NCBI GenBank assembly: GCA_013821455.1
Contig: JACDGS010000011.1
Span: forward strand, 29,061-93,060
Direction: 5' to 3'
Length of the DNA stretch: 64,000 nucleotides
Source: Chthoniobacterales bacterium
Lineage (GTDB): Bacteria > Verrucomicrobiota > Verrucomicrobiia > Chthoniobacterales > UBA10450
Shown: positions 1-64,000 of the stretch, in pieces
Numbering within the stretch: position 1 is the stretch's first letter
Layout: every line of letters begins with the position of its first letter
The notes under the pieces: model-generated
Told to the model about the DNA's origin: nothing
Seen by the model: the letters and a program-made list of their open reading frames with translations, nothing else
The model's database searches: none
Translations under genes and position numbers: made by a program

Positions 1-936
1 GCGATTGCGGTCACATCGTCGCTCTGTCTTGCCGGATTCGCGGGGATCGCCTGTGGAGAATCGTTCCCTCCAGCTTATTATCAGAATTTCCCGGTGCCGC
101 CTTACCCACAGGGCATGGCGTTCGACGGAACAAATATCTGGGTGACAAGTCAGAGCGAACCGAAAATCACCGAGCTGCGTGCGGCGGACGGCGCCATGGT
201 GGGAACGTTTCGCGTGAGCAGCGCCATTTCCTTCGCCGCGGTTTATGATGGGGTTTATATCTGGGTCACGAACAGTGCGTTTTCCGGTGGCAACCTGACG
301 CGTCTGCGCGCGGCCGATGGGTCCACCGAAGGGGTTTACCCAGCCGGGGTCGGCGATCCCTACGGTATTCTCTTCGATGGCACGAACATCTGGGTCACCA
401 GCGTCGGGAGCAAAAATGTCGCCAAGATACGAGCCAGCGATGCCGCGGTTTTGGGCGTCTTCCAAACTGGCGCGCAGAATACTTCTGGCGCGTTTCATCT
501 GGCATTCGACGGAGCCAACGTTTGGGTGGCAAATTCCTACGACAACACGGTGGCGAAGTTGCGCGCCAGTGATGGAGTGTTGCTCGGCACATTTGCGGTC
601 GGAAATTTTCCTTTCGGTATCGCCTTCGATGGCAGCAACGTTTGGGTGGCGAATTTGGGAGACGATTCTGTTTCGGAACTTCGGGCCAGCGACGGCGCGC
701 TCCTCGGGACGCTGCGTGTCGGAGACGCGCCCGCGGATGTCATCTTTGCCGTTGGTCATATTTGGACGGCGAACGTCAATGGCAACACGGTCAGCGAAAT
801 CGGGGATGGTCCTCCCCGGTTGAAAAACTATCGGGCAGGATTCGCGCCGCAAAACCTGGTCTCCGATGGAACGAACATCTGGGTCTCGGACGTTTACGGA
901 CGCAGTGTGACCAAGCTCACGGTTAATCAGCCGTAA
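1..936 (+). CDS. Secreted YVTN/Vgb-like beta-propeller protein, 5' end cut by the window
   Basis: The reading frame is open from the first base. The first ~20 codons encode a hydrophobic export signal (AIAVTSSLCLAGFAGIAC), so the true start lies just before the window and the internal GTG at 94 is not the start. The body is six or seven ~42-residue blades, each with FDGTNIWV-like and LRASDG-like motifs, as in NHL/YVTN/virginiamycin-lyase-type propellers. No catalytic residues of a lyase can be assigned. Such proteins usually mediate binding in the periplasm or at the surface; the ligand is unknown. The gene is followed by a motif hairpin. Confidence 0.8.
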   Translation, partial: AIAVTSSLCLAGFAGIACGESFPPAYYQNFPVPPYPQGMAFDGTNIWVTSQSEPKITELRAADGAMVGTFRVSSAISFAAVYDGVYIWVTNSAFSGGNLTRLRAADGSTEGVYPAGVGDPYGILFDGTNIWVTSVGSKNVAKIRASDAAVLGVFQTGAQNTSGAFHLAFDGANVWVANSYDNTVAKLRASDGVLLGTFAVGNFPFGIAFDGSNVWVANLGDDSVSELRASDGALLGTLRVGDAPADVIFAVGHIWTANVNGNTVSEIGDGPPRLKNYRAGFAPQNLVSDGTNIWVSDVYGRSVTKLTVNQP

Positions 937-972
937 CTGATTCCCGACCAGCCATTGTTTTTCCGGCGCCGC

Positions 973-1005
973 TTTGCCTAACGAACTTCCAAGTCGTTAG
1001 GCGAA
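973..1005. terminator. Inverted pair of the 9-mer forming a hairpin after the propeller gene
   Basis: GCCTAACGA at 976-984 and TCGTTAGGC at 994-1002 face each other across a short spacer whose ACTT and AAG can extend the stem. It sits 40 bases after the stop at 936 and before the convergent stop at 1034. There is no T-run, so a role in termination is inferred from position and fold only. Confidence 0.5.
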
Positions 1006-1033
1006 GAGGTGTCCGGTGCAGCGCCCGGATTTC

Positions 1034-1321
1034 TTACCGTCCGAAAACTAGCCGCAACACGCAGTAGAGCATGTAAAAAACCGGCCACGCGACAACGAGC
1101 ATCAAGCCAGCAAAGAGAATCCACTCGCGTTGCCTTTCGCGCATCATCTCGCGCCGAAATTCCTGATTAAAACGATGGAAACGGCGCGCGGGAGAATCGT
1201 CGTCATCGCCGCCGTCGGGCCAGGAAGAGCCGCGCCAATCGCTCAGGTTGGATTGAAAGCAAAAATCGGTAACCAGAAAACGGCGTCCCGCGCGATTGGA
1301 GAAAGGAGCCTGCGGTTTCAT
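1034..1321 (-). CDS. Small single-span membrane protein, unknown function
   Basis: A 95-residue product starting at the ATG at 1321; codons further upstream in this frame look non-coding. The N-terminal half is polar with an acidic GGDDDD stretch, followed by a basic Arg-rich segment (residues ~50-65) and a C-terminal hydrophobic helix ILFAGLMLVVAWPVFYMLY ending LRLVFGR. This looks like a tail-anchored inner membrane protein. It is divergent from the nitrilase gene across 90 bases, which must hold both promoters. I do not recognise a family. Confidence 0.6.
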   Translation of the reverse strand: MKPQAPFSNRAGRRFLVTDFCFQSNLSDWRGSSWPDGGDDDDSPARRFHRFNQEFRREMMRERQREWILFAGLMLVVAWPVFYMLYCVLRLVFGR

Positions 1322-1411
1322 GAAGCAGGGAAGCGCAGGAAAGATGCCATCGCCCGCCCGAAACGAAAGGGTGACAATTTGCGGCAGGCGACGAAGCGCC
1401 GAGTTTCCCGG

Positions 1412-2236
1412 GTGAAAATCGCGGCCGCCCAAATTGACTGCGTCCCCGGCGAAGTCGCTACGAATCTGCGCAAGCTCGAGGCATTCGCCGAACGCGCGAA
1501 AGCGGCCGGTGCAGACCTGGTGGTGTTTCCAGAAATGGCCGACACCGGTTACGTGATGCCGATTATTCTGCAGTCGGCTTTACCTTGGAGCGAAGGCGCG
1601 GTGCCGGCACTGCGGGAAATCGCGCGGCGTCTTCAGCTCGCGATTATTTGCGGGGTCTCGGAGCGGGTGAAAAACGCGATCTATAACGCGCAGGTTTTCA
1701 TTGATGCGAAAGGCGAGATCGGCGGGAGCTATCGCAAAGCGCATCTCTTCTCCGCCGGCACTCTGGATGAGAGGGAATGCTTTGCGGCCGGAAATGAAAT
1801 TCGGAGTTACGCGTTCGGCGATTTTCGGCTCGGCCTGAGCATCTGTTACGATCTGCGTTTTCCCGAGATTTATCGCGAACTGGCGACGGCGCAGCGCGCG
1901 ACGGTTTTCGTTGTTTCATCGGCCTGGCCTTTTCCGCGGGCGGAACATTTGCGCATCCTCACGCTCGCGCGGGCGATCGAAAATCAGAGTTACCTCGTGC
2001 TCGCCAATCGCGTCGGCACCGATGATGGCGCGACCTTCTGTGGCGGCTCCGCGGTGTTTGATCCCTACGGAAACGTGCTCGGTGCGGGTTCGAGTGAAGG
2101 CGAGGAACTCATCACGGCGGAATTATCGACGGAAGTTTTACGGACGGTGCGGGAGCGCATGGCCGTCTTCACTCATCGACGAGGCGATCTCTACGATTCG
2201 TTAGGCGAACAGGCCGCGGAGACACGCACTCGTTAG
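1412..2236 (+). CDS. Carbon-nitrogen hydrolase (nitrilase/omega-amidase family)
   Basis: A 274-residue protein, the usual family length, starting at the GTG at 1412 (VKIAAAQIDC); the upstream frame extension is non-coding. The nitrilase triad is visible: Glu in VVFPEMADTGY, Lys in GSYRKAHLFS and Cys in LGLSICYDLRFPE, followed by the SSAWPFPRAEH and ALENQ-like (ARAIENQSY) segments. Members hydrolyse amides or nitriles in the cytoplasm, for instance omega-amidase or deaminated glutathione amidase; the substrate cannot be fixed from sequence. The stop codon TAG is part of a CGTTAGGC motif. A family A palindromic repeat follows. Confidence 0.9.
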   Translation: MKIAAAQIDCVPGEVATNLRKLEAFAERAKAAGADLVVFPEMADTGYVMPIILQSALPWSEGAVPALREIARRLQLAIICGVSERVKNAIYNAQVFIDAKGEIGGSYRKAHLFSAGTLDERECFAAGNEIRSYAFGDFRLGLSICYDLRFPEIYRELATAQRATVFVVSSAWPFPRAEHLRILTLARAIENQSYLVLANRVGTDDGATFCGGSAVFDPYGNVLGAGSSEGEELITAELSTEVLRTVRERMAVFTHRRGDLYDSLGEQAAETRTR

Positions 2237-2250
2237 GCGAACCGCGTTCG

Positions 2251-2375
2251 GTTGTCATCCCGAGCCGCAGACGGCGAGGGACCCCGCAACTGCAATTTGC
2301 TCTTTCGTTTCAACGGTAAGCGTGGATTGCTTCGGCGGGGTCCCTCTCCGTGCTGCGCCGGATCGGGATGACAAG
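2251..2375. repeat. Family A intergenic palindromic repeat
   Basis: The ends are TGTCATCCCGAGC-like and its complement CGGGATGACA, about 120 bases apart, with internal complementary arms (GGGACCCCGC against GCGGGGTCCC). Related copies lie at 3128-3234, 6038-6188, 10375-10416, 12835-12925, 46440-46592, 50646-50757 and 60614-60728, with a fragment inside a gene at 27116-27146. This is a miniature mobile or REP-like element by form; no encoded protein. Confidence 0.85.
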
Positions 2376-2392
2376 CCTGTGCGGCCTTTAAT

Positions 2393-3265
2393 TTACCGCA
2401 GGCGAGAACGAGCGTTCGCGCTTTCTAAACGCGACCAGACCGTCAGCGGCGCCAAATTTTGCTGACGGTTCAGCAAACGCGTCCCGGCGGTGGCGATTTT
2501 TTGCAGGATGCGCAACCGCGCGCTCTCCGAACTGTCATGCCAGACCGGTTTGCGCTGCATCGTTAGGCTGCCGCTTTTCTCTACCAGCAAACCCCAGCCT
2601 AACGGCGTCTCCGCTGCGCGCAGGAGTTCGTTAGGCGAGACGAGAAAGAACAGATTCGCACAGGCGTAGTGCGCGATTTTTTCAAACTTACGGCCGTCGC
2701 GCAACTGGCGTTGCAAAGCAGCCAGCTCGCGCGTGACGCGGGCGTAACCGCGATGCTGGATGGCCGCGAAATCGTGCGCTTCCCACTCGGGAAAAAGCGT
2801 GTCGCCGGTGCGCAAAGTCGGGTAATGCACGCGCAGGTTTCGCTCCAGAATCTGGCGGCGCTGGAAGAGGGTTTCGAGCCGTGCGAGAGCGCGCGGACTG
2901 CGGCAATCGTCGCGGCGAAAATCCGGCGCGGATTGTTTGCACTCAAAGATCGCGGTGACGCCGAGGCGGGCATTTTTTTGCGGACGGTAGGCGGCGACGT
3001 CGGCGCGGTAACGAGATTTGGGAAGCGCGACCTCGAGCGCGCAGATCGGATAACCGTTCTCTTGCGCCCAAAGAAGAGCTAAGCGTTTGAGTTCGAGGTG
3101 GGCCGCGGTTTCGCCGTGGCGCTGCCGTTTGTCATCCTGAGCGGATTGAAGGACCCCGCAAGCGTCGCTGGATGTGTTTGTCAAATCGAGTCTGCAGCCG
3201 CTTGGGAGGTCCCTCGCTCCGCTCGGGATGACAATGCTGGCGTCGCGGCCTAACGACGGATCCAT
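2393..3265 (-). CDS. Putative PD-(D/E)XK-type nuclease-like protein
   Basis: The conserved-looking part begins about 3130 (ETAAHLELKRLALLWAQENG) and includes ALEVALPKSRYRADVAAY followed by FECKQS. An Asp then Glu-x-Lys in this spacing is the signature of PD-(D/E)XK nucleases; the assignment is by motif only. The rest is Arg-rich and unrecognised. The start is uncertain: no ATG/GTG/TTG lies between the family A repeat and the core, so translation must start upstream, at the ATG at 3265 (overlapping the hemB end by 16 bases) or a TTG at 3184. The N-terminus is therefore translated repeat DNA. It is probably co-transcribed with hemB. Confidence 0.6.
   Translation of the reverse strand: MDPSLGRDASIVIPSGARDLPSGCRLDLTNTSSDACGVLQSAQDDKRQRHGETAAHLELKRLALLWAQENGYPICALEVALPKSRYRADVAAYRPQKNARLGVTAIFECKQSAPDFRRDDCRSPRALARLETLFQRRQILERNLRVHYPTLRTGDTLFPEWEAHDFAAIQHRGYARVTRELAALQRQLRDGRKFEKIAHYACANLFFLVSPNELLRAAETPLGWGLLVEKSGSLTMQRKPVWHDSSESARLRILQKIATAGTRLLNRQQNLAPLTVWSRLESANARSRLR
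3128..3234. repeat. Family A palindromic repeat inside the 5' end of a gene
   Basis: TGTCATCCTGAGCGGATTG at one end and GCTCGGGATGACA at the other. It is read in frame by the minus-strand gene 2393-3265 as VIPSGARDLPSG followed by VLQSAQDD, because no start codon lies downstream of it. Confidence 0.8.
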
Positions 3266-4236
3266 TCCGCCAGCTCCCGCGCCCAGTAGGTGATGATGAG
3301 ATCGGCGCCGGCGCGCTTCAGGCCGGTCATGATTTCGAGGACGGCGGCGCGCTCGTCGAGCCAGCCCTTTTCTGCCGCGGCTTTGACCATCGCGTATTCG
3401 CCGCTGACGTGATAGACCGCCGTCGTTAGGCCAAAACGTTCTTTCACGCGCCACAGGACATCGAGATATGACGACGCGGGTTTCACGAGGATGATGTCGG
3501 CGCCTTCCGCGACGTCGAGTGCGACTTCGCGCAAGGCTTCGGCGGCGTTGGCCGGGTCCATTTGATAAGTGCGCCGGTCGCCAAATTGCGGAGGACTTTC
3601 CGCCGCCTCGCGGAAGGGTCCGTAAAAAGCAGAGGCAAACTTCGCCGCGTAACTCATGATGCCGGTCTGCTCGTAACCGGCGGCGTCGAGCGCTTCGCGG
3701 ATCGCGCCGATGCGGCCGTCCATCATGTCGCTCGGCGCCACTAAATCCGCGCCTGCAGCCGCGTGCGAGACGGCGGTTTTTGCCAGCAGCTCCACGCTTT
3801 CATCGTTCAAAACATGAAAGTGATCGCCGTCCTGCCTAACGACACCGCAATGTCCGTGGCTCATGTATTCGCAAAGGCAAACATCCGTGATGACAAGCAG
3901 TTCGGGCGTCTCCGTTTTGATCGCGCGGACTGCTTTTTGCACGACGCCGTCCTCGGCGTAAGCGCTGGAAGCTTGTTCGTCCTTCTCGTTAGGAATGCCG
4001 AAAAGAAGAACGGCCTGGAGGCCGGCTGCCGCGGCGCGGGCGGCTTCGGCGGCGACTTCGTTAGGCGAAATTTGTTCGACTCCGGGCATGCTCGCGATGT
4101 TGCGGCGGTGCGCGATTTTTTCGCTGACGAAGAGCGGCAAAATGAAGTCGTTAGGCGTGAGCACAGTCTCGCGCACGAGATTCCGGAGTGCAGCGGTCCG
4201 GCGCAAACGGCGCGGGCGATGGACCAGTTTTCTCAC
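3250..4236 (-). CDS. hemB: Delta-aminolevulinic acid dehydratase (porphobilinogen synthase)
   Basis: A 328-residue enzyme that condenses two 5-aminolevulinates into porphobilinogen in haem synthesis. The chosen start is the GTG at 4236 (VRKLVHRPRRLRRT), which gives the family's usual length; the longer frame would run into coaX. The zinc cysteines are in DVCLCEYMSHGHCG, and the active-site lysines in SYAAKFASAFYGPFR and DIILVKPASSYLD. The TAG stop is provided by a CGTTAGGC motif. Divergent from coaX. Confidence 0.95.
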   Translation of the reverse strand: MRKLVHRPRRLRRTAALRNLVRETVLTPNDFILPLFVSEKIAHRRNIASMPGVEQISPNEVAAEAARAAAAGLQAVLLFGIPNEKDEQASSAYAEDGVVQKAVRAIKTETPELLVITDVCLCEYMSHGHCGVVRQDGDHFHVLNDESVELLAKTAVSHAAAGADLVAPSDMMDGRIGAIREALDAAGYEQTGIMSYAAKFASAFYGPFREAAESPPQFGDRRTYQMDPANAAEALREVALDVAEGADIILVKPASSYLDVLWRVKERFGLTTAVYHVSGEYAMVKAAAEKGWLDERAAVLEIMTGLKRAGADLIITYWARELAEWIRR

Positions 4237-4324
4237 GGAGCCGAGGCTACGCGGACGGCTTCCGCGTCGCAAGCGTCGGGCAGTTGTGTCGCGGGGAGCG
4301 GCAGTGTCTGTTGGGCTTCCGTCT

Positions 4325-5089
4325 ATGCCAGCGCGCGCCGATTTCCTGCTCATCGACGTGAGCAATTCGTTCACGAAATTGGCTTTCTCGTCGCGGAAAA
4401 AAATTGGTGCGACCGAGCGGATCGCAACCCACTCGTTAGGCACGGAGGCGTTGCGCAAAATCATCAGGGAACGCCGGGTCGAGGACATCGTTGTTTGCTC
4501 GGTGGTGCCAAAAAAAGACGCGTTGATTCGAAGAGCAGCGGGGAAAATCCGGGTGACGTTTGTGAGCGCGAAAAGCGCGCTCGGTGTCGGCGTCGATTAT
4601 CCGCAGCCGCGCACAATCGGCGCGGATCGCCTCGCGAACGCCGCGGCCGTCGCGGAGATATATGGTTGCCCGGCGGTGGTGGTGGATTTCGGGACGGCTG
4701 TAACGTTCGATATTGTTTCGGCGGATCGCTCCTACATCGGAGGCGTGATCGCGCCCGGGCTGGAAGCGATGACGAGCTATCTTTACAAGAAGACGGCGCT
4801 GCTGCCGAAATTAACTCTGGCGGAGCCACGGTCGGCGGTGGGCAAGTCCACGCGCGCGGCGATGATGTCGGGCGCAATCTTCGGCTATCGCGGATTGGTG
4901 AAGGAAATCATCGCGAAAATAAGAGTGGAGGTGTTCGTTAGGCAAAAAGCCCGGATCATCGCGACCGGTGGCTATGCGCGCCTGATCGCGGAGAAAATGC
5001 CGGAGATCGATGCGGTTCATCCGCACCTGACTTTGGAGGGTCTGCGCATTATTGGAAATCTTGAATTCGTTAGGCGAGGCGGCCGTTGA
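4325..5089 (+). CDS. coaX: Type III pantothenate kinase
   Basis: A 254-residue protein from the ATG at 4325. It phosphorylates pantothenate in the first step of coenzyme A synthesis. Visible: the ASKHA phosphate 1 loop as LLIDVSNSFTKLAF (family usual is DxGNTxxK), GADRLANAAA, the catalytic Asp region VVDFGTAVTFDI, YIGGVIAPGL and the ATGGYA motif. Its TGA overlaps the TTG start of the ROK kinase by four bases (TTGA), so the two are translationally coupled. panC, also in CoA synthesis, lies 35 kb away. Confidence 0.92.
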   Translation: MPARADFLLIDVSNSFTKLAFSSRKKIGATERIATHSLGTEALRKIIRERRVEDIVVCSVVPKKDALIRRAAGKIRVTFVSAKSALGVGVDYPQPRTIGADRLANAAAVAEIYGCPAVVVDFGTAVTFDIVSADRSYIGGVIAPGLEAMTSYLYKKTALLPKLTLAEPRSAVGKSTRAAMMSGAIFGYRGLVKEIIAKIRVEVFVRQKARIIATGGYARLIAEKMPEIDAVHPHLTLEGLRIIGNLEFVRRGGR

Positions 5090-6030
5090 AAAAAGCGATC
5101 GGCATCGATTTCGGCGGCACGAGTGTGAAGCCGGGTGTCGTGCTTGACGGGAAGATCGTCGAATTCGCGGAGCGCATTCCGACACGCAGCCATGAGGGCG
5201 CGGAGTCGCTGCTCGCGGCGGTCTTGGGCGCGGTGGAGGAATTGCGGGCGAAACATCCAGAGGTTTGTGCACTTGGCGCCGGCCTGCCTGGGATCGTCGA
5301 TAGCGTGCAAGGCCGGGTCGGGGAACTGACTAATGTTCCGGGCTGGAAGGATGTTTGCCTGACGAAATTGCTGGAGGAACGCACTGGTTTGCCGGCTGCG
5401 ATCGACAACGACGCGAACGCAATGACTTACGCGGAGTGGCTCTACGGCGCGGGGCGCGACGCGGTGAATGTGGTCTGCGTCACGCTCGGGACCGGTGTGG
5501 GCGGGGGCCTGATTCTGGATGGAAAACTGTTTCGCGGCAGCCAGCTCGGCGCGGGTGAGATTGGCCAGATGACAATAGATCCTCACGGAGTGCGCGGACA
5601 TTACGGGAACTTCGGAGCGCTCGAAAAATATGTGGGCAACAACCAGATCGGCGAGCGCGCACAGCAACTCTACCGAGAAGCCGGCCTAACGAAAAGCAGC
5701 GAGGAGTGCGATCCGCTCGCGCTGCAAAACGCGGCCGATGGCGGCGATGCGATTGCGCGCAAAGTCTGGGCCGAGGTGGGCTTCAATCTCGGGATTACGC
5801 TGTGCGACATCGTCTGGCTTCTGAATCCGGATCGGATTGTTCTCGGCGGAGGCGTGGCGAGGGCGGGTGAGTATGTTTTCGGGCCGATTCGAGAGCTGAT
5901 TCGCGAACGAACGATGCGAATTTTTCACGAGCGTCTTGAGATCGTGCCGGCGGCGTTGGGAAATGACGCCGGGATTATTGGCAGCGCGGCACTCGCGCTG
6001 GAAAAGGCAACCGCTGCCGCTCGTGCCTAA
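5086..6030 (+). CDS. ROK-family sugar kinase (glucokinase-like) lacking the zinc motif
   Basis: A 314-residue ROK protein from a TTG start at 5086. Visible: IGIDFGGTSVKPGVV (ATP phosphate 1), GAGLPGIVD, the catalytic Asp in AAIDNDANAMTYAEW, and VTLGTGVGGGLILDG. Glucokinase activity is the usual role. Oddly, the ROK zinc ligands are gone: the usual GEIGH is GEIGQ and the usual CxCGNxGCLE is GHYGNFGALE, so all three Cys and the His are replaced. Motif copies lie inside it (5683) and at its stop (TAA of GCCTAACGA). Confidence 0.88.
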   Translation: MKKAIGIDFGGTSVKPGVVLDGKIVEFAERIPTRSHEGAESLLAAVLGAVEELRAKHPEVCALGAGLPGIVDSVQGRVGELTNVPGWKDVCLTKLLEERTGLPAAIDNDANAMTYAEWLYGAGRDAVNVVCVTLGTGVGGGLILDGKLFRGSQLGAGEIGQMTIDPHGVRGHYGNFGALEKYVGNNQIGERAQQLYREAGLTKSSEECDPLALQNAADGGDAIARKVWAEVGFNLGITLCDIVWLLNPDRIVLGGGVARAGEYVFGPIRELIRERTMRIFHERLEIVPAALGNDAGIIGSAALALEKATAAARA

Positions 6031-6037
6031 CGAGCGC

Positions 6038-6188
6038 GTCATCCCGAGCGGAGCGCAGCGGAGTCGAGGGATCCCGTGAAGTTTCTGGGAAGCTCTCGCT
6101 CAAGAGGACCGGGCAGCGGACCTTCACGGAAACGCATCGGGATCCCTCGACTGCGTTACGCTTCGCTTCACTCCGCTCGGGATGACAG
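6038..6188. repeat. Family A palindromic repeat
   Basis: Starts GTCATCCCGAGCGGAGCGC and ends CTCCGCTCGGGATGACAGG, with central GGGATCCCGTGAAG-type arms. It lies between convergent genes and supplies the stop codon of the Nudix frame (residues SSRAE at the end are repeat-encoded). Confidence 0.85.
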
Positions 6189-6708
6189 GATGATTTCGCG
6201 GGTGAGCAACCGATCACCGTCGAACTCGAAGTAGCCAGTGAAGCTTTTCCCTTGCAACAATAGCGGGAGCCAGTGTCGGTCGTCTTCCCATTTCGTCGTA
6301 CGGAATGGCGTCGAGCGGCGTCCAGAGCGGGACGGCTTCGTCCGTCTCGCGCGGCTCGCCCTCCAAATCGCGCGCGATGAAAACGGCGCAATGCAGGCTG
6401 AAGCCGTCGCGAAATTGAAAGAACAATTCGCCGCATTGCCGCGCTCCGAGAGGACGGATGCCGAGTTCTTCGTATGTCTCGCGCAACACGGAGTCGAGCG
6501 CGTTTTCTCCCGGATCGATCTTTCCGCCGGGAGCGTTAATCTTCCCCGCACCGAAGCCGCGTTTTTTCCGGATGAGCAGGATATGGTCATCGCGCAAAAT
6601 GAAGCAAAGGTTAGCGCGTTGCTGCGGCTGCCAGTTCTCCCGCAACGCGCTCCTCGGTCTGCGCAAAATTGCAGCTCGGTCTGTGCTCTCGGTTCGCTCG
6701 GTGGACAT
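6168..6708 (-). pseudogene. MTH1-like Nudix hydrolase (8-oxo-dGTPase type) with a frameshift
   Basis: Residues 1-140 from the ATG at 6708 carry a full Nudix box (GGKIDPGENALDSVLRE then EELGI). After YDEM at ~6289 the frame drifts into APAIVAREKLHWLLRVRR and stops at 6214. The expected family continuation, EDDRHWLPLLLQGKSFTGYF and then DGDRLL, is perfectly present in another frame ending at 6168. Restoring Met-Trp-Glu-Asp-Asp requires two extra bases (TG) after ATG. Family members remove oxidised purine nucleotides from the pool. It is either a real frameshift pseudogene or a sequence/assembly error; a 164-residue truncated product is also possible. Confidence 0.8.
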
Positions 6709-6796
6709 GCCGAACGATTTACGAGTTGAAGCCCGGAGGAAATGCGAAAATTAAAAACTTGTCAGGGCTAGCAGGCGACAGTTTGATGCAGGCGAC

Positions 6797-9700
6797 ATGA
6801 AGATCCCTCGCCTCGCTGCTTTTGCCCTGTTGGTCCTGAGCTCGTTGGCCGCCACCGGCGTGGCGCCGACCAAGACGGAACTCGAGGGGATGTATGACAA
6901 AGCCTTCCGCGAATTTGATGCCAATCATTATGACGAAGCGCTGAAGGCTCTTGACGCGATAGATGCGCGCCAGCCGGACTTGGCCGAATCGAAAAATCTG
7001 CGCGGCGTAATCCTGATGCGAAAGGGCGATTACGATAAGGCGGAAGCCGCGCTGAAACAGGCGCTGGAGATCGAGCCGAAATTTTGGAACGCCAGCTTCA
7101 ACCTCTCGGAGATTCCGTTTCTGAAAAAAGATTGGGCGGAAGCGCGCAATCGTTTCGAGGCGCTCGTCGCCGGAAACAGCGATGAGATGAAAGGCGAAAC
7201 GAGCTTGCTCATCCAATACAAGATTCTGCTCACCTTCGTTCTCCAAGGGAAAGAGAACATGGTCGATTGGATCGTAAATAAGTTCGAGGGCGAGAAGGAT
7301 AGCCCCGCGCTTTATTACTCCAACGCGGCGATCGCTCTTAGCCACAAAAATCAAAAGGAAGCGAAGGAATGGATGGATGCGGCGGACAAGCATTATCCGT
7401 CCTCGCTGAACAAACTTTTCGCGGAATCGTTTTACGAAATCGGCTGGCTGACGAAACCGGCGGGTGAATCGCGCGCCGCAATCGAAATCACCTCCACGGC
7501 AGAGCATGCCGCGCGGATGAAAGCCGACGCTCAGGCGAATTTCGAGCGCGCGGAACGGGCCTTTCATCAGCGCGATTTCCCCGGGGCGCTCTCGCTTCTC
7601 GATCTCGCGGACGAAGGCGTGCCAAACCAGGCCGCAACTCTCAATTTGCGCGGCGAAGTTTTGATGGAGCAACAGAAATTTGACCAGGCGGAAGAGGCTT
7701 TCCGGCAGGCTTTCAACGCCGATCCGAAATTCCGCGAGGCGCAATACAATCTGGCGCAAATCCCCTTCAAGAAAAAAGACTACACCAAAGCGCGGGAGCG
7801 TTTGGAAACCCTCTTCAGCCAAACGCCGGGCGGCGAAAAAAATCAGGCGGCGCAGCTGATCAAATACAAGATTTTCATGACCCTTTTGCTCGAAGGCAAC
7901 GACAGCCAGGCGCAGCAGATGATGGATCAGTTTAAATTCACCGGAGATACGCCGGCGCTTTATTACGCGCAGGCGGCTTGGGCTTTCAAACACGAGAACG
8001 CCGACCAAGGGAGTGACTGGATCAAGTCGGCGCGAAAAATTTATTCGCCGGCGTTGAACGTCGTTTTCGCCGACGCCTTTTACGATCTCGGATGGTTGCA
8101 GCGCGCACCGGAAACGGCTCCGCCCACGACGTCGCTCGCGCAGGCCGACGCTTCGCCTCCTGCGGCGACGCCCGCGATGCGTTTTGGCGGCGCCGAATCT
8201 GTTACTGCGCCGGTCGTTACCGGTGGGCAGGCGATGCCCGCAGTCACTCCGGCCGTCGTGGCGAAGTCCTCGCCCGCGGCAACGAATGCGCCTGTCGCAT
8301 CGAGCGCCGCGGCAGCGATCGCCGCGTCGTCACCGGTCGCTGTTCTCGCGGGCAGCGCGTCGCTGCCGGTTGTTGCCAAGACGGTGCCGGGGGCAGTCGC
8401 GAAATCCACGCCGCCGCAGATCGTTCCCAAGGCGGCCGCAGTCATGACGGCAAAATCTCCGCCACCACAAGTTGTGGCGAAAAACGTGCCCGCGCCGAAG
8501 GCTTCGTCGCCGACGGTTGTAACGAGCAGCGCGGCGGTGTCGCCAGCGGCAACGGCTTTGGCTCCGGCCCGCATTCGCGAATGGTCGCAGCCGACTTTCG
8601 CGGAAATGATCGACCGCGCCGAGAACCCGCAGACTCTTCTTTTTGGCGGTTTGGTTTTGGCCGGCGTGATGATTTTCGGCTGGCTCATCGTCCAGCAAGT
8701 GCGGCGGCATGGCTCCGGTTCGTCCCTCTACGAGGCTCCTTTACCGGTGACAGAACCTCGTTTTGGAAAAGGTGACTCCGGCGCGATCGACGAACGACGC
8801 GTGTCCCGTGAAAATCTGGATGGCGGTCCACCTAAGCTTTCTTTGCAACTGACCGGCAGTGATCCAGCGGTTCGCAAAACAATTGTGCCGCCGACTGCTT
8901 CCACAACAAGCAGCGCCGCCGGTAAATCGGTCAAGAGCACGAGTGTCTCGCCTAACGAGGCGAGTGGGACCGTCTCTGAAGTGCGACCAATTCTCGCTTC
9001 GGCAAAATCAACCGCGGACAAATCTCCGTCTTCGGTGCCGCCTTCCTCCGCACCGGTTTCGCCCGCGACCGCTGTGCCTAACCAACCTCAGACGCCAGTG
9101 GTCGCGCCCACGACGCCGTTGCGCGACGCAAAGGAAGTTTCACTCGGCGGCGCGCCCAAGTCTGCGCCAGTTCCCGTCGCGATCCCGCCCATTCTTGCTC
9201 CGATGCCCGCGCGAGCGGCTGCGACGGCACCGCCCGCCATTCTCGCTCAGCCAAAACCGCCGGCCGTCGAACCGATGAAGCCGGTTGTGGCCGCGCAGGA
9301 AAAACCGCCTGTTGTTCCTCCGATCGTTCCTTCTTTACCGCGCGAAGAACCAGTCGGCCAAGGGCAGCCGGTTCCAAAACTCACCGCTGCTGCTCCAGTG
9401 CCGGAAGTAATTGCACCTAAAACGCCCGACTCGAAGCCGGGACCGCAGGCGCCCGCGCGCATCGAGCCCGAAAAGGCTGCGATCGCAGCCATCGCCGGCA
9501 CTCATGCGACGCCGCAGTCTAACGTTGAAAGTCCCTCCTTTACTTCTAAGATCACCACCACTAAACCAACCACGCCCGCGTTAACCACTCCTGCTACCAT
9601 GCCTGAATCGACTCCCATCACCGCCATCAATACACCGCGTCCCGCTGCTCCCGCAGGAGGTCAGGGCGCTCCCGCTCCCACCCCCGCGCAATCGGCTGGG

Positions 9701-10288
9701 AATCTGCAGACCGCGGTCCAGCTGACCTTCTCCCTCGAGATCGCGTCTCTCCAATTGACCCCAAATTTCAAGATGGGCACGCTTCAGCTCAAGCCCATTT
9801 CGAAAATCGTGTCGATGCGTCTGGCGCCTTCCGCGCAGCCGCAACCGGCGATGAATTTGCAGGTGACTTTCGAGCTCGCGAGCGTGCAGCTCGGCGCCGG
9901 TGCAGCCTTGGGAACAGTCCGGCTCACGCCGTCGTCGTCGCAGCGTCCCACGCCGGTCACCACACCGAGTTTCGAAATCTCGGGCCTCCAGCTCATCTCC
10001 AGCGCCGCGGCCTCGCCCGTGCAGTTGACCCCAACTCAGCAGGACCAGGCTTCGGTGCTGATGACCGCATCGTTCCAGATCGCCACGGTTGAATTCTCCC
10101 CCGCCTTCGAGATCGCCTCCGTGGTGTTGAACTCGACTTCGAAGAACGTCGCCGTGCAATTGCCGGGCGCCGGCCCGAGCTCGATCGAGGGCGCGCCCGT
10201 CTTCGAGATCGGCAATGTGCAGTTGAGCGCGAACAATGAGATCGGAATGATCCAGCTCAACCCGCTCGGGACCGGCCGGCGCGCCTAA
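6797..10288 (+). CDS. Giant TPR protein with one membrane span and a C-terminal beta-like repeat domain
   Basis: 1163 residues. Signal sequence 1-20 (AAFALLVLSSLAA). Residues ~30-230 and ~245-440 are two copies of one TPR unit: KGDYDKAEAALKQALEIEP matches QQKFDQAEEAFRQAFNADP, and each ends in NKLF/NVVFADxFYDxGWL. Then ~150 Ala/Pro/Val-rich residues, a membrane helix at ~611-633 (LLFGGLVLAGVMIFGWLIV), ~330 Pro/Ala-rich residues, and at ~970-1163 about nine alternating strands such as FEIASLQLTP, FEIGNVQLSA, FEIASVVLNS. The TPR half is outside the cytoplasm if the signal is cleaved. I do not recognise the family as a whole. The stop TAA lies in GCCTAACGA. Confidence 0.8.
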   Translation: MKIPRLAAFALLVLSSLAATGVAPTKTELEGMYDKAFREFDANHYDEALKALDAIDARQPDLAESKNLRGVILMRKGDYDKAEAALKQALEIEPKFWNASFNLSEIPFLKKDWAEARNRFEALVAGNSDEMKGETSLLIQYKILLTFVLQGKENMVDWIVNKFEGEKDSPALYYSNAAIALSHKNQKEAKEWMDAADKHYPSSLNKLFAESFYEIGWLTKPAGESRAAIEITSTAEHAARMKADAQANFERAERAFHQRDFPGALSLLDLADEGVPNQAATLNLRGEVLMEQQKFDQAEEAFRQAFNADPKFREAQYNLAQIPFKKKDYTKARERLETLFSQTPGGEKNQAAQLIKYKIFMTLLLEGNDSQAQQMMDQFKFTGDTPALYYAQAAWAFKHENADQGSDWIKSARKIYSPALNVVFADAFYDLGWLQRAPETAPPTTSLAQADASPPAATPAMRFGGAESVTAPVVTGGQAMPAVTPAVVAKSSPAATNAPVASSAAAAIAASSPVAVLAGSASLPVVAKTVPGAVAKSTPPQIVPKAAAVMTAKSPPPQVVAKNVPAPKASSPTVVTSSAAVSPAATALAPARIREWSQPTFAEMIDRAENPQTLLFGGLVLAGVMIFGWLIVQQVRRHGSGSSLYEAPLPVTEPRFGKGDSGAIDERRVSRENLDGGPPKLSLQLTGSDPAVRKTIVPPTASTTSSAAGKSVKSTSVSPNEASGTVSEVRPILASAKSTADKSPSSVPPSSAPVSPATAVPNQPQTPVVAPTTPLRDAKEVSLGGAPKSAPVPVAIPPILAPMPARAAATAPPAILAQPKPPAVEPMKPVVAAQEKPPVVPPIVPSLPREEPVGQGQPVPKLTAAAPVPEVIAPKTPDSKPGPQAPARIEPEKAAIAAIAGTHATPQSNVESPSFTSKITTTKPTTPALTTPATMPESTPITAINTPRPAAPAGGQGAPAPTPAQSAGNLQTAVQLTFSLEIASLQLTPNFKMGTLQLKPISKIVSMRLAPSAQPQPAMNLQVTFELASVQLGAGAALGTVRLTPSSSQRPTPVTTPSFEISGLQLISSAAASPVQLTPTQQDQASVLMTASFQIATVEFSPAFEIASVVLNSTSKNVAVQLPGAGPSSIEGAPVFEIGNVQLSANNEIGMIQLNPLGTGRRA

Positions 10289-10314
10289 CGAATAGTTTCC
10301 GTGCGGTTAGGCGC
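10279..10314. terminator. Motif hairpin at the end of the TPR gene
   Basis: CGCGCCTAACG at 10279-10289 pairs with CGGTTAGGCGCG at 10303-10314, the second being a one-mismatch copy of the 9-mer. The stem includes the stop codon of the TPR gene. No T-run follows; a terminator role is inferred from position. Confidence 0.45.
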
Positions 10315-10374
10315 GGAAGGATTGGTTTCACGCTGGCTTGGAACTGCCCGCGCCACCGCTCCGTTGCGCGCCCA

Positions 10375-10416
10375 TTTGTCATCCTGCGTCGCGCTGCGCC
10401 GGCTCAGGATGACAAA
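10375..10416. repeat. Short family A palindrome
   Basis: TTTGTCATCCTGCGTCGCGC then GGCTCAGGATGACAAAC: the two ends of a family A element with almost no centre, giving a compact hairpin between the convergent TPR and aminopeptidase genes. It could serve as a bidirectional terminator. Confidence 0.75.
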
Positions 10417-10441
10417 CCGAATCGCGACCGCGCTGCGGCTG

Positions 10442-11551
10442 CTACTTGAACTTTGTCCAGTTCAGCGACTGCAGCGCCTTGGGCAGGAATTCTCCATCCT
10501 GCCTAACGAGTTTGTCGTCGCAGTAAACTTCGCCGCCGCCATATTCTTTGCGCTGGATCGAGACCATGTCCCAGTGGACCTGGCTGCGATTGCCGTTGTC
10601 CGCTTCCTGGTAGGCTTGTCCAGGCGTGAAGTGAAACGAGCCGGCGATCTTCTCGTCGAAAAGGATGTCGCGCATTGGCTCGCGAATGAAGGGATTGCAG
10701 CCTAACGAGAACTCGCCGATGTAACGCGCGCCGGCATCGGAATCGAGAATGTCGTTCAGCTTTTTCGTCTGGTTGCTCGTCGCCTCGACGATTTTGCCGT
10801 CGCGAAAATCGAGCCGGATGTTGTCGAAACCGGTGCTCTGATAAATACTCGGTGCGTTGAAGGTAACGTGTCCCTGCACGGAATTTTTCACCGGACAACT
10901 GAAGACCTCGCCGTCGGGAATGTTGCGATCGCCGCCGCAAATGATCGCGGAAATTCCTTTGATGCTAAAGCGCAAGTCCGTGCCCGGACCTTTGATCTGG
11001 ACCTTGTCCGTCTTCTCCATGAGCGCTTTCAGCGCCTTCATTCCCGGTTGCAGTTTGCGGTAATCGAGCGTGCAGACTTTGAAGAAAAAGTCCTCGAAGG
11101 CTTCGGTGCTCATGCCCGCGAGTTGCGCCATGGCCGGGGTCGGCCAGCGCAGGACGACCCACTTCGTTTTCTGCACGCGCTGATCCTGCACGCCGCGCAT
11201 TTTTTTCGCGACCAGCTTCAGGCGATCGATCGGTACGTCCGCCAGCTCGCTGATGTTATTGCTGCCCCGGACGGCGATGTAAGCGTCCATTTTTTTCATC
11301 CGCGTTAGCTCGTGCGCGGCAGCGAGATCGAGTTGTTTTTCCTCCGCGCCCAGCGCCAGCTCGCGGCTCACGCGCGCCCGTTGGATTTGCGAGAATGGAA
11401 TCGCGCCCGCCTGTCGTGCGGCACGGATGAGCGCGATCGTCATCTCTTCGGGCGCATCGAACGACTCGAGCAAGACCTTTTCCCCGCGCTGTAGGCTGGT
11501 GGAATAATTGACGAGGAGGGAAGCGAGCTTGTCGTAGCGGGCGTCTTGCAT
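10442..11551 (-). CDS. M29-family aminopeptidase
   Basis: A 369-residue metallopeptidase of the thermophilic aminopeptidase (AmpS/PepS) type that removes N-terminal residues from peptides in the cytoplasm. Visible: the N-terminal domain start [20 protein letters not shown], then [20 protein letters not shown] and [17 protein letters not shown] followed by SQVHWDMV, which hold the Glu/His/Asp ligands of the two-metal site, and DGEFL near the end. It starts 9 bases after the rsmB stop, so it is the last gene of the ugd-rsmB transcript direction. Confidence 0.9.
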
Positions 11552-11560
11552 AGGCGGTTA

Positions 11561-12805
11561 TCATTCCACCGTGGACGAGTGTTGCAAACGGGCGGCGAAA
11601 GCGCCGTCGAAGCCGTCGCGCCAGGGCAGGCTTTTTAGCGTGTTCGTTAGGCGAAACGAAGGATGCCCGCGCAAGAACTCCCCCACGACGTCTTCGTTCT
11701 CCTCGGGTTCAAGGCTGCAGGTGCTGTAAACTAACGAGCCTCCCGGATTGAGAAGCGGCGCGAGGTGATCCAGAAGAGCGAGCTGTTGCGCCGGCATTTT
11801 CACGAAGTCGTTAGGCCGCAGCCGCCAGCGGACATCGACGCGACGGCGCATCACACCGGTGTTGCTGCAGGGTGCGTCGAGCAAAATTTTGTCGAAGAAC
11901 CGATCGCGAACAGGGAACTCGCTCTCAAGCCAACCATGGCCCATCACGGTGGTGTTGTGAACGCCCAGCCTAACGAGATTGCCGCGCAAACGGTCGAGCC
12001 TGTCTCCGGCGCGATCGACGGCTGTGAGCGAACCCTGATTCTCCAACAGGGCCGCGAGATATGCCGATTTGCCACCAGGCGCGGCGCAGGCATCCAAAAT
12101 CGATTCGTTAGGCTGCGGGTCTAGCAGATCGCAGGCGAGCGTCGTGCCCGGATCCTGCATGTAGCAGTCGCCGCCCGCCAGCGCCGACGCGGGATCGGGC
12201 AGCCTAACAAAAAGCGGGCGCGTGGTCACCGGCGCGCTGGTCGGATATTTCGCGAGAAAATCTGCGGCGGTGATTTTCAGTGAGTTGATGCGCGCATACG
12301 ATTGCGCGGGCTTGTTATTCCATTGGCAAAACTCCCGCGCGGCCTCGGGTCCGAAGTGCTGGCGCCATTTTTCTACGAGGAATTCCGGCTCGGAATAGCG
12401 GACCGCGTCCGGCTGTTCCTCTGCCAGATTCGTTAGGCGAACTTTTTCGCGCAGCGCGCGGCGCAGGAGCGCGTTTACGAGCGGGCGTGTGCGTTTCGCC
12501 GCCAGCTCGACCGTTTCGAAAACGGCGGCATGGGCAGCGGTTTCGATGAGCAAAATTTGGTAAAGGCCAAGTCGCAGAATATCGCGCGAGTGAGGGTCGA
12601 TGGGCGTGTCGCGCACTTGCGCGATCCAGAAATCGAGCAAGGTGAGATTGCGCAGGACACCGTAGAAAAGCTCGAGCGCAAACGCGCGATCGACGGCGCG
12701 GAGGCCGCTGTCGGCGAACGTGAGGGCCACTATTTTATTGGCGAATTCCGTGCCGGCTCGCCAGCGACGCAAGGCGGCGAGCGCGAGGGAGCGGGATGTT
12801 TTCAT
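11561..12805 (-). CDS. rsmB: 16S rRNA (cytosine-967-C5)-methyltransferase RsmB
   Basis: A 414-residue protein from the ATG at 12805 (MKTSRSLALAALRRW). Upstream codons belong to a family A repeat and were excluded. An N-terminal NusB-like RNA-binding domain (residues ~1-140, with VDRAFALELFYGVLRNL) is followed by the SAM methyltransferase fold: DACAAPGGKSAYLAALL, DAPCSNTGVMRR with one catalytic Cys and YSTCSLEPEENEDVV with the other. It methylates C967 of 16S rRNA. Six or more 9-mer copies lie within it, read for example as QPNES and RLTN. Confidence 0.93.
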   Translation of the reverse strand: MKTSRSLALAALRRWRAGTEFANKIVALTFADSGLRAVDRAFALELFYGVLRNLTLLDFWIAQVRDTPIDPHSRDILRLGLYQILLIETAAHAAVFETVELAAKRTRPLVNALLRRALREKVRLTNLAEEQPDAVRYSEPEFLVEKWRQHFGPEAAREFCQWNNKPAQSYARINSLKITAADFLAKYPTSAPVTTRPLFVRLPDPASALAGGDCYMQDPGTTLACDLLDPQPNESILDACAAPGGKSAYLAALLENQGSLTAVDRAGDRLDRLRGNLVRLGVHNTTVMGHGWLESEFPVRDRFFDKILLDAPCSNTGVMRRRVDVRWRLRPNDFVKMPAQQLALLDHLAPLLNPGGSLVYSTCSLEPEENEDVVGEFLRGHPSFRLTNTLKSLPWRDGFDGAFAARLQHSSTVE

Positions 12806-12834
12806 CGTTAGGCGACGAGTGGCGCGACGCCGCT

Positions 12835-12925
12835 TTGTCATCTCGAGCGAAGCGAGGGAGCCCGCCGGCGCTTCGCCGACGTCGTTAGGCAAGAGCGGGG
12901 TCCCTCGCTCCGCTCGGGATAACAC
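12835..12925. repeat. Family A palindromic repeat
   Basis: Runs from TTTGTCATCTCGAGCGAAGC to CTCCGCTCGGGATAACA between ugd and rsmB. It contains a 9-mer copy at 12882, showing that the 9-mer also invades or is kept in these repeats. Confidence 0.8.
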
Positions 12926-12971
12926 CCTGTTGGGCGCGTCTCATGCGGGACATTTTTTGGATTTCGTTAGG

Positions 12972-14282
12972 CTATTTCGCCTGCGGACGGCCAATCGAAG
13001 TGTAATGAAACCCAAGTTTTCGCATCGTTTCCGGATCGAAAAGGTTGCGCCCGTCGAAGATCATCGGGGTGTGCATTTTCGCTTTTACCGCGGCGAGGTC
13101 CGCGTTGCCAAACTCGGCCCACTCCGTCGCAATGATGAGCGCTTCCGCATCTTCCAACGCCTCCATCGCGCTATTCGTTAGGCGGGCGCCTTCGAGTGAT
13201 TTTAGAACGCGCGCCTTTTCCATTCCCTTTGGATCGTAGGCCGAGACTTTGGCGCCTTCGCGCAGCATGTCGGCGACGAGATCGATCGCGACGGAAGAGC
13301 GAATGTCATCGGTATCGGGTTTGAAGGTGAGACCCCAGACTGCGATTTTTTTGTCGCGCAAAACCCAGAGAGCGTCGCGCACCGTTTTGAGGAAGCGATC
13401 TTTCTGCCGCGCGTTGATCCGCTGCACTTCCTTCAGCAAGTCGAACGGCACGCCGAGTTGTTCGCTGATGGTGATGAAGGCCGCGATGTCCTTAGGAAAG
13501 CAGGAGCCGCCGTAGCCGATGCCGGCGTTGAGGAAGTTGCGCCCGATGCGCCGATCCATCCCGATGCCGTCGGCCACTTTTTCGATGTCGGCGCCGCTGG
13601 CTTCGCAGATCGCGGAGACAGCGTTGATGTAGGAAATCTTGAGCGCGAGAAACGAGTTGGCGGCGTGCTTGATCAACTCTGCGCTGTTGATGTCGGTCAC
13701 GAGAATCGGCGCCATGAACGGCTCGTAAACCTTTTTCATGACGTCGATCGCACGTTCGCTTTGCGCGCCGATGACGATGCGATCGGGCTTCATCAAATCC
13801 GCTACGGCGCAGCCTTCGCGCAGAAATTCTGGATTGCTCACGACGTCGAATTCCGCGCCGTGTTTGTTGTAGCGCTTGATCGACTCGGCGACTTTTTCGC
13901 CGGTCTTCACCGGCACCGTGCTCTTATCGACGATGACGCGATAATCGCTCAGCACCCCGGCGATTTCGCGCGCGACTTTTTCGATGAAGCTCAGATCGAC
14001 GCTGCCATCGGCGTCCTGCGGGGTGGGGACGGCAATGAAGACGACTTGCCCGCCATCGACTCCTTCTTTGATGCTGCCGGTAAAGCGGAGGCGTTGCGCG
14101 GAAACGTTGCGGTGAATGATTTCTTCCAAGCCCGGCTCGTAAATTGGAACCTTCCCGGCCTGCAGCGACTCGACTTTGCGCGGGTCGTTATCGACGCAAA
14201 TAACATTGTGCCCGACATCGGCGAAACAGGCCCCAGTGACGAGGCCGACATAACCGGAACCGATGATTGAGAGATCCATCAA
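12972..14282 (-). CDS. ugd: UDP-glucose 6-dehydrogenase
   Basis: 436 residues. It oxidises UDP-glucose to UDP-glucuronate with two NAD+, feeding exopolysaccharide or LPS sugars. Visible: the Rossmann motif LSIIGSGYVGLVTGACFAD, the STVPVKTGE and NPEFLREGCAV segments, the catalytic Cys in AGIGYGGSCFPKD (around residue 260), and FKPDTDDIRSS in the C-terminal domain. It lies 43 bases downstream of lptD on the same strand. Only the last part (13177) holds a 9-mer. Confidence 0.95.
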   Translation of the reverse strand: MMDLSIIGSGYVGLVTGACFADVGHNVICVDNDPRKVESLQAGKVPIYEPGLEEIIHRNVSAQRLRFTGSIKEGVDGGQVVFIAVPTPQDADGSVDLSFIEKVAREIAGVLSDYRVIVDKSTVPVKTGEKVAESIKRYNKHGAEFDVVSNPEFLREGCAVADLMKPDRIVIGAQSERAIDVMKKVYEPFMAPILVTDINSAELIKHAANSFLALKISYINAVSAICEASGADIEKVADGIGMDRRIGRNFLNAGIGYGGSCFPKDIAAFITISEQLGVPFDLLKEVQRINARQKDRFLKTVRDALWVLRDKKIAVWGLTFKPDTDDIRSSVAIDLVADMLREGAKVSAYDPKGMEKARVLKSLEGARLTNSAMEALEDAEALIIATEWAEFGNADLAAVKAKMHTPMIFDGRNLFDPETMRKLGFHYTSIGRPQAK

Positions 14283-14325
14283 ATTGGAATTCTAGCGTTG
14301 GAGTTTGCCTGGAGGTCCGCTTTCT

Positions 14326-16593
14326 CTACTGCGTTTGATTGGTGCCCGCGGGATCGAAATTCAAATCGAAATTGAGTTTGGGAAAAGCCTTCAGCGTGAA
14401 GGTGAGAAGGACGCCGTATTCCTTCACGCCGCCGTTGTCGCGAATGATCCCGCCGACCGAAGCGACCCAACTGCTTAGGTCGCGATAAACTTCATAACGC
14501 TGCTGCTCGAGGACGTGGGTGGTGGCTTCATACTGCTCGGTCGCGCCGACGCCCCAGTTATCGTTGATGCGGTAGTAGCCGCCGATCGTATAGAGGCTGC
14601 TGTTGAGGAAGAACGGATTGTTGTTCAGATAGCGGTGCCCGATGGTGAACTGCGTATTCGCGCTCGGTTGGAAGCGAATGCTCGTGTCCACTTCCGTAAA
14701 GCCTTTATCGAGCAGCGGGATTTGCGAATCGATCTCCAGCGTCGCCCAAGGCACCGGCGTGAAAGCGAGTTTGTTGAAAACGTTGGAGAATTGCGTGCGA
14801 TCGAAAGGGTTGTCGATGTTGACATCAAAGTAGGTGTCGAGTTCGAGCCAGCTCACGGTGTAATCATCACGCCGAGTTTGCAGCCGATTGCGGACGCCGA
14901 GACGGGCGATTGTCCAGTTATCGAGGGAATCGATCGAGGTGTATTGCGGGAAGTCGAGCGGCTCGAGTTTGGTCGAAGGCTGAAAGCGATCGAACTGCAA
15001 AATCGACAATGGATTGGCCGTGGGATTCGAGACGTAGGAAAAATTGAAGTACGGCTGAACGATGTGGCGCAGGCCATCCAAACCCAAGGCGCGGGTCTGC
15101 ACCTGCTCCCATTCGCGCGAGACTTTGAAGGATGCTTCCAAGCCCGCATTGAAAACGCTGCGAAAGGTTTCGCCACCAAGAAACAGCGGATTGGCGCCCG
15201 TGCCGGTCGTGGCGGTCGTCGGATTATCGATTGGGAATTCCGGCGCGAGCGGATCGGACGGAGTGATGGGGAAGATCGTTTTCCCGAGGTCGCGCGTCTG
15301 GCTGTAGTAAGTTTCGCGAAACCCAATGCGGGGCACGAGAGAAAGCCAGCCAAAGTAAGTGCCGGGATACGTCAGCTGATGAAAAGTATCGACGCGAAAA
15401 ACGCTGTAATCCTGAAAGACCGAGCCCGTGGGGAAGTTGCGGTGTAGCTGGGCCGCGCTCGTTTCGCCTTCGTAAAAAATGGGACCTCCGAAAAGCGGTT
15501 GGCGTTTGAGATCGAAGTCGATTTCCGGGAGGCGCTCGGTCGTTTCGAAAAACGAGTTCAACTGATACCGGGCGTAGCCAGTAAGAGTGTAGTTATCACC
15601 CGACAGCGTGACGGCGACATTACTATCGGGTTGCGGATCGACCCGCGATTCCCCAATAAAAAAATCCTGCAGCAGAAAGGCATCGCTCAGTTTCGTGATG
15701 TCGGCCGTGACCTCAAGATCGTCGGTGAGTCTGGTGCGATCCCTGAGAGTAAAACGATAGCGGGCTGTGGGAATCCCTCCGCGTGGCACAGACGCCTGGT
15801 TTAAGTTCGGATTTTGATCCTGCAGATAGTAAGTATTGATCTTCGCGTCGCTCGTGTCGTTTTTGCCGTAGTGGATAATCGAGTCGAAGCCGATCGCTTC
15901 GCCGCGGCGACTGCGATAATCGAGGCGCACGGTGGCGCTGATTTTTTCGCCGATCGGGAAAGTGATCTTGCCCAGAAGTGAGGGTCCCCACGAACTCAGA
16001 TAAGCCGGGGCGATGGCGTAGCTGAACGATTGGTCGAGCGGTTGGTAGAGATAGGGCATCCAAAAGATCGGCACTTTCCCGACGTAGAGAGTGACGTTGC
16101 GAAAAATGACTCGATCATCCGGATAAATTCGCGCGCCGGTCGCCTTCAACTGAAAATCCGGCTGTGCCACGTCGTCGGTCGTGAAGCTGCCGTGCTGGAT
16201 TTTATATTCTGCGTCCGAAGCGCTCTCGATGTTCTCGCCCGCAACGAGGTAAGGGAAAGTGCCCGATCGCATGTCGTGCGCTTGGATCGCTTTGGTGTCG
16301 AGGTTGTAAACCGCTTCTTTGCCGATGTAGAGAGAAATGCCTCGGTAAATGCGCACGTTGCCCTTGAGGAAGAGCGAGCGTTTCGCCGAATCGTATTGCG
16401 CGAAGTCGGAATAAATATCGGTGTCGCCGAAGTGAATCGAAACGTTATCCCGAGCGGTGGCGAGACCGTTTTCGTAGGTGGTCTGACCTGTTGAATTTAT
16501 TTCGACCGGGAGCGAGCCAGGACCTTTGAGCGGTTCCGCCATCGCGGAGCACGGTGCAAGAAGCAAAAGAAGCAGAAAGACCGGCGGGCGCAT
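14326..16593 (-). CDS. lptD: LPS-assembly outer membrane protein LptD
   Basis: 755 residues from the ATG at 16593, which gives a clean signal peptide (RPPVFLLLLLLAPCSAMA). Residues ~35-200 are an OstA/LptA-like jellyroll (ARDNVSIHFGDTDIYSDFAQ, KGNVRIYRGISLYIGKEAVY), and the remainder is a beta-barrel rich in aromatic strands ending in a typical alternating C-terminus. LptD inserts LPS into the outer leaflet. No LptE is adjacent. The disulfide cysteines of enterobacterial LptD are not evident; the mature protein has almost no Cys. No copy of the 9-mer lies in this gene. Confidence 0.9.
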   Translation of the reverse strand: MRPPVFLLLLLLAPCSAMAEPLKGPGSLPVEINSTGQTTYENGLATARDNVSIHFGDTDIYSDFAQYDSAKRSLFLKGNVRIYRGISLYIGKEAVYNLDTKAIQAHDMRSGTFPYLVAGENIESASDAEYKIQHGSFTTDDVAQPDFQLKATGARIYPDDRVIFRNVTLYVGKVPIFWMPYLYQPLDQSFSYAIAPAYLSSWGPSLLGKITFPIGEKISATVRLDYRSRRGEAIGFDSIIHYGKNDTSDAKINTYYLQDQNPNLNQASVPRGGIPTARYRFTLRDRTRLTDDLEVTADITKLSDAFLLQDFFIGESRVDPQPDSNVAVTLSGDNYTLTGYARYQLNSFFETTERLPEIDFDLKRQPLFGGPIFYEGETSAAQLHRNFPTGSVFQDYSVFRVDTFHQLTYPGTYFGWLSLVPRIGFRETYYSQTRDLGKTIFPITPSDPLAPEFPIDNPTTATTGTGANPLFLGGETFRSVFNAGLEASFKVSREWEQVQTRALGLDGLRHIVQPYFNFSYVSNPTANPLSILQFDRFQPSTKLEPLDFPQYTSIDSLDNWTIARLGVRNRLQTRRDDYTVSWLELDTYFDVNIDNPFDRTQFSNVFNKLAFTPVPWATLEIDSQIPLLDKGFTEVDTSIRFQPSANTQFTIGHRYLNNNPFFLNSSLYTIGGYYRINDNWGVGATEQYEATTHVLEQQRYEVYRDLSSWVASVGGIIRDNGGVKEYGVLLTFTLKAFPKLNFDLNFDPAGTNQTQ

Positions 16594-16684
16594 CGCGGGA
16601 GGTCGAAGGTAAGAGCGCGCGAGAAGCGTTGCAAAGCGTAAAACCCCCGGCGGCGCACGCATTTGAATCGACTCCGCGCGCGGA

Positions 16685-17800
16685 CTAGACGCGGAGCGAA
16701 AGAGCTGCGACCTGCTGGTTCATTCCGCAAACCGTAACGACGGCGCGGGTCCAGTCGCTTTTCCTACTCGTTAGGCCGAAATCCGACGGCACGCCTAACA
16801 ATGGCGGCAATTCCCGCCGTCGCAGCGCCTGCGCCGCGCAGATTACCTGCCAAATTCCTCCCGCGGCAACGCTTTCGCCTAACGACGGCTTCGCCGTGTA
16901 GATCGTCGCCTCGGGAAAATGCCGTGCGGCCATGCTCTTTTCCGCCGCATCCACGAAAGTTCCATTCGCGCTCGCCAGCAAAACATCTGTCGGCCCTTTG
17001 GCCGCGAGCTCGCGCCCGATTTCGTCGAGATGCCTAACGAGTTCGCGCTGACGCGAAAAATTCCCGCCGGGATGAATCCGCTCAAGCGCCACCGCGCCCG
17101 TCCGCCCCAGCACCACCGCGCCCGCACCTTCGCTGAGTACGGTGCCGTGCGCGGGCTGCGCGAAAGGCTCGATCGGCGGCTGCGCGCGCAAGAGACGCCA
17201 GCGGCGATAGGCATCGCAAAGCAGCCAATCCACCTCTTCCGCGCCAACGACGAGGCAGCGATCCAGCTCCGGGTTGGCCATTAAATCCTCCGCCATTTGC
17301 AGCGCGAGAACTCCCACGGCGCCATCGCCGACCAGGGTATAACTCGCGCCTGTGATCCCGAGAATCGCGGCGAGGTGACTGGCCGGCGCGTTGAAAACGG
17401 TCTCGGGAAAAAGCAGCGGACTTGCCGCCTGCGCGCCCAATTTCACGATCTCGTGAAAGAAGCGTTTGGTGTAAATCACGCCGCCGTTCGAGATCGCAAA
17501 AACCAGCGCGGTCCGAGCGGCGGCCGCGGCATCCAACTCGAGGCCGGCATCGCGCAGCGCGGCCAAACCCGCGACCACGGCAAAGCGCGAGATCGCGCTC
17601 GAACGCCGGAGCCGCGGATGACGCGCGGCTTCGGCGATGAAGTCCGGCGCGACGCGGAAAGCCCACGCTTGTTTTTCTCCGGGTCCTTCGCCTAACGAGG
17701 ACGCTTCCGCCTCCTCTCCGGCGCGCAGCTTCTGCCAAACGTCTTCCATGTTGCTGCCGAGTGGAGTGACCCATCCGAGGCCGGCGATTCGCGTGCTCAT
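16685..17800 (-). CDS. Degenerate ketosynthase (chain-length-factor-like), catalytic triad lost
   Basis: 371 residues with the full ketosynthase fold (IAGLGWVTPLG start, VFAISNGGV, VLSEGAGAVVLG), but every active-site residue is changed. Where the partner has NACASG this has VGDGAVG, NAHGTATPFND becomes ASANGTFVDA, and GHSLGAAG becomes GESVAAGG. This is the pattern of a KS-beta/chain length factor that pairs with an active KS. Its ATG shares one base with the TGA of the active KS gene (TGATG), which implies coupled translation and a 1:1 heterodimer. No acyl carrier protein or other PKS gene is nearby, so the product is unknown. Confidence 0.85.
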   Translation of the reverse strand: MSTRIAGLGWVTPLGSNMEDVWQKLRAGEEAEASSLGEGPGEKQAWAFRVAPDFIAEAARHPRLRRSSAISRFAVVAGLAALRDAGLELDAAAAARTALVFAISNGGVIYTKRFFHEIVKLGAQAASPLLFPETVFNAPASHLAAILGITGASYTLVGDGAVGVLALQMAEDLMANPELDRCLVVGAEEVDWLLCDAYRRWRLLRAQPPIEPFAQPAHGTVLSEGAGAVVLGRTGAVALERIHPGGNFSRQRELVRHLDEIGRELAAKGPTDVLLASANGTFVDAAEKSMAARHFPEATIYTAKPSLGESVAAGGIWQVICAAQALRRRELPPLLGVPSDFGLTSRKSDWTRAVVTVCGMNQQVAALSLRV

Positions 17801-19026
17801 CACGCGCGCGCGGCGAGCGCGATACTCGCATTGGTGCCGCCGAACCCGAACGAATTTGAAAGCGCAACCCGCGGCGCGGTCGCGCGCGGCGCGTTCGCCA
17901 CGATGTCGAGCGCGAGCTCGGGATCAGGCGCGCGGAAGTTAATATTTGCCGGTAGGAAGCCGTGACGCAGCGCGAGCAGCGTGATGACCGCTTCAATCGC
18001 GCCCGCCGCGCCTAACGAGTGGCCCATCATTCCCTTGGTCGAGCTTACCGGCACGCGATGGAATAGTTCCGCGATGGCGCGACCTTCCGCGGCGTCATTG
18101 AACGGTGTCGCTGTCCCGTGCGCGTTGATGTAATCGACCGCGCGCGCTTCCAGCTGCGCGCTCGCAAGCGCACGCTCCATCGCCTGGCGCGGCCCGATGC
18201 CGGATGGATGTGGTTGGGTGAGGTGGTGGTTGTCGGTGGAGAGACCATAGCCGACAACCTCGCCCAGGATTTCGGCGCCGCGCGCTTCCGCCGTCGCAAG
18301 ATTTTCTAGCGCCAGAAGCGCCGCGCCTTCTCCAAGAACGAGACCGCTTCGCGCCCCATCGAACGGGCGGCACTTGTCCGGCGTTGAAGCTTGGAGGGAA
18401 TCGAAGCCGACGAAAACCAACTCCGCCAAAGCGTCATAGCCACCGGTGAGAATGCGTTCATAACGCCCCGAGCGGATACACTCGAAAGCCACCCCGATCG
18501 CGTTGGTGCCGGAAGCACAGGCGTTGGCGATAACCTGACAGGGAGATTCGAGGCCGCAGGCTTCGAGCGCGTCCACCATCGGTTTTTGTGGCGGGTAGTT
18601 TGCGATCCATTCGGGAATCTTCCGCGCGCGCGCATTGGGTCCCTGCAAAGCGCGATAATATCTTTCGCCGAAACTCATCCCACCGCTCGTCGTGCCGACG
18701 ACAGTTAACTCCGGCCTAAACTCCGGCGCCTGCTCTCGCAACTCCCGCAAAGCCTGAATGACCATGCGTGAAACGCGATGGAGACGGCGAGATTTGCGAT
18801 CGTTAGGCAAAGCGTCCTCAAGCCAGGAATCCGCCACCTGTCCCGCAGTCGTGCAGCGGCACCGCTCCACCGAAAAACGAGTCACCCGTGAAACACAATC
18901 ACGCGCCGTTCGCAGCGAGGCGAGTGTTTCCGAGAGGCCGCGCCCGAGCGGACTCACCATGCCAGCCGCCACCACTGCCACGCGCGCGAATTGCGTGGGA
19001 GATTGCGTTTTCAAGGAGTCGGGCAT
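17800..19026 (-). CDS. Beta-ketoacyl-ACP synthase (FabF/KS-alpha type)
   Basis: 408 residues with an intact Cys-His-His triad: C170 in IANACASGTNAIG, H303 in INAHGTATPFND and H335 in GMMGHSLGAAG, with K331 before it. It condenses malonyl-ACP with an acyl chain. Because a catalytically dead ketosynthase follows it with overlapping codons, it is more likely the active half of a KS/CLF pair for a specialised or modified fatty acid or polyene than the housekeeping FabF. lptD lies downstream on the same strand, 91 bases after the pair. Confidence 0.9.
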   Translation of the reverse strand: MPDSLKTQSPTQFARVAVVAAGMVSPLGRGLSETLASLRTARDCVSRVTRFSVERCRCTTAGQVADSWLEDALPNDRKSRRLHRVSRMVIQALRELREQAPEFRPELTVVGTTSGGMSFGERYYRALQGPNARARKIPEWIANYPPQKPMVDALEACGLESPCQVIANACASGTNAIGVAFECIRSGRYERILTGGYDALAELVFVGFDSLQASTPDKCRPFDGARSGLVLGEGAALLALENLATAEARGAEILGEVVGYGLSTDNHHLTQPHPSGIGPRQAMERALASAQLEARAVDYINAHGTATPFNDAAEGRAIAELFHRVPVSSTKGMMGHSLGAAGAIEAVITLLALRHGFLPANINFRAPDPELALDIVANAPRATAPRVALSNSFGFGGTNASIALAARA

Positions 19027-19281
19027 GCTCTCAATTCTGCCACTTTAATCCCGCATTTACACCAACACTTCCCCGGAAACGCCCACGAAAGCGCAGGCTG
19101 GCGGCGCGGCACGGGCATCGGTTATTCCGCTTGCGTCATCCGGCAAACAACTTTACATAGCCGCCAGAAATAGCGGCTCGCGAAGTTGGTGGATCGGCAG
19201 TTGAGTTTGTTCAGTGACGATTTGAAATCCGATGAGCGGGAACAGTGACCGGGCGGCGTTTCGCTAAAAGAATAGACTCAG
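19027..19281. other. Intergenic region upstream of the RRM gene
   Basis: A 255-base divergent spacer between the ketosynthase pair and the RRM gene. It must hold both promoters and a long leader for the RRM mRNA. I see no ORF, no clear sigma-70 pair, and no copy of the 9-mer. GCCGCCAGAAATAGCGGC at about 19160-19177 can form a small hairpin. Confidence 0.5.
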
Positions 19282-19710
19282 ATGGGCACGAAATTATACG
19301 TAGGAAATCTTTCCTTCAACACCACCGAAACCGATCTCCAGGACCTTTTCGCCCAGGCGGGCGCGGTCTCGGAAGTCACCCTCATGCAGGACAAATTCAC
19401 TGGGAAATCCCGTGGCTTTGCCTTTGTTACTATGAGCAATGAAGCGGACGCGCAAAAAGCGATCACGGAATTCAACGGCAAGACCGTGGAAGGCCGGCCG
19501 CTGACTGTGAACGAGGCGCGGCCGCGTGAAGCGCGCCCGGGTGGCGGCGGAGGCGGAGGCGGCGGAGCTCGTGGCTACGGCGGCGGCGGGGGCGGCTATG
19601 GCGGTGGTGGCGGCGGCTACGGTGGTGGCGGAGGAGGATACGGCGGCGGCGGCAGTGGTGGTGGTGGCGGACGCCGCGATAACGGCGGTGGCGGTCGCCG
19701 CGGACGCTAA
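19282..19710 (+). CDS. Glycine-rich RRM RNA-binding protein
   Basis: 142 residues. A single RRM at ~1-80 with RNP2 LYVGNL and RNP1 KSRGFAFVTM, then a tail of YGGGGGG repeats ending in Arg/Gly. This is the architecture of bacterial Rbp proteins and plant glycine-rich RNA-binding proteins, generally RNA chaperones induced by stress or cold; regulation here is not visible. It is a single-gene transcript with a strong terminator. Confidence 0.92.
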   Translation: MGTKLYVGNLSFNTTETDLQDLFAQAGAVSEVTLMQDKFTGKSRGFAFVTMSNEADAQKAITEFNGKTVEGRPLTVNEARPREARPGGGGGGGGGARGYGGGGGGYGGGGGGYGGGGGGYGGGGSGGGGGRRDNGGGGRRGR

Positions 19711-19713
19711 ACG

Positions 19714-19778
19714 GCCTAACGAATTTGCAATTTTCGAAAACGCCCCGGGAAACCGGGGCGTTTTTTGCGTCGTTAGGC
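19714..19778 (+). terminator. Rho-independent terminator enclosed by an inverted 9-mer pair
   Basis: A perfect stem AAAACGCCCCGG/CCGGGGCGTTTT with a GAAA loop (19737-19764) and a T-run to 19766 follows the RRM gene. GCCTAACGA at 19714 and TCGTTAGGC at 19770 flank it symmetrically and could pair as an outer stem. Confidence 0.92.
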
Positions 19779-19860
19779 GGAAAAGCCAACCGGCTTGCGG
19801 TCGTCTCGCGAATCTTTTCATGACGGCGCAATGACGCGCCTGAAACTGTAGAAACATCTT

Positions 19861-20397
19861 ATGGAAAACAATCCGCCCGCATCAAAAAACGTTCCCGGTT
19901 CTGACGAAACCATCGACATCCCGCCCGTTACGAAATCCGCCGCTGGAGCTGCCACCGGGGCTGTCGTGGGAGCGGTCGCCGGACCGATCGGCGCAATTAT
20001 CGGCGGCGTTGTCGGCGCTGTTCTGGGTAAAAGGTCGGAGAGCGGAAAACCGATCATGCCCGACATCGAGCGCGGTGCGCGGAAGGCGGCGAGTGGCGCG
20101 AAGACCGCGGTCAAAACTGCGGGCAAGGTTTTGCCGGCGGCCAAACGTGTCGTTAAGGCTGTCCGCTCAGCCAAAGCGTCTCCCGCTTCCCGGGGAAAAT
20201 CCAAGGGCAAAGCCCCTGCTTCTACGCGCGCGATGAAGAAGACCGCTTCCGCGAAAAAGGTGGTCGGACGCGCGGCAAAGAAGGCTTCACGTACGGCTAA
20301 GCGAACCGTGCACACCGCGAAGAAGGTGGCACGGCCGGCGAAGAAAACAGCGCGGAAGGGTAAGGCCGCGCGCGGCGGCCGTGCAAAGCGTCGTTAG
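19861..20397 (+). CDS. Histone H1-like Lys/Ala-rich protein with a glycine-zipper N-terminus
   Basis: 178 residues. Residues ~25-55 (AAGAATGAVVGAVAGPIGAI) are a glycine-zipper segment that could insert in a membrane. From residue 70 on, the protein is Lys/Ala/Arg-rich with AKK and KTA spacing as in histone H1-like bacterial proteins. The basic tail suggests nucleic acid binding. The combination of a membrane-type zipper and an H1-like tail is unusual. The TAG stop belongs to a CGTTAGGC copy. Confidence 0.75.
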   Translation: MENNPPASKNVPGSDETIDIPPVTKSAAGAATGAVVGAVAGPIGAIIGGVVGAVLGKRSESGKPIMPDIERGARKAASGAKTAVKTAGKVLPAAKRVVKAVRSAKASPASRGKSKGKAPASTRAMKKTASAKKVVGRAAKKASRTAKRTVHTAKKVARPAKKTARKGKAARGGRAKRR

Positions 20398-20406
20398 GCG
20401 GATTCG

Positions 20407-21135
20407 TCAGAGAAGCTCGTAGGAAAGAATACTCAGGCAATAGATCGCTGCCGTTTCCACGCGCAGGATAATCGGTCCGAGCGTCAGAGGGACGCAGCCG
20501 TGCGAGCGGGCGAGAGCGATCTCCGCTGGAGTAAAGTCTCCTTCGGGCCCGATCATCATGAGCACGCTTGCAGGCTGGCGCGCTTGTTCGGCGAGAACCT
20601 GCTTCAGGTGGCGCGCGCCCGGCTGCAGCGAGCCGATCAATCGCAGGTCGAAACCGGCGGACGGCAGTTTAAAGAACTCGTCTGCCGTTTGTGGGAGATG
20701 CACCTGGGGAAGCCAATTCTGGCCGCATTGTTTCGCGGCCTCCAGGGCGACGGTTTGCCACTTTGCCTGTTTCTGTGCGGCACTCTCGGGATCGAGTTGA
20801 ATTACCGTGCGCGTGGAGAGAAGCGGAAAGATTTCGGCTGCTCCAATCTCGACCGCTTTCTGCACGATCAGGTCCATGTTTTTTCTTTTCGGGATGGCCT
20901 GCGCGAGTGTGAGGCGGCAGCGAAGCGGCGGAGTCTCGGTGACTTGGACGAGACGCAGCTGCACCGCGCCGGCACCGAGCGCGGTTACTTCGGCGATCGC
21001 TTCCCGGCCGTGGCCGTCGAAAACGGTGAGGCGGGCGCCGGGCGCAAGACGGAGAACGTTGCGAGCATGATGCGCTTCGGCTCCGCTCAGGGTGGCGGAT
21101 GACCATTCGTTAGGCGAAAGATAAAACCGATGCAT
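20407..21135 (-). CDS. rsmE: 16S rRNA (uracil-1498-N3)-methyltransferase RsmE
   Basis: 242 residues. SPOUT-class enzyme methylating U1498 of 16S rRNA. Visible: the N-terminal PUA-like domain (MHRFYLSPNEW, HARNVLRLAPG), the KRKNMDLIVQKAVEIG segment, and the knotted SAM site LMMIGPEGDFTPAEIALA with LTLGPIILRVETAA. Convergent with the histone-like gene. The PNEW near the N-terminus is encoded by a 9-mer. Confidence 0.94.
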   Translation of the reverse strand: MHRFYLSPNEWSSATLSGAEAHHARNVLRLAPGARLTVFDGHGREAIAEVTALGAGAVQLRLVQVTETPPLRCRLTLAQAIPKRKNMDLIVQKAVEIGAAEIFPLLSTRTVIQLDPESAAQKQAKWQTVALEAAKQCGQNWLPQVHLPQTADEFFKLPSAGFDLRLIGSLQPGARHLKQVLAEQARQPASVLMMIGPEGDFTPAEIALARSHGCVPLTLGPIILRVETAAIYCLSILSYELL

Positions 21136-21196
21136 GCCGCGAGGCGGAAGGAAAGCCGGTGCGAGAATTTCCCTCGTTAGGCAGATGCGTCGCGCG

Positions 21197-21652
21197 TTAG
21201 CCTTCGATCTTGGGCGTGTCGATGCCGAGAGCGTCGGCCAGGTCCTGCAAATGCTCCTGTTCTTGGGCGATGATTTCGCGTAGCACTTCGCCGAGCGCGA
21301 ACTCGCCCATCGCGTCAGCCTGGCGAATACGCTGGCGATAGTTCGTTAGGGTCACGCGCTCGTTTTCGAGATCGAACCGGAGCATCTCTTCCGCTTTCTC
21401 GGAGACTTTGACTTCCTTCGGCTTGTTCGTCGGCGAGCCATTAAGGTAGTCGATCTGCTTGGCGATCTTGAGCGCGTGGGAAAGTTCCTCGCCCGCATGC
21501 TTTTTTAGCTCATCGGCGATGTGATTATATTGCGCGCCCTTAAGCGTCTGGCTGTAAATGATGTAGGCAATGATCGCCTGGTATTCGCGAGCCAGATCTT
21601 CGTTTAACAAATCGACCATCTGCTTGCGCGTGATTTTTTTCTTCTCGTCCAT
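21197..21652 (-). CDS. Ferritin-like/bacterioferritin-type protein
   Basis: 151 residues from the ATG at 21652 (MDEKKKITRKQ); the longer frame reads through the leader. Four-helix pattern with metal-type residues in EDLAREYQAIIAY, HAGEELSHALKIAKQ, DLENERVTLTNYRQ and IIAQEQEHLQDLADAL. Ferritin-like domains store iron or handle peroxide. It follows dnaJ on the same strand (56-base gap). Whether it forms a ferroxidase shell cannot be told. Confidence 0.85.
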   Translation of the reverse strand: MDEKKKITRKQMVDLLNEDLAREYQAIIAYIIYSQTLKGAQYNHIADELKKHAGEELSHALKIAKQIDYLNGSPTNKPKEVKVSEKAEEMLRFDLENERVTLTNYRQRIRQADAMGEFALGEVLREIIAQEQEHLQDLADALGIDTPKIEG

Positions 21653-21708
21653 GGCGGTAAATTTGCAGCAAAAGCAGCCCGGGAATAGGAGAAATTTTCC
21701 GCGCTTGC

Positions 21709-22854
21709 CTAACGAAAGAAATCTTTCGCGCGATCGAAGAAACTTTTGTGCAGCGGACTGTTTTCCTCGCCGCAAAGCGCGGCGAATTCGTCGAGCTTTT
21801 GACGTTGCTCGGAGTTGAGATCGGTTGGCACCTCCACGAGCAAGCGCGCAAAAAGATCGCCGCGCTCGCGGCCGTTGACCTGCACGATGCCTTTGCCGCG
21901 CAGCTTGAAACTCTGCCCGCTCTGCGTGCCCGCGGGAACTTTGAGACTCGCTTTTCCTTCCAGTGTCGGCACGGGAACTTCGCCGCCCAACGCCGCGATC
22001 GGAAACGAGATCGGCACTTCGCAGAAAAGGTTGTCGTCCTCGCGTTGAAAAATCGCGTGCTCCTGCAAATGGACAACGACGTAAAGGTCGCCTTGTTCGC
22101 CGCCGCGCACGCCGGCCTCGCCGTTACGCGAAGAACGCAAGCGCGAGCCGTGCGCGATACCCGCGGGAATTTTGATTTTGATCCGGCTGGTTTTTTCGAC
22201 ACGGCCTTCACCTTCGCAAACGCGGCACGGCTTCTCGATGATCTCGCCCAAGCCGCGACAACGCGGACACGTTTGCGAGACTTGAAAAAATCCACGCGAG
22301 CTGATGACTTGCCCGCGTCCATGACAGGTGGTGCAGGTGACGGCGCGGGAACCGGGAGCCGCTCCGCTGCCCTCGCATTTTTCGCAGAGATCGAGTTTGC
22401 GCACTTCGATTTCTTTTTCCACGCCGAAGGCCGCTTCTTCGAGCGTGATCTGCATGTCATAGCGGAGGTCGGAACCGCGCTGCGTGCCGTCGCGGCTGCT
22501 CTGCCCACCGCCGCCGAAAAACGTTTCGAAGATTCCGGCTCCACCACCACCGCCGCTGAAAACTTCGCGAAAAATATCGAACGGATCGTGAAAGCCGCCG
22601 CGTGCGCCACCCATGCCGCCCTGCGCAAACGCCGCGTGACCGTAACGGTCGTAAGCCGCGCGCTTCTGCTCGTCCATCAGGACGTCGTAGGCTTCACCGA
22701 GTTCCTTGAACTTTTCCTCCGCCGCACCGTCGCCGGGATTTTTGTCCGGATGAAATTTGACCGCGAGCTTGCGGTAGGAGCGTTTGATTTCCTCTCCGCT
22801 CGCAGTGCGCTCGACGCTCAGCACCTCGTAATAATCTCTTTTCGTGGTCATCAT
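21709..22854 (-). CDS. dnaJ: Chaperone DnaJ
   Basis: 381 residues. J domain 1-70 with HPDKNPGDG, Gly/Phe region, four CxxCxGxG zinc motifs ([32 protein letters not shown]) and the C-terminal substrate domain. It stimulates DnaK ATPase. Its ATG overlaps the grpE TGA by four bases, so grpE-dnaJ are coupled; dnaK is not in the window. Two ATGs are adjacent (22854 and 22851). The TAG stop lies in a 9-mer copy. Confidence 0.96.
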
Positions 22855-23414
22855 TTTCCGCGACCGCTTGAAACGACCACTGTAGAAGGCCGCAGCAGCC
22901 GGTCCCTCAGCTTGTAACCACGGCGCATTTGCCTAACGACGTTGCCTTCCGGCACGCTTGCGCTCGCTTCGTGCGCGATGGCTTCGTGTAAATTGGGATC
23001 GAATTTTTGCCCCTCGGCTGCGATCGGCTGGAGGCCGTTGTCGGCCAGGAAATCGGTCAGTTGTTTCAGGACCATGCCCATGCCGGAGAGAATGGGGGAC
23101 TGCGCGCTTTCGGTGCGCGCGGCGGAAAGGCCGAGCTCGAAATTATCCACGATCGCGATCAGCCGTTCGAGGAGCGAGCTGTTGGCATACTTGATCGCGT
23201 CCTCCTTCTCGCGCGCGGCTCTTTTTTTGAAATTCTCCAGATCGGCTTGCGCGCGCAGGGCGAGGTCGCGGAAGCGGTCGAGATCGGTCAGTAGCGTGTC
23301 GTTCGAAACCGCAGCGCTGGCGTCATCACGCTCAGGCGCGGCGGGGGCGTTATCGTTAGGCGCGTCGCCGTCAGTCACGTCGATTTTGCGCGGTTCGGCT
23401 TCAGTGTTCTTCAT
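22851..23414 (-). CDS. grpE: Nucleotide exchange factor GrpE
   Basis: 187 residues from the ATG at 23414; upstream codons are the phosphatase gene in another frame. Long N-terminal coiled-coil part ([20 protein letters not shown]) and the C-terminal head with [14 protein letters not shown] and [20 protein letters not shown]. Releases ADP from DnaK. It overlaps the upstream phosphatase and the downstream dnaJ by four bases each, so the three form one transcription unit. Confidence 0.95.
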
Positions 23415-24844
23415 GTCTTGCGGACTACAATTAAAGTGATGTCGTCGTTCTGCGGATGCCCGCCGGCGAAAGTCCGGGCATCGCTCGTTAGGCGGGCGAT
23501 GACTTCCGCGGCTCCTTCCCGCGCGCTCGCCTGGAGCGAGCGCACCATGCGTTCCGGCCCGAATTCGTCGCCATTCGCGTCGAGCATTTCCGTGACGCCG
23601 TCCGTGTAAAGGAGGAGGCAATCGTCGGTCTCCAAGGGGACGGAAATGTCGGCAGCAATCCTATCGAACACGTCTCCACTGTCAATGCCGAGAGCCATTC
23701 CCGGAGGCTTGAGCGTGGTCACTTCGCCCGTCGCAGCGCGGTAGAGTAACGGCGCGTCGTGACCGCCGCGAGAGAGCGTGGCGGTGGCGTTTTTGTGGTC
23801 GAGAATCAGGTAGGCCATGCTGATGAACATGTCCTCTTTAATGTCGGGATAGAGCTGGCGGTTCACCTTCCGCAGCACGTCCGCCGGCGAGAGGCTGCCA
23901 CGCGCTTCGGCGCGTAGCGCGCTCCGGCAGATGGCCATGATGAGCGAAGCCGGCACGCCTTTCCCGGATACGTCCGCGATGACTACGCCGAGCCGGTCTT
24001 GATCCACCTGGATGTAGTCGAAGTAATCGCCGCTGACCTGGCGCGCCGGAATGTTTATGCCCGCGATCTGAAAGCCTTTGGTCTCGGGCGCTTCCGACGG
24101 CAGAAGAATGCGCTGAATGTCGCGCGCGATCTGCAGATCGTGATCGAGCCGTTTTTTCTCGTTTGCTTCCGAATACACGATCGCGTTGTAAAGCGCGAAA
24201 GCGGATTGCTCGGAGATGGATTTGAAAACAGTGAAATCGCTCGCGGTAAAGGATGCGCTCATCGGGCCATTTGCGACCGCGAGAACGCCCATATTTTGCC
24301 GGCCGTAAAGCAGTGGAGTCACCATAACGGACGAAGTTCCGAGCGCCGACTCGCGGAGTTTCGACAGCTCCGGCGCATCGGCCAGGTCTTGCAACAGAAG
24401 CGCCTCGCCGCTTTTCCAGATGCGGCCGACCAATCCTTCGCCCGCATTGATCGAGTGTGCGCGCAGATAACTGTCGAGCGCGACCGGAGTCGCAGCGGCT
24501 TGTTGTAAAATCCGGTCCGGAATGTCGATCAACGGCGGACAACCCTTCGAGATAAAAGCCGGCACCAGCCTGAGTCCGCTGCGATCGGCGAGGTAAAGCG
24601 CGCCGCCATGCGCGTCGAGAATGCGGGTCGAGCTTTCGACGATCAGCCGGTGCAGATCATGCGGCCGAATAACATCGCGAAAAGCTTCGCCAAGTCCGTG
24701 CAGAAAATCGAAGACCAGCGTTTCCTCGACCTGCAGTTCTTCCTTCGAACGCTCGAGCTGCCGAATGTGATTGCGCTGTCGCTGGTAGGTGATGAGCCAG
24801 CCGACGAGCGCGCCGACAAGCAGCCCAAAGAGAAGAAAACGCAT
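23411..24844 (-). CDS. Membrane-anchored GAF-PP2C phosphatase (RsbU/SpoIIE type)
   Basis: 477 residues. N-terminal membrane helix (LLFGLLVGALVGWLITY), a short coiled coil, a GAF sensor domain (~60-215) and a SpoIIE/PP2C domain (~245-475) with SGDYFDYI, VIADVSGKGVPASL, GHDAPLLY, LYTDGVTE and NDDITLIVVR holding the metal Asp residues. Such enzymes dephosphorylate a STAS anti-anti-sigma factor; the STAS gene lies 12 bases upstream. The GAF ligand is unknown. A matching anti-sigma kinase (RsbW type) is not in the window. Confidence 0.92.
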   Translation of the reverse strand: MRFLLFGLLVGALVGWLITYQRQRNHIRQLERSKEELQVEETLVFDFLHGLGEAFRDVIRPHDLHRLIVESSTRILDAHGGALYLADRSGLRLVPAFISKGCPPLIDIPDRILQQAAATPVALDSYLRAHSINAGEGLVGRIWKSGEALLLQDLADAPELSKLRESALGTSSVMVTPLLYGRQNMGVLAVANGPMSASFTASDFTVFKSISEQSAFALYNAIVYSEANEKKRLDHDLQIARDIQRILLPSEAPETKGFQIAGINIPARQVSGDYFDYIQVDQDRLGVVIADVSGKGVPASLIMAICRSALRAEARGSLSPADVLRKVNRQLYPDIKEDMFISMAYLILDHKNATATLSRGGHDAPLLYRAATGEVTTLKPPGMALGIDSGDVFDRIAADISVPLETDDCLLLYTDGVTEMLDANGDEFGPERMVRSLQASAREGAAEVIARLTSDARTFAGGHPQNDDITLIVVRKT

Positions 24845-24856
24845 GGAGCCGTCGAG

Positions 24857-25375
24857 CTACGCGACGGGGTTCTCTTGATGGAGATCTTGCTTGAGGTATT
24901 CGAGAACGTCTTTGAACCGAGTGAGATTTTCCGGCGCCGCCTCGCAGAGCGCCTCGTGCGCGGCCAGCATCGTCCCGGCTTGCTCGCGCTTTTGCGTTTC
25001 CGCCGCAGTCGCCGGGCCATCTTTCCCGAGCAGACTGCATTGCGGCGCAGTGGTGCCATTCGTGTGAATGTCGAAAATTTGGTCGAGCCCGAGCCCCGAG
25101 AGAAGATCGTGGCTGCGCGGGTTGCAGTGCACCACGTGGAGGCGTCCCTGCCCGAGTTCCTTCAGGCGCAAAGCCATTCCCGCCAGCGTTCCCATGAAAG
25201 TGGAATCCATCATCACGCAATCCTGCAGATCGATGACGAACTCGCGATAACCCTTCTCCACCATGGCGCGACCGAATTCTTTCAGCCCGCCGCTGTTCAG
25301 GAAACTCCCGCGCCCGGCGACGCGCACCCAGACCGCGGGGCCTTTGACGCCCACTTGAATCGAAGATTCCACCAC
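24857..25375 (-). CDS. STAS-domain anti-sigma factor antagonist
   Basis: 172 residues. STAS domain at ~1-115 with the phosphorylation-site segment DCVMMDSTFMGTLAG, where the Ser after Asp is the usual target. A ~55-residue C-terminal extension without a recognised fold follows. It is the probable substrate of the phosphatase encoded next to it, in a partner-switching module. Its location directly before grpE-dnaJ suggests a link to stress, but that is inference. Confidence 0.88.
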   Translation of the reverse strand: MVESSIQVGVKGPAVWVRVAGRGSFLNSGGLKEFGRAMVEKGYREFVIDLQDCVMMDSTFMGTLAGMALRLKELGQGRLHVVHCNPRSHDLLSGLGLDQIFDIHTNGTTAPQCSLLGKDGPATAAETQKREQAGTMLAAHEALCEAAPENLTRFKDVLEYLKQDLHQENPVA

Positions 25376-25485
25376 TACGGAAAGGTAATTTTTCGCCGAA
25401 ACACTGTCAACCAGCCTAACGTCGCGGCTCTTGGATAGTCCGTCGCGCGCGATCGCTCGGACGCCAACCGTCGCTCGCGGCTTCG

Positions 25486-26037
25486 TTATTCCCAGAGATA
25501 AGATTTGTTAATGGCCACGACACGGCCATCCACGATGAGTGAAGCGCGCCACGCGATGACTCGCCCATCGTTTGCATAATCGTCGCCGATGATCGCAAAG
25601 ACCGTGCGGTTAGTGCCGCGCGCCTGAGATTGAAAAACCTCGCGCGCCTGGGTGAAGGCGTGCGTTTTTTCCTGCCGATATTCCAAACGCACGGTGACGT
25701 CGGCGCGGTGCTGGGCGCGCCAGAAGAAGGTGTAATAATTCCCGAAGCGGTCGCGCTGGTCTAGGGCCGTGATCGCGCCGAAGACGCGGTAAGAGCGCTC
25801 GAAGCCCACGGACTCGTCAAGTTTGGCGATCTGTTTCGGGAAGGGTTCGAGATAATACTGAATCGTTTTGCGAAACGAAAAATCACGATCGAGCGCGACC
25901 GGCAGCGGCTGCGGATTCGGGACCTGGTGCGGCTTCGGCGGCACACCGGCGCAGCCGGCCAAAATGAAATAGAGAAAGGCCAGCGCGCGCTTCACGATGC
26001 GAGCAGGAAACGAGAGGAGCGTTCGAGTGTCAATCAA
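25486..26037 (-). CDS. Lipoprotein, unknown function
   Basis: 183 residues. Lipobox LAGC after a hydrophobic stretch (LAFLYFILAGCAG), then a Pro-rich linker and a domain of ~130 residues with many charged and aromatic strands (GNYYTFFWRAQHRADVTVRL, VIAWRASLIVDGRVVAINKS). I do not recognise a family. It is separated from the STAS gene by 110 bases and is divergent from the ligase fusion. Confidence 0.7.
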   Translation of the reverse strand: MIDTRTLLSFPARIVKRALAFLYFILAGCAGVPPKPHQVPNPQPLPVALDRDFSFRKTIQYYLEPFPKQIAKLDESVGFERSYRVFGAITALDQRDRFGNYYTFFWRAQHRADVTVRLEYRQEKTHAFTQAREVFQSQARGTNRTVFAIIGDDYANDGRVIAWRASLIVDGRVVAINKSYLWE

Positions 26038-26108
26038 GGACGGGTTCGCTCGGTTCGTTAGGCGGCCGGCCGGTTGGCGCCTCTTCCGAGCGCGGTTATT
26101 TTCCGCGC

Positions 26109-28808
26109 GTGATCCGAGTCCATTACGAGCGTGGCGTTTATTTGCCTAACGAAAACATCTGGCTGGATCCCTGGGACGCGAAGCCGTTTGCCTTCGTCTC
26201 GCACGCGCACAGCGATCACATCGCGGCGCACGAGGAGATTATTGTCTCGGAACGGACCGCGCGCTTGATGCAGGCGCGGCTGCCCGGCAAACGTAACGAA
26301 CACATTCTCGCCTTTCGTAAAACAACGCAGGTGCGTGGTCTGGAGGTCACGCTTTTTCCCGCCGGCCACATTTTCGGTTCCGCGCAATTTTTCCTCCGCA
26401 CGGAGGCCGGCTCACTCCTTTACACCGGAGATTTTAAGCTCCGGCCCGGCCGCTCCGCCGAGGCGACGGAATGGCAGCAAGCCGACACCCTCATCATGGA
26501 GACGACCTACGGCCTGCCGCGCTACCGTCTGCCGCCGACCGATCTGGTCGTGCAACAAATTGTCGCCTTCTGCCGCGACGCCCTCGAAGAAGGCGCCACC
26601 CCGGTATTGTTAGGCTACTCGTTAGGCAAAGCGCAGGAAATTCTCTGCTCGCTCGCCGAAGCGAACCTGCAACCGATGCTCCACGGCTCGGTCTTTCGCA
26701 TGACGCGCATTTACGAACAGTTTGGCCAGAGCTTCTGCAACTACGAGCGCTACGACGCGGGCGCGACCGAAGGGAAAGTCCTCATCTGTCCGCCGAGCGC
26801 GAATCGTTCGCGCATGATCCAGCGCATCAAAAACAAACGCGTCGCCATGATCAGCGGCTGGGCGGTCGAGCCGAATTCCATCTACCGGTACCAGGTCGAT
26901 GCAGCCTTCCCGCTCTCCGATCACGCCGATTACACCGACCTTTTGCGCTATGTCGAATTGGTGCAGCCAACGCGCGTGCTCACCCTGCACGGATTCGCTG
27001 CGGAGTTCGCACGCGACCTGCGCGATCGCGGCATCGAAGCTTGGGCGCTAACCCAGCAAAACCAACTCGAGCTCACTTTGCCCACGGCCAATCCCGCCAC
27101 GCCCGCGGCCCCGATCGTCATCCCGAGCGAAGTCGAGGGATCCCGCAACCTAACGAGCAGCTCCGAATTCAAAACCTTCGCCCATGTCGGCGAACAGATC
27201 GCCACGACGCCGGCGAAACTGCAAAAAATCCAGCTCCTCTCCGACTACTTGCGCAGTCTTAATCCAGAGCAACTCGCGTTCGCCGCCACCTTCCTCACCG
27301 GAAAACCGTTCGCCCAAACCGACCAGCGCACCGTGCAAGCTGGCTGGTCGATCATTCATCGCGCGCTCCTCGGCGCGAGCCGGCGCGGCGAAGCGGAACT
27401 GCGCCGAATCTCGTCGAGTCACGGCGACACGAGCAAAACCGCTTTCGAAGCGCTCGAAGATCGCACCGTGCCCGAACCCTTTTCGTTAGGCGAAGCGCGC
27501 GCTCTTTTCGACGATCTGCATCGCACGCGCGGCCCTGTCGGCAAAACCGAAATTCTGCAGGCGCGCCTAACGAAACTCTCGCCGCTCGAAGCGCAGTACG
27601 TCGTGAAGATTCTCACTGGCGACCTGCGCATCGGTTTGCGCGAAGGCCTTGTCGAGGAAGCCATCGCCCGCGCCTTCGACGCGCCGCTAGATGAGATAAA
27701 AGAAGCGCACATGCTCCTCGGCGATATCGGCCAAACTGCGCGCCTCGCGTCCGAGAAGCGCCTGGCCGACGCCGAGCTGACACTCTTCCGGCCGATCAAG
27801 TGCATGCTCGCGAGCCCGGAGCCAACCGCGGAAGCGATCTGGGCGCGCTTCGCCGATGAGTCCCATGGGTCTCATGTGACCTATGTCGAAGACAAGTTCG
27901 ACGGCATCCGCGCGCAACTGCATCGCGGCACGACGCGTGTAGAAATTTTCTCGCGCGACCTGCGGCGCATCACCGGCCAATTCCACGAACTCGTGGAGCG
28001 CGCTTCGGCTTTGCGCGACGAAGTCATTCTCGACGGCGAGATCATGGCCTTCGAGCAAGGCAAAAAACTGACCTTCTTCGATCTGCAAAAACGTCTCGGG
28101 CGCAAGAGTGACGGCGCCGATCTCTTCGCCGCGGCCTCGGCGGATGTGCCGGTGGTGTTTGTTGCCTTCGACCTGCTTTGGTTAAACGGCGGCTCTCTGC
28201 TCAAATCTCCGCTACGTGAACGGCGCGAGCTTCTGCGTGGCCTAACGATTCCGCCGCAATTCCAGATCGCAGAAATCTTTCCGGCAAAATCCGCGGAAGA
28301 AATCGAAGCCTCGTTCCAAAGCGCGCGTCGGCGTTTGAACGAAGGGCTCATGATCAAAGATCCCGAGAGCCAATACACGCCTGGCCGCCGCGGCATGTCG
28401 TGGTTCAAACTAAAAAAGGAATTGGCCACGCTCGATGTTGTCGTCATCGCAGCGGAGTTGGGCCATGGGAAACGCAATCACGTTCTGAGCGATTACACGT
28501 TTGCCGTGCGCGATGAGAGCAGCGGACAACTCCTCCCGATCGGCAAAGCCTACAGCGGCCTGACGGACGTCGAGATCGCGGAGTTGACGGAGCATTTTCG
28601 CCGCAACACCACGAACGATCGCGGGCGTTATCTCGAGGTGAAACCAAACATCGTTCTCGAGATCGCATTCGACTCCATTCAACCGAGCACGCGACATGCG
28701 AGCGGGCTGGCTCTGCGCTTTCCGCGCATCAAAGCGATTCGGCGCGACAAAACTCCCGACGCGATCGACACCCTCGCCTACGCGCAGAAGCTGGCGGCGA
28801 CTCGTTAG
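26109..28808 (+). CDS. Fusion of an MBL-fold exonuclease with an ATP-dependent DNA ligase
   Basis: 899 residues from a GTG at 26109. Residues 1-335 are a metallo-beta-lactamase nuclease of the type linked to Lhr/ligase operons: HAHSDH at 32-37, LYTGDFKL, METTYG, PLSDHADY. Residues ~365-899 are an ATP-dependent ligase: the N-terminal DNA-binding domain, the catalytic K596 in YVEDKFDGIR, DGEIMAF, EGLMIKDP, SWFKLKKE and an OB domain (EIAFDSIQ). The two parts are normally separate neighbouring genes; fused, they would trim and seal one DNA end. The linker (~335-348) is translated family A repeat (IVIPSEVEGSRN). The TAG stop is in a motif copy. No Lhr helicase is adjacent. Confidence 0.92.
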   Translation: MIRVHYERGVYLPNENIWLDPWDAKPFAFVSHAHSDHIAAHEEIIVSERTARLMQARLPGKRNEHILAFRKTTQVRGLEVTLFPAGHIFGSAQFFLRTEAGSLLYTGDFKLRPGRSAEATEWQQADTLIMETTYGLPRYRLPPTDLVVQQIVAFCRDALEEGATPVLLGYSLGKAQEILCSLAEANLQPMLHGSVFRMTRIYEQFGQSFCNYERYDAGATEGKVLICPPSANRSRMIQRIKNKRVAMISGWAVEPNSIYRYQVDAAFPLSDHADYTDLLRYVELVQPTRVLTLHGFAAEFARDLRDRGIEAWALTQQNQLELTLPTANPATPAAPIVIPSEVEGSRNLTSSSEFKTFAHVGEQIATTPAKLQKIQLLSDYLRSLNPEQLAFAATFLTGKPFAQTDQRTVQAGWSIIHRALLGASRRGEAELRRISSSHGDTSKTAFEALEDRTVPEPFSLGEARALFDDLHRTRGPVGKTEILQARLTKLSPLEAQYVVKILTGDLRIGLREGLVEEAIARAFDAPLDEIKEAHMLLGDIGQTARLASEKRLADAELTLFRPIKCMLASPEPTAEAIWARFADESHGSHVTYVEDKFDGIRAQLHRGTTRVEIFSRDLRRITGQFHELVERASALRDEVILDGEIMAFEQGKKLTFFDLQKRLGRKSDGADLFAAASADVPVVFVAFDLLWLNGGSLLKSPLRERRELLRGLTIPPQFQIAEIFPAKSAEEIEASFQSARRRLNEGLMIKDPESQYTPGRRGMSWFKLKKELATLDVVVIAAELGHGKRNHVLSDYTFAVRDESSGQLLPIGKAYSGLTDVEIAELTEHFRRNTTNDRGRYLEVKPNIVLEIAFDSIQPSTRHASGLALRFPRIKAIRRDKTPDAIDTLAYAQKLAATR
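27116..27146. repeat. Family A half-repeat inside the exonuclease-ligase linker
   Basis: GTCATCCCGAGCGAAGTCGA and the following GGGATCCCGC match the left arm of family A elements. Only one half is present, in frame, and exactly between the two enzyme domains. Confidence 0.8.
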
Positions 28809-28978
28809 GGCGACGGAGTTGCAGGCGCGGGCGACTCGTTAGGCGCGGGCACGATCCGCGCCGTCTCGACGCTCGCGCGATGGAAATGTTGCCACTGTCC
28901 GTACAGGGCGACGACTGCAAAGACGGCGACGATGAAGATCATCAGCTTCAATCCGTTCGCCGGCGCGGGTAATTCCAT
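28805..28978 (-). CDS. 57-residue small membrane protein
   Basis: An ATG at 28978 opens a 57-residue frame: MELPAPANGLKLMIFIVAVF begins it, then a membrane helix (~10-26), an amphipathic YGQWQHFHRASVETAR, and a Pro/Ala-rich end with PNESPAPATPSP. It follows plsC by 37 bases on the same strand. Its TAA and the TAG of the convergent ligase gene overlap inside one 9-mer-like copy. Coding is supported by the clear hydrophobic segment and the motif reading Pro-Asn-Glu; the function is unknown. Confidence 0.6.
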   Translation of the reverse strand: MELPAPANGLKLMIFIVAVFAVVALYGQWQHFHRASVETARIVPAPNESPAPATPSP

Positions 28979-29015
28979 GAGCGAGTATCAGTCGGCGATT
29001 TGCAGTCGCAATCTT

Positions 29016-29630
29016 TTACGAAATTTGCAACGCGGCGATCGCGCTCATCACCCGATCGCTGAGCTGCTGATAAACTGCGCGGCCTTTTCCTTCGAGATCG
29101 GCGGCGGTGAAATGAATGGGTTCGCCGACAACGACGGTGATCGGGCAGAAGCGCAGTTTGCCGCCGTCGCGTGGAAGCGCCCGATGCGCGCCGAAAATCC
29201 GCATCGGCACCACGGGTGCGAGCGTTTTCGCAATGACGAAACCCACGCCCGGGAGCGCGGGCTGTAAGTTTCCATCGAGCGTGCGCGAGCCTTCCGGAAA
29301 AACGAGGACACCGTGTCCCGCGCGCAGCACGCGGATGAGCGCTTTGAGCGCGCTGCGGTCGCCGCCATCCTGATCGACTGGGATGACGTTGAGCTTGGGC
29401 AGGATCGGGCCAAGCACCGGTACGGTTAAGAGAGTCTTGCGCGCGAGGTAATAGATCGCGCGCCGGCAGGCGATCCCAGCCAGGGGAGGGTCGAAATAGC
29501 TCTCGTGATTCATCGCGAGAATCACCGGCCCGCGGTCAATCAGGCGTTCGCGATGAAGGACGCGATAGCGAAAGAAAAGCCGCGCGATGAGCAGGGCCAA
29601 ATTGTAACCAATGACATACCAGGCACTCAC
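29016..29630 (-). CDS. plsC: 1-acyl-sn-glycerol-3-phosphate acyltransferase
   Basis: 204 residues. Makes phosphatidic acid from lysophosphatidic acid at the inner membrane. N-terminal hydrophobic segment, the NHESYFD catalytic HxxxxD box, LNVIPVDQDGGDR, VFPEGSRTLDG and VPMRIFGA. It overlaps cmk by four bases (ATGA), so cmk and plsC are translationally coupled. Confidence 0.92.
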   Translation of the reverse strand: MSAWYVIGYNLALLIARLFFRYRVLHRERLIDRGPVILAMNHESYFDPPLAGIACRRAIYYLARKTLLTVPVLGPILPKLNVIPVDQDGGDRSALKALIRVLRAGHGVLVFPEGSRTLDGNLQPALPGVGFVIAKTLAPVVPMRIFGAHRALPRDGGKLRFCPITVVVGEPIHFTAADLEGKGRAVYQQLSDRVMSAIAALQIS

Positions 29631-30289
29631 GCGGGGATCGTTAGGCCTTTCAATTTCAAGCGCCCGACGATCTCGCCGACCACGCCGTCTATTGTTAGGT
29701 TAGAGCTGTCGATGACGTGCGCATCCTCCGCGATGATGAGCGGTGAAGCGCGGCGCGACGAATCAGCCTGGTCGCGCGCGGCGATCCGGTCGCGCTGGCC
29801 TTGCGCGGCGCGACGGCTGGCCCGGATGTCGGGCGAAGCGTCGATGTAAAACTTGTACGGCGTCTCAGGAAATACCACGGAGCCAATATCGCGGCCTTCC
29901 ATCACAAGGTCGTTAGACTGCGCGTAGCGGCGCAGGCGCTCGACGATGATTTCGCGCACGCGCGGCACGCTGCTGACCCGGGAGACATTTTCGTTCACGC
30001 GATCCTCCCGCAGGAATGGCTCGGGATCGACCGCGCCGATCAGCATGACCGATTCATCGCTGCGCAGATGGCAGGTGATGTTCGCTTTTTCGGCCAGTTG
30101 TTCGATCGCGCCGACGTCGTTCGTCGCGACGCCGTTTCCGAGGACGTGCCAGGTCATCGCGCGGTACATCGCGCCGGAGTTCACGTACACAAAGCGGAGA
30201 CGGCGCGCGAGTTCGCGCGCGACGCTGCTTTTCCCGGAAGCCGCCGGGCCGTCGATCGCGATGATGCGGTGAGCAGCCGGAGATTCCAT
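29627..30289 (-). CDS. cmk: Cytidylate kinase
   Basis: 220 residues. Phosphorylates CMP/dCMP. P-loop IAIDGPAASGKSSVARELA, VNSGAMYRAMTWHVL, VMEGRDIGSVVFP for CMP binding, and the lid region with ASRRAAQGQ. It lies between aroA (28 bases upstream) and plsC, a common bacterial order (aroA-cmk). A 9-mer-like TATTGTTAGG near 29692 and a copy at 29638 lie at its 3' end. Confidence 0.95.
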   Translation of the reverse strand: MESPAAHRIIAIDGPAASGKSSVARELARRLRFVYVNSGAMYRAMTWHVLGNGVATNDVGAIEQLAEKANITCHLRSDESVMLIGAVDPEPFLREDRVNENVSRVSSVPRVREIIVERLRRYAQSNDLVMEGRDIGSVVFPETPYKFYIDASPDIRASRRAAQGQRDRIAARDQADSSRRASPLIIAEDAHVIDSSNLTIDGVVGEIVGRLKLKGLTIPA

Positions 30290-30317
30290 CGCGTCGGGAT
30301 TTGCCTAACGAATATGG

Positions 30318-31667
30318 CTATTCGCCATGACGCGGGTGAGCGAGCGAACTGATCACCGGCGTTGCGGTGCGAAACCCTTTCGGGTTCGCGAACTCGTTCA
30401 GCATTTTCTCAAACCCAGGATAGGAAGTCGCGACGCAACCGACGTCCTGAATCACGGTTTCGCCTTCCGCGAACATGCCGGCGACCGCGAAGGCCATGGC
30501 GATGCGATGGTCGCCGAAGCTCGAAAGTCGCGCGCCATGCAGCGGCGCGCGGCCGTGAATCTCGAGGCCGTCATCCAGCTCAACCACTTGCGCGCCCATG
30601 GAGCGGAGATTGTGCGCGATCGCCGCGATGCGGTCGGTTTCTTTCACGCGCAATTCCTGCGCGTGACGGATGATGGTGGTACCACTGGCGAGCGCGCCAG
30701 CGACCGCGAGGATCGGCAACTCGTCGATCAACTGCGGGATTTCCTTTCCCTGGATAACGGTCGCTTTGAGCGGCGCGCCCGTGACTTCGAGTGTGCCGCG
30801 CGGTTCCACCTGGTCGATGTCGTCGATCGCTTCGCGCACCTGCGCGCCCATGCGCACGAGGACGCCGAGGATGGCGGTGCGCGTTTCGTTTAAACCAACT
30901 TGCCTAACGAGAAGATGACCGCCCGGTTGCGCGGCGGCGGCGACGAGCCAAAACGCCGCCGAAGAAAGATCGCCGGGAATACTGAAGTCGCGCGATTCCG
31001 GGACGAGGTCGCCGAAGACGGAAATGCGCCCGTTGTCCCGCTGCGTCCGGACGAGGAAATAATCGAACATGAGCTCGGTGTGATTTCGCGTCGGGACGGG
31101 TTCTTCCACGGTTGTTTTCCCTTGCGCGAAAAGCCCGGCGAAAAGCAGCGCGCTCTTCAACTGCGCGCTCGCGACCGGCAGCGTGTATTTGATTCCGCGC
31201 AAGGGAGAGCCGGTGATTTTTAGCGGCGCGGTATCCTCCTTGCCTTCCGCGGTGATGTGAGCGCCCATCAGCCGCAGCGGATCGATGATGCGACCCATCG
31301 GCCGGCGCGAGAGTGAGCCATCGCCGACCAGCCGGCTCGTGAAAGATTGACCTGCTAAAATTCCGGCGAGCAATCTCATCGTGGTGCCGGAGTTTCCACA
31401 ATCGATCAAATCTTTCGGCGCCGTGAGCTTCCGGCGCTTGCCATGCACAATGAGAGTTCCAGGTTCCGGTTGCTCGATCGTGATGCCGAGCGCGCGCATG
31501 GCGACGACGGTGTTCATGCAATCCGCGCTGCGCGAAAATCCGCGCAAGACACAGGGGCCATTGGCGAGCGACGCGATGAGGACGGCGCGATGCGAGATGC
31601 TCTTGTCGCCCGAGACGGTGATCTCCGCTTCGATCCGTGGGGCGCGCTTTATCCGAAGATCATCCAT
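30318..31667 (-). CDS. aroA: 3-phosphoshikimate 1-carboxyvinyltransferase (EPSP synthase)
   Basis: 449 residues. Sixth step of the shikimate pathway. VSGDKSISHRAVLIASLA with the substrate Lys/Ser, CGNSGTTMRLLAGIL with the NSGT loop, DGSLSRRPMGR, LKSALLFAGL and LRVKETDRI. The LLVRQVGLNETRT segment is affected by a 9-mer copy at 30901. First gene of aroA-cmk-plsC. Confidence 0.96.
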   Translation of the reverse strand: MDDLRIKRAPRIEAEITVSGDKSISHRAVLIASLANGPCVLRGFSRSADCMNTVVAMRALGITIEQPEPGTLIVHGKRRKLTAPKDLIDCGNSGTTMRLLAGILAGQSFTSRLVGDGSLSRRPMGRIIDPLRLMGAHITAEGKEDTAPLKITGSPLRGIKYTLPVASAQLKSALLFAGLFAQGKTTVEEPVPTRNHTELMFDYFLVRTQRDNGRISVFGDLVPESRDFSIPGDLSSAAFWLVAAAAQPGGHLLVRQVGLNETRTAILGVLVRMGAQVREAIDDIDQVEPRGTLEVTGAPLKATVIQGKEIPQLIDELPILAVAGALASGTTIIRHAQELRVKETDRIAAIAHNLRSMGAQVVELDDGLEIHGRAPLHGARLSSFGDHRIAMAFAVAGMFAEGETVIQDVGCVATSYPGFEKMLNEFANPKGFRTATPVISSLAHPRHGE

Positions 31668-31806
31668 GGTGGCGAAGCAGGCTCACGACCGCCGCAACCA
31701 TGCTGGTCCGCTGAGCAAGGGGGAAGAATCTCAACTTGCGTCGAAATGTCCAGCGCGTGCACGACGACCCGCCGCGACACCGATTCGTTAGGCCGAAATC
31801 AACTCG

Positions 31807-32205
31807 TTAGGGGACGAGGAAGATTTTGTTTGTGTAAGGATCGCGCACTTCGGTGCCGGGAGGAAATCCCCGCACGTCCACGTAGCCCTGATTAGGCGCA
31901 TACGGGCTGGTGACGAATCCCGGTTTATCGGGCACCGGAATTCCGTAGGGAATATCGCCTTTGGTCGGCGGCACTGAGGCCGCGGGGGCGGCGACCTCCG
32001 GCGCGGGACCTTGATTCCCGGGATTGGCCGGCGCCGGCGCCGGCTGTTGAGCATCGGGATTAAAAGGCTGCTGCACGGCCGGGTAAGGCGCATCCGAGCG
32101 CGGCGGATAGTTGGCCACCCGGTGCCGCGGCGGCGGAGGCTCGGGGTCGGTACAGCTGGAAATTACGAGAGCCGTCAGGAGCGCGAGAGCGAGCGAGGAT
32201 TTCAT
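31807..32205 (-). CDS. Proline-rich lipoprotein, unknown function
   Basis: 132 residues. Lipobox VISSC at 14-18 after a short signal, then ~75 Pro/Ala/Gln-rich residues and a small C-terminal conserved-looking end ([20 protein letters not shown]). The Pro-rich stalk suggests it spans part of the periplasm or peptidoglycan. TAA stop inside a 9-mer-like copy. No family recognised. Confidence 0.7.
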
Positions 32206-32345
32206 AAGGGCGGTGGCGATGTGCCGTTTCTAGTTCATCCGCCTGCGAGTGACAACGGATATTTGAAATGAGCGCGATGCGCGGCGCGTTGGTTGCTCGA
32301 CAATAAATACGGGTGCGCGACCTCTCCTCTCCGAATCAAAAAAGA

Positions 32346-33506
32346 ATGAGCGATAACGGCGAACACATTCTCGTGATCGATGACGATCGCAGCAGCCGGC
32401 GGATGCTGGTGCGAGCGTTAGGCGATGCCGGCTACGAGTGTCGGGAAGCGGGGAGTGGCACGGAGGCGTTGACGCTGCTGCATGCCGAGTCGCCGGTCTT
32501 GCTCTTGCTCGATCTCGATATGCCGGGCGTCGATGGAGCCGAAGTCTTGCGCCGGTTGCGCGGAGATCCCGACGCGACGATTGCGCAGCTCCCGGCGATC
32601 ATGCTTACTGGCCATAGCGGAGAGAAAAGTGAAGTTCTCTGCCTCGAGGCGGGCGCGAGCGATTTTGTGACCAAGCCGATTAATCTCGCGGTTCTACGCG
32701 CGCGGATCGACACGCAATTGCGGCTGCAATCTTTACGGCAACAATTACAGCGACAGAATGGTGAACTCGAAGCGTGGCGCGCCAATCTGGAGCGTGACTT
32801 GGCGGCGGCGCGCCTTACGCAGCAATCTCTCATTCCGCAAAAGCCACCAATGCTGCCGGGTTGGGAAGTCGCCGCGGTCTATCGTCCGGTGATCCAGGTT
32901 GGCGGCGATATTTACGGCTGGCTGCACATGCCACAGGGCGGCATTCTTTTCTGGATTGCCGATGCGACCGGGCATGGCGCCGCGGCGGCTTTGCTCACGG
33001 CGTTGGCAAAGCTGCTCTTCCATCACGGAAGCGTCGAACATCTTCATCCGGCGAAAATCATGGAAGCGGTGAACAACGATTTTCGCAGCATCTTCGGCGC
33101 GCGTTCGTTCATGACTGCGATGTGTGTCGCTCTCGATCCCGCGACGGGCCGCGGCCAGGTCGCGGGTGCGGGCCATCCGCCTCTGTTGCTGACGCGCGCC
33201 GCCGGCGTCAGCGAAATGATCTCGTCGTCCGCGCCACCGTTAGGCTTGTTGGAGAAATCCGAATTTGCCGAGACCGAAATTATGCTTCAGCCCGGCGACG
33301 GCTTTCTTCTTTATACGGACGGTCTTTATGGATCTTCGCCTAACGAACTCGATCGTTGGACGCCAGAGCGGCTGCGCGCGTCACTGGCCCGTGATGCCGA
33401 AAGTGCGCAATCGATGCTTGCGCAAATCATGCGACGAGTTGCGCCCGACGTGGGCGGAACCTTGCCCGACGATGTGACTGCGGTTGCGGTCCGGCGCACC
33501 AATTGA
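32346..33506 (+). CDS. Response regulator with PP2C phosphatase output domain
   Basis: 386 residues from the ATG at 32346. Receiver domain ~5-122: acidic pocket VIDDD, phospho-acceptor Asp in LLLLDLDMPGVDG, and Lys in FVTKPINL. A coiled-coil linker (RLQSLRQQLQRQNGELEAWR) leads to a SpoIIE/PP2C domain with VGGDIYGW, WIADATGHGAAAAL, GAGHPPLLL, LYTDGLYG and PDDVTAVAV. The RssB/RsbU-like design couples a two-component signal to dephosphorylation of a STAS protein. No histidine kinase is next to it. Second phosphatase of this class in the window. Confidence 0.93.
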   Translation: MSDNGEHILVIDDDRSSRRMLVRALGDAGYECREAGSGTEALTLLHAESPVLLLLDLDMPGVDGAEVLRRLRGDPDATIAQLPAIMLTGHSGEKSEVLCLEAGASDFVTKPINLAVLRARIDTQLRLQSLRQQLQRQNGELEAWRANLERDLAAARLTQQSLIPQKPPMLPGWEVAAVYRPVIQVGGDIYGWLHMPQGGILFWIADATGHGAAAALLTALAKLLFHHGSVEHLHPAKIMEAVNNDFRSIFGARSFMTAMCVALDPATGRGQVAGAGHPPLLLTRAAGVSEMISSSAPPLGLLEKSEFAETEIMLQPGDGFLLYTDGLYGSSPNELDRWTPERLRASLARDAESAQSMLAQIMRRVAPDVGGTLPDDVTAVAVRRTN

Positions 33507-33577
33507 GGGCGCAGAATATTTTGCCACGGAGAAAAATTATTATTGCTCTCCCTTAGCCCAACGATTAATCAGCCTCT

Positions 33578-33871
33578 ATGCCCAAAACCACTGCGAAAAA
33601 GACAGCAACGAAACGTAAGCCCAACGCCGCTTTCATGAAGCCCGTGCAACCGGATGAGAAGCTCTCCGCCATCGTCGGCTCGAAGCCCCTTCCGCGCTCG
33701 GAACTCACGAAAAAACTCTGGGACTACATCAAGAAAAATGGTCTCCAGGACAAAAAGAAAAGGACGCAGATCAACGCCGACGACGCGATGAAACCCGTCT
33801 TCAATGGCAAGAGCCAGGTGAGCATGTTCGAGATGACCAAACTCGTCTCGGGCCATTTGAAACCCAGCTAA
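33578..33871 (+). CDS. SWIB/MDM2 domain protein
   Basis: 97 residues. A Lys/Thr-rich N-terminal tail (KTTAKKTATKRK) and one SWIB domain: LSAIVGSKPLPRSELTKKLW, DYIKKNGLQDKKKRTQIN. Stand-alone bacterial SWIB proteins are found in Chlamydiae, Verrucomicrobiota and a few other groups; a role in nucleoid or chromatin-like organisation is assumed. A 9-mer copy follows at 33874. Confidence 0.92.
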   Translation: MPKTTAKKTATKRKPNAAFMKPVQPDEKLSAIVGSKPLPRSELTKKLWDYIKKNGLQDKKKRTQINADDAMKPVFNGKSQVSMFEMTKLVSGHLKPS

Positions 33872-33926
33872 TCGCCTAACGAGTCGGTTGAGCGAACGGG
33901 CTTGATCGGAGGGCATTTTTTTGATT

Positions 33927-33953
33927 GCCCGCGGACATAATCTGTCCGCGGGC
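33927..33953. other. Perfect 11-bp hairpin between the SWIB and thioredoxin-like genes
   Basis: GCCCGCGGACA (33927-33937) pairs with TGTCCGCGGGC (33943-33953) over a 5-base loop. The T-run lies before the stem rather than after it, so it is not a standard terminator for either strand. It may be a transcript-stabilising hairpin. Confidence 0.6.
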
Positions 33954-34024
33954 GGTTAGCCTCCTTCACCGCCGGCAACTGCTGTGCTGGTTGCGGAGGT
34001 TGGGAAAGCGGAGAAGGGTTTCGG

Positions 34025-34468
34025 GTGAAAACTTTTCGTTCTGCTTTTTATGTCCTCGCGCTGTTGTGCCTCGGGAGTTCCGTGCGCGCGGAATCCGTCT
34101 GGTTGACGGATCTCGCAAAAGCGCAAGCGGAAGCCAAGGCGAGCCACAAGCTGCTGCTTCTCGATTTTACGGGTTCCGACTGGTGTATTTGGTGCAAGAA
34201 ACTGGATGCCGAGGTTTTCACCCAGCCGGAGTTTCAATCCTACGCGAAGGATCACTTCGTTCTTGTGACGGTGGATTTTCCACGGCGCAGCCCGCTTCCG
34301 CCCGACGTGCAAAAACAAAACGAGAAGCTTGCCGAGAAATATAACATCGAGGGTTTTCCGACCATTGTTGTCTTAAACGACGCGGGAAAAAAAGTCGGTG
34401 AGCTTGGTTACCAGCCCGGCGGCGCGAGTGCTTTTGTCGAAGAGCTGAAGAAGCTGCCCAAGAGCTAG
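34025..34468 (+). CDS. Exported thioredoxin-fold protein
   Basis: 147 residues from a GTG. Signal peptide (SAFYVLALLCLGSSVRA), then a thioredoxin fold with the redox motif WCIWC at about 54-58 in DFTGSDWCIWCKKLD, and the cis-Pro in IEGFPTIVVL. This is the DsbD C-terminal/thioredoxin_7 type that handles disulfides in the periplasm. No DsbD-like membrane partner is adjacent. Confidence 0.88.
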   Translation: MKTFRSAFYVLALLCLGSSVRAESVWLTDLAKAQAEAKASHKLLLLDFTGSDWCIWCKKLDAEVFTQPEFQSYAKDHFVLVTVDFPRRSPLPPDVQKQNEKLAEKYNIEGFPTIVVLNDAGKKVGELGYQPGGASAFVEELKKLPKS

Positions 34469-34641
34469 GCCTTTTTCGGAAATCGCTCCTTTCGTCGGAA
34501 CGTGTTTCAGGCGCGCGCTGGCATCTGCCCAGCCGATTCGTTAGGCAGAAATCGCGCAGGCGTCGGAGAATAAGGCGCCGTTTCCCAGAAGGACGGCACT
34601 CTTGCGTTGACAGTCTCCTCTGCTAGTTACAGCCCAATCTC

Positions 34642-35517
34642 TTGCTTTTGAAATCGCAGCACTTCCTCTCGCATCTTTCGCGGGCGTTCGCCGCTCTCTT
34701 CTTGCTTCTCGTTAGCGGCGCAGCGTGGGCTCAGACCTCGCCGGTCCCGCCCGCGAGCACAACACCTCAGTCTTCCCGTCCAAACGTCGAAACACCGAAG
34801 CCCGCGACCGCGATTAGCTACAGCGCCGTGCATGTCGACGGTCCCTTCATCGCGATGACCTTCGACGATGGCCCGAGTGAAAAATTGACTCCAGAGCTGC
34901 TCGACATTCTCGCGGCTCACCACATTCACGCGACCTTTTTTGTCATTGGTGAAAATGCCGAACGCGCGCCGCAGATTGTCCAGCGCGCCGTCAAAGAAGG
35001 TCATGAAATCGGCAACCACAGCTGGAGCCATCCCGCTTTCGCCAAGATGTCGGATCCTGCCGTCCGGCGCGAGTTACAAAAAACCGATGACGTTATTCAC
35101 GCCGCTATTGGTCACTCACCGGTTCTCCTGCGGCCACCCTACGGCTCGATCACCGCGCGCCAGAAGCAGTGGATTCACGCCGAGTTTGGTTACCGCATTA
35201 TTCTTTGGGACGTCGATCCGCTCGATTGGAAACGGCCGGGACCCAGCGTGGTCGAGAGTCGCATCGTTAGGCAAACGCGCCCCGGCTCGATCATCCTCTC
35301 GCACGACATTCACCCTGGAACGATCAAGGCGATGCCGGAAACGTTCGATAAATTGCAGGCCAAAGGTTTTAAGTTTGTCACCGTTTCCGAATTGATCGCG
35401 ATGGGGAAACCGATGGCACCGCTGGAGACCGGGCCGGAAAACACGAATCCCTCTCCTTCGTCGGCGGCTTCCATGTCGCCCAGCGCCACGCCCAGTCCCA
35501 GCCTAACGAATCCATAG
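34642..35517 (+). CDS. Secreted polysaccharide deacetylase (NodB domain)
   Basis: 291 residues with a TTG start at 34642 or 34648. A signal segment (LSRAFAALFLLLVSGAAWA), then a NodB domain: TFDDGPSE with the metal Asp, NHSWSH with the two His, RPPYGSIT, DVDPLDW and ILSHDIHPG. It removes N-acetyl groups from peptidoglycan or another polysaccharide in the periplasm. Pro/Ser-rich tail. Last residues are encoded by a 9-mer copy (SLTNP), 8 bases before the dynamin start. Confidence 0.92.
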   Translation: MLLKSQHFLSHLSRAFAALFLLLVSGAAWAQTSPVPPASTTPQSSRPNVETPKPATAISYSAVHVDGPFIAMTFDDGPSEKLTPELLDILAAHHIHATFFVIGENAERAPQIVQRAVKEGHEIGNHSWSHPAFAKMSDPAVRRELQKTDDVIHAAIGHSPVLLRPPYGSITARQKQWIHAEFGYRIILWDVDPLDWKRPGPSVVESRIVRQTRPGSIILSHDIHPGTIKAMPETFDKLQAKGFKFVTVSELIAMGKPMAPLETGPENTNPSPSSAASMSPSATPSPSLTNP

Positions 35518-35524
35518 GTGCGGC

Positions 35525-37249
35525 ATGGTTGCCGACCTTTATCTGCAGTTTCGCAACCGCACCGAGGCGGCCCTGGCTGCTTTGCTGAAACTGATTGCCG
35601 AAATGCAGAGCGAGCCGGTCCTGCTCGAGACGCTGCAAAATTTGCTCAAGGACGTGCGCGAACCGCTCCTCTTCGTCGTCGTGGGCGAAGTGAAAGCGGG
35701 CAAATCGTCGCTCCTGAACGCGCTCTTCGGCCAGGAGTTTTGCAAGGTCGATGTCCTGCCCGCGACCGACCGCGTTTACATTTTCAAACACGGCGCGCGC
35801 AAGGAACGCATCGATGTGTCCGCGCAAATTACCGAGTGCTACGAGCCGATCGCTTTCCTCGAAAACTTCAACATCGTCGATACCCCGGGAACGAACACGA
35901 TGGTCGCCGAGCACCAGGCGATCACAGAAAATTTCATTCCGCGCGCGGACCTTATTCTTTTTGTATTTTCCGTGGTCAATCCTTGGGGCGCGTCCGCCTG
36001 GGAGCTGCTCAAATTCGTGAACCAGAAATGGCTCAAGAACGTTGTCTTCGTTTTGCAACAGGCAGACCTGCGCTCGCCTAACGAGATCGAGACGATCGAA
36101 AAACATCTGCGCGAAACGGCTAACGAAAAACTCGGTTTCGCGCCGCCCATCTTCGCCGTCGCGGCGCGGAAGGCGCTGCTCGCTCGCACTAACGGCGTGG
36201 AGAAAACGCAGCTCTGGGAGGAGAGCCGCTTTGAGGCGTTCGAACAGCATATCAATCAGATGGTCGATCAGTCCGATCGCGGATTACATAAACTGATTTC
36301 CATCTGTCAGACCGCGACCGTTATTGTGACCGACAGCTCGCAGCGCGTCCGCAACCTTCTGGAGACAATCGTGCGCGACGAGGACCAACTCATCCGACTC
36401 GAAGGAATCCTCCAGGAACGGAAAGAACAAACATTGCGGCAAGTCGGCGGATTTCTTCGCGGCATCGAGCAGGCCTGCCGTCGTTGTGAGGCCGAAGGGC
36501 AGGAACTGCTCGAACATAATCTCTCGTTCTGGCGCACCTGGCGTTTGGTTTTTGGAAAAGCTGAATGGCAGGAAAAATTCCAGTCCGATCTTGAAACAAA
36601 AATGCGCGATCTCATTCAGCCGCAGGTCGAGAATGCATTGCAGTTGCTCGAAACAGATCTGCGAAGTCTCTGGCCGCAGTTGCAGGATACGCTGGAGAAT
36701 AAATTCAGAGGCGACGCGCGTGTGCAGGTGGGCCAGACCATTCCCGATTTTGCCCGGCAACGGCGCGAGCTTCTGCAATCGATTCAGCTCACACTCGTCG
36801 AGCGCATCGCGGGTCGCGGGATGGAAGCGCAGCTTGAACGCATGTTCCGCGAGACGGCAAATTGGCTGCGCGTGCCCGCGGGGGTCGCGGCTGCCGGCGG
36901 GTTGGTCACGATGATCGCGGCGATGAGCAGCGCAGCGGTCGCTGACGTAACAGGAATTGTCGCGGCCTCGGCCTTCATCGCGGGAACGCTCGTGGCATTC
37001 GGCCGACGGCGGAAGATTCTCGCGGAATATCACCGGCAAATGAGTGTGAAGCGCGAAGAGTTGGTCGCCGCGATCGAGCAGCAATTGCAGCACTCGATCG
37101 ACCTATTCTATGCGGAAATCGGCGCGCTTTTTCACCCGCTGCGCGCCTTCTGCTCGGCAGAGCGCAAGCGCTACGATCCGTTCCTCGAGCGGATGCGCGA
37201 CCTCGAAAAAACTTTCGCGCAACTCTCGGACGAGCTGAAGCGCCCCTAA
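35525..37249 (+). CDS. Bacterial dynamin-like GTPase
   Basis: 574 residues. GTPase domain: P-loop GEVKAGKSS (54-62), G3 DTPG near 119; at the G4 position it has LQQADL, where TKxD is usual. Long helical stalk (~215-440) and a C-terminal hydrophobic hairpin (GGLVTMIAAMSSAAVADVTG, SAFIAGTLVAFG) as membrane paddle, then a short helical end. Dynamin-like proteins remodel membranes; many occur as pairs, but here there is only one. Its start is 8 bases after the deacetylase, so the two are probably co-transcribed. Confidence 0.88.
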   Translation: MVADLYLQFRNRTEAALAALLKLIAEMQSEPVLLETLQNLLKDVREPLLFVVVGEVKAGKSSLLNALFGQEFCKVDVLPATDRVYIFKHGARKERIDVSAQITECYEPIAFLENFNIVDTPGTNTMVAEHQAITENFIPRADLILFVFSVVNPWGASAWELLKFVNQKWLKNVVFVLQQADLRSPNEIETIEKHLRETANEKLGFAPPIFAVAARKALLARTNGVEKTQLWEESRFEAFEQHINQMVDQSDRGLHKLISICQTATVIVTDSSQRVRNLLETIVRDEDQLIRLEGILQERKEQTLRQVGGFLRGIEQACRRCEAEGQELLEHNLSFWRTWRLVFGKAEWQEKFQSDLETKMRDLIQPQVENALQLLETDLRSLWPQLQDTLENKFRGDARVQVGQTIPDFARQRRELLQSIQLTLVERIAGRGMEAQLERMFRETANWLRVPAGVAAAGGLVTMIAAMSSAAVADVTGIVAASAFIAGTLVAFGRRRKILAEYHRQMSVKREELVAAIEQQLQHSIDLFYAEIGALFHPLRAFCSAERKRYDPFLERMRDLEKTFAQLSDELKRP

Positions 37250-37267
37250 CGAATTGCTCTCGTTAGG
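37245..37267. terminator. Inverted 9-mer-like pair between convergent genes
   Basis: CCTAACGA (37245-37252) pairs with TCGTTAGG (37260-37267) over a 7-base loop. It contains the TAA of the dynamin gene and abuts the TAA of the convergent gene at 37268, so it is placed to end both transcripts. Confidence 0.55.
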
Positions 37268-38116
37268 TTACTTGTTCGCTTTGGTTTTTTTGGTCGAGTA
37301 TTGCTCGGCCAGCCGCTGATCGGTTTCGCGGCGCGCGATCACAAAATTATTATTGTCGCCGTAGTTCCGCCACGGACCGGGCGGCACGTCACGCACTTCG
37401 ATAAATTGCCAATCCGTCAAAGACGTCGGTCCGATTCCAAGATAATCACGCACGGCCGGCGACACATCGAGCCCGGCCCCGTGATTTAGATTCGGTCGCG
37501 GCCGTTCTTCGCGGAAAACATATTGCCAGTGATCGGTGCGGAAAGGTCCGCAATCCTCCCATTGCGCATAACAAACACGGCTGCCCCGGCGAACCGCGAT
37601 CCAGCGATCCTTGCAAACCGAGTGCCCCTGTTGCACCACAGCCTGCCGAAACCATGGCACCACCATCGGCGCTTCGGGTTTGAATTGTCCGTGAGTCACA
37701 TCGTTGTAAGGCAGGGCGCAATAAAACGGATTCTGCCGCGGGACGAAACCGATCGGGATGTAGTCGTGCCGCCGCGCGGGCTCGGGGTTGTCGTAGCCTC
37801 CGTAGTTTTCCGTCCATGCCGGATCCCAGGAACTCTTATGGTTAGGCACGGGATTATTCGCGGTGGGATTTTCGCCAATCCAGAAAATCGTTGTCACGAT
37901 GTCGGTCTTCCACGGGAAGCGTGATGACGAAAAGCGCGACGTGGTCGGGACGAAAACCTGCGGTTCGACTTTGAGCAGCGCCTGTGCGCGTAATTTCATC
38001 GCGTAGCGCGCAAAATCCGCGCTGCTCTCGTAAGGCGATTGGGCGGCGAGCCGCGAAAATCCTGAGGCAAACAGAATTATTGCTGCGCCGAGAATTTTCG
38101 TTTGTCTCGTAAACAT
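37268..38116 (-). CDS. Secreted protein, possibly with an RlpA-like double-psi barrel
   Basis: 282 residues from the ATG at 38116 (MFTRQTKILGAAIILFASGF), with a signal peptide ending near LAAQ. The C-terminal half contains WEDCGPFRTDHWQYVF and GAGLDVSPAVRDYLGIG, reminiscent of the DCGPF and DLS-A-LG motifs of double-psi beta-barrel proteins; this likeness is weak. Four Cys may form disulfides. Function unknown. Confidence 0.65.
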   Translation of the reverse strand: MFTRQTKILGAAIILFASGFSRLAAQSPYESSADFARYAMKLRAQALLKVEPQVFVPTTSRFSSSRFPWKTDIVTTIFWIGENPTANNPVPNHKSSWDPAWTENYGGYDNPEPARRHDYIPIGFVPRQNPFYCALPYNDVTHGQFKPEAPMVVPWFRQAVVQQGHSVCKDRWIAVRRGSRVCYAQWEDCGPFRTDHWQYVFREERPRPNLNHGAGLDVSPAVRDYLGIGPTSLTDWQFIEVRDVPPGPWRNYGDNNNFVIARRETDQRLAEQYSTKKTKANK

Positions 38117-38199
38117 CACCGTTCTTCGTTCTACCTGAATCGCTCGCTCAGGCAAGTTTGTTTCCGCGATTCTTTTAGCACGATCCATTCCGCGCCGGC

Positions 38200-39798
38200 T
38201 TAGGTATGGCTGAGGAGCGTGTCGTGTCGAAACTCATCTCCACCGGTCTCCGGATAATCGAGGGTAAAGTGCAAGCCGCGGCTTTCCTTCCGGCTCAGAG
38301 CCGAGTCCACGATTAAGGCTGCAACTGTGGCCAGGTTGCGCAGCTCGAGCAGGTCCACAGTGATGCGGAAATTCCAGTAAAATTCCTGAATCTCGCGTTG
38401 CAGATTGCGTAAACGTGCACTGGCACGCTGAAGTCTTTTATCCGTCCTCACGATGCCGACGTAATCCCACATCAGCCGTCGGATCTCGTCCCAGTTGTGG
38501 TAAATTACGACCAATTCATCCAAGTTTTGGACGTCACCTGCTTTCCATTCCGGCAGAGAAACCGCGCCGGCCGGATGAGTCGGCGGACTTTTCGCAACAA
38601 GCGCCGCACAGGCGCGATGCGCGATCACGAGACCTTCGAGCAGAGAATTACTCGCGAGCCGATTCGCGCCGTGTAATCCCGTGCATCCAACCTCGCCGAT
38701 CGCATAGAGTCCCGGCAAACTGGTTGCGCCGTCGATGTTCGTTTTGATTCCGCCGCATTGATAATGCGCCGCCGGCACCACTGGGATTGGCTCCTTCGCC
38801 ATGTCGATGCCGTAGCGCAGACACGTCTCGTAAATGTGCGGAAAACGCTCGCGCAAAAACTCCGGCGACTGCTGCGTGATATCGAGATAAACGCACTTCG
38901 CCCCGGTTCGTTTCATCTCGGCGTCGATCGCGCGCGCCACTACGTCGCGTGGCGCGAGCGAACCCATCGGATGCACCTGCCTAACGAAATCCTCGCCCTT
39001 GTTGTTCCGCAGGATTCCGCCCTCGCCCCGCACGGCTTCGGAAATCAAAAACGATTTCGCCTCCGCGTGGAAAAGACACGTCGGATGGAATTGGATGAAC
39101 TCCATGTCCGCGATCGTTGCGCCCGCGCGCCAGGCCATGGCCACGCCGTCGCCCGTCGCGATGTCGGGGTTGGTTGTGTAAAGATAAACCTTCCCGCAAC
39201 CGCCCGTCGCCAGCACCAGGCGATCCGTTCGGATTGTTTCGACGCGCCCGCTGCTTTCGTCGAGCACATACGCGCCCAGGATATGATCCTCCGTGGCGAA
39301 GCCGAGTTTCGCCGCGGTGATGAGATCAACCGCCATGTGGTTCTCGAGCAGCTCAATGTTAGGCGAATTGCGCACCGCGCTGAGCAGCGTGTTTTCGATT
39401 TCGAAACCGGTCACATCATGCACATGCAACACGCGGCGTTTCGAATGCCCGCCCTCGCGTCCGAGATCGAGCTCGCGATGACCCGAGACGTTGCGCTCGT
39501 CGAAGTGCAAGCCAAGGTCCACCAGCTCCTGCACGCGCGCCGGCCCCTCGCGCACCACCGTCTCGACCGCCGTCCGATCGCACAGGCCCGCGCCCGCTTC
39601 GAGCGTGTCGCGAATATGCAGCGCGAACGAATCCTCGTCGCTTGTGACACAGGCGACGCCGCCCTGCGCCCAGGCCGTATTCGAATCAACGCCTTTTCGT
39701 TTCGTAATGACGGCGACCCGTCCATGCTCAGCAGCTTTGAGCGCGAAGGTCAGTCCCGCGATGCCGCTGCCGATGATTGCGAAATCGAATTGCTTCAT
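38200..39798 (-). CDS. nadB: L-aspartate oxidase
   Basis: 532 residues. Oxidises aspartate to iminoaspartate for NAD synthesis. FAD site FAIIGSGIAGLTFALKAAEHG, TAWAQGGVACV, GHSKRRVLHVHD, QFHPTCLF, SEAVRGEGGIL, CGGIKTN, GEVGCTGLHGANRLASNSLL. It overlaps panC by four bases. The partner nadA is not in the window. Confidence 0.96.
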   Translation of the reverse strand: MKQFDFAIIGSGIAGLTFALKAAEHGRVAVITKRKGVDSNTAWAQGGVACVTSDEDSFALHIRDTLEAGAGLCDRTAVETVVREGPARVQELVDLGLHFDERNVSGHRELDLGREGGHSKRRVLHVHDVTGFEIENTLLSAVRNSPNIELLENHMAVDLITAAKLGFATEDHILGAYVLDESSGRVETIRTDRLVLATGGCGKVYLYTTNPDIATGDGVAMAWRAGATIADMEFIQFHPTCLFHAEAKSFLISEAVRGEGGILRNNKGEDFVRQVHPMGSLAPRDVVARAIDAEMKRTGAKCVYLDITQQSPEFLRERFPHIYETCLRYGIDMAKEPIPVVPAAHYQCGGIKTNIDGATSLPGLYAIGEVGCTGLHGANRLASNSLLEGLVIAHRACAALVAKSPPTHPAGAVSLPEWKAGDVQNLDELVVIYHNWDEIRRLMWDYVGIVRTDKRLQRASARLRNLQREIQEFYWNFRITVDLLELRNLATVAALIVDSALSRKESRGLHFTLDYPETGGDEFRHDTLLSHT

Positions 39799-40619
39799 CC
39801 GAGCTGAATGTTGTCGATCAGCCGGGTCCTGCCAAAGAAGACCGCCACCGCGAGGAGCGATCTTGCCGCGATCGTTAGGCGCGGTTGCAGATCGTCCGCG
39901 CCCACGACCTCCGCGTAATCGATCCGGGTGAGGGAAGCCGATCCTATTTTCGCGCGGACCGCGGCGAGGATTTTTGCGGCGGATTTTTCCTTCGACGCAG
40001 CAGCTTGCAAGAGCGCCGCGCGAATCACCGGTGCCTGCGCCCGTTCTTCGGGATTTAAATATTGATTACGCGAGCTGAGGGCGAGGCCGTCTGCTTCGCG
40101 CACCGTCGGTCCAGCCAGGATCTCAATCGGAAAATCGAGATCGCGCACCATCCGCCTAACGATGGCGAGCTGTTGAAAATCCTTCTCGCCGAAGACAGCC
40201 GCGTCGGGCGCGAGCAGGTGAAATAATTTCGTCACCACTGTGGTCACACCGCGAAAATGTCCTGGTCGAGCCGCACCGCAAAGCCGCTCCGAAAGCGAAG
40301 TCTCCTCGACAAAAGTCGAGCGATTCTCGAGATACATCTCGTTAGGCGCGGGACGGAAAATCAAATCGACACCTTCTGCGCGACAGATTTCCTCGTCCGC
40401 TCCTTCTGGCCGCGGATAACGCGAGAAATCGGCGCCGGGTTCGAACTGAAGGGGATTGACGAAGATGCTCACCGCCACCTCGCCGTCGGATGCGGCGCTC
40501 GCCCGTGCCTGCCTAACGAGTGAGATGTGCCCGGCGTGCAGCGCACCCATGGTCGGCACGAGGACGCGTCGCTTTTCCGAGCGGCGGGGAATCTCGGAAA
40601 CGGTCGTGGCGATTTTCAT
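39795..40619 (-). CDS. panC: Pantoate-beta-alanine ligase
   Basis: 274 residues from the ATG at 40619 (MKIATTVSEIP), excluding ~80 non-coding upstream codons. Makes pantothenate from pantoate, beta-alanine and ATP. VPTMGALHAGHISLVRQA with the HxGH nucleotidyl motif, SIFVNPLQFEPGADFSRYPR, GHFRGVTTVVTKLF, FGEKDFQQLAIVRRMV and SSRNQYL. Coupled to the methyltransferase upstream (TGATG) and to nadB downstream (ATGA). It and coaX belong to the same CoA pathway. Confidence 0.95.
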   Translation of the reverse strand: MKIATTVSEIPRRSEKRRVLVPTMGALHAGHISLVRQARASAASDGEVAVSIFVNPLQFEPGADFSRYPRPEGADEEICRAEGVDLIFRPAPNEMYLENRSTFVEETSLSERLCGAARPGHFRGVTTVVTKLFHLLAPDAAVFGEKDFQQLAIVRRMVRDLDFPIEILAGPTVREADGLALSSRNQYLNPEERAQAPVIRAALLQAAASKEKSAAKILAAVRAKIGSASLTRIDYAEVVGADDLQPRLTIAARSLLAVAVFFGRTRLIDNIQLG

Positions 40620-41308
40620 CACTCCAACCAAATGGCCTGCCGCGCGAAAGCAAAGCGGCGATGTCCGAAATTTTCCCAGCCCGCGGCGCGCGCGAGGTCG
40701 CGTAGTTCCCGGAAAGAAAACGCCCGCTCCGCCGAAACGCGCGCGTCGTTTCGCGTCATCGCCTCGCGAAAAATTGTGGCCGTGAGCAAATCGACCCCGA
40801 CTTTTGCGAGCCAACCGCGCCTCAAATCGGCCACCAGCACTCGGCCCCGCGAAAGCTCGCGGCAACGTCGCAAAAGGCTCGTCGCGTCCTCGGGCTTGAA
40901 GTGATGCAGCGCGAGCGAGAAAAGGACGAGGTCGTAGGAAGCGGCCTCGCCGAAGTCTTTAATGTCCGCGCAGTGAAAAGTGACTTCGGGAAAATCCGCG
41001 CTGAGGTCGCGCGCAATCTTCACGGTCGATTCCTGGAAATCCACTGCATCAACCTGCACGAACGCACGTCGTTCGCGGGCGAATTCAACCACGAGCCGCG
41101 GAATATCGCCGGAGCCCGTGGCGAGATCCAGCACCCGCAACTTATCGTTAGGCCGAATCCAGCGTCGCAAAAAATGGCGAACGAGCCGATAGCTGCCGAA
41201 CCAGCGATTGAGCGACCGCAAATTTCGCAGGTCGGAAATCAGTTCCGGCGAAACCGGTTGCGGCCGATCCATCCACTCCGGATTCGCCGGATCGAAGCGG
41301 CGCTCCAT
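40619..41308 (-). CDS. SAM-dependent class I methyltransferase
   Basis: 229 residues from the ATG at 41308 (MERRFDPANPEWMDRP); the earlier ATG at 41341 would overlap the cupin gene. SAM motif VLDLATGSGDIPRLVVEFA, DAVDFQESTVKIA, HCADIKDF, VLFSLALHHF. Close in pattern to the methyltransferases beside polyketide or lipid-modifying genes, but the substrate is unknown. It sits between the cupin gene and panC in a tight run of minus-strand genes. Confidence 0.85.
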   Translation of the reverse strand: MERRFDPANPEWMDRPQPVSPELISDLRNLRSLNRWFGSYRLVRHFLRRWIRPNDKLRVLDLATGSGDIPRLVVEFARERRAFVQVDAVDFQESTVKIARDLSADFPEVTFHCADIKDFGEAASYDLVLFSLALHHFKPEDATSLLRRCRELSRGRVLVADLRRGWLAKVGVDLLTATIFREAMTRNDARVSAERAFSFRELRDLARAAGWENFGHRRFAFARQAIWLE

Positions 41309-41316
41309 TTTCTCTG

Positions 41317-42063
41317 CTAACGGGAAAGAAACTTCTGCCACGAATCCGGCAACTGCGCCGTCTCGACTTCGCTCGCGATGCGGCCTTCCGCCTCGGCGAG
41401 AAAAGAGGTGCTCGTGCCGTAAACCATGAGCAAGTCCTCCGAACCTTCCACGCGCAACGCATGAGCGACGCCCGCCGGGATGACGACCGCGGCATTGTTA
41501 GGCCCACGGTGATTATCGCCCTCGATGAACAGGCGCATGGTGCGACGCGGCATGCCGTCGCGGCCTTCGCGCAGGATCATATCGGTCCTGCCCTGGATGA
41601 AAAACATCACATCCCATTGCTCGGCCTCGTAAGGGCGCAGCGAAAAATTCCCGGGTTCAGTCACAAAAAGCCGCTGAAACCATTCGTTAGGCGAAGTGCC
41701 CGCAGGAATGCTCGGCGGGTGAATGTGGAAGCCTTTGGCGGTCTGCGCGAACATGCGCGCGGCGGCCCATTGCTGCGGCCATAAGCCAATCCGCGCCAGA
41801 GGTCCCTCGTCCCGCCTAACGAATTCGCCGAACGATCCCCGGTGTCTCTGCGGATAGACAGTCCGCGCGAAAATCTCAACTCCGGGAATCCAGGCTTCCC
41901 GTATTTCCGGTTCGTCTCGATTCGCGGCGGCGAGTTTTCCTGCGTCTACGCCGGCTCCGGCGATTTGCTGGGACAAAGAAACACTGCCGTAATCGCGGAG
42001 GGTGAGCGCGGCCCGCGCTTCCGGCGAGAGCCCGCGCCAGAGATGAGATTGTTCTTTTTTCAT
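41317..42063 (-). CDS. Cupin-fold protein (RmlC-like sugar epimerase type), substrate unknown
   Basis: 248 residues. The segment GVEIFARTVYPQRHRGSFGE and then WPQQWAAARMFAQTAKGFHI with HPP resembles the dTDP-4-keto-6-deoxyhexose epimerase/RmlC region, and the later VVIPAGVAHALRVEGSEDLL is a typical cupin strand pair with His. A role in nucleotide-sugar modification would fit the GT2 gene 13 bases upstream. Specific activity cannot be assigned. Confidence 0.65.
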   Translation of the reverse strand: MKKEQSHLWRGLSPEARAALTLRDYGSVSLSQQIAGAGVDAGKLAAANRDEPEIREAWIPGVEIFARTVYPQRHRGSFGEFVRRDEGPLARIGLWPQQWAAARMFAQTAKGFHIHPPSIPAGTSPNEWFQRLFVTEPGNFSLRPYEAEQWDVMFFIQGRTDMILREGRDGMPRRTMRLFIEGDNHRGPNNAAVVIPAGVAHALRVEGSEDLLMVYGTSTSFLAEAEGRIASEVETAQLPDSWQKFLSR

Positions 42064-42076
42064 TGGTTCGCGGGAG

Positions 42077-44497
42077 TCATTTGCCTAACGAAAAGTCCGC
42101 ATGCTCGCGCGAGAGATTCGGGTTGTAAAACGGATCGCGCGCGACCAAATCGGGCCAGCGCTCGAGCAGGACCCTGGCTTCGCTCGGCTCGACGCTCGCG
42201 CGGCGCGTCGCTGACTCGTCGTGATAAAGCTTCGCGAACGGAGTGTAAACGATGTCATAACCGGCCTGGCGCATTTTCAAACACAGGTCCACATCGTTGA
42301 AGATCACCGGCAGGTGTTCTTCATCAAATCCGCCGACCGAGCGAAAAACTTCGCGGCGTGTGAGCATGCAGGCGGCCGTGACAGCGCTGTAGTTCCGCGT
42401 GACCTGGAGCTGCCGGCAAACACCGGGGTCTTCCGCCGGGAAACCGTAGAAGGCGTGCTTCACCATCCCGCGCACGCCGAGGACGACGCCGGCGTGCTGG
42501 ATGGTCCCATCGCGCCTAACGAGTCGCGCACCGACGGCGCCGACCCGCGGCCGCTGCACATGCTCCGCCATCGCGGTGAGCCAATCGCTCTCGATCGCTT
42601 CGGTATCGTTGTTCAGGAAAAGAATCCAGGGCGCGTCGGTCTGTTCGACGGCAAAATTATTCATCGCGGAATAATTAAACGGCCCGGAATAACGCAGAAG
42701 CCGATGCGGAAATTTCTCGAAATAAACGCGCGCTTCTTCGGTCTCGCTGTCGTTATCGATGACGACGATTTCGTAATTTTCGTAGGCCGTTTTTGCCACC
42801 ACACTGGCGACGCAGCGCGCGAGTAAATCGATGCGATCGCGCGTCGGAATGATGATCGCGATCCGGCGCGCCTCTACGAGATGGCGCCGAATGCGAAAGC
42901 CGTGGGTGCGCCAGTCGATCGCGACGTGTCCCGGCTCCTGCATGCGCGCGAGATGATCGGTCAGGCCGCGCCGCGCCGCCTCGAGCGCGTCGGGTTTCGA
43001 GCGAATATTCGTGGAGGTCGAGCCGGCGCTGCGCCGCCAATGATAGAGGATGCGCGGGATATGATGAATGCGATCGCTGCGCGAGATCACGCGGAGAAAA
43101 AGGTCGTAATCCTGCGCGAAATCGTAGTCCGGACGAAAGCCCCCGAGCTCCTGGACTAACGAACGCCGCATCGTCGTGAAATGGCAGAGATAATTGTAGG
43201 AGAGAAAAAAATCCGGCGACCAATCCGGCTTGAAGAGAGGCGCGGCCAAACCGTCCTCGGTCAGCTTGTCTTCGTCCGAATAAATGAGGTCGGCGTCCGG
43301 ATGCTCTTGCAACAACTGCACCGTGCGGAAAAGCGCGTCCGGCTCGAGGACGTCGTCGTGATCGAGGAGTGAGATCCACTCGCCGCGCGCATTTTCCAAC
43401 CCGAGGTTGGAGGCCGCCGAGATACCGCTGTTGTTCGTTAGGCGAAAGACCCGCAGGCGCGGGTCGCGCGATTCTGCTTTCGCGAGCAGCTCGAGGGTTT
43501 CCTGATTGGTCGAGGCGTCGTCGATCAGGAGCAGCTCCCAGTTTTCGTAAACCTGCTGCTCGACCGAGACAACCGCTTCGCGCAGCCAGCGCCGCGGGGT
43601 GTTGTGGACGGGCATGATGATGCTAACGAGCGGCTGCTGCGAAAATCTGCGCGCCTCTTCGCGCAGAGCGTCTGCTTCCATTGGTTGGACGCGATGGTTC
43701 TCGAACCATTTTTGGTATTCGTTAGGCTGAGCGCTCGAGTTATTTCGTCCGAGCGCGGGCCAGCGTTTGCGCATTTCACGGAGGAGCTTTTGCGGCAACC
43801 GATACGGCGCGAGGACGACCTGGCCGACTTTGCGCTCGGGAGATTTGCGCAGCGCCTGCTTCTCGGCCTTGAGCTGTTTCAGATCTCGCCGGACCTCTTT
43901 GAGTTTGAGGACTTTTTCCTCGAGCTGAGCGATGTGGCGATCGGCCACCTCCAACTCGGAGAGGCGCGTGCGCAAACGGCGTTGCAACCCGAGCATCTGC
44001 GTATGCAGGCGGGCGAAGCCGGCTTCCGCTGCCGGGACGAAGGAGGCGGCGTCGTTAGGCGCGGCCCGCCGCAGCCGCACCGCACCCGGATCGATCTCGA
44101 CCACATCGGACTCGTAATCGGGATAAAGGCCAAACTCGCTGAGCTGGCCGACCAATTGCGGACGGCGTTTCGAAACGTCGGCATTGGTGGAAGGCAGCAG
44201 GATGAGGTCGTCGGCGAGGTTCGTTAGGCAAGCGAGCAGCGCGTGATCGTCCGCCGCCTCGGTCGCCGGAGGATAGAACCACAGCGCGAGATCATAGCGC
44301 TGCTGACTGCCATTCTGGGGCAACGCATCAAGCGATGGGCGATCGGCGCAGATCGTGGCGTCGATTTTTTCGCGCTGCCACTGCTCGGCAAATTCCGCTG
44401 GCTCCCGGCCGACCACGAGTAATCGAGCGGCGGCGAATCGCTGCGCGACCAGCCGCGCATAGTCCGCCTGGACTGTCTGGATCGGGCGCCGTTGCAC
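42077..44497 (-). CDS. Large tandem family 2 glycosyltransferase
   Basis: 806 residues from a GTG at 44497. Residues ~1-140 are a Rossmann-like region without a known motif, ~160-240 a coiled coil (LQRRLRTRLSELEVADRHIA), followed by two GT2 domains starting near 287 (PLVSIIMPVHNTPRRW, LLDHDD, YSDEDK) and 542 (RIAIIIPTRDRIDLL, LFLNNDTE). Such double GT2 enzymes build O-antigen or capsule chains. The last codons TCG TTA GGC AAA are a 9-mer copy. Divergent from the LPS acyltransferase fusion. Confidence 0.9.
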   Translation of the reverse strand: MQRRPIQTVQADYARLVAQRFAAARLLVVGREPAEFAEQWQREKIDATICADRPSLDALPQNGSQQRYDLALWFYPPATEAADDHALLACLTNLADDLILLPSTNADVSKRRPQLVGQLSEFGLYPDYESDVVEIDPGAVRLRRAAPNDAASFVPAAEAGFARLHTQMLGLQRRLRTRLSELEVADRHIAQLEEKVLKLKEVRRDLKQLKAEKQALRKSPERKVGQVVLAPYRLPQKLLREMRKRWPALGRNNSSAQPNEYQKWFENHRVQPMEADALREEARRFSQQPLVSIIMPVHNTPRRWLREAVVSVEQQVYENWELLLIDDASTNQETLELLAKAESRDPRLRVFRLTNNSGISAASNLGLENARGEWISLLDHDDVLEPDALFRTVQLLQEHPDADLIYSDEDKLTEDGLAAPLFKPDWSPDFFLSYNYLCHFTTMRRSLVQELGGFRPDYDFAQDYDLFLRVISRSDRIHHIPRILYHWRRSAGSTSTNIRSKPDALEAARRGLTDHLARMQEPGHVAIDWRTHGFRIRRHLVEARRIAIIIPTRDRIDLLARCVASVVAKTAYENYEIVVIDNDSETEEARVYFEKFPHRLLRYSGPFNYSAMNNFAVEQTDAPWILFLNNDTEAIESDWLTAMAEHVQRPRVGAVGARLVRRDGTIQHAGVVLGVRGMVKHAFYGFPAEDPGVCRQLQVTRNYSAVTAACMLTRREVFRSVGGFDEEHLPVIFNDVDLCLKMRQAGYDIVYTPFAKLYHDESATRRASVEPSEARVLLERWPDLVARDPFYNPNLSREHADFSLGK

Positions 44498-44505
44498 TCG
44501 CGCAC

Positions 44506-44515
44506 ATTATAATGA
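44506..44515. promoter_or_regulatory. Possible bidirectional -10 element (CATTATAATG palindrome)
   Basis: The only spacer between the divergent GT2 and acyltransferase genes holds a perfect palindrome that reads TATAAT on both strands. No good -35 is seen at 16-18 bases on the plus side; for the minus gene it is only ~10 bases before the GTG, implying a nearly leaderless mRNA. Tentative. Confidence 0.3.
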
Positions 44516-44582
44516 TTGCGGGTGCTCGCAGGCAATTTTACGGTGCTGCCGCACGCCTCCCAGTCGCGGACGGCTGATCTGG

Positions 44583-46460
44583 ATGATCGATTTCTGCGTT
44601 TATTTTCTCTATCGCGGCGCGCTCGCTCTCATCGTCGCGCTCCCTTTGCGCGCAGATGTTTTTCTCGGGCGCACGCTCGGATTTCTGGCGTGGATGGCGC
44701 TCGTGAAGTACCGACGACTGGCGCGCCGCAACGTGGAGATTGCTTTTGGCGCGGCGCTGAATCGCGCAGAAAAAAGCAAACTGGTCCGCCGGCATTTTCA
44801 GCGGCTCGGCGCCAACCTGCTCAGCGGGATGAAGCTCAATTCGCTGTCTTTGGAAAAGGTCGCGCCGCTTGTCACGATGGAAGGAGCCGATGAGGTGCAT
44901 CGGTATTTGCGGGCCGGCCGGCCGGTGGTAGTTGCGCTCGGTCATCTTGGGAACTGGGAGCTTTTCGCGCAGATTATGCCGCACTATTTCGGCTACGCGC
45001 GGCTCGGCACTGTTTTTCAGAAGCTGGGCAATCGCCGCATTGACGAATTCGTTAGGCAGCAACGTGCGCGTTTCGGCGTGCAGTTGTTCGATCGCAGCGA
45101 AGGTTTCGCCGAGGCGATTCGTTTGCTCCGCGGCGGCGGATTGATCGGCATCCTGAGCGATCAACATGCGGGCGATCACGGACTCTGGACGCCCTTCTTC
45201 GGCCGGCTCGCTTCGACCACGCCGCTCCCTGGATTGCTCTGTAAACGGACCGGCGCGGCGCTCTTCGCGGCCTCGCTCTACCCGGCCGGGCCGGGGAAAT
45301 GGCGGATGACTTTCACGCCAGCTTTCAATCAGCCTAACGACAGCGTCCAGTCACTCACGGCGAAGACAAATGCGGTGATTGCCGATGAGATTCGGCGAGC
45401 GCCGGAGGATTGGTTTTGGGTTCATAACCGCTGGAAAACTCCGCGCCCGAATTGGCTGCTCAGTAAATATAAGCGCGGGGTTTTCGTGCCTAACGAGTCC
45501 GGGAAAAGCCTGCAACCTTTTCGGATTTTGATTCGTGCGAGCAACTGGCTGGGCGACAGCGTCATCAGTATTCCGGCGGTGCGTGCGATCAAGCGCGGGC
45601 GCCCGGACGCGCACGTCGTCGTGCTCGCTCCGGAGAAAATTGCCGCGGTCTGGCGGCTCGTGCCCGAGGTGGATGAAGTGCTTTCGTTAGGCAAAATGTC
45701 GTTGCCTGCGGTGCGCCGGTTGCTGCGGCGGCAAATACCTTTCGACGCCGGCGTTCTCTTTCCAAACTCTCTGCGCAGCGCGCTCGAACTTTGGCTCGGC
45801 GGAATTCCACGGCGGGTTGGTTACGCAGGGCACTATCGCCGCTGGCTCCTGGAGCAAGTGGTGCTGCCACTTGAACGAAAAGGTCCGCCGCCGCATCAGG
45901 TGGAACACTTTCTCGATCTTGCGCGCTCGTTAGGCGTGGAGGCGGAAGTAGGGGAGATCGCTCTCGCCTCGGCGTCGCCGCCGCGCTCGCGGCCAGGACG
46001 CTACGGCCTTTGTCCCGGGGCGGAATACGGACCGGCCAAGCGCTGGCTGCCGGAACGTTTCGCGGAGACCGCGGCGGCGATCGGAGGGCATTGGATTATT
46101 TTCGGGACGGAGGCGGATCGAGAAGTCGGGGGAAAAGTGGCCGATCTGCTCGGCGAGAAATGCAGCAACCGCGTTGGCCTAACGACCTTGGAGCAATTGA
46201 TCGAAGAGCTGCAAGAGTGCGCGTTGCTTCTCACGAACGACACCGGCACGATGCACCTCGCTTCATTGTTAGGCGTACCGGTGGTGGCGGTCTTCGGCTC
46301 CACGGAGCCAAGGCTGACCGGGCCGTTGGGGAAGAGTGTGGTCGTTAGGCATCAAGTCGAGTGCAGCCCATGTTTTCTGCGGGATTGCCCGCTGGATTTC
46401 CGCTGCATGAACGCGGTGACGGTTGAGGAAGTAGTCGCGGTCATCCCGAGCGGAGCGTAG
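44583..46460 (+). CDS. Fusion of a lipid A acyltransferase (LpxL/HtrB type) and a heptosyltransferase (WaaF type)
   Basis: 625 residues. Residues 1-~295 are a LPLAT acyltransferase: an N-terminal membrane helix, VVALGHLGNWELFA with the HxxxxE box, GILSDQHAGDHG, WFWVHNRWK. Residues ~315-620 are GT9: ILIRASNWLGDSVISIPAVR, LFPNSLRSALELWLGG, CPGAEYGPAKRWLPERFAE, LLTNDTGTMHLASLLGVPVV, VECSPCFLRDCPLDFRCM. The linker (~300-310, RGVFVPNESGKS) contains a 9-mer copy. Both steps act on the inner face of the inner membrane during LPS core-lipid A assembly. The last codons (AVIPSGA) and stop are in a family A repeat. Confidence 0.9.
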   Translation: MIDFCVYFLYRGALALIVALPLRADVFLGRTLGFLAWMALVKYRRLARRNVEIAFGAALNRAEKSKLVRRHFQRLGANLLSGMKLNSLSLEKVAPLVTMEGADEVHRYLRAGRPVVVALGHLGNWELFAQIMPHYFGYARLGTVFQKLGNRRIDEFVRQQRARFGVQLFDRSEGFAEAIRLLRGGGLIGILSDQHAGDHGLWTPFFGRLASTTPLPGLLCKRTGAALFAASLYPAGPGKWRMTFTPAFNQPNDSVQSLTAKTNAVIADEIRRAPEDWFWVHNRWKTPRPNWLLSKYKRGVFVPNESGKSLQPFRILIRASNWLGDSVISIPAVRAIKRGRPDAHVVVLAPEKIAAVWRLVPEVDEVLSLGKMSLPAVRRLLRRQIPFDAGVLFPNSLRSALELWLGGIPRRVGYAGHYRRWLLEQVVLPLERKGPPPHQVEHFLDLARSLGVEAEVGEIALASASPPRSRPGRYGLCPGAEYGPAKRWLPERFAETAAAIGGHWIIFGTEADREVGGKVADLLGEKCSNRVGLTTLEQLIEELQECALLLTNDTGTMHLASLLGVPVVAVFGSTEPRLTGPLGKSVVVRHQVECSPCFLRDCPLDFRCMNAVTVEEVVAVIPSGA

Positions 46461-46592
46461 CGAAGTCGAGGGATTCCGCGGGGTGGCCTTGAAGCTCTCG
46501 TGCGCACGGCTGACGGAACTGAATTGGGCCACGGGGCTTCCACGTATTTCCACGAGATCCCTCGACTCCGCTGCTCTTCGCTCGGGATGGCG
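46440..46592. repeat. Family A palindromic repeat
   Basis: From GTCATCCCGAGCGGAGCGTA to GCTCTTCGCTCGGGATGG, with inner arms GAGGGATTCCGC and the like. It supplies the stop codon TAG of the acyltransferase-heptosyltransferase gene. Two direct 9-mer copies (46602, 46618) follow in 16-base spacing. Confidence 0.85.
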
Positions 46593-46645
46593 AAGTCTGT
46601 GTTCGTTAGGCTCGCGCCTCGTTAGGCGCGGCGGATTCGAGCTGC

Positions 46646-47206
46646 CTACACCTTCATCACCTCGGCGTCTTTGCGCTCGAGATGTTCGTCGATCGATTTC
46701 ACGAAACGGTCGGTTAGTTTCTGAATTTCCGCTTCCATGTCGCGGAGCTGGTCCTCGGTCGCCTCGCCGGCTTTCTCCATTTTCTTGGCGTCTTCCATCG
46801 CGCTGCGACGGTTTGCGCGCACGCGCACGCGCGCTTCCTCGGCCATTTGTTTGAGCGATTTCACCAGATCTTTGCGCCGCTCTTCCGACAGCTCCGGAAT
46901 CGGGAGCCGGATGAGCTTGCCATCGACCAGCGGTTGGATACCGATTTTCGATTCCTTCAAAGCGCGCTCGATGTCGCGCACGGTGGAGGCATCGAACGGC
47001 TGCACGACGAGGAGTCGCGGCTCCGGTGTGGTGATGAGCGCGAGTTGCTTCAGCTTCATCGACGAGCCGTAGGCTTCGACATCGACGTTCTCGACCAGCG
47101 CGGGGGAAGCCTTGCCGGTGCGCACGCTGGAAAACTCGTGGATCATGTAATCCACGCTCTTATCCATCGTGACTTCGGCTTCGAAAAGGATCTCTTCAGC
47201 GCTCAT
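46646..47206 (-). CDS. frr: Ribosome recycling factor
   Basis: 186 residues from the ATG at 47206 (MSAEEILFEAEVTMDKSVDY). Splits post-termination ribosomes with EF-G. SSVRTGKASPALVENV, LKQLALITTPEPRLLVVQPF, LVDGKLIRLPIPELSEERRK and the helical end are typical. Follows pyrH by 43 bases, the common pyrH-frr order. Confidence 0.96.
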   Translation of the reverse strand: MSAEEILFEAEVTMDKSVDYMIHEFSSVRTGKASPALVENVDVEAYGSSMKLKQLALITTPEPRLLVVQPFDASTVRDIERALKESKIGIQPLVDGKLIRLPIPELSEERRKDLVKSLKQMAEEARVRVRANRRSAMEDAKKMEKAGEATEDQLRDMEAEIQKLTDRFVKSIDEHLERKDAEVMKV

Positions 47207-47249
47207 AAAAGTGTTGCAACAAAGCCGCAGAAACGCGCGGCGCAAATCG

Positions 47250-47978
47250 CTAATCGGTCACCAGCGTGCCTACCTGACGGCCAAGGACGGCGTCGCGAAT
47301 ATTGGTCGGTTTGTTCATGTCGAAAACGACAATCGGAATTTTGTTGTCCATGCAAAGACTGAACGCGGTCGAGTCCATGACCTGCAGGCGTTTCGTTAGG
47401 GCATCGGTGTAGCTGAGGCGGTCGTAACGTTGCGCGCCCTCGTGTTTATTGGGATCGCGATCGTAGATGCCGTCCACTTTCGTCGCTTTCAAAATGACGT
47501 CGGCGCCCAGCTCGCTGGCGCGCAATGCCGCCGTGGTGTCGGTGGAAAAATAAGGGTTGCCGGTGCCGGCGACGAAGATGACGACGCGGCCGTGCTCAAG
47601 GTGGCGAATGGCGCGACGAAGGATGAAGGGCTCGGCCACGTTTTCCATCGCGATGGCGGTTTGCACCCGGGTGACGAGGCCGCTTTGCTCGAGTTGGTTT
47701 TGGAGCGCGAGGCCGTTGATGACGGTCGCGAGCATGCCCATGTAATCGGCCGTGGTGCGATCCATTCCGCGATGGCTGGCGGCGAGGCCGCGCCAGATAT
47801 TTCCGCCGCCGATGACGATGGAAATCTGCACGCCAAGAGCAAAAACTTCCTGCACCTGACGGGCGATCTCTTTTACGATCTGCGGCGAGATCGTGTCGGG
47901 GCTGCCTTTCTCGCGCAGCGCTTCCCCGCTTAATTTCAGGACGATGCGTTTGTAGATAGGCTTCGCGTCGTTCTCCAT
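47250..47978 (-). CDS. pyrH: Uridylate kinase
   Basis: 242 residues. Bacterial UMP kinase of the amino acid kinase fold. [82 protein letters not shown]. Lies 18 bases after fmt, in a minus-strand run fmt-pyrH-frr. Confidence 0.97.
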
Positions 47979-47995
47979 GGGCGGCGCATGATCGA

Positions 47996-48934
47996 TCAGA
48001 AATGAAGTGTTGGGGAGGAAAAACCGCGAAAAAACTCCGGCGCGCTCAAGCGGCGTTTGCCTTCGAGCTGGACTTCCTCCAGCCGCAAACCGCTTCGGCC
48101 GGTGGCGACGACAACGGTGTCGTTAGGCTGAGAAACCGTGCCGGGCTTTTCGTTAGGCGAACCGGCGACCACGGAGGCGCGAAATATTTTCAGATGCCGT
48201 TGTTTACCGGCCACATCGGTCAGCTCGGTGAACATGCCGGGCCACGGATCAAAGGCACGAATTTTGCGTTCGATCGTCGAGGCCTCTTCCTGCCAGTCGA
48301 TGCGGCCGTCGGCGCGTTCTAATTTCGGCGCGTAGGTGGCGCGCGAATTATCCTGCGGCGCGCGTGGAGCCTCGCTGGCGTCGAGTTGTTCGAGCGCGTC
48401 GAGCAATGCGGCTGGCGCGAGTTGGGAAAGACGATCATGGAGCGAAGCGCCGGTTTCGTTAGGCGCAATCGTTAGGCGAGATTGCGAGAGGATATCGCCG
48501 GTATCCAGGCCTTCGTCCATGTACATCACGGTGATACCGGTCTCCTCGTCGCCGCCCGCGATGGCGGCTTGAATCGGCGCCGCTCCACGATGCTGCGGCA
48601 GCAGGGAAGCATGCAGATTCAGGCAGGCGAGGCGCGGCAAGGCGAGCACGCTCTTCGGCAGAATTTGCCCGTAAGCCATGACCACAATCAGGTCCGGCGT
48701 CAGATCGCGAATCGCGGTGACCGCGTTCTCCTCGCGGATTCGAGCCGGCTGCAAAATCGGGATGCCCGTTTGCAGGAGCGCTGCTTTGATTGTCGAGGCT
48801 GTAATGCGCTGCGCGCGGCCGACAGGTTTATCCGGCTGCGTGACCGCTCCGACGACCTCGTGCTCGGGCGCGCGCAGCAGGGCCTGCAACGTCGGCACGC
48901 CGATCTCGCCTGTGCCGATGAAGATGATGCGCAT
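47996..48934 (-). CDS. fmt: Methionyl-tRNA formyltransferase
   Basis: 312 residues. Formylates initiator Met-t[35 protein letters not shown], the catalytic Asn-His in [20 protein letters not shown], and Asp in [12 protein letters not shown]-terminal OB-like tRNA domain ([20 protein letters not shown]). Two tight direct pairs of the 9-mer (48119/48149 and 48457/48469) lie in it. Confidence 0.96.
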
Positions 48935-48940
48935 GCCGCT

Positions 48941-49189
48941 TTACGGCACGAGCCCGCGCGGCGCGATCGCACGGCGGCGCGGGCGCGGGGCGGCGGCGCG
49001 CGCCATCAGTTTATCGCCCGCGGTTACTTCGCGCTGGCCGACGGAGGAGGCGCAGCCGGTGCAAAGATAGTCGTAAAGTTCGCGATCGGGCAGGACGAGG
49101 AGGAGCCGTTCGCGCACCGGCATCGCGGTTTTGCACTTCGCGCAGTAAAGGCTGGAGGCGGTGAAATTCTCAAACTGCTGCTGGCTCAT
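48941..49189 (-). CDS. Small zinc-ribbon protein, unknown function
   Basis: 82 residues. Two CxxC pairs (YCAKCKT and LCTGCAS) around a short strand region, then a Gly/Arg/Pro-rich basic tail (RAAAPRPRRRAIAPRG). Overlaps the adk stop by 20 bases and lies 6 bases before fmt, so it is inside the adk-fmt-pyrH-frr transcript. Its place among translation genes hints at an RNA- or ribosome-related role; this is only an inference. Confidence 0.75.
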   Translation of the reverse strand: MSQQQFENFTASSLYCAKCKTAMPVRERLLLVLPDRELYDYLCTGCASSVGQREVTAGDKLMARAAAPRPRRRAIAPRGLVP

Positions 49190-49769
49190 GTTGACCGTTC
49201 GCCAATGTTCCCAAGATATTGTAGAGAACTCTTGCCGGCGGCTCCGTCGCGTCCACCATCTGCACCCGGCCCTGATAATGATCGAGCACGGGCTTGGATT
49301 CGTTCTCGTAGGTTTGCAGCCGGCGCTTGATCACCTCTTCGTTGGCGTCATCGAGCCGATTGTCTTTCAACGCTCGTTTCTTCAAACGCGCGAAAAGCGC
49401 GTCGCGATTCGGGCAGGAAAGATGGAAAACTTTTTGCACATCGATCATCTCATCCATGATCTCCGCCTGGCCAACGTTGCGCGGGATGCCGTCGAGCACG
49501 AGCACGTCGATGTCGGGCTTGAACTCATGCCCATCCACGGCGGCGTCGATGCGGGCCTTCCAGAGTTCGACCGTGATCTCATCCGGCACGAGCGCGCCCC
49601 GGCTGGAGTAATCGAGAAAAGCGCGGCCGACGCGAGTGCGCGTATCGATCGTGCGAAAGACATCGCCGCAGGCGCAATGAAAGAAGCGCGGGATCGAACC
49701 AAGCGAACGACCTTGTGTGCCTTTGCCGCTCCCAGGTGCGCCGAAGAGAAGGTAAGTATGATATTTCAT
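49170..49769 (-). CDS. adk: Adenylate kinase, short form
   Basis: 199 residues from the ATG at 49769 (MKYHTYLLFGAPGSGKGTQG). AMP + ATP to 2 ADP. P-loop GAPGSGKGTQG, GDVFRTIDTRTRVGRAF, and DGIPRNVGQAEIMDEM. Length and the KKRALKDNRLDDANEE region indicate the short type without the zinc LID of E. coli Adk. Distance from canonical sequences is appreciable, so a related nucleoside monophosphate kinase role is possible. Confidence 0.88.
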   Translation of the reverse strand: MKYHTYLLFGAPGSGKGTQGRSLGSIPRFFHCACGDVFRTIDTRTRVGRAFLDYSSRGALVPDEITVELWKARIDAAVDGHEFKPDIDVLVLDGIPRNVGQAEIMDEMIDVQKVFHLSCPNRDALFARLKKRALKDNRLDDANEEVIKRRLQTYENESKPVLDHYQGRVQMVDATEPPARVLYNILGTLANGQHEPAAV

Positions 49770-49840
49770 CGCGTTGGTCGTTATACTTGAAAGCGCCACG
49801 CGGCACAATGCGCAAACGCCGTTCGCTCGTGACGCTGCGC

Positions 49841-49921
49841 GTTGTAGCTGGGGGCGCTGACTCCGGCTGGTTGAGACCGCGAGATCGCTAAGTGGCCGGG
49901 GTCACCGCCCCCGGCTACAAC
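49841..49921. repeat. Family B palindromic repeat (GTTGTAGCTGGGGGCG type)
   Basis: GTTGTAGCTGGGGGCGCTGA at the left and TCACCGCCCCCGGCTACAAC at the right form an inverted pair over ~40 bases between adk and rpmA. The left half of a second copy begins at 63964 at the window end. Confidence 0.8.
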
Positions 49922-49933
49922 GCGGCGTTTTGC

Positions 49934-50197
49934 CTAACGAGTGGCGGCGATTTCCGGTGGGACGACGTTGACGCGGCGGCCTGCGCGATCGAAGCGAACC
50001 TGGCCATCGACCAGCGCGAAGATGGTGTAATCACGACCGAGACCGACATTCTTGCCGGGCAGAAATTTTGTGCCGCGCTGGCGGATGATGATGTTGCCGG
50101 CGATGACCGCTTCGCTCCCGAATTTTTTCACACCGAGCCGTTTGCTGACGCTATCCCGGCCGTTCTTAACGCTGCCTTGTCCTTTTTTATGTGCCAT
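49934..50197 (-). CDS. rpmA: 50S ribosomal protein L27
   Basis: 87 residues. [60 protein letters not shown]: a full-length L27. The N-terminus begins directly with AHKKGQGS, so there is no cleaved extension. TAG stop is in a 9-mer copy. Follows rplU by 30 bases. Confidence 0.98.
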
Positions 50198-50227
50198 TTG
50201 GAGTGTGGAGAGTCGCTGAAGTTTTCG

Positions 50228-50578
50228 CTATTCGGTCGCCGCCGCCGACTTCTTCGATTTCGAATCGAGGCTGATGCCGGTGATCTTGACGCGAGTAAGT
50301 TTGCGGCGATGGCCGACCGTGCGGTGATAGCCTTTGCGACGGCGATATTTGAAGGCGATGACCTTTTTGTCCTTGCGTTGTTCGACGACTTCGCCGGTGA
50401 CACTCGCGCCTGAGACGAGCGGACTGCCGTGACTCAGGTTCCCGCCGTCCGCATGCAGCAGGACATCGCCGAAAGTCATTTCCGCTCCGGCTTCGCCTTC
50501 GAGTAAATCTACGTCGATCGTGTCGCCTTCTGCGACGCGATATTGTCTGCCGCCCGTCTTGATAATTGCGTATGCCAT
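50228..50578 (-). CDS. rplU: 50S ribosomal protein L21
   Basis: 116 residues. MAYAIIKTGGRQYRVAEGDT, then FKYRRRKGYHRTVGHRRKLT binding 23S rRNA, and a Lys/Ala-rich tail (KSKKSAAATE). First gene of the rplU-rpmA pair. Confidence 0.98.
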   Translation of the reverse strand: MAYAIIKTGGRQYRVAEGDTIDVDLLEGEAGAEMTFGDVLLHADGGNLSHGSPLVSGASVTGEVVEQRKDKKVIAFKYRRRKGYHRTVGHRRKLTRVKITGISLDSKSKKSAAATE

Positions 50579-50645
50579 GGCCGTTGGAAAAAGTCGGTGA
50601 CAGTCCCACAGCGAGGCTGCTTTGACAAGCGAAAATGCCGGTCGT

Positions 50646-50757
50646 CGTCATCCTGAGCGGAAGCCGAAGGCGAGGGATCCCCCTTGGCTTCCGTGAAGTT
50701 CTCGTGCGCGGGCTGACGGTTGCCTAACGGGTTCCCTCGACTGCGCTCGGGATGACG
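50646..50757. repeat. Family A palindromic repeat
   Basis: From CGTCATCCTGAGCGGAAGCC to CTGCGCTCGGGATGACGG. It contains a near copy of the 9-mer (GCCTAACGG at ~50722). Confidence 0.8.
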
Positions 50758-50784
50758 GAGCGTTGCGCTTCGGGACGCGGAAAA

Positions 50785-50888
50785 TTCGGACAGGATTAAC
50801 GGGATTTACAGGATCAAGAAAGAGGGAGGAGCAGCGAAGAGCTTCTTTTCCCCCAATCCGATTTAATCCTGTGAATCCTGTCCAAATT
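50785..50888. repeat. Family C repeat (ACAGGATTAACGGGATTTAC type)
   Basis: GGACAGGATTAACGGGATTT on one side and AATCCTGTGAATCCTGTCC on the other form an imperfect inverted pair. The right arm encodes the last residues of rsmI (FGQDSQD). Related sequences at 58203-58262 and 58499-58558. Confidence 0.75.
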
Positions 50889-51567
50889 TCCTCCTTCGCC
50901 AGCCCTCGACGCCGGCGATGAGCAGTGTGATCTCGCCCTTCGCCGGACGCGCGGTGTAGTGTGCGAGCAGCTCAGCCCCCGTTCCGCGGCGAAATTCTTC
51001 GAACTTTTTAGTCAGCTCGCGCGCCACGCAGAGCACGCGCTCGGGCATGAGCGCGGCGCAGGCGGAGAGGGTTTTGTTGAGACGATAAGGCGATTCGAAA
51101 AATATCGTGGTCTCCTCCCGTGCGACCGCCGCGTTTAATTCGCGTTCGCGCTGTCCGCTTTTCACTGGCAGAAATCCTCGATAACAAAAACGCGCCAGCT
51201 CCATCCCGGAGCCGACCAGAGCCGTCGTGATCGCCGACACACCCGGAATCACACTGAAAGGCAATTCCCGTTCGATGCATTTGCGAATCAAGCGCGCGCC
51301 CGGATCCGATAAACCGGGCATGCCCGCATCGGTGATGAGCGCGATCGTTTCGCCAGCGGCCAGCCGCTCCGCCAGCTCGGCCGTCCGCATGGCTTCGTTA
51401 TGCTCATGATAGCTCACGAGTGGCTTCCGAATTTCAAAGTGCCGCAGAAGATTGCCGGAATGGCGCGTGTCTTCCGCCGCGATGAGATCGGCGGATTTAA
51501 GGATCGCCAGCGCGCGCAAGGTGATGTCCTCCAGATTCCCGATGGGAGTTCCGACGACGTAAAGCAT
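50863..51567 (-). CDS. rsmI: 16S rRNA (cytidine-1402-2'-O)-methyltransferase RsmI
   Basis: 234 residues. MLYVVGTPIGNLEDITLRAL, LIAAEDTRHSGNLLRHF, ALITDAGMPGLSDPGARLIR, VIPGVSAITTALVGSG, FESPYRLNKTL: tetrapyrrole-methylase-fold RNA methyltransferase acting on C1402. The C-terminus is shorter than in many homologues and runs into repeat C, so the end may be altered by the repeat. Confidence 0.94.
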   Translation of the reverse strand: MLYVVGTPIGNLEDITLRALAILKSADLIAAEDTRHSGNLLRHFEIRKPLVSYHEHNEAMRTAELAERLAAGETIALITDAGMPGLSDPGARLIRKCIERELPFSVIPGVSAITTALVGSGMELARFCYRGFLPVKSGQRERELNAAVAREETTIFFESPYRLNKTLSACAALMPERVLCVARELTKKFEEFRRGTGAELLAHYTARPAKGEITLLIAGVEGWRRRKFGQDSQD

Positions 51568-51960
51568 CGAGACTTATCCGCTGAGAAAGCGGCGGGCGCG
51601 AACTTCGCGCGCAGTCACGGTGCGGAATAGGAGCCACTTATTTTTGGCCACGGATGGACACGGATTTACACGGATAAGGGGAGAGTGGCCGGTCCTGTCT
51701 TTCATCCGTGTTCAACTGTGGCCAGGAAAGGCCCGGCCTTTCGTTAGGCGCGGAAGGCAAAGCCCGGGGAGGACGGGCTGTTAGCCCGTCAGCACGGGGC
51801 GAGTCTCGCCCCATGCATTTGCGCGCAGCGCAACTCGTCGCGCGTAGTTTTCGGGTGGGGCGACGCTTCAGGGAGGTTCGGTGGAGACTCCACCGAATGA
51901 CAGGCTACCAGCCCGTCCTCCCCGGCGTGGGCGACGCGAGATCGGGCGCCGAGCCGCGCC
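51568..51960. other. Intergenic region with two inverted repeat families
   Basis: No gene seen. About 51645-51724: GGCCACGGATGGACACGGAT facing TTCATCCGTGTTCAACTGTG and GCC. About 51765-51926: GGGGAGGACGGGCTGTTAGC facing CTACCAGCCCGTCCTCCCC. Both are of REP-like form. A 9-mer copy lies at 51741. Confidence 0.7.
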
Positions 51961-52000
51961 AAAAAATAAAAGAGCCACTCAACGAAAGCTGAGCGGCTCT
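51961..52000 (-). terminator. Rho-independent terminator of the dockerin gene
   Basis: On the minus strand AGAGCCGCTCAGC pairs with GTTGAGTGGCTCT over a TTTC loop, followed by TTTATTTTTT. Two further hairpins lie between it and the stop: CTGGGGGCC/GGCCCCCAG (52029-52055) and GATCGC/GCGATC at about 52007-52022. Confidence 0.9.
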
Positions 52001-52084
52001 CCCGCCGATCGCAAAGGCGATCAGCAATCTGGGGGCCGGATGGGACGGCCCCCAGATGAGTTGGTTAGTTAATTCCCGACGTTA

Positions 52085-53950
52085 TTACAAGTGATCGCCG
52101 CGGAAGGTCTTGAAGACCCCGACGTCCTTGTTGTTGATCGCTCCGTCGCCGTTCAGATCGGCCCGGAAGTTCGAGCTATTGGCCTTCTGGCCCATAGCCG
52201 CACGAATTCCCTGGATGTCCTGATTGTTGACGCTGCCGTCGCCGTTCACGTCTCCGAAGAGGAAGCTTACGGACGTCGAAGCGGAGGCGAGGGTATCGCC
52301 GTTCGTAGCAGTGACTCCGTTGACCGTGACCGTCACGGTCTGCTGGTCACAGCTCAGCGCCGTGATCTTCACGAGGAGGCTCTTCGAGTTGCTCGGATCC
52401 ACGGTTACGTTCTGCACCGTGCCACACGAGGTGGTGGCGCCGCTCGCACCGGACACGTCCTCATTGAACGTGAAGACGATGAGGTCACGCGAAGGCGCGT
52501 AGCGACCTTCGACACCCGGGAGCGGGACGTCAAAGCTGCCAACACCCTGCGCGAGACGCGAAGCGGAGCTGACGAGGCTGAGGCCGCCGCCGCCGCCGCC
52601 GGCTGCATTTACACCCATCGAGAAGTCGTAGGGTTGGCCGAGGTTCGGATCACTCGTCGGGGCGAAGGTGAACCCGAAGAAGTTGCTGTCGAAGAACGCA
52701 TTTTGGTCGTTGCCGCAAGGCGTTCCCACACAATTTGCGCCGCTGGTCGTCGAGACAAACGAGCGGCCGCTGCTGCCGACCGGCGTCACGTTGAGCCAGT
52801 AGAGGCCTGTTTGCGAAGTCGGCGGCAGATGGACGGAGATGCCGTTCACTTCCACGGTGTATTCATTACGACCGAAGATGTTTCGGCCCGTCGCAGTCAC
52901 GATCGGCGTCGCGGTCATACCGCTGGCGATGAGGGTGCCGCCATTACCCGGGGTAATGCCCTGGCGGATTTCCCACGTGGCGGCCGTGAAGTTAGGATCG
53001 TCGATCTGATTATTCGAGAAGACCGAGCCAACATCCCAACCATTCGGGTCGGTCACGTCGAAGTCGTCGTAGACATGGGCAAACTCACCCTGTCCCAGAA
53101 TCGCATCGCTGTCTTCGTTGGCGAGGCCGTTGACGCTATCGGCGTCACCGTTATACCAGAGCGCATTGCCCGGGGTGCCGGTCGGCGTCGGGGTGGCGGT
53201 CGGTGTCGGGGTCGGCGTCGGCGAACCATTGCCCGCGTCGGCCCGGATGAGCCAGTTGCCGGGAGGCAAACCGAGGCTCTCGATGGTGGCGACCGGGATA
53301 TCGTTTTGTGTCAGGTTATTAATATTACCCCCACCTTGAGTGAGGCTGCCCGCGAGGTAACTGCGATTGAGGAAGACTGGCGCAGTCTCGTCGTCGCCGG
53401 CAGGGAACTGCCCGGCGTTTTGGGTAATAACGTAACCGACGAAGAAATTCGCCGTCGTGATTGTGGTGTTGAAGTTCGTCGTCAGGAAGGTGTCGGTGCC
53501 TGCCTGCGAAACCGTGCCCGGCGCGGTGGCGAGGACGGCTGCGTCACTCGGATCGCCGTCACCGTTCGGATCGCTCCAGATCACCGCCGTGTAACTCAGC
53601 CCATTGAGAGACGGGTCGGGAAATAACGGAGTGCCAAACGCGATCGAAACCGACGTTATCGTGGCGTTGCCCGGTATGACCGTAAACTCATTCAGGGCGA
53701 TAATATCGCCACCGGCGGTTAATCCGATCGAATCATCCGCGCCGCCGTCATCGATCATGTAGGTCGAGTCCGGAAACAGGGTTTTATGGAATGACGTTTT
53801 CGCAGAAGTCGAGGGCTTTTGGTGCCCCTTATCGTGCGAACCGTGTGAAGCCGTCGACAGCATCGCTCGTTGGCCTGCTTGTGCACCTAGCGCAAGCGAG
53901 CCAACCAAGGCGACTGTCGTCAGCATTACCTTCAGGGTTGGTTGTTTCAT
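52085..53950 (-). CDS. Secreted dockerin-type protein
   Basis: 621 residues from the ATG at 53950. Signal peptide (VMLTTVALVGSLALGAQA), an N-terminal domain of ~190 residues, a PTPTPTPTATPTPTGTP linker, a second domain of ~190 residues, then a ~100-residue beta domain (RDLIVFTFNEDVSG, SCDQQTVTVTVNGV) and a C-terminal dockerin-like pair of calcium loops (GDVNGDGSVNNQDI, ADLNGDGAINNKDVG). The ligand is unknown; dockerin repeats normally bind cohesins, or here perhaps serve surface attachment. It has no 9-mer copy and has its own strong terminator. Confidence 0.85.
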   Translation of the reverse strand: MKQPTLKVMLTTVALVGSLALGAQAGQRAMLSTASHGSHDKGHQKPSTSAKTSFHKTLFPDSTYMIDDGGADDSIGLTAGGDIIALNEFTVIPGNATITSVSIAFGTPLFPDPSLNGLSYTAVIWSDPNGDGDPSDAAVLATAPGTVSQAGTDTFLTTNFNTTITTANFFVGYVITQNAGQFPAGDDETAPVFLNRSYLAGSLTQGGGNINNLTQNDIPVATIESLGLPPGNWLIRADAGNGSPTPTPTPTATPTPTGTPGNALWYNGDADSVNGLANEDSDAILGQGEFAHVYDDFDVTDPNGWDVGSVFSNNQIDDPNFTAATWEIRQGITPGNGGTLIASGMTATPIVTATGRNIFGRNEYTVEVNGISVHLPPTSQTGLYWLNVTPVGSSGRSFVSTTSGANCVGTPCGNDQNAFFDSNFFGFTFAPTSDPNLGQPYDFSMGVNAAGGGGGGLSLVSSASRLAQGVGSFDVPLPGVEGRYAPSRDLIVFTFNEDVSGASGATTSCGTVQNVTVDPSNSKSLLVKITALSCDQQTVTVTVNGVTATNGDTLASASTSVSFLFGDVNGDGSVNNQDIQGIRAAMGQKANSSNFRADLNGDGAINNKDVGVFKTFRGDHL

Positions 53951-54145
53951 ATGTGTGTAATAGGCACGAGTTGCCGATTTGATGTCAAGACTATTCCCAA
54001 TGAAATTTCGGCTTTCCGGGCTCTTCCGACGCAAGAAAAAGAAGAACAAAATCACCAGAAATTCACTTGCAAAATCGGAATTTGCGTTGCGTTGGCGAGC
54101 CGGCTCGAACGAGTCCCCGGTTAGAAGCGTAATTTGCTTCCCATG

Positions 54146-54550
54146 CTAAGGCAAAGTATGGCGGCGATTTTGCCTAACGATGGCCAGATCGGGCGTGTTC
54201 ACGCCGCCATCGGCGTTCACGTCGAGACGGAAATTATTTTGGTTCGTCGCTTGCGTCCGGTCGGCGCGGACCGCCCCGACATCCGCGAAATTCACCACCC
54301 CATCCGCATTCACGTCGGCGATCAATTTTCCATAACGCACCGAGGCGAGGTCAAGAGAGTTACCCTGATCGTCCTGTAAACCGCTTACGTACACCAGGAT
54401 GGTTTCTTGATCGCAATCCGAGGCATCGACCGTGACCAGCACGCTATGCGCATTATCCGGATCGATCGTCGCACTCATGACGCTGCCGCAACTAGAATTG
54501 GCTTCGTTGAATCCGGTCACGTTCGTGCCAAAGTTAAACACGATCGTGTC
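54146..54550 (-). pseudogene. C-terminal remnant of a second dockerin-type protein
   Basis: About 135 residues. DTIVFNFGTNVTGFNEANSS, then CGSVMSATIDPDNAHSVLV and two calcium loops (ADVNADGVVNFAD, LDVNADGGVNTPD) align with the end of the gene at 52085-53950. There is no signal peptide or proper start; the frame runs into the transposon end and meets a stop there. It is the broken 3' end of a gene in the same orientation as the fragment beyond the element. Confidence 0.85.
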
Positions 54551-55690
54551 GGGGGGGCGGCCTGGGGGTCACGTCTAAACATTTTGACATTTCTTTTCCA
54601 GGTTGGCCAGTGAGTGATAGAGGAGACCTTGCGCGTCCCTCATCAATGTCCGACGCACCCGCTGGGCTACCGCCGCATACTCCACTCCGCCAAACATCTG
54701 GCCGATCTCGCGATAGCTCAGGTCGCTCAGACCTCGCAATAAGGCCATCGCCACTCCGCGCTCTTCCGACCATTTCCCGCGCTCTTTTTCAGTGCCCCAT
54801 GTCTCCTTCGTGCGCGCGTAGGCGGCCTCGACACACGCGATGATCCGCCCGGGCTCCATCCACCTTCCCCGGGCGCTTCCTTTTGGACGTAACTGCCGTT
54901 CGGCCGTACTCTCACGTCGGCCATCGCTCTGCGCGTTGAGCCGATCGACCACTTCCTGCACAAAACCCTCACTCCCCAGAATGGTCTGGGCCACCAGTTC
55001 CTCGCGGGGATCGGTCAATGGCTCGATCAAGCCTCGCTCGATGAAGCGCCCATATTCCCGCCGGCACTTTGCCACCGGGCTCCGGCGCGGCAGGGAACGG
55101 GCCATCTCTCCCAGGACAAGATCTTCGGTTACCCATTTCCATTGCGCCCGCAACCCCCCATACCCGGGATAGCTGCTCCAGATATAGGCCCGCAATCGCT
55201 CCCGCCGGGTCGAAACCGTTTCCCGCGCCCGCGCCGCCCCGCGCACCGGATTCAAATGCAGGTATCGACTCAACTCCAGCAGATAGCTCTCCGTTTCTAC
55301 CAAGTGACTCTTGAAGCGGCCCTGGAAGAGGTGGCCGTGCCCCACCCGTCTGTGCCGCCGCTGAAACTCGATCGCATAAGTCGAGAGGAGCCAATGCATC
55401 CAACGGCTCAGATTGGCCCGGCGCGTCTGGGCGAGGAGATGAAAATGATTGCCCATGAGGACAAAGGCATGCAGGTCGACGTCGAAGCGCGCGAGAGATT
55501 GCGCCAGAAGATCTAGAAAACGTTGCGAATCCGAGTCGCGTTCAAAGATCGCCTGTCGGCGATTGCCGCGCGCAATCAGATGATAGAGCGCCCCGTCATA
55601 TTCAATCCGCAACGGCCTGGCCATCCGCGCAGTTTGAGTAACCTGGTCAGAATGTCAAAATGTTTAGATGTGACCCTAAATGTCCCCCCC
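54551..55690. mobile_element. Transposase element with long terminal inverted repeats
   Basis: A 26-base inverted repeat at 54566-54591 and 55651-55676 differs at one position (GGGTCACGTC against GGGTCACATC at the outer end, then TAAACATTTTGACATT). Just outside lie 7 G (54551-54557) and 7 C (55684-55690), so the ends may be ~40 bases. The only gene is a Y1/REP-associated transposase. No target duplication is apparent. It sits between two pieces of dockerin/Ig-type genes. Confidence 0.85.
54575..55624 (-). CDS. REP-associated tyrosine transposase (Y1/IS200-like family)
   Basis: 349 residues. MARPLRIEYDGALYHLIARG start, FVLMGNHFHLLAQT with the HUH metal site, and LFQGRFKSHLVETESYLLEL: Y1_Tnp/RAYT family, which cuts single-stranded DNA at hairpins. 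A C-terminal extension ends in a helix-turn-helix (LSYREIGQMFGGVEYAAVAQ). Its stop codon lies inside the terminal inverted repeat. The frame is intact, so the element may be active. Confidence 0.93.
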   Translation of the reverse strand: MARPLRIEYDGALYHLIARGNRRQAIFERDSDSQRFLDLLAQSLARFDVDLHAFVLMGNHFHLLAQTRRANLSRWMHWLLSTYAIEFQRRHRRVGHGHLFQGRFKSHLVETESYLLELSRYLHLNPVRGAARARETVSTRRERLRAYIWSSYPGYGGLRAQWKWVTEDLVLGEMARSLPRRSPVAKCRREYGRFIERGLIEPLTDPREELVAQTILGSEGFVQEVVDRLNAQSDGRRESTAERQLRPKGSARGRWMEPGRIIACVEAAYARTKETWGTEKERGKWSEERGVAMALLRGLSDLSYREIGQMFGGVEYAAVAQRVRRTLMRDAQGLLYHSLANLEKKCQNV

Positions 55691-56719
55691 AAGCTTGGTG
55701 TTAGAGGACGTCGCGATGACCCTTAGGTCTTGTAAGCTTGAGGTCGTGGAAGCGACCCGGTAGTTAAATGCATAAGGAGACGCCGTGGGAGACGGACAGA
55801 CCAGATAGGTCTTTTGGCTGACAGGGTCATTTGCTACGGATGGTGCCGACTTACTGGAGTCGATTACCTGCAAGACGGATGAGGTACTAGTCGAATAGGT
55901 TCCGTCGTCGGCTTTCACTGTTATTACCGTGTAACCCGTCTGATTAGTTTTGCAGGTTGCCGAAAGCAGATACTGCCGTGACCCATACGTATCGATGCTG
56001 TCCCCCTGCGGCGGAGGTGGGACTGGCATTAGTGTGAGCTGGACGGCATTAGGATTCATCCCGGTTGGGTCAAAGTCGTCCAGTAGCATGTGATTGCTTG
56101 ACGTTGCGGTCACATTCACGCTCGTGACGTCGATCATGTTCATCGTATTGAGGTCGCCAATGACGAACATTGTACTATAAATCCCCCCGCCGGATTGAAG
56201 TTGGACGGCTTCGCTCGGAAGACTCTGAATCCACGGAGGGTTTATACTAGATCCGAGCTGAACCGTAAAGGAGCTATATCCTATTTTGCCGCTGGTATTC
56301 TCAGTCGCTGTGATTTGAATTGTGGCCGTGCCTGAACCGTTGGTAGAGTTGGGAAACCATACTTTGTAATATCCGTTTGGGCAGCCGGTGTCGCCCCCGA
56401 CACATGGTCCCACCCGCAGATGCAGTGTATCGTTGGGTACTACGGAGGTGTTGTCGGAGGTTGCCAGTAGCGTAACTCCGTAGCCATCGATATCCGTTAC
56501 CGGGAAGTAAACGGTGCTGAACTTACCCGAGGTCACTCTTTGATCCTTGATCCACCCTGCCACTGGGGGGTGAAAGTAGGGGGGCGTGGTAGCAACTAAG
56601 CTCATCGCGCCTAAGATAACGCCGATTACCATTATGGATGTGGCGAAGAAGGAACAACTGTGAGAGATAAATTTTCGATTGATCTTCCCGCGGAATTTGG
56701 ATAGGGATTGGGTTGTCAT
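55676..56719 (-). pseudogene. N-terminal part of a secreted Ig/cadherin-like repeat protein, cut by the transposase element
   Basis: About 347 residues from the ATG at 56719, with a signal/membrane segment (FFATSIMVIGVILGAMSLVA) and at least three ~95-residue beta domains containing VTATSSNHMLL-type motifs. The last domain stops after LRVIATSSNTKL, where homologous domains continue with Val-Pro-Asn; the following Gly-Gly-Asp-Ile and stop are transposon-encoded. Together with the dockerin remnant on the other side it looks like a gene broken by the insertion, possibly with loss of the middle. Lower GC than its neighbours and no 9-mer. Confidence 0.75.
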
Positions 56720-56775
56720 AAGCGTTGTGTTAAACGAAGTAAACTTCTCTTTGCAAGCTTCTTTTAATGAAAGGC

Positions 56776-58014
56776 TCAACGATTGCTCCCGCGGATTTCC
56801 GCAGCCAACCAGCCGCCGGAGAAACTTCTCCAGTTAAGAAGGAGTTCTGGTTCCTGGTAAGCGCCAATTGCGAGGCCGGTGTATTGCCAATAGCCAGAGA
56901 AAGTCGGGCCATTTATCTCATCGGCGCTCGCCACCAGCCAATACTTTGTTCCCTTGGCCAGCGCCACTGCGCCAGGCAAAGTAACCGTCGTCAGCTCGCA
57001 ACACTCCCCTGCGTCAGGAATGGCCGTCGTACTGCCCTCACCACCTGGAAGAAGTGTTCCGGGCACCCCTCCGTTGTCGGTATATATGCCGAGCTTAACC
57101 AGCTTCGTCCCCGATTCGTAGGCGATCGCGACCGAAAGCGTTGTCGCCTGCACGTTAGTTCTTGGTGTGAACGGCAGCGCGGTCGAAACCTGAGGACCCA
57201 TGAAGGATTGACTTCCGTAAATCGGATTTCCAGACCCAAAAAGGTAAGGTTCGTCGGGCGGACGATCCAGGTTACTAAAGATAATAGCACCACTGTTACC
57301 CGATTCTTTAAGCTCTGTTCGGACTCGGGCCGCTTCATTGAGACCGCCTGATGTTCGCGTCCCGCGGATTTGCGCCGCCCCCCACTGACCGAAAGTAAAG
57401 CCCCAGGGGAAAGGAGGCACCAAGCCTGCATAGAAGCCCGAGTAGGACAGTTGCCAGCCGCCTTCGAACGTTGCCCCGTTGACGTCATCTGGACTTGCGA
57501 CCAGCCAGTAAATTGTGCCCGCGGCAAGAGTCACTCCTTCTCCCGGAAGGGTTACACTGGTGAGTTGGCAGCAAACGCCGACATCCGGAATGTTGCTTGT
57601 ACTAGCTTCTCCCCCGGGTAACACAATTCCCACTGATTGCGTAGCCTCGTTGTTACTGTAGATGCCCAGCCGCACTAACCTGTCGCCGGACGTGTAGCCA
57701 ATTGCCGCGCTCAAAACCTTTGCTTGCAGATTTCCCTTAGGAATGAAACGGATGGCTTGCCACCGCTCGGTATCGGGAGCTCTTTCGCCGGCGATAGGAA
57801 GGGTAGCAAAACTATTTGCGTAGTAGTGATTGCCCGGAGTTCGGTCGAGATTGGAAAAAATAACGTAGGGCGCGTTCGCCGCGTTTTCATCGGCATAAGG
57901 AAGGACGACTTCCGACGATTCGCCCGGAGCGAGCTGCTGCGCGAAGCCGGTTCCGCAAGCAACAGAAGCGAAGAGCGCCATGAGAGCGATTTTTTCGATG
58001 AATATTATGCTCAT
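56776..58014 (-). CDS. Secreted protein with two tandem ~200-residue domains
   Basis: 412 residues from the ATG at 58014 (or 428 from 58062). Signal peptide (ALMALFASVACGTGFAQ). Two copies of one domain: VIFSNLDRTPGNHYYANSFA, LVRLGIYSNNEATQ, IPDVGVCCQLTSVTLPGEGV, YWLVASPDDVNGATFEGGW; and IIFSNLDRPPDEPYLFGSGN, LVKLGIYTDNGG, IPDAGECCELTTVTLPG, YWLVASADEINGPTFSGYW. This resembles choice-of-anchor surface domains. Each has an adjacent Cys-Cys pair. No dockerin or sorting tail. Composition differs from the core genes. Confidence 0.8.
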   Translation of the reverse strand: MSIIFIEKIALMALFASVACGTGFAQQLAPGESSEVVLPYADENAANAPYVIFSNLDRTPGNHYYANSFATLPIAGERAPDTERWQAIRFIPKGNLQAKVLSAAIGYTSGDRLVRLGIYSNNEATQSVGIVLPGGEASTSNIPDVGVCCQLTSVTLPGEGVTLAAGTIYWLVASPDDVNGATFEGGWQLSYSGFYAGLVPPFPWGFTFGQWGAAQIRGTRTSGGLNEAARVRTELKESGNSGAIIFSNLDRPPDEPYLFGSGNPIYGSQSFMGPQVSTALPFTPRTNVQATTLSVAIAYESGTKLVKLGIYTDNGGVPGTLLPGGEGSTTAIPDAGECCELTTVTLPGAVALAKGTKYWLVASADEINGPTFSGYWQYTGLAIGAYQEPELLLNWRSFSGGWLAAEIRGSNR

Positions 58015-58062
58015 TGTTTTCCGATTAACGGAGGTGGGAACGTTAGAGTCAAGACTTTTCAC

Positions 58063-58632
58063 GTGACAATCTTAAGCGCGAGCCCGCAACCAGAGATGAC
58101 ACGGCTAAGTACGGATGGAGGAACCTTCTCAGTGTCAATCTGCGGCATTTTCAGTTCATCGTCAGTTAACAACCAAGCTGAAACCTCAAATGCTGAGTAA
58201 AGTAACTAACGGGATTTAGACAGAGCGCGGAAGTTGGCTCTTATCTTCCTATCCAGCAAATCCCTCGTTCCCAAAGTCTCTTTGGGGAACGCACCTGTTC
58301 TTGAAAATCCGTTTCGGCGTCCCCCTGTCCATCTCTCAATGTCCGAGACAGCCACGTCAGCGGCGGATGTTTGAAGCGGTCTGGATCCCGTCCGCTGGAA
58401 ATATGAAACAGAGTTTCGAGAACAGCGCGCGTTCCCAAACGGGAGTTTGGGAACGAGGGGATAGAAAAACTGAAAGGCTGGAATGCGGAAGGGGAGAACT
58501 AACGGGATTTAGGCGGCGGCTCGGAAGCTGGTCCTGATCTTCCTATCCAGTAAATCCAGTAAATCCTGTCTAGGTCCTACGTTTCGTTTGAAGGCTTATC
58601 CGATAACTCCAACACTGCCGTGACTGCGACCC
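58063..58632. other. Repeat-rich intergenic region
   Basis: No gene seen. Two direct ~60-base repeats (58203-58262 and 58499-58558) share AACTAACGGGATTTAG, then TTCCTATCCAG and AAATCC. Between them are two hairpins around GTTCCCAAA and TTTGGGAACG (about 58264-58290 and 58431-58456). All look like small non-coding repeat families, typical of accessory DNA. Confidence 0.7.
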
Positions 58633-58845
58633 TCATCCCCGATCCGAGGACCGGGCGAGACGGAGAAACTCCTCAGCATCCGAGCGCGCGACAGAAGGAA
58701 ATTCCTTCAGGAAGCCGTCCAAATCGTACCCATCCTGGAGGTAGTCGAGCAGGGTTTGGGCGGGAACGCGAGAACCGCGAAACACGAGCGTGCCGCCCAA
58801 CCGCTCCGGGTCGGAATGAACGGGGCTATGCTCGAGAGTGATCAT
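58633..58845 (-). CDS. DUF433 antitoxin-like protein, without partner
   Basis: 70 residues: LGGTLVFRGSRVPAQTLLDY, LQDGYDLDGFLKEFPSVARS, DAEEFLRLA. DUF433 proteins are usually VapB-like antitoxins encoded just before a DUF5615 PIN-like toxin. Here the downstream minus-strand DNA is only repeats, so the toxin is missing. Possibly a remnant of a toxin-antitoxin pair. Confidence 0.85.
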   Translation of the reverse strand: MITLEHSPVHSDPERLGGTLVFRGSRVPAQTLLDYLQDGYDLDGFLKEFPSVARSDAEEFLRLARSSDRG

Positions 58846-59063
58846 AAGGAGAAGCTATGGCTTCGGACATCGGTCGCAAGGCAAATATCCGGGTTCAGGC
58901 ATTATCGGGGGCAGGTGAGCAAGTTGAAGCCGCTTCGCTGTGCGAAGCGAGACGCGGGTCTCGAGGCGGTGAAATATAGATCGAGCCGCGCTTCGGACAG
59001 CGAAGCGGCTACAGGCGTCTTTTTATCTTTCGCCTTTCTACTTTCTCCTTTCTACTTGCTTCC
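58846..59063. other. Intergenic region with a family D inverted repeat and a pyrimidine tract
   Basis: GAAGCCGCTTCGCTGTGCGA at ~58925 faces CGGACAGCGAAGCGGCTACA at ~59000, an imperfect long hairpin. Just before the aldehyde dehydrogenase ATG is a C/T-rich tract (CTTTCTACTTTCTCCTTTCT) without a usual ribosome binding site. Confidence 0.6.
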
Positions 59064-60611
59064 ATGTCTCGGAAGACGAAACACGCTGCCGCCGCGCTCG
59101 CGGTGCGCGAGCCGGCTGCTCTCGCTCCCGCACGCGGCGCGCTCGCGCCTAACGAACGGCACTTGCGCTTTGGCGACCGCTGGGCTTACGCGCCTGCCCC
59201 GGAACAGAGTGATTACCTCCAGATCAAATCGCGCTATCAGCTTTTCATCGATGGAAAATTTCGCGCGCCGCACTCCGGGAAGCATTTCGATTCGATCAAT
59301 CCCGCGACGGAAAAAAAGCTGGCTGAGATCGCGGAAGGTGACGCGCATGACATCGATCTCGCGGTGAAAGCGGCGCGGCGCGCGCACGACAAGGTCTGGA
59401 GCAAAATGGCGGGCCGCGAGCGCGGCAAATATCTCTACCGGATCGCACGTCTCGTGCAGGAGAAAGCGCGCGAGCTGGCGGTGCTGGAGACGATGGATGG
59501 CGGCAAGACGATCAAGGAAAGCCGCGATGTCGATCTGCCGCTGGTCGCGGCGCACTTTTTCTATTACGCGGGCTGGGCGGATAAGCTGGACTACGCTTTC
59601 CCGGGGAGAAAAGCGCGTTCGTTAGGCGTGGCGGGGCAGATTATTCCCTGGAATTTCCCATTGCTCATGGCGGCATGGAAACTCGCGCCCGCTCTCGCCG
59701 CCGGGAACACCTGCGTGCTTAAGCCGGCCGAGACGACCAGCATCACCGCACTGCATTTGGCCGAGATTTTTCAGGAAGCCGAGCTGCCGGAGGGCGTGGT
59801 GAATATCGTGACCGGGGCGCGCGCGACCGGTCAGGCGCTGGTCGATCATCCCGACGTGAACAAACTCGCCTTCACCGGCTCGACCGCGGTGGGCAAGATG
59901 CTGACCCGCGCCGTCGCCGGAACGAAAAAGCGCCTCACCTTGGAACTCGGCGGCAAGGCGGCCAACATCATTTTCGAAGACGCTGCCATCGATCAGGCGG
60001 TCGAAGGCATCGTCAGCGGGATTTATTTTAACCAGGGCCACGTTTGTTGCGCGGGCTCGCGGCTGCTCGTGCAGGAGGGTGTTTTCCCGGCGGTCATCCG
60101 CAAGCTGCGCGATCGCATTTCCACCCTTCGAGTCGGGGATCCGCTGGACAAGAACACCGACATCGGCGCGATCAATTCGCGCATGCAGCTCGATAAGATC
60201 TGCGAACTGGTCGAGAGCGGCGTGCAGCAGGGCGCGGAGTTGGTGCAACCGCGGCTCCGGTTGCCGGAAAAAGGCTACTGGTATCCGCCGAGTTTCTTTA
60301 CCGGGGTGACGGCATCCCATCGCATCGCGCAGGAAGAGATCTTCGGACCGGTCCTAAGTGTCATGACTTTCCGCACTCCGGAGGAGGCGATCGAGCGCGC
60401 GAATAATACAGCCTATGGATTGAGCGCCGGTGTCTGGACTGACAAAGGGAGCAAGATTTTTAAGATCGTGAGCAAATTGCGCGCGGGCGTGGTCTGGGCA
60501 AACACTTACAATAAGTTCGACCCGACCAGTCCTTTCGGTGGCTACAAAGAGAGCGGCTTCGGACGCGAAGGTGGAGTGCACGGGCTCGCGCCTTATCTGG
60601 CGCTCGGCTGA
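59064..60611 (+). CDS. NAD(P)-dependent aldehyde dehydrogenase
   Basis: 515 residues. ALDH superfamily: IIPWNFPLLMAAWKLAPALA, LKPAETTSITALHLAEIF, FTGSTAVGKMLTRAVAG, catalytic Glu in LTLELGGKAANIIFEDA and Cys in FNQGHVCCAGSRL (~residue 328), EEIFGPVLSVMTF, SPFGGYKESGFGREGG. Similar in pattern to betaine/gamma-aminobutyraldehyde types; the substrate is unknown. A 35-residue Ala-rich N-terminal extension is present, including a 9-mer copy (APNERH). Confidence 0.93.
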   Translation: MSRKTKHAAAALAVREPAALAPARGALAPNERHLRFGDRWAYAPAPEQSDYLQIKSRYQLFIDGKFRAPHSGKHFDSINPATEKKLAEIAEGDAHDIDLAVKAARRAHDKVWSKMAGRERGKYLYRIARLVQEKARELAVLETMDGGKTIKESRDVDLPLVAAHFFYYAGWADKLDYAFPGRKARSLGVAGQIIPWNFPLLMAAWKLAPALAAGNTCVLKPAETTSITALHLAEIFQEAELPEGVVNIVTGARATGQALVDHPDVNKLAFTGSTAVGKMLTRAVAGTKKRLTLELGGKAANIIFEDAAIDQAVEGIVSGIYFNQGHVCCAGSRLLVQEGVFPAVIRKLRDRISTLRVGDPLDKNTDIGAINSRMQLDKICELVESGVQQGAELVQPRLRLPEKGYWYPPSFFTGVTASHRIAQEEIFGPVLSVMTFRTPEEAIERANNTAYGLSAGVWTDKGSKIFKIVSKLRAGVVWANTYNKFDPTSPFGGYKESGFGREGGVHGLAPYLALG

Positions 60612-60613
60612 GT

Positions 60614-60728
60614 GTGTCATCCCGAGTGAAGGGAGGGACCCCGCAAGCGTTGCTCGACTTGATTTTTCCGTTGGCGCCGAATAACGCTTGCGAGGTCCTT
60701 CGCCGCACTTCGCCGGCTCAGGATGACA
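60614..60728. repeat. Family A palindromic repeat
   Basis: From GTGTCATCCCGAGTGAAGGG to CGCCGGCTCAGGATGACAG, with arms GGGACCCCGCAAGCG and CGCTTGCGAGGTCC. Lies between the aldehyde dehydrogenase and helicase genes. Confidence 0.85.
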
Positions 60729-60817
60729 GAATATGCGCGAGGCCTCGCGGGCCGCTGAGTCCTTTACTCGTTAGGCAGAAGTGTTGGCGAGGGCAGCTTG
60801 TCCCACAGTCGTCACGT

Positions 60818-63800
60818 GTGCCGGTCTGGCGACGAGAAGTTGCTTCGCGGGATATCGCGGACCTCGGTGGAAAATTGCGTAGCCATCTCCCGCACGGACA
60901 CTTCGCGGTGGCTATTACCCTCACCGAGAAATTGCTCTCCAGCGCCGGCGGCTGGGAGGCAATGAAGGCGGGGCGCGAGCTGGTCAAAGCCGGGCGCGTT
61001 TCCGAGGCCATTTACGATCCGCCGATGCTTCGCGGCGAAGTGCGCGAGGGTGGGAGAAAATTCCGCGCCGGTTTGCGCATCGGCGGCGTCAGCGACCTGG
61101 AAAATATTTGCACCTGCCGCGAGTCGCGGGAGTGGGGAAAAATTTGCGCGCATTCGCTGGCGGTCGGGTTGGCGTTTCTCGCGCCGCCGGTGAAGCCGGT
61201 CTTGCCCGCGACTGCCGCGGCGCCTGCATCTGCCATGCGGAAGTTTTCCCGAGCGGGCGAACCCGAAACGATCCCAGTCGCGCTGCACGTTATTCTCCCC
61301 GCCAACTTTTCGAGCGCGTGGGAGAAAGGGCAGATCATGGTCTGTCTCGAAGCCGAGGCGGGCGACCGGCGGTTCATGCTCGACGCCTTGCCCGCCGATT
61401 TTCGAGCCGGCCTCGACGATCGCGACCTGGCACTCACGGAACAGATCAGCAGCGGTATGAATATGCTTTCTGCCGCGGAGTTCCTCGATCTGCTGCCCTG
61501 CTTGCGCGGACACGAACGATTAACGTTTGGCCGCGCCAAAACTGCGGACGTCGCCGAAGACATTTTTCGCCTAACGATTAAAGTCGAGCGGGCTAAAGGC
61601 GACAGCTTCCAAATCGCGGCGGCGAAAAAGCCTAACGAATCGTTCCTTGTGGCCGGTAATAGCGCCTGGCTCTGGCGCGAGCAGGAGTTTTTCGAAATCG
61701 GGCGCGACCTGCCGCTTAGCCTAACGAGCGTCCTGCGCGAACCATTCCGGTTCTCTGCCGCGCGCGCGGGCGAACTTTTCGCCTTCGACTTGCCGCTCTG
61801 GCGCGAGATGGTCGAGTTGGTTTTGCCTGACGGGATGACTCTGCCGGCAGTGGTGGCGGCGTCTCCGGAGTTCGCGCTGAAAATCGAGGGCTCGCTTCAG
61901 CACTTGCGCGCTACTCTTTCCTGTCGTTACGGCGATCGCCCGGCCTTCTTCCCCACCGCCGAGCCGCAGCAGAATTTCGTCCTGCGCGATCTGGGAAATC
62001 CCGAGAGGCTGCTCGTCCGCAATCTTCCCGCCGAGACCGCGGCGGTCGCGCGTTACGAAGCCTGCGGTTTTGTCGAAGGGGAGATGCGCGATCAGGCACG
62101 TGCGGCGCGCTTTTTAGCATTCGCTTATCCGGCCCTGGCAGAAGGGTGGAAAGTCTCGCTCGCGCCCTCGTTAGGCAAAGCGCGCGCCGCGCTCGAGCCG
62201 GTCGCTCCGACGATCGAGATTGTCAGCTCCGGGGAGGATTGGTTCGAGCTGCGGTATTCCGTCGCGACCGCCGGCGGCGAACACATTCCGCTCGCCGAGG
62301 TGCAGCGCCTCCTGCGCTCCGGCCAGAGCCGGCTGCAGTTAAAGAACGGCAGGCAAGCCGTCCTCGATCCCGCGGCGCTGGACGATTTCGAGCAACTCCT
62401 GCGCGACGCCGATCCGCGGCAGCGAGAACCGGGGGTTTACCGGCTCGATAAAATCCAGGCCGGTTACCTCACGAGCACCGCGGCCGAGATCGGCGCGCGC
62501 CTGGTCGATGCCGCGCGCGCCCTGAGCCTAACGAACAACCCGCCCGATCTTGGTTCGTTAGGGAAAAAATTGCGCGATTATCAGCGCACCGGCGTCGCCT
62601 GGCTCGCCGCGCTCGCCGCGCAAAAACTCGGCGGCATTCTCGCGGATGAGATGGGCCTCGGGAAAACCGTGCAGGCGCTCGCTTTCTTGCAGCTCCGCAA
62701 GGGTAACGGTCCCGCCCTCATCGTCTGCCCGACTTCGCTCCTCGCGAACTGGCAGCGCGAAGCGGCGCGCTTCACGCCGGAACTGCGCGTGCTCGTGCTC
62801 GACGGCCCGAACCGCACTGACAAAATCGCGCGCCTCGCCGAGCATGATCTCGGCCTAACGAGTTATGGATTGCTGCGCCGCGACGCCGAAATGTATGGGC
62901 GCCTCACTTTCGATTCCGTCGTTCTCGACGAGGCCCAGCACATCAAGAATCCCGACACCCAAAACGCGCAGGCTGCTTTTAACCTGCGCAGCCGGCAGCG
63001 CTTCGTTCTCACCGGCACGCCGATGGAAAACTCCGTGCGCGATCTTTGGTCGCTGATGAATTTCGTTGCCCCAGGTTATCTCGGGAGTCGCGCGGATTTT
63101 CGTGAACGCTATGAGAAGCCGCTCACGGCCGGTCCTGAACCCGAGCTGCAACGCCGCCTCTCCCGCCGGTTGCGGCCGTTTCTTTTGCGTCGCCGCAAGG
63201 CGGAGGTCGCGAAGGAATTGCCGGCCAAGATCGAACAGGTGGTCCCGTGCGATCTCGGGCCAGCGCAACGCGCGACGTATGACGCGCTTCTGCGCGAGAT
63301 CCAGCAAGGCCTCGGCTCTTCTTTGCCTAACGACGGCGCGCGCCGCATGAAGATGCTGACCGGTCTTCTTCGGCTGCGCCAGACCTGTTGCGACTTGCGC
63401 CTCCTCGGCCTTCCGCCTAACGACTCGGCCGAAACCTCGGCCAAGCTCGCTTTGCTCGACGAGCTGCTGGAGGAAATCATCGATGGCGGCCATCGCGTGC
63501 TTATTTTCAGCCAGTTCGTCACTATGCTCGATCTCGTTAGGCAACGGCTCGTCGCCAGTGAGACCGCTCATTGCTATCTCGCCGGGCTAACGAGAAATCG
63601 GCAGGGGGAGGTCGATCGTTTTCAAAATGACGCGGCGATTCCGGTCTTTCTCATCAGCCTGAAGGCGGGCGGGGTAGGCTTGAATCTCTCCGCCGCCGAC
63701 ACCGTGATTCATTTCGACCCGTGGTGGAATGCCGCGGTCGAAGCGCAGGCGACCGATCGCGCCCATCGCATCGGCCAGACGCGAGTCGTCACGGCTTACA

Positions 63801-63949
63801 AGCTGATCGCGCGCGATACCGTCGAGGAAAAAATTCTCAAGCTGCAAAACCGGAAACGCGAACTCGCCGGCGCGATGTTGGAGAGCGACGAAGCGCCTTT
63901 GATGAATGGCCTAACGACGACGGATCTGGAAGAATTGCTCTCTCGTTAG
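60818..63949 (+). CDS. SNF2-family helicase with SWIM zinc finger
   Basis: 1043 residues from a GTG at 60818; the longer frame begins inside the family A repeat. SWIM finger near ~97-118 (ICTCRESREWGKICAHSLAV), a ~400-residue bacterial SNF2 N-terminal region, then SNF2 ATPase: GGILADEMGLGKTVQALAFL (~605), VVLDEAQHIKN, TGTPMENSVRDLWSLMNF, and the helicase C-domain ISLKAGGVGLNLSAADTVIH and DRAHRIGQTR. DNA-remodelling ATPase; target unknown. It carries about ten 9-mer copies (read as SLTN, KPNES, GLTS), a high density. TAG stop in a motif copy. Confidence 0.93.
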   Translation: MPVWRREVASRDIADLGGKLRSHLPHGHFAVAITLTEKLLSSAGGWEAMKAGRELVKAGRVSEAIYDPPMLRGEVREGGRKFRAGLRIGGVSDLENICTCRESREWGKICAHSLAVGLAFLAPPVKPVLPATAAAPASAMRKFSRAGEPETIPVALHVILPANFSSAWEKGQIMVCLEAEAGDRRFMLDALPADFRAGLDDRDLALTEQISSGMNMLSAAEFLDLLPCLRGHERLTFGRAKTADVAEDIFRLTIKVERAKGDSFQIAAAKKPNESFLVAGNSAWLWREQEFFEIGRDLPLSLTSVLREPFRFSAARAGELFAFDLPLWREMVELVLPDGMTLPAVVAASPEFALKIEGSLQHLRATLSCRYGDRPAFFPTAEPQQNFVLRDLGNPERLLVRNLPAETAAVARYEACGFVEGEMRDQARAARFLAFAYPALAEGWKVSLAPSLGKARAALEPVAPTIEIVSSGEDWFELRYSVATAGGEHIPLAEVQRLLRSGQSRLQLKNGRQAVLDPAALDDFEQLLRDADPRQREPGVYRLDKIQAGYLTSTAAEIGARLVDAARALSLTNNPPDLGSLGKKLRDYQRTGVAWLAALAAQKLGGILADEMGLGKTVQALAFLQLRKGNGPALIVCPTSLLANWQREAARFTPELRVLVLDGPNRTDKIARLAEHDLGLTSYGLLRRDAEMYGRLTFDSVVLDEAQHIKNPDTQNAQAAFNLRSRQRFVLTGTPMENSVRDLWSLMNFVAPGYLGSRADFRERYEKPLTAGPEPELQRRLSRRLRPFLLRRRKAEVAKELPAKIEQVVPCDLGPAQRATYDALLREIQQGLGSSLPNDGARRMKMLTGLLRLRQTCCDLRLLGLPPNDSAETSAKLALLDELLEEIIDGGHRVLIFSQFVTMLDLVRQRLVASETAHCYLAGLTRNRQGEVDRFQNDAAIPVFLISLKAGGVGLNLSAADTVIHFDPWWNAAVEAQATDRAHRIGQTRVVTAYKLIARDTVEEKILKLQNRKRELAGAMLESDEAPLMNGLTTTDLEELLSR

Positions 63950-63963
63950 GCGTGCGCGCCGCC

Positions 63964-64000
63964 GTTGTAGCCGGGGGCGTTGACCCCGGCGGGGGAGACT
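63964..64000. repeat. Left half of a family B repeat, cut by the window end
   Basis: GTTGTAGCCGGGGGCGTTGA and the following CCCCGGCGGGGG match the left arm of the repeat at 49841-49921. Confidence 0.75.

Follow-up and report, generated by a model that had tools for sequence, protein, structure and literature searches.

According to the available text of a 2025 paper, the Neisseriaceae and Pasteurellaceae are the only families known to recognize their own DNA at uptake by a short word (PMC12616744). The neisserial DNA uptake sequence (DUS) is described, in the accessible parts of two papers, as occurring in thousands of copies, in both orientations, within and between genes, and in lineage-specific forms (PMC2397512, PMC3630211). 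Its flanks are permissive, the word itself is strongly conserved and it is scarce in acquired DNA of low GC content (PMC2397512), with one core common to all DUS dialects (PMC3630211). The words of the Pasteurellaceae (USS), AAGTGCGGT and ACAAGCGGT (PMC12616744), are biased to gene ends, as stated in the part of PMC2346458 that is available. The invariant core is CTG in DUS and GCGG in USS, and ComN has been proposed as the USS receptor (PMC12616744, available text).

The DNA analysed here (the window) is a stretch of 64,000 nucleotides from contig JACDGS010000011.1 of a Chthoniobacterales bacterium (Verrucomicrobiota). It carries 105 exact copies of the word TCGTTAGGC at 976..63951 (first start 976, last start 63943), 59 on the plus and 46 on the minus strand, where an order-3 Markov model expects 1.6. 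The 8-mers CGTTAGGC and TCGTTAGG occur 110 and 114 times, respectively; the figure of about 108 copies in the initial annotation was thus correct to within a few copies.

TCGTTAGGC resembles the neisserial DUS in copy number, presence in both orientations, permissive flanks, conservation, scarcity at low GC and lineage-specific forms. With USS it shares a 9-base core, very many copies in both orientations, intragenic copies and a type IV pilus and ComEC machinery. However, neither TCGTTAGGC nor AAGATCGACA, a second word discussed below, contains CTG or GCGG on either strand, the host belongs to a different phylum from Neisseria and, unlike the DUS dialects, the two words have no core in common.

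Abundance, placement and retention of TCGTTAGGC

The abundance of TCGTTAGGC is real and genome-wide, and no peculiarity of the window. The whole genome (4,302,014 bases) holds 4,605 copies, 2,299 forward and 2,306 reverse, about 75 times the 62 copies of the reversed word that served as control. This count, proposed as a check in the initial annotation, is far from expectation. TCGTTAGGC is the top 9-mer beyond the window as well, with 513 copies in 428 kb, and a 492 kb sample contains 618 copies versus 10.8 expected (order-3 Markov). Near-misses are few, with an excess of 0.28 per excess exact copy.

As first annotated, copies are found both inside genes and between them, with 79 of the 105 window copies lying wholly within called genes and 26 not. 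Seven are located in rsmB (11561..12925, minus strand; starts at 11644, 11808, 11968, 12105, 12430, 12805 and 12882), four in a putative fmt, the name given by the initial annotation (47996..48934, minus strand; starts at 48120, 48150, 48456 and 48469), twelve in an SNF2-family helicase ORF (60614..63949, plus strand) and seven in a lipid A acyltransferase-heptosyltransferase fusion gene (44583..46460, plus strand), whose homologues were used to find the syntenic regions in relatives. The density is about twofold higher outside genes than within them (2.17 vs 1.09 per kb) and, unlike for USS, the copies showed no clear bias toward gene ends. Among the coding copies, 445 of 450 are in the four stop-free frames, all of which are used. 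Coding copies are paid for with rare codons: 114 of 729 TTA, 82 of 395 AGG and 120 of 531 CTA codons fall inside TCGTTAGGC. With low GC taken as a stand-in for acquired DNA, 5-kb bins of low GC content are poor in the word (rho 0.59, p 5e-10).

Spacing between copies is near random, not even. The inverted pairs at gene ends that were initially annotated as frequent did not hold up, since the 36 pairs of neighbours less than 50 bp apart in the 492 kb comprise 27 in the same orientation and only 9 inverted, which also sets TCGTTAGGC apart from the neisserial DUS with its frequent inverted pairs. In the window, three of the seven pairs closer than 60 bp are inverted, among them the one at 976..1002 (976 on the minus, 994 on the plus strand). 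A role as terminator pairs was tested and set aside on these pair counts.

Biased retention of the word had been predicted from the window, and it is present. For this, identical TCGTTAGGC at orthologous sites was counted in the sampled stretches of the genomes and compared with the expectation from flank-matched 9-mers. Going from G000 to G004, 40 of 98 sites are retained (9.3 expected), and in the reverse direction 40 of 48 (4.2 expected). From G000, the word is also retained at 18 of 47 sites in G001 (4.8 expected), 7 of 10 in G005 (0.7 expected) and 16 of 77 in G014 (4.7 expected). In word-poor targets the corresponding values are 1/58 for G016 (2.8 expected), 2/51 for G006 (2.0), 1/30 for G009 (1.0), 0/18 for G023 (0.9), 0/17 for G007 (0.6) and 3/35 for G010 (1.5). 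TCGTTAGGC is kept about four times more than the flank-matched 9-mers, and only in genomes rich in it. These counts exclude G003 (4 sites, 1 identical); a second ortholog run gave slightly different totals, owing to a few sites at the edges of blocks. With G004, the flanks of TCGTTAGGC show below-average conservation (0.709 vs 0.746). Few sites fall in a gap of the alignment, namely 0 of 98 for G004, 3 of 50 for G001 and 6 of 83 for G014; by the numbers for the first two, most words arose from substitution or conversion, not insertion.

Related genomes, competence genes and the uptake reading

Within the family, TCGTTAGGC is frequent in its own genus, in a sister genus and in one other (1,410–4,605 copies each in seven genomes of three genera) and weak elsewhere, dense TCGTTAGGC being absent from most genera. 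Other families of the order are at background, with at most 30 copies in each of the 44 genomes searched. No dense word of any kind, including a third one, was found in the samples from g3, g4, g7 and g8 (20 to 75 kb per genome). Other enriched strings in these samples resemble repeats of a local or REP-type kind. G010 (g7) has 16 scattered copies of the word in 115 kb, and after many of them the next base is C.

In a sister clade, an unrelated word, AAGATCGACA(W), reaches a density of up to that of TCGTTAGGC. One genome has both words, with 4,653 copies of AAGATCGACA and 1,802 of TCGTTAGGC, and in two sampled genomes of the clade the near-misses of AAGATCGACA outnumber the exact copies. Based on the unrelated word, the two-word genome and the genomes rich in near-misses, outright word replacement appears to have occurred within the family, the second word probably having replaced the first along one branch.

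The competence genes named in the initial annotation were largely recovered, namely ComEC, DprA, PilB/PilC-type genes, PilT and pilins; the ComEA family gave only sub-threshold HhH matches (in 7 of 13 genomes). In this genome, that match sits in a 307-aa ORF which is no simple ComEA. ComEC passes the Pfam and N-terminal models, with a score of 168.5 for the ComEC_Rec2 equivalog, below the cut-off of 190. Two PilB-type ATPases, whose scores do not part PilB from GspE, lie in one row of genes with a PilC-type protein and a pilin. As ComEC and DprA are equally common in relatives that do not have TCGTTAGGC, they permit an uptake reading and do not single it out.

Pilin matches number 15 in this genome, some of them short and basic, and 15–19 per genome, and a search for the receptor among them singled out none. 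ComP, the receptor of the neisserial DUS, was not identified here. When 75 pilin-like sequences from four genomes, a set including false matches (ComEC for one), were clustered, 45 fell into one group, and none of the clusters spanning several genomes corresponded to the set of genomes using one word, all four genomes being word-bearing. For the word-free G110, pilins were counted only, outside the clustering.

As in uptake sequences generally, TCGTTAGGC is a short non-palindromic word present in excess, in both orientations and genome-wide, conserved within permissive flanks, scarce at low GC and accompanied by competence genes (pilus-type, ComEC and DprA). It is likely a DNA uptake sequence, i.e. 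a self-tag of kin DNA with a predicted type IV pilus receptor. The initial annotation had proposed an uptake sequence, and abundance, even strands, competence genes and retention support this; uptake itself we infer. The receptor, presumably a pilin, is predicted to bind TCGTTAGGC. Uptake and recombination would then favour kin DNA bearing the word, and this preference would both spread TCGTTAGGC and hold its copies in place. Both TCGTTAGGC and AAGATCGACA probably act as uptake words, and transformation presumably occurs in this bacterium.

If true, this would be a third case, after two families of Proteobacteria and in another phylum, meaning that the trait arises repeatedly. It would also imply natural transformation in the Verrucomicrobiota, for which no uptake word was reported among the matches listed in a literature search whose scope left out most subscription papers and bioRxiv. 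A search for the letter strings gave no on-topic title among the matches listed. A fuller scenario comprises a third origin of uptake tags, this one outside the Proteobacteria, with TCGTTAGGC ancestral, AAGATCGACA(W) taking over in a later clade, a dual-reading genome surviving, and AAGATCGACA decaying elsewhere after loss of its reader; we consider its chances evenly balanced. In that case, with each word switch a lineage would have stopped exchanging genes with those related to it. The two unrelated words, the two-word genome and the genomes with a seemingly decaying word form a natural series for weighing drive against benefit in the spread of uptake words, and for how a receptor changes specificity.

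Alternative explanations

TCGTTAGGC could be the site of an intracellular DNA protein, such as a nucleoid organiser, a repair or recombination factor or an orphan methylase, with selection acting on each site. A comparable case is HIP1 of cyanobacteria, a very frequent palindromic octamer (GCGATCGC) whose function is, to our knowledge, unexplained. Like HIP1, TCGTTAGGC is a very frequent short word found genome-wide in and outside genes; unlike HIP1, neither TCGTTAGGC nor AAGATCGACA is a palindrome, and sister clades have different words. Retention at orthologous sites fits any selection for the word, and the GATC contained in AAGATCGACA would also agree with such a protein. However, this explanation gives no ready reason for the scarcity at low GC, for sister clades having unrelated, non-palindromic words and one genome having both, or for a genome-wide cost in rare codons, and we regard it as rather unlikely. 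For methylation sites, an enrichment of tens of times above expectation would be unusual.

A strand-polarised recombination or segregation signal of the Chi or KOPS type would also be short, non-palindromic and very frequent, and the strand of TCGTTAGGC follows GC skew in a weak, non-significant trend (rho 0.39, p 0.06). Yet the lack of a strong orientation bias described at the outset was borne out over 24 stretches not anchored to ori/ter, which show no heterogeneity (317/301, chi2 14.7, 23 d.f., p 0.90). The excess on the G-rich strand is not significant (323 vs 295, p 0.28), and within genes TCGTTAGGC runs somewhat more often against the gene direction (253) than with it (197, p 0.009). 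For Chi, the gene-orientation bias is the opposite. Such a signal was set aside as very improbable on these strand counts.

As improbable as a Chi-like signal would be remnants of a mobile repeat (REP or MITE) spread by a transposase. The window does contain REP-like CGCTCGGGATGAC repeats and, at 54575-55624, a gene for a transposase of the REP type (Y1). However, the transposase gene lies, together with two ORFs without a Pfam match (55676-56779 and 56776-58062), inside the longest TCGTTAGGC-free stretch of the window (54181..59146; 4,966 bp). In addition, the sequence preference around 121 intergenic copies ends within 3–5 bases on each side, TCGTTAGGC is not palindromic, and the gap counts given above for G004 and G001 speak against insertion; this origin was set aside.

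Finally, an origin of TCGTTAGGC from biased codon or oligonucleotide usage, in favour of which stand high counts of parts of TCGTTAGGC and nothing more, can practically be dismissed in view of the Markov and reversed-word comparisons (618 vs 10.8; 4,605 vs 62), the use of the rare codons TTA, AGG and CTA, and the higher density outside genes.

Abundance and placement of TCGTTAGGC

The window holds 105 exact copies of the 9-base word TCGTTAGGC (59 on the plus and 46 on the minus strand), where an order-3 Markov model predicts 1.6, which bears out the roughly 108 copies counted in the initial annotation. The whole genome containing the window (G000; 117 contigs, 4,302,014 bases, completeness 97%) has 2,299 forward and 2,306 reverse copies; the reversed control (the same letters in backward order) has 62. 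In 428 kb of this genome beyond the window, TCGTTAGGC is the top-ranking 9-mer with 513 copies. A PyrH-like protein of the window has its nearest named relatives in contigs labelled Verrucomicrobia or Verrucomicrobiota bacterium (best identity 77-78%), which places the genome in the phylum Verrucomicrobiota; its order may be Chthoniobacterales. A survey of 117 genomes, G000 among them, found 1,410 to 2,754 copies in each of four further genomes of the same genus, 2,147 in the sole genome of the sister genus (G005), 1,802 in a genome of a further genus (G014) and 19 to 587 in the remaining 66 genomes of the family. Among 44 genomes from other families of the order, counts did not exceed 30, every one under its own reversed control. 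Based on a class-wide draw of 286 genomes (eight in the family), TCGTTAGGC exceeded its reversed control in five of the 278 non-family genomes, with a highest count of 133 in 6.3 Mb.

Placement was analysed in 24 stretches of G000 (491,770 bp, window included), in which genes were called with a simple codon model (about 84% coding), so that gene boundaries are approximate. Genes contain 450 of the 618 copies (1.09 per kb), and the other 168 are not fully inside one (2.17 per kb). The word contains a stop codon in two of its six frames, and the other four take 445 of the 450 coding copies. It also forces rare codons: its copies hold 114 of the 729 TTA, 82 of the 395 AGG and 120 of the 531 CTA codons. 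Copies antisense to the gene are somewhat commoner than sense copies (253 vs 197, p 0.009), and no heterogeneity in orientation was seen among the 24 stretches (317/301 overall, p 0.90). Spacing is approximately exponential, with long gaps somewhat in excess. The frequent inverted pairs described initially were not recovered, as the 36 neighbours less than 50 bp apart in these 492 kb are mostly co-oriented (27 direct, 9 inverted, p 0.004). Around 121 intergenic copies, the most notable flanking bases are A at -2, a pyrimidine at -1, a purine at +1 and A at +2, and p 0.001 is not reached anywhere outside -5 to +3.

The number of copies rises with GC content across 95 bins of 5 kb (rho 0.59, p 5e-10), from a mean of 1.2 per bin in the ten lowest-GC bins to 8.6 in the ten highest, low GC being only a stand-in for acquired DNA. 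By eye, the low-GC bins contain genes for surface, pilin-like and unassigned proteins. The longest TCGTTAGGC-free stretch of the window includes a REP-type Y1 transposase gene (54575-55624) with a sub-threshold DnaA C-terminal-like match. REP-like CGCTCGGGATGAC repeats are found at window positions 3220, 6038, 6174, 27117, 46440 and 50744.

A second dense word in the family

A second, unrelated word, AAGATCGACA, was first noticed in a 20-kb piece of G014. Across the 2.9 Mb of this genome there are 2,314 and 2,339 copies on the two strands, in addition to the 1,802 of TCGTTAGGC. Genomes of the genera g5, g6, g9, g12, g13 and g14 hold 74 to 1,509 copies; the window's genus has just 19 to 29, and no genome from the order's other families exceeds 29. 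Carriers of AAGATCGACA(W) in the sister clade include G014, G009, G012, G015, G016, G021 and G023, among others, and 14 copies of this 10-mer lie in 20.7 kb of Verrucomicrobia bacterium AV37 (contig L043, 1-20723). In an rpoB tree of 27 rows, g1 and g2 group together (96/92) and the remainder of the family forms one group (84/84). Within the same tree, which lacks g9 and g12, the AAGATCGACA genera g5, g6, g11, g13 and g14 fall into a single clade that also includes g4, a genus poor in both words (support 90/99, below the starred threshold).

In G014, AAGATCGACA is denser outside genes than inside (3.99 vs 1.41 per kb), whereas the density of TCGTTAGGC hardly differs (0.75 vs 0.66 per kb). The next base is A or T in all of 83 intergenic AAGATCGACA copies, with G and C usual before the word and C at +5; weaker preferences span -9 to +20, wider than those of TCGTTAGGC. 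In a 260-kb sample of G014, the TCGTTAGGC variant TTGTTAGGC is unusually common (67 copies beside 174 of TCGTTAGGC), as if the second base were relaxed. Another string, AATGACGAA, has 12 copies in 20.7 kb of Verrucomicrobia bacterium AV16 (contig L044) and is possibly either one more word of this kind or a repeat of REP type.

Retention and possible decay of the two words

Proteins of G000 were compared to those of eleven relatives as reciprocal best hits within fetched stretches, followed by codon alignment. Expectations were taken from 9-mers with equally conserved flanks, and p values are Poisson approximations. Copies of TCGTTAGGC in G000 are identical at 40 of 98 sites in G004 (expected 9.3), 18 of 47 in G001 (4.8), 7 of 10 in G005 (0.7) and 16 of 77 in G014 (4.7). 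In the reverse direction, G000 has the identical word at 40 of 48 sites taken from G004 (4.2). In word-poor genomes, retention is not clearly above expectation: 1 of 58 in G016 (2.8), 2 of 51 in G006 (2.0), 3 of 35 in G010 (1.5), 1 of 30 in G009 (1.0), 0 of 18 in G023 (0.9) and 0 of 17 in G007 (0.6). G003, with 1 of 4, offers too few sites. Flanks of the word are conserved below average (0.709 vs 0.746 against G004), and alignment gaps affect few sites (0 of 98 in G004, 3 of 50 in G001, 6 of 83 in G014).

Copies of AAGATCGACA from G014 are identical at 8 of 23 sites in G009 (expected 1.1), 10 of 83 in G016 (4.4) and 3 of 21 in G023 (1.0). In genomes without that word, the figures are 0 of 115 (G000), 0 of 82 (G004), 0 of 40 (G006), 1 of 40 (G010) and 0 of 18 (G007). 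Under maintenance, few near-misses are expected, as expressed by the ratio of excess one-mismatch to excess exact copies. For TCGTTAGGC, this ratio is 0.28 in G000, 0.47 in G001 and 0.53 in G004; for AAGATCGACA, it is 0.12 in G014, 0.35 in G009 and 0.79 in G023, the last two from small samples. High AAGATCGACA ratios are seen in G016 (1.68) and G008 (1.37; 9 exact copies in 48 kb). Of the comparable coding copies in G016, 10 of 13 are identical in G014 (expected 0.8), which fits the loss of an old set.

The TCGTTAGGC ratio in G014 is 0.79, and since TTGTTAGGC supplies about half of this excess, the word may be fading there or may be maintained in a relaxed form. The G014 copies have an identical counterpart in G000 at 16 of 50 sites (expected 3.6) and in G004 at 15 of 41 (2.8), and none match in the closer relatives G016 (0/46), G009 (0/8) and G023 (0/11). 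Flank similarity to G000 at the 16 shared sites does not significantly exceed that at the other 34 (0.699 vs 0.659, p 0.33). This gives no sign of recent import and fits an ancestral word that would have been lost elsewhere.

Putative uptake role and gene content

Orientation-free density, the cost in frames and codons, the permissive flanks, the retention specific to genomes using the word and the scarcity in low-GC DNA form a combined set that is close to the marks of the neisserial DNA uptake sequence (DUS; PMC2397512). Both TCGTTAGGC and AAGATCGACA are likely uptake sequences of independent origin. Neither word belongs to the DUS or to the Pasteurellaceae uptake signal sequence (USS), as the respective cores CTG and GCGG are absent from both.

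ComEC was found in 108 and DprA in 105 of the 117 genomes, G000 included in both cases. They are equally common in genomes without TCGTTAGGC, so they permit uptake and do not explain the distribution of the word. In G000, the ComEC_Rec2 score is below cut-off and the Pfam Competence and ComEC N-terminal models pass. ComEA matches, all sub-threshold, came from 7 of 13 genomes. G000 has genes for two PilB-type ATPases, one PilC-type protein and one pilin in a row, separate from a type II secretion cluster. The PilB/GspE- and PilC/GspF-type NCBIfam scores are below the curated cut-offs, and the score does not separate pilus from type II secretion. The PilT-type genes form two pairs, with one more standing alone, and the two scanned are both above cut-off. 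G000 has 15 N_methyl pilin matches. A genome from another family of the order (G110) has 122 such pilin-type matches, compared with 15-19 in each of four members of the window's family.

The window also encodes a lipid A acyltransferase-heptosyltransferase II fusion as a single 625-aa protein (44583-46460). A single frame matches it over nearly its full length in 10 of 12 relatives searched; the exceptions are G003, with two pieces on two contigs, and G002, with weak matches only. Another ORF (26109-28808) combines a metallo-beta-lactamase-type N-terminal part, scoring just above the Pfam cut-off, with an ATP-dependent DNA ligase.
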